Part shown: positions 1-64,000 of the stretch, one piece after another
How the letters are laid out: each line of letters begins with the position of its first letter
How positions within the stretch are numbered: position 1 is the first letter of the stretch
From: Alentia gelatinosa
Taxonomy: Eukaryota; Annelida; Polychaeta; Phyllodocida; Polynoidae
Reading direction: 5' to 3'
Assembly: GCA_950022655.1 (NCBI GenBank)
Contig: OX465579.1
Span: 78,131,193 to 78,195,192, forward strand
Length of the DNA: 64,000 nucleotides
Program-made: the position numbers and the translations under genes
Notes under the pieces: model-generated
Database searches by the model: none
Told to the model about the DNA's origin: nothing
What the model saw: the letters and a program-made list of their open reading frames with translations, nothing else

Positions 1-356
1 AGACCTGATCTTAAGATATTTATATCAAGTATGGGAATTCTCCCGGGTATTTTTTCTTCGAATTTCCGGATTATTCGACATCCCAATGGTCATTGTTGAG
101 AAGGATTGTTTTCGGGGGTTTGGGCTTCAAATTGAAAACCTCAAAGATCCTGAGCGACACTTGCGAATTTCTACCATTTTCAACTCTCAGGTCAGGGCAA
201 AAATTCACTGAGAATAGCTCAAAATGCAGCAGCCACCTGGAGCACTGCAACTGAACCCCGATTTGGGCCTAGGCATCCCGGAAACCCCCTGGGGGGAGGG
301 GATTTTCTTACTCCCATGCTTGCAACATGTATACCGTTGTTAAATCTTGTTTCTAG

Positions 357-12101
<11,745 letters not shown>

Positions 12102-13130
12102 GTTCGATGGCCGCCTAATATTTAAAGTGTAAATGTCCAGTGTATTTTGATACATATGTGGATAGAATTTTCTTCTGAACTGATAATATAAGCCTTCAGT
12201 GATTAATTATCAGATACTATCTGGGTTTATGGTCGTTTGCAATAACGAAAGATCGAGAACACAATGGATTCGCCCGCAGTAAATATGTTTCATCATATTT
12301 CTGAATCCATCTTATGAACCAAGATCTGACTCCATCTTAAAATCCTCAGATAATATTGTGATAACATTATAATGGCATAAATTGAATCATGTACATGTAC
12401 ACTCAACCATTGCCTATGATGATATCCTATACCTTTATATAATTTTTCATAAATATGAACCTTCTTTCTGTATATATATCTTATTACTAAGTGGAAAGAG
12501 GCGTTTATCTCAAGCAGTGGGCAGCTAATGGAAGTATGCTTGGAAGATAGTAGGGGATTATGCACGTTTATTTTGAATCTCTTGGGCACATCACGCCACC
12601 CATAGGTCACGTGCAAACACACTCTGATGACTTCAGACAACCTGACAACAATGTGATATCTATAGAGAGCAAACTGGCATCCACCGGATGTTAGTAATAT
12701 CAGGTTTCTATTTCATAGATACACATCCTAGACACTATTCCCACTGGTGTCCTCGTAGATTTATTTGTTCTGAAAGTAAAGTGCTTGCACATTTTCTCTC
12801 AAATTGAAAACAGATTTGCACTGATAACGATATCATAGGGAAAAACGCCGATAATTGTTATAGTTTTCGATAAAAAGCAGTAAGCACTGACAACATTACT
12901 TCGTCACTTTATTTAATCATCTTTCATTGTTGGGCATCGGGGTTCAGGCTTCAGAAATCTGGTCGCTTTTGTTGAAATATTAAGAATTTAATATCTATGT
13001 TTCCTAATAGCAATGTATGTGATAAACATAAACTCTACACCGAGGAATATCAGCTTTGTTTAGGGTATCGCTATCTTAGTAATGTACAAAGAATGTTATA
13101 AATGTTTTAACCAAATAAAACTGAATTAGA
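12102..13130 (+). other. Probable 3' UTR of the membrane-protein gene
   Basis: AT-rich non-coding sequence after the stop. AATAAA occurs at 13114-13119 and again at 13204-13209, so the transcript probably ends near 13130 or 13230. The minus-strand frame at 12293-12640 shows no recognisable protein. Confidence 0.4.
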
Positions 13131-13239
13131 CATTACAGGATTACAGTATTTGTTTCAAAGCTGGATTACAGCACATTGTGTAACACTTGTGTATTGTCTA
13201 ATCAATAAATAGTGATAAATTATCAAGAGTATTGCCTTT

Positions 13240-15250
13240 TCTGTATTGCTACTTCATGATTTTAACCAACTGCAATTTCTATTTTCCATCCAACGATGAA
13301 CAATCAAATATCCATACTTGGCTACATGTGTGTTATCCATTGGTGAAAAATGTGAAATCTGCCTATTCTATTTAATCTATCAATCGACATACGATCACCG
13401 TTCCTTTCTGTAAGTGTCAATAACATATGCATGCATACATATACAGACAAATAATAGGGTTACAACACAAACATTACAGTAACACCTCGCGTAGGTGCAT
13501 GAATCGATATTCCTCAGATAACAATCACCATATCTGTTTGGACTGCTCTGAACCATCTAGTGCATTCCTTGTTGGATACAAACTCTAAGACAGAGAGATT
13601 AGATCCTATCTGCACGAGCTGAAGGCAATATTGTTTTATCAGGTCTGAAGAAACGAGAAGAAAGTCCAACCTTCTGCAGGATTTACAGGCTATTAAACAC
13701 ATATACCTTTCCAAATGACTAAACATGGGAAATGTATCGTTCCAGGAAAATACTATCATCATCTGTTCTTTATTGTTTTGGTGGGAAATGTTCACCTCAT
13801 TTATCATTACCACGTCTCCGATCCCGGTGAATATTTCCGACATAAAACAACATTTGGCCACACTATATCTCCTTATAACCCTAGAAGGTCAGTCCAGGGA
13901 GTTGTTTTGTACCCGCGATTATCGTCATTGATTAGTAATTATTAACGATCCGGGAGCACGATTGTACGATTGATACTGAGATAATTCCTGGTAAGTGTTC
14001 CATAGACTCGATCGCAGTGTGCCTGAAATTATAACTGTCAAATCAATCACTAAAACGATTTTTTTTAATAATTGCAGTTTCTATAGGTCCCCACCTGCCA
14101 TACCGGGTGGGGGTGTGCTTCATAGTCAGAATTATCGATGATAGCACCTGCTTTATAGTTATAATTATTTTCAAGCGATGCAATTGGTTATGCAAAAGCT
14201 GGCCGAGTGGTACAGTGCTTGCTATTGTAAATTGTTTCTCATGATCGGAATAACCACAAGAAAATTCAGAAATTTGAAATATAGGTACACCATACATGAA
14301 TAATCCTTTGCTGTAAATGTTATTTAATCTTCGAAAGTTTGAACGTGAATCAGATACCTCTACGACCATTTTGGCGACCCTTTCGATAACGATTTTCAAT
14401 GACAATCAGACCTATGGAACACCTGAAGGGCTCTAAACAGTCTTTGTTGGACAAAATTGTCGCTAATAGTACGATTATTCGACCTATAGAACGCGATGGC
14501 CTCAAAACGGTCGGTATAAACGATTTAATTACAACTGTAAAACACCTCCAACCTCCATGGATGCGCTGTAATCATCACTCGGCTTTGCCTCAATGATGGT
14601 GACTGCGTATCCAAACTAGTGGAGTATTGTTTATTTATAAGATTCTCTATCCAGTTCTAAGAACACAGTATACGCCATAATGTATCTGTCATCATATATC
14701 ATCAGCAGAAAGTGGACTCCATGCTCACTTAAACACTATCAATCCCCTCGTGGGCATCTCTCAGTAGGTGTTTGCGTTATCTGATTAAGTATAAATGTCG
14801 AGATCGTGGTATGCAATAGTTCACAGATTTCTCCGTGGAATGTCCTCAGATTGTATAAGTCAGTGTTTGGAGGTCAGGGAACGAAGTCTATTTACAGATC
14901 TATGATATTTTATCAGTTGGGCTACATACCCCCAGTAGACAGCTCAAATGCTGAGATTAACACAGACAAAAGGACACTTGTTTATCTGAAGTGGCATCTG
15001 AGGTATTCTTATCGAAGATAAATTGCATTTATTATCCATCGTATACAAAGTCCACATTGAAAATGTATGGGGACTCAGTAAACCACGACCCATCGTATAA
15101 ATCCTGTCAGATACCATAACTGTGGTATACGGATTCTAACCTGTGGTAAAGAAGTCCCTTTTTCTGTAGAGCAAAGAAATAGTCCCTATTGTTATACCCG
15201 TTAAAATGGCAATTACTGGTTTTAATCTACTCGAAAAGATGGATAATAAA
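13240..15250. other. Intergenic sequence without recognisable features
   Basis: AT-rich, with no splice-supported exon, no terminal inverted repeats and no protein similarity that I recognise. Small frames on both strands have compositions typical of chance. Confidence 0.5.
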
Positions 15251-15252
15251 TG

Positions 15253-15396
15253 CAACAAACGATGATTTTGTGGACAGGTGGCTCTGTAAACCACTCGCGG
15301 TTGACATCGTAATACACTCGCTAGCGCTCGTGTATTACTACGCGTCAACCTCTCGTGGTTTACGGCCGCCTGTCCACAAAACCATCGATTATTGTC
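15253..15396. mobile_element. Palindromic MITE, family P, best copy
   Basis: Arms of about 68 bases around a TAGC centre near 15322. Left-arm blocks GTGGACAGGTGGC, GTAAACCACTCGCGGTTGAC and GTAATACACTCGC are mirrored on the right by GCTCGTGTATTACTACG, CGTCAACCTCTCGTGGTTTAC and GCCGCCTGTCCAC. The outer tips contain AACGATG and CATCGAT. It would extrude a long hairpin. Confidence 0.8.
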
Positions 15397-15920
15397 TATT
15401 TATACCACGACTATAACATAAGTGTATAGCACATACACTATTGCAATGGTAATGGGTCGACCTTGGCATTTCCCGCTATCAGCTGGTCTGTGTTGCCAGC
15501 CACTGGCCGCCAGCTGGTAGCCGACGAAACCTAATTTATAAGGTTTTGATGATTCCTAGCCGGTTCTTTGTCATGTTGCTGTACCTCCACAACACTAATC
15601 TCTATACTTGAGCTAGCCCTGCGGTGCAATTTCTTGCCATACCGGCAGCTTGGTGGAGCTTTCGCTATAAGGGAGTGTTCCACAGGGCTGGTGAAATGGC
15701 ATGAAAAGTGCACCTAACGGCTGCCAGACAGCGGCATGCAGCGCCGTTTTAGTTCAAGTACTTAGACCGGTGCAGTGGAGCAGGAACATACTAACCAGCC
15801 GCAGCTACTCGGTGACAAACGATGAACTAAAAAAATCTAGTGAATTAAGTTTCACTGGTTAATGGCCAGTTACCACCTGCCAAATGGTGGCGACTGGGCG
15901 TGTGGTCCCCTACACTGTAA

Positions 15921-16112
15921 TGCTGGGGGCACACCAAGCGAGTAATTTGCGTGTATGTGCGATATTATTTCGTAATAATATCTCCCACCAATAATTAGGC
16001 ATATCTGACGCAATAATCAGGTGAAATATGAAATAATAGCTCACATATATACGCCATTTTGTGCTGGCGATTCGGGAAATCGCCGCGTTACTTGCTTGGT
16101 GTGTCTCCAGCA
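15921..16112. mobile_element. Harbinger-like MITE, family H, copy 1
   Basis: Tips TGCTGGGGGCACACCAAGCG and, inverted, TGCTGGAGACACACCAAGC. TAA lies on both outer sides, fitting a TWA target duplication. The core contains CAATAATCAGGTGAAATATG and an ACGCCATTTTGTG block that recurs in the other two copies. Confidence 0.75.
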
Positions 16113-16116
16113 TAAA

Positions 16117-16335
16117 GCCAGAGACACACCAAGCGAGAAACGCAGCGAGTTCCGTAATCGCCAACACAAAATGGCCTATATGTGAGCTATTATATCATAT
16201 TTCACCTGATTATTGCTATCAAGATGCTAAATTATATGCAGGGGATATTCCTATAAAATAATATCTCACATACACGCCAATTTGTGTTGGCGATTCCAGA
16301 GATCGCTGCCTTCACTCGCTTGGTGTGTCCCCGGT
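16117..16335. mobile_element. Harbinger-like MITE, family H, copy 2, inverted next to copy 1
   Basis: Begins GCCAGAGACACACCAAGCGAG and ends with inverted GCTTGGTGTGTCCCCGG. The core is copy 1 read in the opposite order (CACAAAATGGCC, GAGCTATTAT, CACCTGATTATTG). Only four bases separate it from copy 1, so the two form a head-to-head pair. Confidence 0.75.
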
Positions 16336-16937
16336 ATCAGCAACGGCCACACTGCGCTCTTTTAAAGCCAAACGCCAGTCCGCTGGAGCATGGTCTTTAA
16401 ACCATTATCTTGTTTTAGTAAATCACTGTGACATTACTTGTGGGCCGTCACTTGGGCACAACTTTTCTGTGGTTTTATCTCCCAACGCGACCTCCTACAT
16501 GCATGCACAGGAGTCAAGGTGTAATCTTGATAAAGGTACAGAGCTCCTCAATAAGATGGTTTTAGAGTCTGTGCCACTGGCATAGGATACGTACTCGGTT
16601 ACAAATATCAGATTCGGAATGGTGTCACGTGCTGTAACTTTCACCCACCAGACTGGACTGGACTCTTTCACCGTGTGATAACCAAGAGATCTATTAGGAG
16701 CAGATATGATTATCAAATGGCATGAACTACACAGTGTTCACAGATTCGAAATTATATTTTCAACGAAACAAATTTCATTTTCTTTTACAGGGTCTTTTGT
16801 GGGAAAATATCGTATATGTATTGTTGAAAGACTATGATTGTTTGAATCGAAATCTTTTGTAGTTATTAGGTGACCTTTTATGATGACGTTGTACATAATA
16901 GCGCTATTTTATGTTGTTCATTTCAGGAGAGGTAGCT

Positions 16938-17007
16938 ACTGAGCCCGTAGTGAAGGGTTGTAGTTCCGGGACGAAAGACCAAAAACAGCCATCACTACGG
17001 GCTCAGT
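16938..17007. repeat. Perfect 16-bp inverted repeat (hairpin)
   Basis: ACTGAGCCCGTAGTGA at 16938 is mirrored by TCACTACGGGCTCAGT at 16992, with a 38-base loop. It may be a miniature foldback element. Confidence 0.7.
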
Positions 17008-17282
17008 TAAAATATTTCCTCATTATCATATCCTTCAAAAGCACAAAAAGACGGGGTTTTATTTTCACTTCTTAAAGTGGACATTATTTAAACAACGTAT
17101 ACGCATATATGTTTTGTATAAAATGGATAATAATGAGAAGGAACTGCATCGATATAAAAAAACCCTTAAAAATATGCCACCGAGTTTTGGTTGCGGAGTA
17201 TTCGCACGAGGCAAAGCTGAGTGAGATAACAACTTCAAGCCAAAACAAATGGTGTATTTTAAGCGGCTATGAATCGAGTGCG

Positions 17283-17395
17283 GATAGGATTTTATCTCAC
17301 CCTATCACTTACGAATTGGCTAATGTTTGTATCATTATTACCCATTGAGTATTTTTTTTAAATATTGCATGGGCATTGAGTACTTATAGAACGTC
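17283..17395. repeat. TATCTCACCC-family dispersed repeat, copy 2
   Basis: Contains TTTTATCTCACCCTATCAC, TTGGCTAATGTTTGTA, CATTGAGTA and GGGCATTGAGTACTTA. It matches the inverted copy at 2132-2222 and the shorter one at 22143-22215. Confidence 0.55.
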
Positions 17396-17650
17396 CTCAT
17401 CATGCTGTACAATGTACAAAACGAGGTGATAATTTACGGTTTCCACAGAACGAGGCATTTACGCCGAGTTCCGTACAAAACGTATATTACTATATACCTA
17501 TAGGCGAATGTCTCACTTTTACTGACCAGCAGTAAAAATTCTGTTCGTCACTGAGTGATGAAAGAATATCCATACATCCCTCTGTACCACGTGACCACTC
17601 ATTCTACTGTTCACTGAGTTGTAGAATGGCATTTTTAATGATTTCTAAGT

Positions 17651-17815
17651 ATATAATAATAAAGAGACACAGTGAGTGTGACTGAATTCCATCTGTTCCT
17701 CGATATTTTGGTCAGAAAAATTTAACCTCGTTCTTTGAACTCGGTGAGTGTTTCTGATCAAAATATCTCTGAACAGATTCCATTCAGTCACACTAACTAT
17801 GTCTCTATATATTAT
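17651..17815. mobile_element. Foldback element with roughly 70-base arms
   Basis: Left arm blocks: ATAATAATAAAGAGACACAG, GAGTGTGACTGAATTCCAT, CTGTTC, GATATTTTGGTCAGAAA. The right arm mirrors each (TTTCTGATCAAAATATC, GAACAGATTCCATTCAG, TCACACTAACTATGTCTC, TATATATTAT). The arms are separated by about 30 bases. It is a non-coding MITE or a local inverted duplication. Confidence 0.75.
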
Positions 17816-18122
17816 CATCGAGTTTTGTAGCTTGTACAGCATGGTAGGTCGTTATATATTTATTATATACCCGAAATTGATAAAAATTATTAACTTAATT
17901 TGGTCTAACAACTAATGTTTCAGGTGACATGTACGGAAAAGTGTTCTGGTATTTTACATTATATGGCGAAACAGTACGTATTTACAGTATATACACACGG
18001 CATGGGTATATATAGTAAATGTTCATAATGTTAAGTCTACGGAGAAAAAGCACCAGGGCCGAGATAAAGGATATCATTCAGTGATTGAGGCCGACCGTGT
18101 ATCAAAGCGTGTTTATAAACAG

Positions 18123-18216
18123 TGCCCTGTTATCAGGGTCAAACAGTTTTCAGCTTGTGGACCTACCTCTCAGGACTACTGCCTGACGCACAGCTGTACT
18201 CAACCATCGTCCAAAG
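18123..18216 (+). CDS. Candidate isolated exon, laminin-N-terminus-like
   Basis: The segment between ...TTTATAAACAG and donor GTAAGC reads CPVIRVKQFSACGPTSQDYC and then LTHSCTQPSSK. It contains four Cys and ends in phase 1. The CG...YC spacing resembles the start of laminin-type N-terminal (domain VI) modules of laminins, netrins and usherin. The acceptor has a poor pyrimidine tract and no neighbouring exon was found, so this could be chance or a relic. Confidence 0.3.
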
Positions 18217-18786
18217 GTAAGCTCTATTCAAATCTCAGTTTTTGTGCTCTAAGAGCGATTGTCCACGCCTACTAATAGGTCCGGTTTGCTGATAACTTTG
18301 GTGTTGAAGGTGTTTGGTAATAGCGTTGTTCATACAGGTGTCCTTATGGGGTAGAGTGGTAGCTGATATTGTATCATCTATTCCTTGACAAAACTAAGAA
18401 CAAAGGGTATGCTCATCATGGTCAGCTGAGCACTCCTTTATCCTACTCAGACAATGGTCTTCTGCGTCAGTGCTACAGTGCTGGCACTGTGCAAAATATA
18501 TTTTTGGTTCATATTCATTCTTCTGCCTTGATATATCAGTAAATATATAAACAAATATTTCTGCAACATTAAGTATTCATTTGCAGTAGTTTCTACTCAC
18601 AGTTTAACTTCAGCTTAGCCTGCACCGTTACAGATCATATGTATCAATAGAGAGAGACTTTGTGAGCAGACAAGCCCAATATTTACCGACAACTCTGGAA
18701 GTGATTATTTGTCACCCGCAAGACGAGAAGTTTGTTGTCCAGTCGAAGGTGACTTCAGGTATTTTACGGGAGTCTTCTGTACATGT

Positions 18787-19506
18787 ACTAGGAGCAAATG
18801 GTATGTTCATCATTGATGAATGGGGGTGCAATTATAATCAAATAACAATTAAAAGGTCTGGAAATATTCAGTCTATGGGTAAATTCTTAAACCCACTTGC
18901 ATCCAGTCAACTTGAGCTTTCTGCAACTGCCTGCTGCGTCTAGCATCCAGTCATATCAAGCACCAGTAGGTCAATGAGTTATTTCGGTCTCAAGCGATTG
19001 GTCATGGTCATCTGGGCCCACCTCTAAGATCCTGACACAATAGTCCTCTGCTCCTTTTACAATATCACAGAGAATAGATAGCTCTAAATACCAATACAAT
19101 ACATGTATTCACATTCTGGAATACTACGTAGATATGCACTAAGTAAACACAGGTGATACAGCATGATGTAAACTAGAGCAAGGCACTTACAGCCTATATA
19201 CATGTGTCATAAGGAAACAGGCTTCTTCTCTTCGTACCTCTAAACTAGGAGCAAATAGGATGTTCATCATAGATGAATGAGCGTGCAATAATAAATGAAT
19301 AACTATTAAAAGGTTTGGGTTAGATTCAGTCTATAGATAGTTTTCTGTAACCCACTTGCACCCAGTCAACTTGCTATTTCTGCAACTGCCTATCTAGAAT
19401 CCAAACAGATCAAGCACCAGTGAGTCTTGAGGTATTTTGGACTTGAGTGATTGGTCATGTTTAGCTGGGCAGACCTCTAAGACCCTGAGACACTGGCTCC
19501 ATGCTC
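18787..19506. repeat. Degenerate direct duplication, about 460-bp period
   Basis: Bases 18787-19052 and 19246-19506 share ordered blocks: CTAGGAGCAAAT, TGTTCATCAT then GATGAATG, TTAAAAGGT, CCCACTTGCA then CCAGTCAACTTG, TTTCTGCAACTGCCT, ATCAAGCACCAGT, GATTGGTCATG and CCTCTAAGA. Gaps and substitutions are frequent, so it is old. The ORF at 18662-18943 overlaps it and is not conserved in the second copy. Confidence 0.7.
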
Positions 19507-19561
19507 TGGGAGCTGTTTCAAAAGTCGGGAGGGTGCTAAACGAGAGCACTTGTTAGCATTT

Positions 19562-19986
19562 AGGCGGGCGTCCACCAACCACGACAAGGCCACGACAATG
19601 GCTTTCCGATAAGGTCCACGACAGGCCTACGATTGGAGGCCTTGTCATAGCCTTGTCGTGGTTGGTGGACCCTAGTTCCTGACAAGAGGCTACGACAAGG
19701 CCACGACAGGCTGTGACATGAAGCTTGTCGGGGGCCTTCCGACAAGGTTACGACAAAATCGAACATATTCGATTTTGGAGCCTTGTCGTGGCGTGTCGTG
19801 GCATGTAAGGAGGCTGTCGCAGAGGTCTACGCTAGAATATTTAGTTGGAGCATGCAACCTATGACATGCCCCGACAATGCTGTCGCAGAGCTTCCCTTCT
19901 CACGACAAGGCTACGACAAGGCGCTTACGGGAACTTTCTTGTCGGGGCTTGTCGTAACCTTGTCGTGGTTGGTGGACACCCCCCTT
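19562..19986. mobile_element. MITE family T (CCACCAACCACGAC tips), copy 1
   Basis: Inverted tips GGCGGGCGTCCACCAACCACG and GTGGTTGGTGGACACCCCC. The interior is built from short words such as CGACAAGGCTACGACAAGG and their complements, so most of the element can fold on itself. A central AT segment contains CGAACATATTCG. It is non-coding. Confidence 0.75.
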
Positions 19987-20796
19987 GTAGCACAGAACCA
20001 CCATCAATAGATTAGATGTAATATGACTAGGTGGGAGCAAATAGTCTATGCCCCCCCCCCCCCCCCGTATACCCCAATCGTCATTATATTCATATAAACC
20101 ATTTTCATCATCCATAAGCGTAGGCTGTAAGCCTCAACTATTATCTTTCCAATATGACGAACTAGTAAATGATGTTTATTATTGGAACAGCATGTACTCT
20201 GACCCACGGAAGTGGAATCTTTATGGCTGGACAGAAGGAAGACAGGCCTTTGAGCCTAGGAAGTCCAGGGTAATAAATAAAAATAATTTAAGAAATTATA
20301 AAAATTGATATATGGTTAAAACATGTATATGGATTTGTTCAGAGCATGTTTTTCTTTACATAAATATATTATAATATCGGATAAAATATGATTTTTTTAA
20401 AAATGAAATCGGGGCACTGATTCCCGAGTTTTTTTAAATAGAAATATGATGTAAAATCGTTGTCATAATCAGTACAAGAGGGTAGACCCTATCGCCAACA
20501 GCGGGTAGCCAAGTGGCACCAACAGCGAGACCTCACTAACTATTGAAATTGTTACTATCACTGTTAGGCCACTTAAAAAAAAAAACTTGTTTCTCATCAC
20601 CGCGCGCGTCAGCAAAAACGTTTTTAGAAGATTTTTTTTTTTTTTTTTTTTTCATAGATGAGATGAAAATTTGATAGAAATCATGAAAAATATGAGTATT
20701 TGGTATCAAATTAAAGCTCCTGATGTAAGGAATGCATTCAATATGGTTATATGGTTGGCAAAAGTTATGCATCAAGTGGTGTCATGTAACCAATTA

Positions 20797-21240
20797 AGGG
20801 GGGCATCCACCAACCACGACAAGGCTACGACAATGGCTTTCCGACAAGGTCCACGACAGCTCTACGATTGGAAGCCTTGTCGTAGCCTTGTTGTGGTTGG
20901 TGGACCCCAGTTCCCGACAAAATACTACAACAAGGCCACGACAGGCTGCGACATGAAGCTTGTCGGGGGCCTTCCGACAAGGCTACGACAATATCGAACA
21001 TGTTCGATTTTTACTATGACTAGACCTTTGTCGTGGAGTGTTGTGGATTCCTCGATATCACTGTCGTAGTGTGTCGGAACCATGGGTACCTTTTTTATGG
21101 CAACAAGCAACGTCTACGACACGCCACGACACCGCTGTCCCGACCCTGCTCTTCTCACGACAAGGCTGCGACAAGGCTACGATTGGAACTTTCATGTCGG
21201 CACTTGTCGTAGCCTTGTCGTGGTTGGTGGACGCCCCCCT
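20797..21240. mobile_element. MITE family T, copy 2 (complete)
   Basis: 444 bp with tips AGGGGGGCATCCACCAACC and, inverted, AGGGGGGCGTCCACCAACC. It is flanked by TTA at 20794-20796 and at 21241-21243, a 3-bp duplication typical of PIF/Harbinger insertions. The interior is dense in ACGACAAGG words; the central core includes CGAACATGTTCG. Confidence 0.8.
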
Positions 21241-21243
21241 TTA

Positions 21244-21946
21244 GAGTAAAACCCCACTCCTGGGACACCCCACACGCTCCCGACATGCCATGACACTGCT
21301 GTGTTGGTGGGTCCCAGTTCCCGACAAGAGGCTACAACAAGGCCATGACAGGCTGCGACATGAAGCTTGTTGGGGGCCTTCCGACAAGGCTACGACAATA
21401 TCGAATATGTTCGATTTTTGCTACGACTAGACCTTTGTCGTGGAGTGTTGTGAATTCCTCGATATCACTGTCGTAGTGTGTCGGAACCGTGGGCGCCTTT
21501 TTTACGGCAACCAGCAATGTCTATGACACGCCCGCCATGCGGTCCCGACACTGCTCTTCTCACAACAAGGCTGCGACAAGGCTGCGATTGTAACCTTCAT
21601 GTCGGCACTTGTTGTAGCCTTGTTGTGGTTGGTGGACGCCCCCCTTTAGAGTAAAACCCCGCTCCTGGGACACCCCACACGCTCCTGACACGCCATGACA
21701 CTCCATGACAAAGGTCCAGTTGTAGGAAAAATCTAACATGTTTGATTTTGTCGTAGCCTTGTCGGAAGGCCCCTGACAAGCTTCCCAGTCGCAGCCTGTC
21801 ATGGCCTTGTCATAGACTCTTGTCGGGAACTGGGGTCCACCAACCACAACAAGGCTGCGCCAAGTCCACCAATCGTAGGCCTGTCGTGGACCTTGTCGGA
21901 ATGCCATTGTCGTAGCCTTGTCGTGGTTGGTGGACGCCCGCCTTAA
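21244..21946. mobile_element. Rearranged family T copies with pogo-like junction tags
   Basis: A partial direct copy (about 21300-21646) and an inverted partial copy (about 21700-21943) of the family T element. Two nearly identical tags, AGAGTAAAACCCC then CTCCTGGGACACCCCACACG, precede them at 21244 and 21651. The tag resembles the tip of the pogo-like element at 7383. Shared junctions point to a local tandem duplication followed by an inversion. Confidence 0.6.
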
Positions 21947-22142
21947 GCCCTTGTCGGAAGCCTGCCTCCACTAGTGCAGCATGCTAAGATAGCCTGACAC
22001 GCTCCGACACACTCCAACACTCCCAGGCAGGGACGATGAATGCCTTAAGGAACTCCCATGCAGGGGAGGAGGAATGCGACAAAATTCATAGACTTTCTAA
22101 ATATTGTCAAAATAATTGAAAAGATGTGCGGAAAAAATATGT

Positions 22143-22215
22143 AGGAATTTATCTCACCCATCACATTGACTGTTGGGCTAACATCTGTGACATAATCTCC
22201 CATTACACACAGTAA
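22143..22215. repeat. TATCTCACCC-family dispersed repeat, copy 3
   Basis: Contains ATTTATCTCACCCATCACA, GGGCTAACATCTGTGACA and TCTCCCATTACA, matching the ordered blocks of copies 1 and 2. It is followed by AGTGAGATATT, the inverted tip. Confidence 0.45.
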
Positions 22216-22314
22216 AATGAGTGAGATATTAGGAACTTACAGTGAGACTGCAAGATATGACCTAAATAAGTGTCTGAAGTCCATATTATTACACTTCAAA
22301 AGTCATCTCTGACC

Positions 22315-22318
<4 letters not shown>

Positions 22319-22346
<28 letters not shown>
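22319..22346. repeat. Poly(A) run
   Basis: About 28 A. It could be the tail of a minus-strand or degraded retroposon, but no retroposon body is recognised next to it. Confidence 0.8.
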
Positions 22347-22814
22347 GCGCCCTCGTCATATTTTTCATGGCTTGGTGATGAGAAACAATTTTTTTTTTTT
22401 GAGTGGCCTTAGTGCCGCTTTTGTCCAAAGTCAACTCGCTGTTGCCATCCGATCCTATTGCAACATGAGGTGCCGCTATTTGGTTAGTGAGACCAACTAC
22501 GAGGGTTTTTTTTACTATTGAAACAGGTCCCTGTACAGGACCGGGTTCCTTTGCCATAGAGCACTCCACTGGGTTGTCATTTCTTACTAGCCACCCTGTG
22601 ACATGCATGAAAACAAAATTGAATCGATAAATATGTACCCATTTGTCTTCGCCAACCTTCAAAATAGGCGTCTCTTACTTCACAACTGTGAATTAGACGA
22701 TGTTTTCTAGTGGAGCTTTGTTGGTTCTCAGATCCAGCCATTTTGTTCAGTTTTTCTTGCTCGTTCCCTAACTACACAGTGCCTCGTCTAACTAGGAGCA
22801 TATGTTATTTCCAT

Positions 22815-23231
22815 TCATAATGGAAGAGCGCGGTATACCAAAATCTCATAAAATAAAAGCAAGAGAATATCAATATTTTGGTATATTTCTTTTGAGATGT
22901 TTTTCATTTTCTGGCTAACGTTTTTGATTTTGACTTGTGCCTGGTCTAGCATACCACAGATCATATTCAACTTGTCGTGGTTGTGACTGAATTTTTCATT
23001 GAGGGTCTTGGTCAACTGCCCTACTTCTAACAGGTCAGTTATGTCACTCAGGTTGCTCTTTGATAGCCCCTTAGCGCTTGATGCACTCAAGTTTGTTTTG
23101 CTTGATGGTACTTCATTTGGATTACAAGTGCCCTTGGTAATCCTCTTACTAACATATTTGTCATCTGTTTTCCATCTACTTCTAAGAGTTATTTTGACAT
23201 CTTCAGATGGGGTATCATCTGGAACATCCAT
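22815..23231 (-). CDS. Hypothetical coiled-coil open frame
   Basis: A 138-codon frame on the minus strand. The first half is basic and Ser/Asp/Lys-rich (SEDVKITLRSRWKTDDKYV). The second half has heptad-like spacing of hydrophobic residues (LTKTLNEKF, LDQAQVKIKNVSQKMKNI). This resembles LINE ORF1 coiled coils or a small host protein, but I cannot identify it, and no splice partners or companion RT frame were found in phase. Confidence 0.25.
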   Translation of the reverse strand: MDVPDDTPSEDVKITLRSRWKTDDKYVSKRITKGTCNPNEVPSSKTNLSASSAKGLSKSNLSDITDLLEVGQLTKTLNEKFSHNHDKLNMICGMLDQAQVKIKNVSQKMKNISKEIYQNIDILLLLFYEILVYRALPL

Positions 23232-24652
23232 ATATTTGGCACCATTATCCTAGTCCATTGGTATGTGATTTCTGTCCATATGATATATGCATTGAATGCA
23301 CACACTTTGACATGGTCACTCAGCCATGAAAGTTCTATTTAAAGGAACCAAGTCAGTAGTGGGGCAGGGATACGGTCAGACTGGGATACTGGATACCTTA
23401 CCATTTTACCAGGCCTTTATAATTGGTGCAGGGATAGTGAAGGGTTAGATTCTCTGCAGTAAGCTGAAAGCCTGTGTGAGCATTCTAACCTCTCTAGATG
23501 ACGTATATGAGCGCGATTTCCCGCGCTCAATAACATAGAATAGCTGTTCATCCCTGAATGGAGATCAGGGTTGAATAGTTTACCTACTACTAGCCTAGAA
23601 TGCAAATCTGTTCTTAAAAGGAGCAAATAGAGTTTCCATGAAAGACGGATAAGCGCAGGGCTTGTGCTGAGTGAGATTATACAGAGATTAATCCATAATA
23701 CTCCACAAGTCTGGTTGGGCTGCAATCGTCAGCGAGGTGAAGCTGAGCAACAATTACAGCACATCCAAACGAGTGGAATATTGTGTATTTACATGATTCG
23801 TGTTCAGTGTACCGTTGTGTGTTCCTATAATGATGTTGCTCAGGCTTGAATGGTCTTCTCTCTATACCTCACTTAGCTGTAACAATGAGGCACAGCACTT
23901 CACACCCCACTGATACTGAGGCATTAAAATGACAAGTCAATAGGATATAATTGACAATAATTATTTCTTTTTTTTTAAATGCTTTTATTTGGGGCATCAC
24001 GTTTACAGTAATTGCCAGGCTCGGCTGGCCCGTTCTTCCGCCAGGTCCCGTTATCCTTTGTCGTAATACATTTCTTGATTACAATTTGTCAATGAGTTAG
24101 CTATATCTAATACACATAATACAATATTTCAGTACACCAATATTAATGAGGATGAATGGATGATATTTAAGAAGTTGATAATCACCTGATGTTGATAATT
24201 ATATGTATAATTTATCTCATACTTGGTATAGCTAGCTGGAACAACCTGCGGCCTTTCTAGACGATAGATACATATGATGTAGTTGTATGCAATATGTTTT
24301 ACTTAGATAGCTATGTGGAAAACGAGAAATAAGATCTGATAACCTGATACCAGTTTCGGTATACCATTTACCCAGTCGTAATCACAATCTGGTGTATATG
24401 AAATACAGGAGGTATAGTAGTAATAACTGTATAATGTTAAAGCAGAATCCCATTATCGGGTACCAAAGGATCCAGATTTGACAATTTCCTCAGGTTATTT
24501 TATTCAATCCACCAAGTTCATAGATCATACCAACCATAATCAATATATATCTTAGCTCACTACGAAGGGTTCCAGTTGCAACCACAATCTGGTATAGTCT
24601 TATATACTTAGTCGTAATCAAAATCTAAGTATAGAGTATACTATGCTAGGTG

Positions 24653-26520
24653 TTAAGTCATGAAGCAGTTTGGGTAGGAATTTTTAATTCCTATTTTATA
24701 TTTGTTAAGGCTGTCAATGAGGGTAAATTCTGGTTTTAACTTGTTCCAATTCTTAATGCCAACTACAAGGAAGCTTCTCTCAAAGACCGCTCCTTTTAAA
24801 GGTGGGATAAGGTAACGTATCCCCTCATTTCTCCTGGTTGGGATATTTCTTTTATCTATTAGGGATGGTTCACTTTTAAGTGTAAAAGCATAGAACAAGG
24901 AATGGATCTGCCTTCTTTCTTTTAAAAATCTTACTTTTGCTCGTTCATGCAGTTTGGCAGTGCTTAGGGCCTGGTTTGGCCCCAGACGTATATTGTATCC
25001 AATGCGTAGAGCTTTGTTTTGTAATATTTGACTATCGTAGGAGGTTTTGTTAAGTTGATTATCATATATAAAATCGCAATAATCCAATTAAGGTAGGATT
25101 GTAGTTTTATAATTCGTTGTTGCTGTTTGTGTGTCTATTAAGTGCTTGATTCTGGCTAACAAATAGATTTTATCAGATACTTTCTTATTAGTGTTCCTTA
25201 TATGCTCAGTGTATTTCAACTGCTCGTCTATAGTGAGGCCAAGATAGTAAAAAGATTGCACTCTATATAGCCTGCTATGGTTCATGATGAAATCGTGATT
25301 TTGATCGGGTACTATATATATTGCCAAAAGCCATCCAGTAAGTCTTTTTTTCATTAATAGTTAATAGATTTTTTTAACACCAAAGTTCTACCTTAGTAAT
25401 AGCCTCTTTCATTTTCGCTGCTCTCTGCTGGTAATTACTACTGTATCGTCGGCGTATAAGGTAGTTTCATACTCAGAAAGGTTGTCTATTAGATCGTTAA
25501 TGTAAATTAGAAAAAGAGTTGGGCCTAAAATAGATCCTTGTGGGACTCCATAGGTAACATCAGCTATTTTTGAGGTTTTGTTATTGATTCTTACTTGTTG
25601 AGTACGCAGTGAGAGATAGCTCTTAAACCAATGACATGTGTTATTATTCAAGCCAAAATTAATAAGTTTTTTTATCAATAGATTATGAGAGACAGTATCA
25701 AAGGCTTTTTTTTAAAATCCAGGAATAGTGAGTAAGACGGGTGGTTGTTATTTAATCTATCAATTATGAACTTTAAGAATTTGGTGATAGCTGTACTAGT
25801 TGAACATTTTGATCTAAAGCCCAATTGATTGTTGGTTAGTAGGTGGTTATTTTCAAGGTGATTTTTCAGTCTAATATTCATAATCTTTTCAAATATTTTT
25901 CCTGGCAAGGGGAGTAGGCTGATAGGTCTGAGATTGTTCACATATTTGCTATTCCCTTTCTTGGGAATTGGCGTAATTAATGCACGTTTCCAAGCTGAGG
26001 GATAGGGTTTGAAGCCCAATGAAGAGTTTTGAATAATACATAACTTATCGGGGGCTGCTAAAAAGGCAATTTTTAGAACAGTATGTTGCATATTGCAGAA
26101 GATTTATTCGTATCAATTTTCTTTACATATTTCAAGACCTCTGACACATCAATAGGTGTTTGGAGCAGGTCAGTTTGATTCGGTACTACAGGTAGAGGTA
26201 GGGTGTAATTAAGTGTAGGGGGAAATTTGCTTGCTAAGTCTTGGCCAATATTTGCAAAGTAATTATTAATAAAGTCAGGGATTTTTTCGGTATGAATCTG
26301 TGAGTTGTCATTATGGTCAATAAGGGTATTAATAGGGGGGGGGTTGCTCTTTAGGTATCAGTTTCCGAATACCTTGCCAAAACTTCTTTGGATTATCCTT
26401 GTTGTTTTGTATAAGGGTTGTGATGTTATTGCGCTTATTTAATTTAATCATCTCCTGAGTTCTGTTTAATGATATAAGTCTGTTGGTGGTAATGGTTTCA
26501 TACAAACATGATAGTAATTG
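24653..26520 (-). pseudogene. Broken non-LTR retrotransposon reverse transcriptase
   Basis: Four minus-strand frames in order (26091-25675, 25678-25409, 25354-25088, 25087-24653) make up most of a LINE ORF2 C-terminal half. Upstream to 26520 the reading continues as decayed pre-RT sequence (KDNPKKFWQGI-like). Visible RT landmarks are [38 protein letters not shown] and the catalytic YADDT. The last frame has a W-N-x-L-KPE C-terminal stretch. Frameshifts near 25675, 25400 and 25360 and a stop near 25088 disable it. A TTAA-flanked MITE abuts its upstream side. CR1/Jockey-like clade is likely but not certain. Confidence 0.85.
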
Positions 26521-26888
26521 TTAACTCTTTCAGTCCGAGCAATGCCTGGAGGCATTCCCACCCAGGGGACGAAGAATGCCTCCAGGCATTGTTTAAAAAT
26601 ATATTTATGTTTATGTGTCATCATCACAAACGTTATGTTTTATGAGAAATAGTGAATAGATTTACACCATTTTTTCACAATCAAGAAGAAATACCATGTT
26701 CACCATTATACTCTGTGGGTATTCGATAAGTAACTATAGTAACTGGTATCTAAAGGTTGCTAAGTGATGCGCATACGACACACAGACACCATACGGCGAT
26801 AGTCTCGTCCCCTTGGGGTTTATAGAGGTATTATGCCTCGTTCTATAGTGTGTGTGCTTTCCAATCAGGCTCGGACAGAAAGAGTTAA
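26521..26888. mobile_element. piggyBac/Kolobok-like MITE with TTAA duplication
   Basis: TTAA at 26521-26524 and 26885-26888 flanks a 360-bp body with inverted tips CTCTTTCAGTCCGAGC and CTCTTTCTGTCCGAGC (15 of 16 identical). Inside, near 26545-26600, the palindromic word AATGCCTGGAGGCATT occurs with its partner AATGCCTCCAGGCATT. TTAA-specific insertion is the hallmark of piggyBac and Kolobok elements. The copy is non-coding. Confidence 0.85.
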
Positions 26889-27364
26889 ACTCACAAACCT
26901 TAAAATATTGCACAGTCCAGTATGTTGTCGTATCCAAGGCACACAAGACACAATCTCCACTATAAATCTCAATTGGGTTGGTGACAGTCTTGATCTGACA
27001 GTCTTGATGTTGACAGACTGTTCCATGTAGTCACACATGAATCATGTTCCACTCCACAGCTGGTTCTCTGCTGGACTCTCTTTCCAAGCCATACTGTAGA
27101 CTCCTGTCCCGGGAGTTGATGCCCCAATGCCGGGGTCAGCGTGGAGGCCAGCTGGAGGCCGTTACCCCTCCTTTTAATGTATCTCTGATTGTGGACTGGC
27201 ACGTACTGACTCCAGCACTAGGTCCTACTTCACCCCCAACTTTGATAGGCTCAGTGCCTATCCAATATAGTCTCAGCTACCTTCTGGAAGCATCGAGTCA
27301 CTCCTCAACATACGCTATTTCTTGTGCTTTATCCTACCCCTAATATAAAATCCCAAAGGCTTAA

Positions 27365-27614
27365 CATTGAGTTTCCGTATGCCACGCTGACTGGCATACG
27401 GAGTTTTATATGCCACTAGTGGCATACAGAATTATTATCTCGTAATATTCCAAAATTGAGGAGACAGGGTAGGATAAAATCAAAACCTGATTCGTTTTAA
27501 TCTTGGCCCCCGCATGCCACTCCTGGAGTTTTGGCTCTGGACTTCATTCAGCTTCGCCTCATGAAGTCACTATGCCAAACTCCAGTCGTGGCATACGGTG
27601 GCCAAGATTAAAAC
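27365..27614. repeat. Cluster of GTATGCCAC palindromes with a long hairpin
   Basis: CCGTATGCCAC and GGCATACGG-type words occur in alternating orientation between 27375 and 27420. A longer hairpin spans 27493-27614: GTTTTAATCTTGGCC, GCATGCCACTCCTGGAGT mirrored by ACTCCAGTCGTGGCATACGG and GGCCAAGATTAAAAC. Probably a foldback element. Confidence 0.65.
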
Positions 27615-27666
27615 TCATCCAGTTTTACGATAGTAACCAACTCATTTCCGGGCACTTCCTTAGTGC

Positions 27667-27905
27667 ATCAGTTCTGTATTTATGCCATCCCTTTCAAGGA
27701 CATTAAATAGCATCGCGTTATCAGAATAATGCAAATTACTTCGCAAATCCAGTTAGGAACGTTTAAACCTCCATCTTGAAATTCTCGCTGCTGATTGGTC
27801 AATCACATTATGACGTCATCTCATCTTCACTCTCTCACGACTGTGGCGTACTATTGTCACTTTACCAGGGTGATTGTTGAGTATTTTTCCTAACGTTTAT
27901 TCATT
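27667..27905. repeat. Dispersed repeat family D, copy 2
   Basis: Matches 9003-9320 block by block: TTCTGTATTTATGCCATCCC, CTGATTGGTCAATCAC, TATGACGTCATCTCATC, GTGGCGTACTATTGTCACTTT. It contains a CRE-like TGACGTCA. It lies just right of the hairpin cluster. Confidence 0.5.
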
Positions 27906-28599
27906 GAGATAAAATTCCCTATACACGTCTACTACACTCTCTACCTTCTTCCCTATTTTAAAACTCTCAAAACCACGTTCCTAAGCAAACTTGCGTTTTA
28001 TAAGGTTGGGGGAGACTAGAACTAGAAGAATAGAGTTTGTGTTATGAGAGGGACTTCGATGGAGGAAAAGGTTCATTTGATAAAACATGTCCGTATTTTT
28101 GTCCACCCCCCCCCCCCCCCCCCCCCGCAGTCAGCCTGTGACCCTACTCGTTCCCTGAAACTCCTCTAAGAATACACTCCCTCCCGAGACATAGTTATAG
28201 TTATCAGAAGGTCTTGGGTTCAGACCCTCGACATGCTCAATTTCACCCTTTCCTTAAAAAAAATAAGAAAGATATTCTCTATTGGGCAATCTCTTGCAAT
28301 CTCTTGCAAAATATATTGATTGCTTGAAGGGCCCAAGATTTTCCCATTCTTATATGTGTATATTAATCACTGAGCGGTTTGTTAGAGAACCAGCTTCAGT
28401 AAGGACACATCTAAAAGGTTTTTATAAAAGGGCAATATTCACAGCTCAGCGATGATGTAAATCAGGTATAGGATCATTTACTTATCAGTCTGGTAGTACA
28501 CAAACAGTAACCAAGGACAATCCTTGTTCGAACAACGAGAACCACTTCAGGACATATTATAAGGAACAGTGGTTTTAGATATAAGCGGTGAAATGCTCC

Positions 28600-28715
28600 T
28601 CGAAGTTGGCTCTACACAATAACCTCGCATGCGCTCGGATATTACTACGCGTCAACTCCTCGGGCTATACGGCCGTTTGTATCTGAAACCAGTTAATATT
28701 GTGTACATGGGGTTG
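28600..28715. mobile_element. Palindromic MITE, family P, diverged copy
   Basis: Contains AATAACCTCGCATGCGCTCG, ATTACTACGCGTCAACTCCT and ACGGCCG. These match the right half of the copy at 15253-15396 (TATTACTACGCGTCAACCTC, TACGGCCGCC). The left half is degenerate. Confidence 0.45.
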
Positions 28716-28949
28716 TAAAACGTGGCGTTGTGTACATATTATCCATATCATTGCATTTAACTGACACTGTAGACCTTATACAGAAAGTGTTATCATCTTG
28801 TTTGGGGAATCGTCGCGTATCTTATATTGACAGATCGATATCACGGCACTTACAGATGTTTAGATTTATTCCATTTGTCCTAATTTGGTGGCAACCATTA
28901 CTCAGGCCACAAGGGGGGGGGGGCTTGGGGATAGCTGCTTTAGCCTTGA

Positions 28950-29330
28950 TCCGACTATCAACTGAAAAGGATCCTAGAAAGAATTGTGCACCATAATGTT
29001 TGTAAATTCTGGGAAGATAACAAGATCATTAGTGATAGATAAAAGAGCTTCAGGCCTCACTTTTCAACAACTGAGACTATATCTAAATTGCAGGGATATA
29101 TCTGAGGATGTTAACTCTTAGGAGATTACCTTGTGTGTGTACAAAGCCTTTGATACCATTAATCACAAGATCCTTATAGAAAAACCGAAGCGCGTGTGGC
29201 TTTGCACAAGTCTACTAAACTGGTTCACCAGCTATCCTATGGACAGATCGCAGATAACTTTAGCGAATGATGTAAGGTCTGACCCAGGGTCAATCTCCTC
29301 TGATGTGCCGTTACTATTCATATTATAATA
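28950..29330 (+). pseudogene. LINE reverse transcriptase fragment (N-terminal RT motifs)
   Basis: Readable in more than one frame: RILERIVHHN, KFWEDNKIISD, FRPHFSTTETISKL, then in 29131-29328 KAFDTINHKIL and LLNWFTSY, ending DPGSISSDVPLLF. These are ordered RT domains 1-4 of a non-LTR element. Frameshifts and a stop near 29105 break it, and it stops short of the YADD motif. Confidence 0.75.
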
Positions 29331-29574
29331 TTTAGTAGTATTGTATGCTTACCAGTCAGAAGCCTGAGGTGGTCTGTAATCCTGGGTCTGGAGAGGAGGA
29401 GCAACTGGCTCTACTTCTACACAAGACCAAGGCGCATTCTGGGGTCACACAGGGCTATAAGGTTTGCCCTAAGGGGTAGTTCCTCAGGTTCCCACATGGG
29501 TTCTCTACTGCCACTGACTCTCAATATACAACAATATTATACATGAACTATTTACACTTAATATTAACCCATTC

Positions 29575-30885
29575 ACGCCGTGTGATGCCTTGAAGGTGGG
29601 TTTGCTATTGCTTAAATGGTTTGAGAGTTACCTCACAGGGAGAAAATGTTATACAAAATACAATGGAGCATGTTCGGAGCAAGAAGATGTAGGTCTAGGA
29701 GTTCCTCAGGGTTCCATACTGGGCCCTCTGTTATTCCTAGTCTACATCAACGATCTCCCTGATAGTATTAAGGGATACGCAAATATCATGTACGCTGATG
29801 ATCTTGTGGTGATGGTAAGAGGTAAAACCCTGGAACAGGCAGAAAGAAATACACAACTAGTTATAAGGAGTCTTTATAATTGGTACACATCTAACAGGTT
29901 AACAATGAATCTGAAAAAAACTAAGATGGTGTACCACGGGCCGAAGACAAAGATAAAAAATTAACTAAGGGGAAATATTGTGATTAATGGATGTCAAATA
30001 ATGTGTTGTGAAGAAATAAATTACTTGGGAGCTATTATAGATAGTGATCTAAAATTTGGAAAACATGGGGAAAAATTATTGGGTATAATACAAAATAAGT
30101 GTAATATTTTTAGAAGACTTATGAAATTTATAAATAAGGAAAACGCCTTAAAGATAGCTAGAACTTGCCTGCTGCCCGTGGTAGACCACTGCTCGTTCCT
30201 AATAGAAGGCTCAAATGTTGTGGTCAAAGATAAGCTAAACAAGGGTATTTACAGGGGTTTGAGAATTGGATTGGGAAGGGAATCATATGAAGGGGACAGA
30301 TATATTAGCATAGTAGATTTATTAGATAAGTGTCATGTACAATGTCCTAAACTAAGGAGAAAGGTAGTACTTATGGGTATAATAAGGTCGCTAGTAGAGA
30401 TTAACGGCATACAAATGAAAAATGACGGTAGTGAACGAACGGGTCCACAAACAAGAACTGCAACTAAAAATAACATCTACTTACCAAGGCCTCATAAAAA
30501 AAATTCAAGAAGTCCAGCGTTTATAGCGGAATCATGACTTGGAACTCGTTACCCGCAGAGGTACAAATCACTTCCTCGAAGAAACTTTTTAAGTGAGATG
30601 TCATTAAGAAGTTAACAGAATAGTTTAAATCAACCCAGAAATGTGTGTCATTTGGTGTACTACCCTATATGTATTAGGATTAAGTCTTATAATTATGGTA
30701 TATTATCAGAGGACATATAGATAAGTATACCCATCGTATGGGTCTAATTGTATATATCATCTACCAAGTTTTTTGTTTGTTTGTCACATGTATCATTTTC
30801 ATGTTCTGTCACTTGTTGCTAGGAAGAACGATTGTAATAAATCGAAAGCAATAAAGACTACTTTAAAAAAAAAATTAAAAAAAGG
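29575..30885 (+). pseudogene. LINE 3' half: RT with YADD, C-terminal domain and poly(A) end
   Basis: Frame 29590-29964 continues in the same frame at 29980-30537 after an in-frame TAA at 29962. It shows [29 protein letters not shown], the catalytic YADDL, and the post-RT YLGAIID stretch. A +1 shift near 30531 leads to a TWNSLPAEVQ-like end at about 30620. The 3' UTR has AATAAA and AATAAAG words near 30836-30855 and ends in an A-rich tail (30863-30884). It has a different sequence from the minus-strand LINE at 24.6-26.5 kb. It starts mid-RT, so it is 5' truncated, next to the fragment at 28950-29330. Confidence 0.85.
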
Positions 30886-31264
30886 CATCAACCAGGTCTG
30901 GCCGGGAGATGCCCCAAGGTAAATGGAATCAAGCCTTTAAAAGATGCCAATCTGGTCTTTGACGAATTACTGATGGTTTATTATAATTAATACAACATAG
31001 GTGCTATAATATTTCAGCCATAGTGTTTCAGGATAATTGCTACTCCTTCCTAAAATGAAATACGCATATACCTAGAAGAACGTAACCATGACATGATAGA
31101 AAATGAAATAGATTTTGTTATAAAACTATAGATAAAAACAACAATGACATCTAAAATGAAGCCAACCACCAAACCTGGTCACAGGTTCGGTTATTGTCCA
31201 GACAAGATGTATGAACTGGTGTGATTATGTAGTATCTGAGGTCCAATTGCAGTAGCTATCACAC

Positions 31265-32145
31265 GTCAAAGTTCATGCACATTGCACTGTTGTCAGATAT
31301 TTGCATCGTCATCGTCCATGAGCTGTCAAAATGATTGTCCATGTTTCTTAAAGAGAAGATAATCATGAGTGGATATCTGGATGATTCATACAATCTTGCC
31401 AGTAACTGAGATATCTAAAGCTAAGATATACCCACATTTAGAGACCTAAAAGCTATTCGAATAATTACAGAAAATAATATGAACTTCAAGGATGACTTCA
31501 AGCTCTACCAAGACTTTCTAGTCTCAGCATTTTCTATATAACTAAAAATAATTTATACATAGGGATGGAATGTTCTTCGATGGAGAGAGCCCATGTTGTC
31601 TTATATGGATATCCACATTGTTCATCGCGGGAGTGACCACATGTTTGACCATTGTAGGATTGCGCATTTGCTTATATATAGAAAATCAATGATCAATAAA
31701 AAGAGAGCAGAGCTCGTTTAATGAAAAATATGCCCACATTGGAGACTTTTTAATTTAAATGATAAAGGAGATAATTGATCAAGTTTTTCTTGTTTTGAGA
31801 TAGATTATCCAAAGTCATTCTTGCTTGAAGTATAAACTTCATTTCAGATTAAACCTAACCCTGAAAAAAATCTTAGGAAATAAGATACATTTTGAAATGA
31901 AACAGTAGACATATCTATGACATTTAAACTTAGGTCTCCTTGCGTTAGGTATTGCACCACAAAAGTCATGCACATTCCTGTGTCGCCAGAATTTTACATC
32001 TTGATGGTTCTTGAGTTATCGAAATGATTGTCCATCTTGAAGAGAAGATCAGCATGAGTGGATATCTGGATGAATCAAACCCTCTTGCTAGTAACTGAGA
32101 TACTTAAAGCTTGGATATGACCACAATGTAGACTTCATTTATTAC
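31265..32145. repeat. Diverged direct repeat, about 700-bp period
   Basis: 31265-31450 and 31965-32145 share CATGCACATTG/CATGCACATTCC, GAAATGATTGTCCAT, AGAGAAGAT, ATGAGTGGATATCTGGATGA, CTTGC-AGTAACTGAGATA and TAAAGCT-GATATA. Both lie in non-coding AT-rich sequence. A shorter related pair starts near 31845 and 32237 (CAGATT-AACCTAACC). Confidence 0.65.
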
Positions 32146-32699
32146 ATTAGTGGCATGTCTAGTGAAAAGTTGAAGTAGGTATGTACTTAAAGAAGACAAT
32201 TGACGAACTTAGAATTTTATTTTGAAACAGATTTGTTTCAGATTTAACCTAACCATGAAATTTCAGAAAGGAAAGTAAATAGCAGATGTGGAAAGTCACA
32301 AAAAAATAACAGAGACAGTGGATTTCTTATTAACGGTGTTATTTTGGTAACTAAGGTGAAAATAAATGGTTCAGGTAATGTGCATCAACAGGATCATGAC
32401 GTTTCGTGCTATTGATCATCAAGAAAACAAAGACAGTTCCGGCGTCTATCATTGCAATGGAGGTCACATATGCCACAAGAGGCATGTGACTGATAAGGGG
32501 TTTGGGTGCTTGTGGGAGGAGCTGATAAAAAAACGTGAGTGCAGAAATATATGAATTAACCAAGCAATTCAATGGTGCCTCAGTGACCCTGACCTCCCTC
32601 TGGAGATAAGATTATGGTTATACATGTGAGGTGGTCCAACACATTCAGTCATTTATAGCAAAGTAACTTTTTAAGGTACATTGTAAGGAAAACCAATGT

Positions 32700-32995
32700 C
32701 AGGGACACTGCACAAAAACCACCAGTTTATTCATGTATACGCCATCGCGGAGGTGTATGTATCGGCTGAATATAGCCTTGTTGTCACATGTATACGCCTA
32801 TATTTCACGCCTACGTATGATGCGTATACAAGACTGTTTCCTTTTGAATACGGTCGCGATTTGGCTGTATTTCACACCTGGCGTATACGAGAGGAAATAT
32901 AATCTGCACGATAGATATACGCCAGGCGTAGACATGATACAAAAAAAAGTTGCGACCCGCCGCCCGCCAACCCCACCCCCTGGACGGTTCAATCT
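32700..32995. repeat. Cluster of GTATACGCC words in both orientations
   Basis: GTATACGCC near 32735 and 32790, GGCGTATAC near 32880 and ATACGCCAGGCGTA near 32920 form several imperfect inverted pairs. Possibly a decayed foldback element. The overlapping short ORFs have no recognisable content. Confidence 0.35.
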
Positions 32996-33484
32996 ATTAG
33001 ATGTTTGAATTACGTTCTACTGTATTCTGCTGACTCAAGCCAGTACATTTCAACATCTTGATTAAATACCGACATAATTGTGAATGTCAGAAGGCTAGCT
33101 TGCGTGGGTATTTCCACTTTCCATGAGATTGTCTATAATCAGAGGTAAACAAGTGATGAAATAATAAAGCTTGGTAAACATTCGTTAACATATAACATGT
33201 TTTCAATTTGATATATGATTTGTTCCTAAACTGCCGTCACGCCTATCATCTTATTTATATATGACACTCAATCCAATATTAAGATAACAATGTTAATTAC
33301 CTTTTGACAATATAAATTATGGTTTAACTCTTGAACCTAATTGGATTCCTTAAGTTTTTATTTATGATTCTATCACTTTTCTACTTCTATTCTACTTCTG
33401 GGTTCTTTATCATTATTAATATTATTGTAAACACTCACCCTGGGACTCAAGAGGAGAGTGGTGTGAAAACATGTGATCCGGCTC

Positions 33485-33689
33485 ATGCCGGGGACACACC
33501 AAGCGATTAACGGCAGCTATCTCCAGAATCGCCAAGTGCGATATTATTTCATAGTAATATCTCCTACCAATAATTTAGCATCTCTGACGCAATAATCAGG
33601 TGAAATATGAACTAATAGCTCACATATACGCCATTTTGTGTTGGCGATTCCGGAAATCGCCGCGGTACTCGCTTGGTGTGTCTCCAGCA
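33485..33689. mobile_element. Harbinger-like MITE, family H, copy 3
   Basis: Tips TGCCGGGGACACACCAAGCG and, inverted, TGCTGGAGACACACCAAGCG. The core TATTATTTCATAGTAATATC, CAATAATCAGGTGAAATATG and ACGCCATTTTGTGTTGG matches copies at 15921 and 16117. Flanks are TCA and TTA, consistent with a mutated TWA duplication. Confidence 0.75.
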
Positions 33690-34614
33690 TTACAGGCTTC
33701 CTATTGGCAAGGTTGGCAACTTAGTCGGAGACTCAGCAGTGCATTCGTTTGTCTCACCAATATGCCCTATAGATTTTTAAATCAAAATCTCTTGAGATCG
33801 CTGACAAGTGCAGGGGGAAAACTTGTCTCAGGGACATCGAACCCTACCATGCAGACGAGGGGATTGTGTTGGATATGTCTCAGACACCTGCCCCCAGAGC
33901 TAGAGGAATTCCTGGAAGCCGCGTGGGCATATATTGGCTGAATGTGACTCTAATTCACTGCCCAATCTTGACAGTCCTGTCAAGGTACTCAATGGTTGAC
34001 AGGTCAGATTTTAAAAGAATTTCAAGGGAATATCAAGGTGTTCCTTGTTATCATCCCAGCTATTATACCGGAAATGTAATTCCAACCCAGCGTTAAAGAG
34101 CACCATTTATCTCACCCTTGGTTTTTTTGTTTAGCTATTGAATGAATATAGGAAATAACACCGAACGAGAGTAAAAACACTACGCAACTAATATGACAAC
34201 TTTAACTATCATAATAACTTATCATGAAGGAATGCTGTTCTTTAATTATAAAATGGGATGAGATATAATCTCAACCGCACTAGATCTGTCCGAACTTTTG
34301 GATACGCCATTTGTTTCAGTTGCTTCATGATTTTCCTTCGGTTTCTACTCAGAAAGCACAAAACAACTAAAATCAAATTTAGATTTTGATAAGATACAAT
34401 TGAACAGTGACAATGACGTGATGTGAAAAGAGCATTCTAATGGATACATGTATGGATATGAAGGTTAACTTTTGTCATTGAAAAGGTAAATGAATTCTGT
34501 TACATTTGTACTATCCTAGGATATGAATTAACCCTTCCTGCAAAAATGAAAAATAAATGAATAAGAACATTATCACTAGTTCCTCCTTGGCACTTCTCTC
34601 TATGATTTTTCAGG
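33690..34614. other. Sequence upstream of the Reeler-DOMON start
   Basis: No further repeat recognised. TTTTTCAG at 34606-34613 directly precedes the ATG, so a non-coding first exon upstream and an acceptor here are possible; otherwise this is promoter and 5' UTR. No convincing TATA box was identified. Confidence 0.3.
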
Positions 34615-34813
34615 ATGGACAGTCTGTGGACGGCCGTGCGGATACTGGGGTTGGTCTTCCTGCTCCAGCCCACTCATGGCCGACCGCCGCAAGCGCCTCT
34701 CTCGGGCTGTGACGAAACTAAATTTGGGGTTCCACTGAGGTCTGCGTCTGGAGAGGTGCCGGTAGAAATCATGACGTCATCTTCCACTTTCACCGCCAAC
34801 TCCAAAATAACAG
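34615..34813 (+). CDS. Exon 1: signal peptide and start of Reeler domain
   Basis: ATG at 34615 opens MDSLWTAVRILGLVFLLQPT, a classic signal peptide with probable cleavage after THG. The following APLSGC, SGEVPVEI and STFTANSKITV correspond to the start of Reeler domains (first Cys, then the first beta strands). The donor GTGCTG begins at 34814 and leaves one base (G) of a Val codon completed at 38072. Reading on past the donor gives a stop soon after, so the open frame to 34848 is not the real end. Confidence 0.8.
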
Positions 34814-37800
34814 GTGCTGTAACGGAGAGTGGAGAGTGTGATTTTTAAATACTGGCAATTATCAGAGGAGGTGTGAAGCGCAGCGCCCATTATAGCGACC
34901 CGACTCATATATGCGATCGCGACAGGGTTCAAGGCGCCACTTTCAAACCTGCCAGCATTTGGGAAGGAGCTCCTGACAATGGACTGTGTGTGGGTAGTAA
35001 GCCCTAGCCTATGAGAAATAAGGCTGTATTACAGAACACCAAACAGCCATAAAACGTGGAGTTCTATTGTGGTTTGGAGTACATTAGATGTCACTCTATC
35101 AATACCTGAAAAGATTTTTGATAAAGCTCTAGACAGTTTGTATGTAGTAGCTGTTACTAGTTAGCCTATTTTTGCATGGGAATAAGTAGATTGGCCACCA
35201 CCTCTGTCTACACTGTGTTCCAACTAAGAGGTTGGTAACGTTAAACCCTGGTCGTGTCCACGGATTCTCACTCTCACACCAAGTAGCTTTCTTTATTTTT
35301 GGATTTTTAGAGATAAGATCCTCATTATGAAATATTCATAGCTGACAAAATTGATGATAAAGTCTACCTTTATGTTTATTTGATTAAAAATACACACAAA
35401 GGTAAATATAAACATGGAAAAATGGTTTCAAGAGTGAGAATTGAATAGGTCCAGGTCACATAAAGGATCTGCTGGGAGAGTAAGAGACACATACAGGTGG
35501 TGGATCAAGGCGGTTGGACCACAGAGTAAAGATAGATACAGAGTAAAAATAGATACACAGAGTAAAAATAGATACCAACCCCTAACTCACAACCGGAAAA
35601 TAACTAAAGTTAAGTTCCTTTGCCCACTGCAATGGCTTGAGATACCTGCTACCACGCCATGTCAAGGCCCCTGTCAATTCAACGTGACCAGAGCTAACGT
35701 AGTGTAGCTCGGGTGGCCAGTGTAGGGAATAAGCTGTCATTTGAGTCCATGCCAAAACGATAGGGGGCGCTACGCTTCACACCTCCTCTGAGTACCGTTG
35801 TGTGTCCGGGAGCCGTCAGATGGGTGACATAAATCACCCGCCCCACAATTACTGCCAATTTTCAATTACCTCCAAGTAGGAAAGGTACTCTAGTCTAACT
35901 ACATTGTGAGATTTTAGAAATTCTATATATTCTATTATGGTATTGTCATAATACAGATATCTAAATCAAAGTCTAGCATGGTGACCACATTTCTTAGTTT
36001 AGCTATGTATAAAACCATGGTTTTTATGCCAATACATACTAGCTTTTTTTAATTGTATACGATGTATACGTTCAGAATGAGCTATTTAGAGCGAGTTGTT
36101 CTACAACACTTGGAATACAAATTCCTAGAAATTGACATGGGTTTTAATTTTCAAGGTAGATTGACCAATATGTTTAAGCGTATCCCGTCATAACCAATGA
36201 CGTGCCATTCAGGGCGAAAATGTCTGCAGGCATTATGTACATGGGGGGCGAAAATGCCTGCAGGCATTATGTACACAGGGGGCGAGAATGCCTATAGGCA
36301 TTCATGATATATTCAGGCATTTTCAAATAAATACAAGAAAAATTCAAAGAGTCCTTGTAAAATATGGAAAGATATGTGTGGAAATCAATACATTTTGTAT
36401 ACTGTTTCAAAAATTGCTCTATGCCAATAGAGAATTTCTCTAGGTCACATGACAAGTGAAACTTTCCTGAATGCCTGAAGGCATTCTCGCCCCCAGAGAC
36501 ATACAGCCCAGGGGCACCCTGGGCCCTGCAGCTACTGGTACCCACCAACCTGCTCGCCTAGAAAGGGCTAATTAGTTAATACATTTGTTACCATTCAGCA
36601 CATCTAGCAGTGCTTTGTTTAGTGAGGTCGTCGCTTGGTGAAACACTGCTCAGTCTAGCCCTGCGACTATGCCATTAAAAGCCTCGTGTGTAAAGAGTGG
36701 GATCGCAAGACTATTGTCTGTTGAAATATATGGCTGCTGGGACAGATTGAAGTGTTATGTTGGAATATCGAGCTGTATGGTCGGATTGCCTCGGTTTCAC
36801 ATAGTTAAAATACAATATCCTGGTCAGGCATACAATTTAGTTTTTGTGCAGCTTTTAACAGTATTCCTCTGTTATCTTAATCACATCTAAAGTATAACTG
36901 AGGTGATATGCATGTTTAACTCACAAAATTAGAGCTAGAATACCATAAGATACGATGTAGTCAGTGAATAGTGGACTTTTGAGGATTCAAATCTAGAGGA
37001 CAATAGAAATTATAACACAAGGACCGCAGATAAGATTATATTAAAACAGAGGAGACCTAGATGAGAATTTTTTTTAAATAGCGCTTTATATATAGGTTCA
37101 CAATACTGGAATAAACTTAAGTCAGAAACTCAAAAGAAAACGATAATGGAAAATTTTGAAATTGGCTTGAAAACTAATTTATTAGAGATTTTCCAGCAAG
37201 AAAATATTGACATATTTGATTAAGACTGTTTATTCTCTAATGTTTATAATGGCAAGGGTTTATTTGCAAGTTTGAATGTCATGTTGTCATTAGATAACAT
37301 AGCTATAAAGAAAAAGATACTGAATATTAGCATTATTGTCACTAGATAACACTACGAGTTTTATGTAATATTATCAATTGTTGTACGAAATGTTTTGACT
37401 AATCTTGTACAGATACACTTGTGCTAGTATTCATCATATTCAAAGTAATTATTGACTCATCTGTACTATAATTCTAATATAAGTATACTAGAGAATTGTA
37501 AACTAAGTAATCACTTAGAGTATCTGTATGTATGACAGTTTTTGTTGGTATGAGTGCATATACTGTCCTGTATTTGTTCCCTGACCATAACTGGGAAGAA
37601 CGTCCTCGGACGACAGTGTGTGTCTGTAAATGTTTTGTATCTGAATAGAAAAAAAAAGTCCGCTAGGTATAATTTTAAAGGGTATTATAGACATATCATG
37701 CTAATACACCGAACCTCTAACAGAATACCTTGCTATATAGGTGTTTGACCGAAAGTGTTGTGTAACCAAACAGATAAGGTGCATTACCAGCCTGTGGAAA

Positions 37801-40800
37801 TGTATAGGCCTGCGGATTAGTTTTAATAGGATATTTCCTGAATACCACGCTTTTCTATTCCTGAGATGCCACGTGACATAAATATAGTTGATTTAATCCC
37901 TCAACATTTCTCACATGAATCCTCACACCCTCAATTCATCTCTACTATATCAAGTAGGAGGCGCAAATGTTCCCCCATGTATTAAAAATCCAATACATTG
38001 AGACGCACACATAGGTGTTTAAAACAGAACGTTACAAATTATTAGACAACCTTGCTGTGATCTTCCTGCAGTGACGATACGGGGCAAAGATGGGGTGACG
38101 TTTGACGGGTTCTGGATGGAGGCTCGCCCGGTACAACACAGGGAGGACACCGGCAACCCACGATACGGCGTCTTCAGCGACGCCCCGGACACTGCCAGAC
38201 TAATGTGCGATAAGGTCAGTAGCACTTATACAATACATTCCTCATCTGGCATCTTTAATTTCGTCACAATAATCCAGCCGATATAATGTCTGTTTCCACC
38301 AGTCGACTTTTGCGAGTTTGACCTCCGATAGATTTGACGGCCATTCCGACGAATATTTTCATAACTGTTGTCAGAAGTCGGCAAGTGAAAACGGAAGAAA
38401 AAGTCGGCGACCAATTTCATTTTCGATTTATGGCCATTTCAGCACCACTTCCCGACAAGAATGTTGATGATCAATTTAACACGGGTTGATTGCGTTTGGA
38501 ATTGGGAATTCTATATGAGAGGGAACAAAAGTTGGTCGGCAGGTGGAAAGAGAACATCGATAAACAAAATCCCTGATTCTTTACATTAGATTTTTGGCGC
38601 TCGCACCACCGTTCCTATATTTGAATATCAGATTGCGTGGTCGATAAAAATCGCCGATCAAATTGTCAGTAGGTGGAAATAGCCTTATAGGATCTCCAGC
38701 ATGGACAATTACGCCTAGTTAGGACTTCATATTAGTGGGTGTCCCACTTGATGGGCAAAATGATGGGCGATTTTTAGAAACCACTTGCCCAAATAATCAA
38801 AAGGTTGGAAGGTGGTGTGGGCGCAAAAATCCGTAGAATAGATCGCCGATTTTCTAGCTGACTTTCTATATTTTTCATTTTTACATCGTTGACCCAATTC
38901 ATTTTGTCGGGAGGTGGTGCCACAATTCGGGATATTATCAGTCGCTTTCTTTTTTATTTTTTTGTTTCCACAGTCATATTTCTATGAAACAAGTTAGAAA
39001 ATCGTCCTTACAAATGTCTGAGAGATTTTCCGAAACCTCATTATCTATTATTCATGCCCAACATTGTACACTGCAAGAATTAATGTTGTATTTACTACAT
39101 ACCATCTTCTGCTTGGTATGTAGTAAATGTAGATATGGTATTGTTGACGTAGGCAGTGTTGCACCAAGTGAAGATGGAGAAACCCGTCAAAACTGTATCG
39201 TTTTCGTGGCTAGCGTCCTCCAGCATCAAAGACAAGGCAGATTTTCAATTTCGGTGAGTGACCTGAGATATATAAATTTTCTTTCCTAAAATATACTCCT
39301 CAATTCATCTTTTTTGTAAACTTCAGTTAACCGATTAAATATGCCCGAGATTTACGATCCTCTGAGTCTCATGAAATATAGGTAAATTTCTTATCCAACT
39401 ACCGAAGACAAAGATTCTGAACATGACGACTAAAACTTGACTTGGCATTAGCTCGCATGGGGACTGAGTTAGAAAACATACTGACTACACCAATTAAAAT
39501 TCCCCAAAACACTCACCACCAAATACTATAAATCCATAGATTGAAGAATTATTAAGAAATACTAGAATGTTCAACTTTGTTTTAGAAAAAACGTTCCAAT
39601 TCAATGTTCGAAAATTTGAAGAATGTTTTATAAAACTGATTTATGTTTGATCTTTGACCTACGAAAAAGATTATCAACCAAAATATCTCAATTTCAACTG
39701 CAAAACAAATAACCAACATTTCTGCTAAACGAGTAAATCAAGTAACCAGAACGACTCAAAGAAGACCTTAGAAGAAACTCAGAATATAGATTAACCTTGA
39801 TAAGATCCATGTGATGCTTGGTGTATTGATGCAGTAGAGTAGATGAGTACCATAACACATTTCCTCCCTTCTAAATACACACTAGGGTAAATGCAAAGGC
39901 ATTGTTTATAAAGACATGGTAATAAGATTGAGTCCTTAGTTTTGGTGACTGTAATAAACACAACTTACAGGTCCATAAGTTTTGGCATTTTCATAATATG
40001 ACCTGCTCTGGTAGCTGTCACCTGTGGGTATGGGGGTGCCTTGATTTGGGCTGGAGAGGCTTTTGGTTTAGGAGGCACCCTGTTGCGGGAGTGGGTAACT
40101 TTAGGACTTGCAGGTACCATGGTATCATGTGTGTCAGCATTCTTGGTTTCAGTAACTCCTGGAACTGAAAAACGGGAAGGGCCATCAGGACCAACTCCTC
40201 TGGGTTCCTTGGCACTGACATTAGCAGGACATGGCATAACTGGACGATCCAGATTGGTTCCTATATCAGTGGGTGGTATCATCAGTGTCCCTTGAAGGTC
40301 AGAAATGATTTGACTGGTTGTATTTGGAATCATATGGTCTACATGGACATTTGATGATCAGTCACCAGTTTATCATATACATTCATAGGGAACATGATAA
40401 TCACTCGATAATTTCTCGAGTTTCTAGTTTTTCTTTCATCATTCTCTTTCGGATTACCTTTGGTTGTACCTTGCCTCAGTGTACAGTAGATATTTCAGAC
40501 CAGTTTTATTTTTGAGATCAGATCCCTACCCAGGAGACATGGTCTGTTACCCTAAACTACTACCAGGTGAACCTCTACAATATCAAAACCCTGAATACTG
40601 ATGGAAACAACGATTCTCCCGAGCACAGGCACAGGGTCTCCACTGAAACTGCATAGGCATGGAACCGATGGAGACAGAGGACACTCCGAGAGCTTTTGAT
40701 GGTACACTGTCTCACTGATTGTGGACAGTGAAGCACCAGAGTCAATTTCCATCTTGACACTGGAGGAACCACAGTTGACTATGAGTAAATATGGCTGCAC

Positions 40801-43800
40801 CCTATCTGAGTTATATACTTTGACCTCAGCACAGCTGCATGGACACCGACACTCTAATCGCACTGACTACAGGCCGTATATTTGCGGCCTCTTTTACCTC
40901 ATTGATGACACTCAGCATCTTTGAAGCAGTAGTCCTTTAGCAGATGGCAGTGGAAACCACACAATCTACATTGGTCATAACACTGCTGCCTATCACGCTG
41001 CACATAATGTTGTCTGTCACACTGCCCACAGTCCTGGGAGGTGTTTTATAGACAAGGTGTTGCATAGACCTGTTGAGTTGAAACGATCACTGATGGTATT
41101 TGGATGTAGCTTTGCCATACATGTTCAGGTAAGATAATTCAACTGTGAAACGGAAACGGTCACTATCCACAACCGTCACTACTATAAAACACCTCGCTGC
41201 CCATCAAGTCCGCTCTCATGCCACCCATTTTGCTACCCTTTTTGCTGCTGATGGTTGACATGCTTCATCTCACCGCCATTTCCCTTGTTGTCCTGGCTGA
41301 CAGTGGTAACTCATCAGCCAGGCATTTCCTCTTTGCAGTGTCAAAGTTTAGTTCACTGGTTGCCAGGTGATTCACCTGCGATTTATTCATTTTGTTTTTG
41401 AGACCAATTACAAGTTTGTCTTAAGAGCTTTGGTAAGAAAGGTAAAGAAGGTACAGGTTCCTGCCAAAGACCTTAGTCTTGCCAAATAAGAGGAAACATT
41501 CGATCACTCTTCCCCTGACAAGCAATCCAAAGTTTGTGCCTCTCAGCTATGACAATAGGGGTAGGCTTGAAGTGTGGCCTTGAGAAGGTCACAAGTCCTC
41601 AAATTGTATATCCCTGGGCTTTTCAGGTGAACAGGGGGTCGTTTTATTTTCAACTCTCCTGGGGACTCTCCTCGCCCAAGAGGGATAGCTCCATTGAGGA
41701 TAATTTTCAGGAGATCTCCTCAATCTCGTTCGATTTACCCTGTCCTCGGGAGGGAGAGAAATCCTCGGCCGAAGTCTCCTTTGAGAGAGCCCCAGGAGAA
41801 AATAAACCTGTAGGAGACTTTTGAGGAGACTTGAAAGAGAGGCTGTGTATACTGCAGGTGGTGGCACATAGTGGTATCTTTGGGAACTAATTTCATCATT
41901 TATGAATGTATGTTAATCTAAGTAAATGGCAAAGTAATTCTCCATCTGAGACCTCCAGTTTTAATTAAAATCATAATAAATATATTTCCGATAGTTCAAA
42001 TGAATTAAATAGCTTTTATTTATTATTTTGAATCACCCACGACACCCCTAGACGTGTCCCCAGCCAGGAGAGCTGCAGGACACTTTTCAGGAGCTCTCCT
42101 GGCCCCAGGATTGAAAATAAAACGATATTTCAGGAGACCTCCTAGAATCTGGCCCAAGACTCTCCTTCCCCGGGAGACTTTGAAATATCGAACGCAAACT
42201 GTCCTGGGACCTCTCCCCGGGCGCCCCAGGACTCCTCGGGCAGAAAATAAAACACCCCCCAGAGGTCTTTCACTAGCCTGTAGGTAGGAGGGCCTACCTG
42301 GGACACCTATCAGTGCACTCTATTGATCCTAGCAAGCAATCTTGACCCAGCACTCATCGCCAATTTTGTGTATTGATGCAGCAAATTAGATGAATGCTAT
42401 ATCTAGATTCAAACCAGATACCAGATGTCTTTATTTCCATATGTTTACACCAGGCGGCGGCCGCGAAATACAACATGATGGACGAAACGTCGATTTTAAT
42501 AAAAGCCTATCACTACTTGGATCAACCTGATAGTTTTTCACTCCTACAAATTGTAGAAAAAATAATAACAATTTCCATCATCAATGAAATATGGCTAAGC
42601 TTTTATATAATTACAAAAATCAAAACCTATCACATCTTCCTGATGCAATTTTATATATTCAAAAGTAGATTAAAATCATCCTTTACATATTTTAGGGGAG
42701 GAATCTCTCAGAACAATGGGACTAGCTGGCTCCCTATTAAATCAACTGTCATTCACCAAAAACTGAAACAGGTATGAAACTATGAAAATCCTTTCTATAT
42801 TGTTCTCAGCTGTTGTATGTGTCAGATTTAAAAGGTCAGCATAGTTAGGATATCAGGTCATTCCTGACAGTGTGCAACAGGTCACATGCTAGATGACCAC
42901 TGGTGATTAATTAAAACCTGCGAGGAAGCAAACTATCCATAACATGTTCTGCAATAGTCTCCAAATAGTATGCCAAAAAGATGTTTATTGAAAAGAAATG
43001 ACCTAAATTCGAGAATATTCAGAATTCTATACAATTCAACGATGCTCACCTGTGACGATAAATATCTCGGGCAAAGGTATTGAATAGCAACTGTGAAATT
43101 TCTCTTTGATTAATTTGTATTACTCTATATTTCTATTTCTTTTTCAGACAGTTTGTGAGGATAAAAACAACTGTTTCCGCTACCCTGATAACTGCGCTGA
43201 TAATGACTGTGAATATTTGGCTGGATGGAAAGTAGAAGGTGATTATGTCCGTTTCAGTGTATCAGGTGCAGTTACTGACACTCAGAAATATTTAGCTGTT
43301 GGATTTTCTACAACAGGCACAATGGTGAGTTTGCCCACACTTTCTACGCTGACATTTCTCTGCCCTAAAATGATGCTGCAATGTTAGATCCATCTCTGAC
43401 AGTTATTCATTTTAATTAAATCATATGCATTTTCTACATGCTTGAACCTCCAAAGTACTTTAGATAACAATTTTGTAGTACCAGCAAGTTGTTCATTGCA
43501 GTTTGTATATACTAAGCGAAACAAAAATATTATCATAATTACAATAAGATCATTTCCTGTCCACAATGTGAAAAGTGTTCATAGAATAATACTGAAGGTT
43601 CCATTTAATTACTTTTCACAAAAATATATGTTCCACTGAATGAGTTGAAAGATCAAGTCAATAATCAGTATGTTGATTTTTGTTGAAAGTCTGCTTCACC
43701 AGCTGTGGACTGCCTCCGTGATTCATCTGATGCTATTACCATCAAGTCTGCTGCAAATATAGACTACTCCACCGGCAATATTTTCCTTAATCCGGTAAGA

Positions 43801-46800
43801 TGCCCTCCATCTACAAAGTAATAAAAATTTCAAAATAACAGTGTTTGAAATCAAATCTATTTATAAAACACAAACATCATATTATTATATACCTGTGTTT
43901 AGTATATCCTACACATACGGCCCGCTCCTACCCATGTCGTATTTATATCTGTATGACACCTAGGTGACCAACGGGTTATGTATGTGGCATATAGGCCATG
44001 TACGGCAGCAAAATCCTAAAACTTGCCCAGAAGCAAAGTTAAAAATTGGATATTTTAAAGTAAATAATAATATGAAAACATGTATACTGTGTCTGTACGT
44101 GATAAATACTTCGTAAAATTGACGATAAGATGAACCTCTGCCTTTGGTATTGGTTTGTTTTATTGTAAATTTTACCGCCTATTTATCACATACAGGATGT
44201 ACACCCTTGCAGGGTTTTTTCTATCTTTGATGATTTTTCTCAAAGTTGCTTTTCTCAGTGAGTCATTCAATCAAACAAGTCCTGCTTTGCATAGTTGAAC
44301 ACTGTGTCATTATAGCTATTGTCAAAAAGCTTACATTGTTCACAATATCTCTTCTGATTTCAGCCATCTTTAGGACTTGGTTCTGACATGTCTGGAGAAT
44401 ACACTGATGGAAAGATAACATGCCATTTCTCATACATCAAGAGCAAGAATCTACAAAAACTGGTCAGTTCTAAACATCCCAGTAATGTTGGTGATGAAGA
44501 CCTTCTTGCTGATTTCCTGAATGTGAAATATTACCTGCTGGTTGCAAAGGGAGAAGTCACTGAAGAGGGTATGTTCAGCGAATAGACTTGATAGTTGATG
44601 ATTTGTATTGATATAGGTTAATTTCTCAAATTTGCATATACATGGCCCAAGATGTATGCATTTAAGACCAAAACAAAATGACTTTCAATACATTGCTGCA
44701 ATAAAAACAGCTTTGGATTCAGTTGCAATATAAGCCTCTTCAGGAATAGTATTTGGTTCTGCCAAATAAGGCATTTGCAGACATTACTAAAATGTCTTCC
44801 ATTTACAACTTCTGCATGTGTTCTTGTTTGATAGGAAATCCTACATACCATGGTCCTAACAAGGTGGTGAATCCCAAGCTGGTTAACTTTACTGCACAAG
44901 CAAGTGAAGCGGGGATTATCAAGGCTCATTTCAAAGCTACAGAGGTCAATGTACCCAGATCTGTGAGTATGTTGGACCAGAGATTTTGATATCAGAGCCC
45001 AAATTACTAGAACCTTATTTTTGCCTTCCTGCAGGACTCCCACCAAAACATTCACAAAAACTCAATGGGAATCTGCTAGTTACACCCTTTACTAGTGATG
45101 GTATACAAGGCACACCTAAACTCCTTCTCATCTTCCTTATGATAGTATTTAGTTTGACAATATCATGAATGAAAGTCAATACAATTGGAGCCATTCAGAA
45201 GTTCATAATTATAATCTAATGTAGAGGCCCATTTCGCAGGGAGAAGATATCATGATAAATTCATTCTTATGGCATTCAGAACTCCTTTTCTCTTATTTTT
45301 ACAGACAATTTGCCAGGATGAAAACAACTGTTTCCGCTACCCTGACAACTGCGCTGATAATGACTGTGAATATTTGGCTGGATGGAAAGTAGAAGGTGAT
45401 TATGTCCGTTTCAGTGTATCAGGTGCAGTTACTGACACTCAGAAATATTTAGCTGTTGGATTTTCTACAACAGGCACAATGGTGAGTTTGCCCACATTTT
45501 CTACACTGACATATCTCTGCCCTAAAATGATGCTGCAATGTTAGATCCATCTCTGACAGTTATTCATTTTAATTAGATCATATGCGTTTTCTACATGCTT
45601 GAACCCCCAAAGTTCTTTAGATGACAATTTTGTAGTGGCTCCTATAGTACCATCAAATTGTTCTTTGCAGTTTGTATATACTAAGCAAAACAAAAATATT
45701 ATCATAATTACAATAAGATTATTTCCTGTCCACAATGTGAAAAGTGTTCATAGATCAATACTGAAGGTTCCATTTAATTACTTTTCACAAAAATATATGT
45801 TCCACTGAATGAGTTGAAAGATCAAGTCAATAATCAGTATGTTGATTTTTGTTAAAAGTCTCCTTCACCAGCTGTGGACTGCCTCCGTGATTCATCTGAT
45901 GCTATTACCATCAAGTCTGCTGCAAATATAGACTACTCCACTGGCAATATTTTCCTTAATCCGGTAAGATGCCCTTCATCTACAAAATAATAAAGATTTC
46001 AAAATAACAGTGTTTGAAATCAAATCTATTTATAAAACACAAACATCATATTATTATATACCTGTGTTAGTATATCCTACACATACGGCCCGCTCCTACC
46101 CATGTCGTATTTATATCTGTATGACACCTAGGTGACCTATGGGTTACCTATGTGGCATATAGGCCATGTAAAGTAAATATTTTAAAGTAAATAATAATAT
46201 GAAAACAGGTATACTGTGTCTGTACGTGATAAATACTTGGTAAAATTGACGATAAAATGAACCTCTGCCTTTGGTATTGGTTTGTTTTATTGTAAATTTT
46301 ACCGCCTATTTATCACATACAGGATGTACACCCTTGCAGGGTTTTTTCTATCTTTGATGATTTTTCTCAAAGTTGCTTTTCTCAGTGAGTCATTCAATCA
46401 AGCAAGTCCTGCTTTGCATAGTTGAACACTGTGTCATTATAGCTATTGTCAAAAAGCTTACATTGTTCACAATATCTCTTCTGATTTCAGCCATCTTTAG
46501 GACTTGGTTCTGACATGTCTGGAGAATACACTGATGGAAAGATAACATGCCATTTCTCATACATCAAGAGCAAGAATCTACAAAAACTGGTCAGTTCTAA
46601 ACATCCCAGTAATGTTGGTGATGAAGACCTTCTTGCTGATTTCCTGAATGTGAAATATTACCTGCTGGTTGCAAAGGGAGAAGTCACTGAAGAGGGTATG
46701 TTCAGCGAATAGACTTGATAGTTGATGATTTGTATTGATATAGGTTAATTTCTCAAATTTGCATATACATGGCCCAAGATGTATGCATTTAAGACCAAAA

Positions 46801-49800
46801 CAAAATGACTTTCAATACATTGCTGCAATAAAAACAGCTTTGGATTCAATCGCAATCTAAGCCTCTTCGGGAATAGTATTTGGTACTGCCAAAAAAGGCA
46901 ATTGCAGACATTACTAAAATGTCTTCCATTTACAAATTCTGTATGTGTTCTTGTTTGATAGGAAATCCTACATACCATGGTCCTAACAAGGTGGTGAATC
47001 CCAAGCTGGTTAACTTTACTGCACAAGCAAGTGAAGCGGGGATTATCAAGGCTCATTTCAAAGCTACAGAGGTCAATGTACCCAGATCTGTGAGTATGTT
47101 GGACCAGAGATTTTGATATCAGAGCCCAAATTACTAGAACCTTATTTTTGCCTTCCTGCAGGACTCCCACCAAAACATTCACAAAAACTCAATGGGAATC
47201 TGCTAGTTACACCCTTTACTAGTGATGGTATACAAGGCACACCTAAACTCCTTCTCATCTTCCTTATGATAGTATTTAGTTTGACAATATCATGAATGAA
47301 AGTCAATATAATTGGAGCCATTCAGAAGTTCATAATTATAATCTAATGTAGAGGCCCATTTCGCAGGGAGCAGATATCATGATAAATTCATTCTTATGGC
47401 ATTCAGAACTCCTTTTCTCTTATTTTTACAGACAATTTGCCAGGATGAAAACAACTGTTTCCGCTACCCTGATAACTGCGCTGATAATGACTGTGAATAT
47501 TTGGCTGGATGGAAAGTAGAAGGTGATTATGTCCGTTTCAGTGTATCAGGTGCAGTTACTGACACTCAGAAATATTTAGCTGTTGGATTTTCTACAACAG
47601 GCACAATGGTGAGTTTGCCCACATTTTCTACACTGACATATCTCTGCCCTAAAATGATGCTGCAATGTTAGATCCATCTCTGACAGTTATTCATTTTAAT
47701 TAGATCATATGCGTTTTCTACATGCTTGAACCCCCAAAGTTCTTTAGATGACAATTTTGTAGTGGCTCCTATAGTACCATCAAATTGTTCTTTGCAGTTT
47801 GTATATACTAAGCAAAACAAAAATATTATCATAATTACAATAAGATTATTTCCTGTCCACAATGTAAAAAGTGTTCATAGATCAATACTGAAGGTTCCAT
47901 TTAATTACTTTTCACAAAAATATATGTTCCACTGAATGAGTTGAAAGATCAAGTCAATAATCAGTATGTTGATTTTTGTTAAAAGTCTCCTTCACCAGCT
48001 GTGGACTGCCTCCGTGATTCATCTGATGCTATTACCATCAAGTCTGCTGCAAATATAGACTACTCCACGGGCAATATTTTCCTTAATCCGGTAAGATGCC
48101 CTTCGTCTACAAAATAATAAAGATTTCAAAATAACAGTGTTTGAAATCAAATCTATTTATAAAACACAAACATCATATTATTATATACCTGTGTTAGTAT
48201 ATCCTACACATACGGCCCGCTCCTACCCATGTCGTATTTATATCTGTATGACACCTAGGTGACCTATGGGTTACCTATGTGGCATATAGGCCATGTAAAG
48301 TAAATATTTTAAAGTAAATAATAATATGAAAACAGGTATACTGTGTCTGTACGTGATAAATACTTGGTAAAATTGACGATAAAATGAACCTCTGCCTTTG
48401 GTATTGGTTTGTTTTATTGTAAATTTTACCGCCTATTTATCACATACAGGATGTACACCCTTGCAGGGTTTTTTCTATCTTTGATGATTTTTCTCAAAGT
48501 TGCTTTTCTCAGTGAGTCATTCAATCGAGCAAGTCCTGCTTTGCATAGTTGAACACTGTGTCATTATAGCTATTGTCAAAAAGCTTACATTGTTCACAAT
48601 ATCTTTTCTGATTTCAGCCATCTTTAGGACTTGGTTCTGACATGTCTGGAGAATACACTGATGGAAAGATAACATGCCATTTCTCATACATCAAGAGCAA
48701 GAATCTACAAAAACTGGTCAGTTCTAAACATCCCAGTAATGTTGGTGATGAAGACCTTCTTGCTGATTTCCTGAATGTGAAATATTACCTGCTGGTTGCA
48801 AAGGGAGAAGTCACTGAAGAGGGTATGTTCAGCGAATAGACTTGATAGTTGATGATTTGTATTGATATAGGTTAATTTCTCAAATTTGCATATACATGGC
48901 CCAAGATGTATGCATTTAAGACCAAAACAAAATGACTTTCAATACATTGCTGCAATAAAAACAGCTTTGGATTCAATCGCAATCTAAGCCTCTTCGGGAA
49001 TAGTATTTGGTACTGCCAAAAAAGGCAATTGCAGACATTACTAAAATGTCTTCCATTTACAAATTCTGTATGTGTTCTTGTTTGATAGGAAATCCTACAT
49101 ACCATGGTCCTAACAAGGTGGTGAATCCCAAGCTGGTTAACTTTACTGCACAAGCAAGTGAAGCGGGGATTATCAAGGCTCATTTCAAAGCTACAGAGGT
49201 CAATGTACCCAGATCTGTGAGTATGTTGGACCAGAGATTTTGATATCAGAGCCCAAATTACTAGAACCTTATTTTTGCCTTCCTGCAGGACTCCCACCAA
49301 AACATTCACAAAAACTCAATGGGAATCTGCTAGTTACACCCTTTACTAGTGATGGTATACAAGGCACACCTAAACTCCTTCTCATCTTCCTTATGATAGT
49401 ATTTAGTTTGACAATATCATGAATGAAAGTCAATATAATTGGAGCCATTCAGAAGTTCATAATTATAATCTAATGTAGAGGCCCATTTCGCAGGGAGCAG
49501 ATATCATGATAAATTCATTCTTATGGCATTCAGAACTCCTTTTCTCTTATTTTTACAGACAATTTGCCAGGATGAAAACAACTGTTTCCGCTACCCTGAT
49601 AACTGCGCTGATAATGACTGTGAATATTTGGCTGGATGGAAAGTAGAAGGTGATTATGTCCGTTTCAGTGTATCAGGTGCAGTTACTGACACTCAGAAAT
49701 ATTTAGCTGTTGGATTTTCTACAACAGGCACAATGGTGAGTTTGCCCACATTTTCTACACTGACATATCTCTGCCCTAAAATGATGCTGCAATGTTAGAT

Positions 49801-52800
49801 CCATCTCTGACAGTTATTCATTTTAATTAGATCATATGCGTTTTCTACATGCTTGAACCCCCAAAGTTCTTTAGATGACAATTTTGTAGTGGCTCCTATA
49901 GTACCATCAAATTGTTCTTTGCAGTTTGTATATACTAAGCAAAACAAAAATATTATCATAATTACAATAAGATTATTTCCTGTCCACAATGTAAAAAGTG
50001 TTCATAGATCAATACTGAAGGTTCCATTTAATTACTTTTCACAAAAATATATGTTCCACTGAATGAGTTGAAAGATCAAGTCAATAATCAGTATGTTGAT
50101 TTTTGTTAAAAGTCTCCTTCACCAGCTGTGGACTGCCTCCGTGATTCATCTGATGCTATTACCATCAAGTCTGCTGCAAATATAGACTACTCCACGGGCA
50201 ATATTTTCCTTAATCCGGTAAGATGCCCTTCGTCTACAAAATAATAAAGATTTCAAAATAACAGTGTTTGAAATCAAATCTATTTATAAAACACAAACAT
50301 CATATTATTATATACCTGTGTTAGTATATCCTACACATACGGCCCGCTCCTACCCATGTCGTATTTATATCTGTATGACACCTAGGTGACCTATGGGTTA
50401 CCTATGTGGCATATAGGCCATGTAAAGTAAATATTTTAAAGTAAATAATAATATGAAAACAGGTATACTGTGTCTGTACGTGATAAATACTTGGTAAAAT
50501 TGACGATAAAATGAACCTCTGCCTTTGGTATTGGTTTGTTTTATTGTAAATTTTACCGCCTATTTATCACATACAGGATGTACACCCTTGCAGGGTTTTT
50601 TCTATCTTTGATGATTTTTCTCAAAGTTGCTTTTCTCAGTGAGTCATTCAATCGAGCAAGTCCTGCTTTGCATAGTTGAACACTGTGTCATTATAGCTAT
50701 TGTCAAAAAGCTTACATTGTTCACAATATCTCTTCTGATTTCAGCCATCTTTAGGACTTGGTTCTGACATGTCTGGAGAATACACTGATGGAAAGATAAC
50801 ATGCCATTTCTCATACATCAAGAGCAAGAATCTACAAAAACTGGTCAGTTCTAAACATCCCAGTAATGTTGGTGATGAAGACCTTCTTGCTGATTTCCTG
50901 AATGTGAAATATTACCTGCTGGTTGCAAAGGGAGAAGTCACTGAAGAGGGTATGTTCAGCGAATAGACTTGATAGTTGATGATTTGTATTGATATAGGTT
51001 AATTTCTCAAATTTGCATATACATGGCCCAAGATGTATGCATTTAAGACCAAAACAAAATGACTTTCAATACATTGCTGCAATAAAAACAGCTTTGGATT
51101 CAATTGCAATCTAAGCCTCTTCGGGAATAGTATTTGGTACTGCCAAAAAAGGCATTTGCAGACATTACTAAAATGTCTTCCATTTACAAATTCTGTATGT
51201 GTTCTTGTTTGATAGGAAATCCTACATACCATGGTCCTAACAAGGTGGTGAATCCCAAGCTGGTTAACTTTACTGCACAAGCAAGTGAAGCGGGGATTAT
51301 CAAGGCTCATTTCAAAGCTACAGAGGTCAATGTACCCAGATCTGTGAGTATGTTGGACCAGAGATTTTGATATCAGAGCCCAAATTACTAGAACCTTATT
51401 TTTGCCTTCCTGCAGGACTCCCACCAAAACATTCACAAAAACTCAATGGGAATCTGCTAGTTACACCCTTTACTAGTGATGGTATACAAGGCACACCTAA
51501 ACTCCTTCTCATCTTCCTTATGATAGTATTTAGTTTGACAATATCATGAATGAAAGTCAATACAATTGGAGCCATTCAGAAGTTCATAATTATAATCTAA
51601 TGTAGAGGCCCATTTCGCAGGGAGCAGATATCATGATAAATTCATTCTTATGGCATTCAGAACTCCTTTTCTCTTATTTTTACAGACAATTTGCCAGGAT
51701 GAAAACAACTGTTTCCGCTACCCTGATAACTGCGCTGATAATGACTGTGAATATTTGGCTGGATGGAAAGTAGAAGGTGATTATGTCCGTTTCAGTGTAT
51801 CAGGTGCAGTTACTGACACTCAGAAATATTTAGCTGTTGGATTTTCTACAACAGGCACAATGGTGAGTTTGCCCACATTTTCTACACTGACATATCTCTG
51901 CCCTAAAATGATGCTGCAGTGTTAGATCCATCTCTGACAGTTATTCATTTTAATTAGATCATATGTGTTTTCTACATGCTTGAACCCCCAAAGGTCTTTA
52001 GATGACAATTTTGTAGTGGCTCCTATAGTACCATCAAATTGTTCTTTGCAGTTTGTATATACTAAGCAAAACAAAAATATTATCATAATTACAATAAGAT
52101 TATTTCCTGTCCACAATGTGAAAAGTGTTCATAGATCAATACTGAAGGTTCCATTTAATTACTTTTCACAAAAATATATGTTCCACTGAATGAGTTGAAA
52201 GATCAAGTCAATAATCAGTATGTTGATTTTTGTTAAAAGTCTCCTTCACCAGCTGTGGACTGCCTCCGTGATTCATCTGATGCTATTACCATCAAGTCTG
52301 CTGCAAATATAGACTACTCCACTGGCAATATTTTCCTTAATCCGGTAAGATGCCCTTCATCTACAAAATAATAAAGATTTCAAAATAACAGTGTTTGAAA
52401 TCAAATCTATTTATAAAACACAAACATCATATTATTATATACCTGTGTTAGTATATCCTACACATACGGCCCGCTCCTACCCATGTCGTATTTATATCTG
52501 TATGACACCTAGGTGACCTACGGGTTACCTATGTGGCATATAGGCCATGTAAAGTAAATATTTTAAAGTAAATAATAATATGAAAACAGGTATACTGTGT
52601 CTGTACGTGATAAATACTTGGTAAAATTGACGATAAAATGAACCTCTGCCTTTGGTATTGGTTTGTTTTATTGTAAATTTTACCGCCTATTTATCACATA
52701 CAGGATGTACACCCTTGCAGGGTTTTTTCTATCTTTGATGATTTTTCTCAAAGTTGCTTTTCTCAGTGAGTCATTCAATCGAGCAAGTCCTGCTTTGCAT

Positions 52801-55800
52801 AGTTGAACACTGTGTCATTATAGCTATTGTCAAAAAGCTTACATTGTTCACAATATCTCTTCTGATTTCAGCCATCTTTAGGACTTGGTTCTGACATGTC
52901 TGGAGAATACACTGATGGAAAGATAACATGCCATTTCTCATACATCAAGAGCAAGAATCTACAAAAACTGGTCAGTTCTAAACATCCCAGTAATGTTGGT
53001 GATGAAGACCTTCTTGCTGATTTCCTGAATGTGAAATATTACCTGCTGGTTGCAAAGGGAGAAGTCACTGAAGAGGGTATGTTCAGCGAATAGACTTGAT
53101 AGTTGATGATTTGTATTGATATAGGTTAATTTCTCAAATTTGCATATACATGGCCCAAGATGTATGCATTTAAGACCAAAACAAAATGACTTTCAATACA
53201 TTGCTGCAATAAAAACAGCTTTGGATTCAATTGCAATCTAAGCCTCTTCGGGAATAGTATTTGGTACTGCCAAAAAAGGCATTTGCAGACATTACTAAAA
53301 TGTCTTCCATTTACAAATTCTGTATGTGTTCTTGTTTGATAGGAAATCCTACATACCATGGTCCTAACAAGGTGGTGAATCCCAAGCTGGTTAACTTTAC
53401 TGCACAAGCAAGTGAAGCGGGGATTATCAAGGCTCATTTCAAAGCTACAGAGGTCAATGTACCCAGATCTGTGAGTATGTTGGACCAGAGATTTTGATAT
53501 CAGAGCCCAAATTACTAGAACCTTATTTTTGCCTTCCTGCAGGACTCCCACCAAAACATTCAAAAAAACTCAATGGGAATCTGCTAGTTACACCCTTTAC
53601 TAGTGATGGTATACAAGGCACACCTAAACTGCTTCTCATCTTCCTTATGATAGTATTTAGTTTGACAATATCATGAATGAAAGTCAATACAATTGGAGCC
53701 ATTCAGAAGTTCATAATTATAATCTAATGTAGAGGCCCATTTCGCAGGGAGCAGATATCATGATAAATTCATTCTTATGGCATTCAGAACTCCTTTTCTC
53801 TTATTTTTACAGACAATTTGCCAGGATGAAAACAACTGTTTCCGCTACCCTGATAACTGCGCTGATAATGACTGTGAATATTTGGCTGGATGGAAAGTAG
53901 AAGGTGATTATGTCCGTTTCAGTGTATCAGGTGCAGTTACTGACACTCAGAAATATTTAGCTGTTGGATTTTCTACAACAGGCACAATGGTGAGTTTGCC
54001 CACATTTTCTACACTGACATATCTCTGCCCTAAAATGATGCTGCAGTGTTAGATCCATCTCTGACAGTTATTCATTTGAATTAGATCATATGTGTTTTCT
54101 ACATGCTTGAACCCCCAAAGGTCTTTAGATGACAATTTTGTAGTGGCTCCTATAGTACCATCAAATTGTTCTTTGCAGTTTGTATATACTAAGCAAAACA
54201 AAAATATTATCATAATTACAATAAGATTATTTCCTGTCCACAATGTGAAAAGTGTTCATAGATCAATACTGAAGGTTCCATTTAATTACTTTTCACAAAA
54301 ATATATGTTCCACTGAATGAGTTGAAAGATCAAGTCAATAATCAGTATGTTGATTTTTGTTAAAAGTCTCCTTCACCAGCTGTGGACTGCCTCCGTGATT
54401 CATCTGATGCTATTACCATCAAGTCTGCTGCAAATATAGACTACTCCACTGGCAATATTTTCCTTAATCCGGTAAGATGCCCTTCATCTACAAAATAATA
54501 AAGATTTCAAAATAACAGTGTTTGAAATCAAATCTATTTATAAAACACAAACATCATATTATTATATACCTGTGTTAGTATATCCTACACATACGGCCCG
54601 CTCCTACCCATGTCGTATTTATATCTGTATGACACCTAGGTGACCTATGGGTTACCTATGTGGCATATAGGCCATGTAAAGTAAATATTTTAAAGTAAAT
54701 AATAATATGAAAACAGGTATACTGTGTCTGTACGTGATAAATACTTGGTAAAATTGACGATAAAATGAACCTCTGCCTTTGGTATTGGTTTGTTTTATTG
54801 TAAATTTTACCGCCTATTTATCACATACAGGATGTACACCCTTGCAGGGTTTTTTCTATCTTTGATGATTTTTCTCAAAGTTGCTTTTCTCAGTGAGTCA
54901 TTCAATCGAGCAAGTCCTGCTTTGCATAGTTGAACACTGTGTCATTATAGCTATTGTCAAAAAGCTTACATTGTTCACAATATCTTTTCTGATTTCAGCC
55001 ATCTTTAGGACTTGGTTCTGACATGTCTGGAGAATACACTGATGGAAAGATAACATGCCATTTCTCATACATCAAGAGCAAGAATCTACAAAAACTGGTC
55101 AGTTCTAAACATCCCAGTAATGTTGGTGATGAAGACCTTCTTGCTGATTTCCTGAATGTGAAATATTACCTGCTGGTTGCAAAGGGAGAAGTCACTGAAG
55201 AGGGTATGTTCAGCGAATAGACTTGATAGTTGATGATTTGTATTGATATAGGTTAATTTCTCAAATTTGCATATACATGGCCCAAGATGTATGCATTTAA
55301 GACCAAAACAAAATGACTTTCAATACATTGCTGCAATAAAAACAGCTTTGGATTCAGTTGCAATCTAAGCCTCTTCGGGAATAGTATTTGGTACTGCCAA
55401 ATAAGGCATTTGCAGACAATACTAAAATGTCTTCCATTTACAAATTCTGTATGTGTTCTTGTTTGATAGGAAATCCTACATACCATGGTCCTAACAAGGT
55501 GGTGAATCCCAAGCTGGTTAACTTTACTGCACAAGCAAGTGAAGTGGGGATTATCAAGGCTCATTTCAAAGCTACAGAGGTCAATGTACCCAGATCTGTG
55601 AGTATGTTGGACCAGAGATTTTGATATCAGAGCCCAAATTACTAGAACCTTATTTTTGCCTTCCTGCAGGACTCCCACCAAAACATTCAAAAAAACTCAA
55701 TGGGAATCTGCTAGTTACACCCTTTACTAGTGATGGTATACAAGGCACACCTAAACTCCTTCTCATCTTCCTTATGATAGTATTTAGTTTGACAATATCA

Positions 55801-58800
55801 TGAATGAAAGTCAATACAATTGGAGCCATTCAGAAGTTCATAATTATAATCTAATGTAGAGGCCCATTTCGCAGGGAGCAGATATCATGATAAATTCATT
55901 CTTATGGCATTCAGAACTCCTTTTCTCTTATTTTTACAGACAATTTGCCAGGATGAAAACAACTGTTTCCGCTACCCTGATAACTGCGCTGATAATGACT
56001 GTGAATATTTGGCTGGATGGAAAGTAGAAGGTGATTATGTCCGTTTCAGTGTATCAGGTGCAGTTACTGACACTCAGAAATATTTAGCTGTTGGATTTTC
56101 TACAACAGGCACAATGGTGAGTTTGCCCACATTTTCTACACTGACATATCTCTGCCCTAAAATGATGCTGCAGTGTTAGATCCATCTCTGACAGTTATTC
56201 ATTTGAATTAGATCATATGTGTTTTCTACATGCTTGAACCCCCAAAGTTCTTTAGATGACAATTTTGTAGTGGCTCCTATAGTACCATCAAATTGTTCTT
56301 TGCAGTTTGTATATACTAGTTAAGCAAAACAAAAATATTATCATAATTACAATAAGATTATTTCCTGTCCACAATGTGAAAAGTGTTCATAGATCAATAC
56401 TGAGGGTTCCATTTAATTACTTTTCACAAAAATATATGTTTCACTGAATGAGTTGAAAGATCAAGTCAATAATCAGTATGTTGATTTTTGTTAAAAGTCT
56501 CCTTCACCAGCTGTGGACTGCCTCCGTGATTCATCTGATGCTATTACCATCAAGTCTGCTGCAAATATAGACTACTCCACTGGCAATATTTTCCTTAATC
56601 CGGTAAGATGCCCTTCATCTACAAAGTAATAAAGATTTCAAAATAACAGTGTTTGAAATCAAATCTATTTATAAAACACAAACATCATATTATTATATAC
56701 CTGTGTTAGTATATCCTACACATACGGCCCGCTCCTACCCATGTCGTATTTATATCTGTATGACACCTAGGTGACCTACGGGTTATCTATGTGGCATATA
56801 GGCCATGTAAAGTAAATATTTTAAAGTAAATAATAATATGAAAACAGGTATACTGTGTCTGTACGTGATAAATACTTGGTAAAATTGACGATAAAATGAA
56901 CCTCTGCCTTTGGTATTGGTTTGTTTTATTGTAAATTTTACTGCCTATTTATCACATACAGGATGTACACCCTTGCAGGGTTTTTTCTATCTTTGATAAG
57001 TTTCTCAAAGTTGCTTTTCTCAGTGAGTCATTCAATCAAACAAGTCCTGCTTTGCATAGTTGAACACTGTGTCATTGTTCCCAACTCGTTGGGTTTAATG
57101 TGCGCGGGAGGGATTTCTCCACTCTCCCCCCACCGAACACTCTCCATACACCGGACTTCCCCACGTGACTACCTCTCCACCACGTGACTCGCCGCAAAAC
57201 CAACGGACTCGGGAAATATTACTCCTCCCGTCTTCTCCAATTATCTCCGGACTTACCAAACACCCTACATCCAACATGGGTAAACAGAAGTCTACTAGCC
57301 CCAAGAACACCCGGGCGGTTAAAAGGAGGAAGACGGCCTCGGCTCTCGACGAGGATTCCGGAGTGGAGGCACGAGTTGCTCGCATGGAGGTGGGTGTACA
57401 GTCCATCCTCCATCACCTAGGACTGTCCGTTGGGGGTCACTCGGTCACTGGGTCAACGGGCCCCGCAGCCGCCGCATCTCGCCCGGGGTCGCCCCCCGTC
57501 ACGACCACCGCCCTGGCCTCGGTCGGTCAGCAACACCCCGCCACGAATGAGGTCAACGGGCCTAGATTAGCTCCACGACCTGAACATCAACAAACAACCG
57601 CTGCGGACCACGCCCCCCGCACGATCGCCGAGCCGGCCCTCGGTCACTACCACCACTGGGCACACAACACAACCGAGGACCAGGTTCAACGACTCCTCCG
57701 TCAGCAACACTTCCATCAACAAGGTAATAACCGCACTTTCCTACATGAATTCATTACTAGAGGGAGGAAGCACGAATGAACCTCCCTCGGCACACTCACT
57801 ATGGGCGAGTACTTCTTCGGTTTCCTCCGTCTGTTAGACGACCCCGACACAACTCCGGCGGACCGCCCTTATATGAATGCCCACCTCCGAGACATCGCGG
57901 AGGATGCAAAGGACTTCGCATGGGCCGGCGTCCGGAGCTTCTCGGAGGAGGTACTCGCTCAAATCGCGGAACGCAGACTCCGGTGGGCGGACGAGGTCCG
58001 GATCCAGATAATGAGGGTTGGCATCGCACGAGTAGCTACCGCCCGCCTCGATTCCGGATCCTCCCATAACCCGTCAAGGCGTCCTAAACCAACCGAGGTC
58101 CCCGACACCCCCTGCCCGGCATATAACGCCGAGGCCGGGTGCCCTAAAACCGAGGGCCACGTCATCGCAGGAAAACCCGTCGGGCACTTCTGCAAAAACG
58201 ACCTCGGCCTCGTACACCGCCACGCCGAGGCCGCCTGCAGAATAAAAGCCCGCGCCGAGGCCGACCCCGCGTCCTTTCGGAAGTAGGCCAGGAACCCCTG
58301 GCCGAAAACCGGAAGTCCGCACCGCCCCTCCGCCCGAGGGATTCACGATCATCGCCACGCCCAACGACAATTCGCCCGCCCGCCAAGCACCCGATAACGC
58401 CCACGACACCACACGGGCAACACCCACTCCTAGGCATGACCACGCCCCCTCGCCTACAACCTCGACGGCCACCGCCCCCCTCGCACCGGAGGTCCCCGAT
58501 AGCACATCCGGACCCCGCACCGCCCCGGATAACCCCGCAGAACTCACATCCCTAGCCGAGGACGGCACCCTAGTAGCCCCCCCGGCACGGAAGGAACTCG
58601 TCCCGAGAACACCCGGAGTTTACTCAAAGACCCTCGCTAAATTCTGGCCCACGCCAGACCCTGAACTTCGCCAAGGCAACGAACTTTACTACCACGCGTA
58701 CGAACAAACTCGTGCCACCTGCCTGCCGAATAGACTCGGGGCGAGGATCTCGCTCCCCTCTGACCTCCATATCCATGTCTGGAGGGAACGCCTCGCCGAC

Positions 58801-61800
58801 TACCACGACTTAGCGGTATGCGACTACCTCGAGTTCGGTTGGCCAATAGGCTTCCTCGGGGACAAACCCCCCACCCCGAACGCCCAGAACCACACCTCCG
58901 CCCTCGCCAACATCGCCCAAATCGACGCATTCATCGAAACCGAACTCGCCCACGGGGCCCTCCTCGGCCCCTTCATACGCCCTCCCTTCGTGCCCTGGTC
59001 GCACACATCACCCCTGCTGACCAGGGACAAGAAGGACTCCTCAACCAGGCGAGTCATCATCGACCTCTCGTTCCCTCAGAACGAGAGTGTAAACGCCTAC
59101 ACACTACCCAACGTGAGGGAGGGTGTCCTCGTCAAATACACCCTCCCATCCATCAACGACCTCAAAACCCTCGGCAGGGGCGCGCTCGTCTGGAAGGCTG
59201 ACCTCTCCTGAGCTTACAGACAGCTCCGGATCGACCCCCTCGACCTTCCATTACTAGGATTCCGGCACCGGAACGAGTTCTACCTCGACATCTGCCCTAG
59301 CTTCGGGGCCAGACTCTCCGGCGCTGCCTGCCAGAGATTCACCAACGCAATGGTCTACCTACACAGGTCGGAGGGGGCGTGGTCCCTCGCCTACCTAGAC
59401 GATTTCGCGGGGGCCGAGGCCACCAGCGCTGAGGCCGACGCCACTTACCGTGAATTCATCTCCCTCGCCGACGATCTGGGAGTTAAACTCGCTCCAAAGA
59501 AGTGCCAGCCCCCCACCACCCAAATGGAATGGCTGGGCTATGAAATAGACACTGAGGCCATGACTATCGCGATTCCTCAGGAGAAAATGACCGACCTTGC
59601 GGAACGCTTGGCCTCGTGGCTCACACGCCAAACTGCTACGAGGTCAGAGCTCCGGTCCATTGTCGGCCGCCTCGTCTACGTAGCTCAATGCGTCCCTCAC
59701 GCCAGGCGGTTCACGAACCGCCTCATCGCCCTCATGAAAACCGCTCAAGCCTCGGGCCATGTCCACCTCACCACCGAGGCCCGTCTCGACCTCCCCTGGT
59801 TCCGCCAGTACGCCCACGCCTCCAACGGCGTCGCCATATACGCCCCCTCCAGGAACCGCATACATGTCACTAACGCCCTCGCCACCTCCGCGGTGGCAGT
59901 CGCATTTCTCAATCGCCCCGGAGGCCCTCACCGAGGCCACCGGAGCGACGGCGCGACCCCAACTCCTGGCCGCCCTCGTAGTTCTAGCGGCCGCCACTTT
60001 CGCTCCCCTCGTCCCTCGGGGCTCGGAGATCGTCGTCTCGACCACACACGCGACGGTGGCGGCAGATCTCCAAAAGGGCGCCGGAAGAGACCCCGTCACG
60101 GCCGCCTGCGGTTGTGCCAAACGACATATACCCTCGTCGCCCGCCAGGCGCGGGCCTCTCTCCAAGCCTCGGTCGCCCCCTCGACCTCCTTCAACAGGAC
60201 CAGACAGGCCCGCCTCTACCTCACCTTCTGCGTGGACAATGCAGTTCCTCATCTCTCACCCTCGCCCGCGCAGGTCGCCCTCTTTTGCCAATACCTGGCA
60301 AACTGCCTCCCGGCCCCGGCCTCGCGCAGGAACTACGCCTCTGGCGCGAGAGCCTGGGTCGGCCTCGCGGGAGGGGACACTTCCTCCTTCTCGTCTCCCC
60401 TCGCCCTCGCAGTGGCAAAGGGAGCGGACAACCTCTCCGCGCACGTCCCTTCCTGTGCGCCTCCGCTCCTCCCGGCCGACATCCTCGGGATCTCGGCCTA
60501 CCTCGACAGAGCGAGATCTCCTGGACTCGCTCTGAAGGCGGCCCTCCTCCTCGGATATTTCGCCCTCCTCAGGGCCTCCAACATGGTGCCCACGAAGGGA
60601 CCAGGAAGACCGGGGCACCACGCCCTCAGGCAGGAGGACGTCGTTTCCTCCCCCACAGGTCTCATTGTTCTCGTACACTCCACCAAGACGAGGACCTCCT
60701 CGGAGCCTCCGCTACCTCTAGCGGTCCCCGAGGTCCGAGGCTCCCCAGCTTGCCCGAAATCAGCGTGGCTCGCCTACACACACGCCTTTCCTGCGCCGCC
60801 GACGTCTTTCGCCTTCTTGGACCCCTCCGGCGTGCCTCTCACCGCCCAGGGCCTCACCTCTGTCCTCCGAGCTGCCCTGGCCTCCTTCTCCTCACCCAGG
60901 GCAACCTCGGCCTCCCTCCACTCTCTCCGGAGAGGAGGCGCTCAACAAGCTGCTCTCCACGGAGCTTCGGACGAGGCCCTCCTACACCATGGAACCTGGA
61001 CTAGTGTCACCTCCCTTAGGGCTTACGTCCCAGCCGACCCCTCCAAGGAAGTGGCCTTGGCCTTGACCTCGGCCTTTGGCATTTCTTATAGTTAAAGACA
61101 CTCTACACCTCAACTATACACCTCCTTACTCAATAAACGTCTCATTTCCAAATCCCTCTTTGCGTCATCATTGTTCCCAACTCGTTGGGTTTAATGTGCG
61201 CGGGAGGGATTTCTCCACTCTCCCCCCACCGAACACTCTCCATACACCAGACTTCCCCACGTGACTACCTCTCTACCACGTGACTTGCCGCAAAACCAAC
61301 GGACTTGGGAAATATTACCTCCCACCCACCCCACAAAAACTTTAAACTCTTCTCCCTCCCTCATCCTTCACTCGAGGCTTTCTTATAGTTAAAGACACTC
61401 TACACCTCAACTATACACCTCCTTACTCAATAAACGTCTCATTTCCAAATCCCTCTTTGCGTCATCATTATAGCTATTGTCAAAAAGCTTACATTGTTCA
61501 CAATATCTCTTCTGATTTCAGCCATCTTTAGGACTTGATTCTGACATGTCTGGAGAATACACTGATGGAAAGATCACATGCCATTTCTCATACATCAAGA
61601 GCAAGAATCTACAAAAACTGGTCAGTTCTAAACATCCCAGTAATGTTGGTGATGAAGACCTTCTTGCTGATTTCCTGAATGTGAAATATTACCTGCTGGT
61701 TGCAAAGGGAGAAGTCACTGAAGAGGGTATGTTCAGCGAATAGACTTGATAGTTGATGATTTGTATTGATATAGGTTAATTTCTCAAATTTGCATATACA

Positions 61801-63778
61801 TGGCCCAAGATGTATGCATTTAAGACCAAAACAAAATGACTTTCAATACATTGCTGCAATAAAAACAGCTTTGGATTCAGTTGCAATATAAGCCTCTTCA
61901 GGAATAGTATTTGGTTCTGCCAAATAAGGCATTTGCAGACATTACTAAAATGTCTTCCATTTACAACTTCTGTATGTGTTCTTGTTTGATAGGAAATCCT
62001 ACATACCATGGTCCTAACAAGGTGGTGAATCCCAAGCTGGTTAACTTTACTGCACAAGCAAGTGAAGCGGGGATTATCAAGGCTCATTTCAAAGCTACAG
62101 AGGTCAATGTACCCAGATCTGTGAGTATGTTGGACCAGAGATTTTGATATCAGAGCCCAAATTACTAGAACCTTATTTTTGCCTTCCTGCAGGACTTCCA
62201 CCAAAGCATTCACAAAAACTCAATGGGAATCTGCTAGTTACACCCTTTACTATTGATGGTATACAAGGCACACCTAAACTCCTTCTCATCTTCCTTATGA
62301 TAGTATTTAGTTTGACAATATCATGAATGAAAGTCAATGCAATTGGAGCCATTCAGAAGTTCATAATTATAATCTAATGTAGAGGCCCATTTCGCAGGGA
62401 GCAGATATCATGATAAATTCATTCTTATGGCATTCAGAACTCCTTTTCTCTTATTTTTACAGACAATTTGCCAGGATGAAAACAACTGTTTCCGCTACCC
62501 TGATAACTGCGCTGATAATGACTGTGAATATTTGGCTGGATGGAAAGTAGAAGGTGATTATGTCCGTTTCAGTGTATCAGGTGCAGTTACTGACACTCAG
62601 AAATATTTAGCTGTTGGATTTTCTACAACAGGCACAATGGTGAGTTTGCCCACATTTTCTACACTGACATGTCTCTGCCCTAAAATGATGCTGCAATGTT
62701 AGATCCATCTCTGACAGTTATTCATTTTAATTAGATCATATGCGTTTTCTACATGCTTGAACCCCCAAAGTTCTTTAGATGACAATTTTGTAGTGGCTCC
62801 TATAGTACCATCAAATTGTTCTTTGCAGTTTGTATATACTAAGCAAAACAAAAATATTATCATAATTACAATAAGATTATTTCCTGTCCACAATGTGAAA
62901 AGTGTTCATAGATCAATACTGAAGGTTCCATTTAATTACTTTTCACAAAAATATATGAGTTGAAAGATCAAGTCAATAATCAGTATGTTGATTTTTGTTA
63001 AAAGTCTCCTTCACCAGCTGTGGACTGCCTCCGTGATTCATCTGATGCTATTACCATCAAGTCTGCTGCAAATATAGACTACTCCACTGGCAATATTTTC
63101 CTTAATCCGGTAAGATGCCCTTCATCTACAAAGTAATAAAAATTTCAAAATAACAGTGTTTGAAATCAAATCTATTTATAAAGTTTTCACAAACATCATA
63201 TTATTATATACCTGTGTTAGTATATCCTACACATACGGCCCGCTCCTACCCATGTCGTATTTATATCTGTATGACACCTAGGTGACCTACGGGTTATGTA
63301 TGTGGCATGTAGGGCATGTACGGTGGCAAAATCCGAAAACTTGCCCAGAAGCAAAGTTAAAAATTGGATAGTTTAAAGTATATAATAATAATTTATCACA
63401 TACAGGATGAACACCCTTGCAGGGTTTTTTCTATCTTTGATGATTTTTCTCAAAGTTGCTTTTCTCAGTGAGTCATTCAATCAAACAAGTCCTGCTTTGC
63501 ATAGTTGAACACTGTGTCATTATAGCTATTGTCAAAAAGCTTACATTGTTCACAATGTCTCTTCTGATTTCAGCCATCTTTAGGACTTGGTTCTGACATG
63601 TCTGGAGAATACACTGATGGAAAGATAACATGCCATTTCTCATACATCAAGAGCAAGAATCTACAAAAACTGGTCAGTTCTCAACACCCCAGTAATGTTG
63701 GTGATGAAGACCTTCTTGCTGATTTCCTGAATGTGAAATATTACCTGCTGGTTGCAAAGGGAGAAGTCACTGAAGAGG
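34615..63778 (+). CDS. Reeler-DOMON-array protein gene, 5' part
   Basis: Spliced gene covering a signal peptide, a Reeler domain start and eight tandem DOMON units. Secure exons are 34615-34813 and 38072-38214, then four exons (A-D) per unit from 43148 on, ending in the window with exon C of unit 8. Reeler plus DOMON is the architecture of FRRS1/SDR2-type ferric-chelate reductases, which have one DOMON and then a cytochrome b561 core. Here the DOMON part is repeated at least eight times. DOMON domains bind heme or sugar outside the cell. Exons for the second half of the Reeler domain are unsure (see 38974 and 42696). Whether a b561 membrane core follows cannot be seen. All A-D blocks start and end in phase 0, so unit number can change without a frameshift. 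Confidence 0.8.
34862..35791. mobile_element. TIR element 50 bp after exon 1
   Basis: Left tip TCAGAGGAGGTGTGAAGCG with CAGCGCCC, mirrored at the right by GGGCGCTACGCTTCACACC then TCCTCTGA. Arms of about 26 bases have one mismatch. The 930-bp body has no coding capacity and contains a small tandem repeat at 35518-35580. Flanks TTA and GTA do not give a clean duplication, so the superfamily is open. Confidence 0.7.
35518..35580. repeat. Short tandem repeat AGAGTAAAAATAGATAC
   Basis: Three and a half units of 16-19 bases (AGTAAAGATAGATACAG, AGTAAAAATAGATACACAG and so on) inside the TIR element. Confidence 0.75.
36213..36545. repeat. Tandem palindrome cluster AATGCCTGNAGGCATT
   Basis: Three head-to-tail units of about 35 bases, GGGGGCGAAAATGCCTGCAGG-like, lie at 36211-36310. 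A mirrored unit (GAATGCCTGAAGGCATTCTC then GCCCCC) lies near 36468-36495. The same 16-base palindrome occurs in the TTAA-flanked MITE at 26521, and the right side here ends GAAAGGGCTAATTAGTTAA. Likely a decayed relative of that element. Confidence 0.6.
37080..37223 (+). pseudogene. LINE C-terminal relic
   Basis: A 47-codon frame ending in TAA reads SALYIGSQYWNKLKSETQKK and then a Lys/Leu-rich helix. The G-S-x-x-W-N-x-L pattern is the usual far C-terminal end of non-LTR retrotransposon ORF2. No RT core remains upstream. Confidence 0.5.
38072..38214 (+). CDS. Exon 2: Reeler domain middle
   Basis: Acceptor TTCCTGCAG and donor GTCAGT. The first two bases complete Val, giving VTIRGKDGVTFDGFWMEARP and later GVFSDAP and RLMC. 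This is the standard Reeler core: a G-x-x-F-x-G-F-x-x-E-A-R block, then a Gly/Phe turn and the second Cys. It ends in phase 0 (DK). Confidence 0.85.
38288..38684. mobile_element. MITE with TTTCCACC tips in the Reeler gene intron
   Basis: Left tip TGTCTGTTTCCACCAGTCGAC; right tip, inverted, GGCTATTTCCACCTACTGAC. Flanks TAA and TTA fit a Harbinger-type TWA duplication. The body contains words such as AAAATCGCCGATCAAATTG. A similar but unclear TIR-like pair follows at about 38735-38930 (TGTCCCACTTG against GGTGGTGCCACA). Confidence 0.55.
38974..39253 (+). CDS. Candidate Reeler exon with unresolved frame
   Basis: After a strong acceptor (TTTTTTTGTTTCCACAG, ending 38973) a frame reads HISMKQVRKSSLQM and later SVAPSEDGETRQNCIVFVAS, VLQHQ, ending at a GTGAGT donor at 39254. 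Both parts resemble the third Reeler block (S-H-x-S ... A-P-S ... F-x-A-S-V-x-Q). Exon 2 ends in phase 0, whereas this frame needs one preceding base from a phase-2 exon, and frame 0 stops after seven codons. A hairpin (TTTACTACATACCA mirrored) sits between the two parts, suggesting an insertion. It may be a damaged exon or an incomplete model. Confidence 0.3.
39818..42363 (-). pseudogene. Decayed, internally deleted Ty3/gypsy retrotransposon
   Basis: Read on the minus strand: a gag-like stretch near 41420-41260 (DKLVIGLKNKMNKSQ), a Cys/His zinc-knuckle-like region near 41060-40915, an aspartic protease at 40863-40480 with the DSGAS active-site motif and a later LLGRDLI motif after a stop, then at 40333-39965 a Pro-rich frame ending TRAGHIMKMPKLMDL, as gypsy integrase tails do. 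Reverse transcriptase, RNase H and the integrase core are missing between 40480 and 40333. A purine tract precedes TGTGTTATGG at about 39870, a likely 3' LTR start. CATCAATACAC near 39830 recurs at 42365, next to an ATTGGCGATGAG typical of the region after the 5' LTR. Not functional. Confidence 0.7.
41632..42262. mobile_element. MITE nested in the gypsy remnant
   Basis: Inverted tips GGGGGTCGTTTTATTTTC and GGGGGGTGTTTTATTTTC. Subterminal sequence is rich in CAGGAGA/TCTCCTG and CCCCAGGAC words in both orientations, flanking an AT-rich centre. It lies within the gag side of the gypsy remnant, so it probably inserted later. Confidence 0.6.
42696..42771 (+). CDS. Candidate linker exon before DOMON unit 1
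   Basis: Acceptor TTTACATATTTTAG and donor GTATGA. In the frame that ends in phase 0 it reads GGISQNNGTSWLPIKSTVIH and QKLKQ, joining smoothly to the phase-0 exon A of unit 1. Such a linker is expected between Reeler and DOMON domains. It needs a phase-2 exon upstream, which was not found, so support is partial. Confidence 0.35.
43148..44962 (+). CDS. DOMON unit 1
   Basis: Exons A 43148-43324, B 43690-43794, C 44364-44568, D 44835-44962 with GT-AG borders and phases 0, 0, 1, 0; 205 residues. Domain landmarks: Cys at 3, 9, 16 and 21, LAGWKVEGDYVRFSVSG (first DOMON strands), YLAVGFSTTGTM, a DC/TC Cys pair (67 and 114), YLLVAKG and TYHGPN. Met59 and His168 sit where DOMON heme ligands usually are. 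It is the most diverged unit: TVCEDKN instead of TICQDEN at the start, and SASP instead of SPSP in exon B. Intron B-C keeps a segment of about 49 bp (44002-44050) lost from units 2-7. Confidence 0.85.
45305..47089 (+). CDS. DOMON unit 2
   Basis: Exons A 45305-45481, B 45859-45963, C 46491-46695, D 46962-47089. Introns are 377, 527 and 266 bp inside the unit and 342 bp to the next. It opens TICQDENNCFRYPDNC, and its 205-residue product is identical to that of units 3, 4 and 5. It is the first member of the series with the exact 2127-bp period and the first without the B-C intron segment kept in unit 1. Confidence 0.9.
47432..49216 (+). CDS. DOMON unit 3
   Basis: Exons A 47432-47608, B 47986-48090, C 48618-48822, D 49089-49216. 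Shares private silent or intronic changes with unit 4 only, for example ACGGGC in exon B and AATGTAAAAAGTG in intron A-B, so the two are sister duplicates. It shares AAGGCAATTGCAG before exon D with unit 2. Confidence 0.9.
49559..51343 (+). CDS. DOMON unit 4
   Basis: Exons A 49559-49735, B 50113-50217, C 50745-50949, D 51216-51343. Exon and intron sequence are almost identical to unit 3 up to exon C. Before exon D it switches to AAGGCATTTGCAG as in unit 5, which suggests an exchange or duplication border between C and D. Confidence 0.9.
51686..53470 (+). CDS. DOMON unit 5
   Basis: Exons A 51686-51862, B 52240-52344, C 52872-53076, D 53343-53470. Shares AAAGGTCTTTAG and CATATGTGTTTT in intron A-B with unit 6. 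After exon D it has CATTCAAAAAAACTC, again shared with unit 6. Confidence 0.9.
53813..55597 (+). CDS. DOMON unit 6
   Basis: Exons A 53813-53989, B 54367-54471, C 54999-55203, D 55470-55597. One residue change in exon D (SEVGIIK instead of SEAGIIK, base near 55544). Intron A-B shares ATTCATTTGAATTAG with unit 7. Confidence 0.9.
55940..62120 (+). CDS. DOMON unit 7, split by a retrotransposon
   Basis: Exons A 55940-56116, B 56498-56602, C 61522-61726, D 61993-62120. A 4-bp insertion (GTTA, near 56320) shifts exon B. The B-C intron holds a 4393-bp Ngaro-like element (57076-61468) ending 53 bp before the exon C acceptor, whose pyrimidine tract is intact. Exon C has one residue change (GLDSD instead of GLGSD). 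Intron C-D matches unit 1 rather than units 2-6 (CAATATAAGCCTCTTCAGG, then TTTGGTTCTGCC), so the unit is mosaic. Confidence 0.85.
57076..57222 (+). repeat. Split direct repeat A1
   Basis: 147 bp starting TGTTCCCAACTCGTTGGG. It matches A2 (61172-61318) with four differences, all C/T or G/A, two of them CG to TG. It contains two CACGTGAC words and is the probable promoter side. Confidence 0.9.
57276..58286 (+). pseudogene. Ngaro-like ORF1 (gag-like), one internal stop
   Basis: Frame from the ATG at 57276 (MGKQKSTSPKN) runs to TGA at 57777-57779 and continues in the same frame to TAG at 58284-58286, about 336 codons. The N-terminal part is basic, then Ala/Pro/Thr-rich. The C-terminal part has a Cys/His cluster (C-x7-C-x5-H, HFC, H-x-H, AAC) like the zinc-finger region of DIRS/Ngaro gag proteins. 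The stop follows GAA and is one C-to-T change from CGA, so CpG decay is likely. A start at 57165 upstream in the same frame is also possible. Confidence 0.75.
58246..61095 (+). pseudogene. Ngaro-like pol: RT, RNase H, tyrosine recombinase
   Basis: Open from 58246 (+1 relative to ORF1, overlapping it by about 40 bases) to the TAA at 61093, with one in-frame TGA at 59209. There is no early ATG, so frameshifting from ORF1 is likely. RT: IIDLSFP near 59055, KADLS then AYRQLRIDP around the TGA, and the catalytic YLDDF near 59393. RNase H-like sequence at about 59870-60115 is readable only partly in the main frame (see findings). Recombinase: FALLRASN (first Arg) near 60565, STKTR (Lys), HSLRRGG (His-x-x-Arg) near 60920, HHGTW near 60985 and AYVP (Tyr nucleophile) near 61023, so all catalytic positions are present. 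No methylase domain is seen, which favours Ngaro over DIRS1. Confidence 0.85.
61082..61171 (+). repeat. Split direct repeat B1
   Basis: 90 bp starting TTTCTTATAGTTAAAGACAC and ending GCGTCATCAT. I see no difference from B2 (61379-61468). It overlaps the end of pol and carries AATAAA at 61132-61137. Confidence 0.9.
61172..61318 (+). repeat. Split direct repeat A2
   Basis: 147 bp, directly abutting B1. The B1-A2 joint GTCATCAT|TGTTCCC is the same as would form in a circular intermediate that joins the element ends. Confidence 0.9.
61379..61468 (+). repeat. Split direct repeat B2 (right end)
   Basis: 90 bp identical to B1, separated from A2 by 60 bp of unique pyrimidine-rich sequence. It carries AATAAA at 61429-61434. 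The host intron resumes at 61469 with TATAGCTATTG. Confidence 0.9.
62463..63778 (+). CDS. DOMON unit 8, partial at the window edge
   Basis: Exons A 62463-62639, B 63005-63109, C 63574-63778. Exon D lies outside. Exon C has SSQHPSN instead of SSKHPSN. Intron B-C keeps the segment of about 49 bp (63321-63369) otherwise found only in unit 1, but lacks a neighbouring stretch of about 100 bp. After the exon C donor the sequence (ATGTTCAGCATATGGC) departs from all other units at 63789, so the array ends or changes here. Confidence 0.85.
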
Positions 63779-64000
63779 GTATGTTCAGCATATGGCTACA
63801 TATTTTATTATTAGTAACTCTAAAATTTACGTATAAATGATCAAGCCAGTACCAAACACAGATGATTTACAAAACAATGTTGCAGTAATTTGAAGTTTGG
63901 AAATGTAGATCTATACCTTTATCAGAATAGTATTCTTCATGAATATACATGTAAGATTAAAACTTTTCAAGTCATTAATACTAACATCGTCTGTCTATAA
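63779..64000. other. Intron after exon C of unit 8
   Basis: Donor GTATGT at 63779. From about 63789 the sequence is unlike the C-D introns of other units. No further exon is seen before the window ends. Confidence 0.6.

Follow-up and report, generated by a model that had tools for sequence, protein, structure and literature searches.

The genome of the polychaete Alentia gelatinosa carries a predicted gene in which, as assembled, eleven DOMONs are strung together between a Reeler-like start and a cytochrome b561 core, and the predicted protein is a CYBDOM (FRRS1/SDR2/CG8399-type), filed as such by its architecture. CYBDOM proteins are regarded as bridging, in a single step, cytosolic ascorbate and an acceptor outside the cell. 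We consider it probable (roughly 60%) that this one is a membrane-anchored, multi-heme redox protein with up to 13 hemes. The predicted gene structure is well supported, and the function is inferred. The gene was found in a stretch of 64,000 nucleotides (hereafter the window; C1:78131193-78195192), and its features are listed below, coordinates above 64000 continuing the numbering of the window rightward.

34615..34813, plus strand: exon R1, with start codon, signal-like hydrophobic stretch (by eye) and Reeler-like start; ends in phase 1 at a GT donor
38072..38214, plus strand: exon R2 of the Reeler-like module; in phase with R1, ends in phase 0
39133..39253, plus strand: candidate third Reeler exon; ends in phase 0 at GTGAGT, start ambiguous; outside the model
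43148..44962, plus strand: DOMON unit 1 (exons 43148-43324, 43690-43794, 44364-44568 and 44835-44962)
45305..47089, plus strand: DOMON unit 2
47432..49216, plus strand: DOMON unit 3, protein as unit 2
49559..51343, plus strand: DOMON unit 4, protein as unit 2
51686..53470, plus strand: DOMON unit 5, protein as unit 2
53813..55597, plus strand: DOMON unit 6
55940..62120, plus strand: DOMON unit 7, with a retroelement inside its B-C intron
57077..61469, plus strand: 4.4-kb retroelement with split direct repeats (D19, D20), in the B-C intron of unit 7
62463..63778, plus strand: exons A, B and C of DOMON unit 8
64029-64156: exon D8, the last exon of unit 8, 29-156 bases right of the window
64262-66760: DOMON unit 9
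67028-69451: DOMON unit 10
70676-75818: DOMON unit 11
76738-76853, 77188-77274, 79852-79920 and 80224-80323: b561 exons T1-T4
around 81750: candidate fifth-helix exon; outside the model

Across 43148-63778 the window holds eight tandem four-exon units (A-B-C-D), each encoding a DOMON unit of 205 residues. Exons A, B, C and D measure 177, 105, 205 and 128 nt, which sum to 615 nt or 205 codons, and have phases 0-0, 0-0, 0-1 and 1-0. Exons A, B and C are present in eight copies each and exon D in seven, and all 31 of these window exons are preceded by AG, followed by GT, free of stops and intact in phase, which bears out the claim of a first-pass annotation of this DNA that there are at least eight such units with correct splice phases. 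Counted on exon C, the start-to-start spacing of the direct repeats is 2127 bp five times in succession, then 6523 and 2052. Units 2-5 encode identical proteins; relative to unit 2, one residue is changed in unit 6 (A188V), in unit 7 (G100D) and in the visible part of unit 8 (K131Q). The annotation had likewise given units 2-5 as identical and the later units as differing by one residue each, but this single-residue difference does not hold for unit 8 as a whole, which is 91% identical to unit 2 because exon D8 has diverged. Unit 1 differs from unit 2 at four residues, and units 2-7 differ from unit 1 at 4-5. Units 1, 8 (with D8), 9, 10 and 11, those scanned against the Pfam DOMON profile (PF03351, cut-off 32.7 bits), score 41.7, 42.1, 44.3, 43 and 55.1 bits, unit 1 with an E of 1.5e-10; the profile search that had been proposed as a check on the 205-residue unit thus finds DOMON similarity.

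Reading 40 kb to the right of the window added the missing last exon of unit 8 (D8), three further, diverged DOMON units and the b561 core. The resulting predicted model has 50 exons, all with AG/GT (R1 being without an acceptor) and consistent phases, and 2452 codons with no stop; with its 11 DOMONs it starts at 34615 and reaches at least 16.3 kb past the right end of the window. The first-pass annotation had placed the array at 43148..63778, where the eight units do lie, although the gene is wider on both sides; its idea of a single Reeler/DOMON/b561-type gene that carries a DOMON array finds support and is extended by three more DOMONs and by the C-terminal module it had suggested looking for on the right. 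That module, the b561 core (PF03188), scores 30.8 bits against a cut-off of 23, and its fifth helix would come from the candidate exon around 81750, which matches the Mytilus and scallop C-terminus with an E of 1.1e-4 and fits in phase by eye. The four heme-histidine sites of the core, QAHG, IHQ, SAHP and NWAH, match, also by eye, KVHA, QIHR, PAHP and NWAH of Mytilus.

At the other end of the gene, the open frame of R2 alone scores 16.9 bits against the Reeler profile (PF02014, cut-off 21), and an approximate R1+R2 join, two joint residues of which differ from the final model, scores 20.6 bits. The score rises to 31.5 and 32.3 bits when two versions of the candidate third exon are added to R1+R2, and to 29.5 bits when another peptide from downstream (about 42.7 kb) takes its place. 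An HMM made from two Mytilus Reelers gave no significant match (R1, E 0.67; R2, E 8.5). A search for an intervening Reeler exon gave 16 candidates, of which the one left after filtering was not believed.

The relatives of this gene came to light with long queries: a single unit compared with 5.8 billion proteins gave 85 candidates and no match. Units 10-11 plus the b561 core matched four Mytilus ferric-chelate reductase 1 proteins (P0001-P0004), the sole matches among 4437 candidates (36-39% identity, E 4e-52 to 3e-54). These share with the array gene the order of domains (Reeler, or in the array gene a Reeler-like module, then DOMON and b561), the DOMON Met and His and, by eye, the b561 histidines, but P0001 has one DOMON stretch against the 11 of Alentia gelatinosa, eight of them near identical. 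The long model found one match among 5455 candidates, an uncharacterized protein of Argopecten irradians (P0005, 1588 aa; E 5e-126, 28% identity over 99% of the searched region). This predicted protein has seven DOMON stretches followed by b561 motifs, its b561 match of 19.3 bits lying below the cut-off of 23 with the histidine motifs present by eye. It resembles the array gene in its several DOMONs, though the isoform lacks a Reeler match and its units 2-6 are mutually 62-92% identical. In a 19-row tree (midpoint root, long-branch warnings, three rows identical to W2 left out) the Alentia gelatinosa units form one clade (100/99) and the scallop units another (83/84), so placed that the two arrays are likely separate expansions. 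PDB sequences yielded no match to the DOMON unit or to unit 11 joined to b561, and a human FRRS1 DOMON found there a single unrelated chain at an E of 0.28. A structure model of the Mytilus relative P0003 (four rows) had a mean pLDDT of 35.9, was too poor and was discarded.

What the DOMONs of these proteins have in common is a pair of putative heme ligands. In PMC10691727, one Met and one His are described as universal in the CYBDOM DOMONs of that study and as probable heme ligands, matching those of cellobiose dehydrogenase. The corresponding Met59 and His168 are invariant in all 22 DOMON rows that we aligned, including 11/11 units of the Alentia gelatinosa gene; these rows (11 Alentia gelatinosa units, seven from scallop and four from Mytilus, the human FRRS1 row of alignment A3 being excluded) are not independent, since units 1-8 are near copies of one another, as are the four Mytilus rows. 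Sixteen columns are identical in 22/22 rows, among them both ligand positions, Trp27 and Cys 16, 21, 67 and 114. Within the two multi-DOMON proteins both ligand positions are kept in 18/18 units, down to 27% identity within one protein. The ligands may have been kept for more than heme: according to an excerpt of PMC10784544, a single M90L or H174L change in the plant protein HYP1 impaired its membrane localisation, and ligand conservation may therefore also reflect folding.

A second motif behaves differently. SXDXXMGXD is the proposed but unproven CYBDOM iron site, reported in PMC10691727 as conserved. It is whole in 4/4 Mytilus rows and broken in 7/7 scallop and 11/11 Alentia gelatinosa units. 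The Ser and the Met are present in 11/11 units of the latter and the Asp before the Met in 2/11 (units 9 and 10), and both the Gly and the Asp that follow the Met are lost (0/11); in scallop the Asp before the Met is found in 5/7 units and the following Gly and Asp in 0/7. With the motif broken in all units, ferric reduction at each of them is unlikely, and it is for this reason that we file the protein as a CYBDOM by architecture and not as a ferric reductase. Neither array resembles a row of ferric reductase sites, which argues for a relay, storage or structural role. The scallop array, probably independent, shows the same two traits, with ligands kept and iron-site motif broken.

The history of the array can be read from its variable sites. 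Among the eight units, 12/615 exon and 71/1553 intron sites vary (p=0.004); the exon-intron difference is strongest for unit 8 against unit 2 (3/487 exon and 50/825 intron sites, p=1e-7), is seen in unit 1 (p=0.024) and unit 7 (p=0.035) against unit 2, and is not significant for units 3-6 against unit 2. The test assumes independent sites and the units are related, so that it serves as a guide, and gene conversion limited to exons would leave a similar pattern. Similarity begins close to the exon A1 acceptor and stops about 11 bases past exon C8; the edge units diverge at their outer ends, in exons A1 and D8, as unequal crossing-over predicts. Units 9 and 10 form a second pair, 85% identical, and units 9-11 are clearly distinct. 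These patterns fit old duplications under constraint followed by a recent amplification of the middle.

Such an amplification could have been near-neutral, units 1-8 having been added without new function to an ancestor with few DOMONs, and the spacing of exactly 2127 bp, the divergence of the edge units at their outer ends and the small distance of units 3-6 from unit 2 (4 to 13 of 1512 intron sites) all speak for it. We regard this as possible but on balance doubtful: no copy in the window has acquired a stop, a frameshift or a lost splice site despite intron change of up to 6% and a 4.4-kb insertion, and the seven-DOMON protein of scallop is probably a separate gain. An overcount of near-identical copies by the assembler is very improbable. 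Units 3 and 4 are indeed identical in the left block and without a private variant in the listed patterns, but they differ at four right-block sites, units 1, 2, 5, 6, 7 and 8 each have private variants, unit 7 bears the large insertion, unit 8 is shortened and units 9-11 are distinct; moreover, a search of the whole assembly (1.23 Gb, 101 contigs) gave eight matches to exon C, all at the array locus and none on other contigs. That the units might belong to several genes, or be spliced alternatively so that one or a few enter each mRNA, is suggested by the phase 0 at all unit borders, since skipping a whole unit would keep the frame. It is nevertheless unlikely, as the search, which covered all but short first exons in introns, found a single Reeler-like start, upstream of the array, a single b561 core, downstream of it, and no further copy of either between the units; the scallop record, itself a prediction, is likewise a single protein with seven DOMONs.

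The reading that we prefer is of a CYBDOM transcribed with its whole array as one mRNA. The array would have grown by repeated unequal crossing-over of the four-exon unit and, because units start and end in phase 0, any whole number of them keeps the frame, so that the protein can change in length by one 205-residue unit at a time. The product would be a plasma-membrane protein with a secreted Reeler-like module, then the eleven DOMONs and then the b561 core. Most likely, Met59 and His168 of each DOMON hold one b-type heme between them, and these eleven hemes, together with two in b561 by analogy, would give the total of up to 13. Electrons from cytosolic ascorbate would cross the membrane by way of b561 and reach unit 11, the DOMON nearest the membrane, as has been proposed for CYBDOMs with a single DOMON. 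From there the outer DOMONs could hand them on or store them, taking reducing power a long way into the extracellular matrix or the space where shell forms.

The same protein might instead be a structural or adhesive chain, in the sense of the fibre-like chain suggested by the first-pass annotation: a long extracellular component of, for example, shell or another matrix in which any heme is stabilising or vestigial. Excerpts of PMC6003135 describe a Reeler+DOMON ferric-chelate-reductase-like protein as very abundant in acid-insoluble abalone nacre, and the regular units with their conserved cysteines, the Thr/Ser/Pro-rich linkers of units 9 and 10 and the iron-site motif broken in every row of both arrays would suit such a role. 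The retention of both ligand positions at identities as low as 27% and a b561 core that has kept its histidines at the end of the protein are harder to reconcile with it, and we judge it rather unlikely; the sequence speaks more for redox than for fibre.

The eleven DOMONs with kept ligands raise the testable question of whether an animal protein can conduct or store electrons over many extracellular b hemes. Bacterial multi-heme cytochrome chains place many hemes on one extracellular path, with c-type hemes and unrelated folds, and we claim no homology to them. The conservation of the ligands allows a bold, testable prediction. A further-reaching reading is an animal extracellular electron chain of at most 13 b hemes in one polypeptide, fed by cytosolic ascorbate via b561 and running along the eleven DOMONs into the matrix, with a length set by tandem copy number and an origin at least twice; we put this forward tentatively, as a long shot.

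For HYP1, a CYBDOM with DOMON and b561 like the array gene, passages of PMC10784544 describe ascorbate-dependent transmembrane electron transport and reduction of Fe(III) and Cu(II), place in a model a DOMON heme bound by Met and His at 20.9 A from that of b561, and propose an electron path of two b561 hemes and one DOMON heme; the protein differs from our case in having one DOMON, and these passages mention no Reeler. The cytochrome domain of cellobiose dehydrogenase is alike in its Met/His-ligated b heme and DOMON-like fold (PMC10691727, as excerpted), but is a single domain on a fungal enzyme. Among the matches listed from open-licence PMC papers, no DOMON run as long as this one was found, and the highest count described is two, in PMC10691727, where two DOMONs occur in 19/888 insect CYBDOM hits. 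The annotation's statement that so long a run is undescribed accordingly stands for those papers, but at least one array protein, the Argopecten irradians prediction with seven DOMONs, is already in databases as uncharacterized. In infected clam tissue, according to a passage of PMC4769524, transcripts of ferric-chelate reductase increase; neither this nor the nacre passage (PMC6003135) mentions a DOMON array.

Elsewhere in the assembly, the search with unit 11 plus b561 (E up to 0.01, counts being lower bounds) found eleven DOMON first exons at the array locus and a single one each at C7:41.36 Mb, C1:46.01 Mb, C1:152.13 Mb, C3:76.32 Mb and C4:24.55 Mb. A search with the Pfam DOMON profile gave 28 exon matches, nine at the array locus and the rest including loci beyond those of the first search. 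Three of the DOMON exon matches lie at C1:166210800-166219060 (L013, L014) in the profile order 41-102, 2-44 and 62-117, an arrangement that would allow for more than one DOMON at this locus (C1:166.21 Mb).

The element in the B-C intron of unit 7 we take to be DIRS/Ngaro-like from its anatomy. Its long frame contains an interrupting stop, and its matches to RVT_1 (28.3 bits) and Phage_integrase (13.6 bits) lie below the cut-offs of 29.6 and 27.1. No clear target duplication was found at its flanks, where CATT stands on both sides and may be the element's own end. The flanking splice sites are intact, and its GC content is 0.54-0.63 in 2-kb windows against about 0.36 in the array. Pfam scans of 135 open frames (91 on the plus strand of at least 60 residues and 40 on the minus strand of at least 80, both sets ending left of 43200, and four of the retroelement) gave four RVT_1 matches, one of them at 59212-61095; the best matches other than Reeler and reverse transcriptase were Importin_rep_3 (3.7e-7), HNF-1A_C (9.1e-5), PH_32 (1.6e-4) and DUF3915 (2.2e-4). 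The Importin_rep_3 (importin 13 repeat) match belongs to one of the 44 frames on the minus strand left of 43200 or in the retroelement.

Apart from the one in the retroelement, these reverse-transcriptase-like frames lie at 29518-30534 (plus strand, placed by eye) and on the minus strand left of 43200; 40555-40866 on the minus strand weakly resembles an aspartyl protease (16.7 bits against a cut-off of 24.3). Rfam and tRNA scans gave no matches. Open frames at 41620-42280 and about 71070-71860, in two introns of the array gene, share peptides and look like a dispersed repeat. An 81-bp tandem unit at 3104-4248 (14.2 copies, 94% matches) is open in several minus-strand frames, and at 7401-7538 and 8441-8475 the 17-mer ACCCCGCTTAAGGGGAC is repeated, together with a shifted form, adjoining TA/TC runs.
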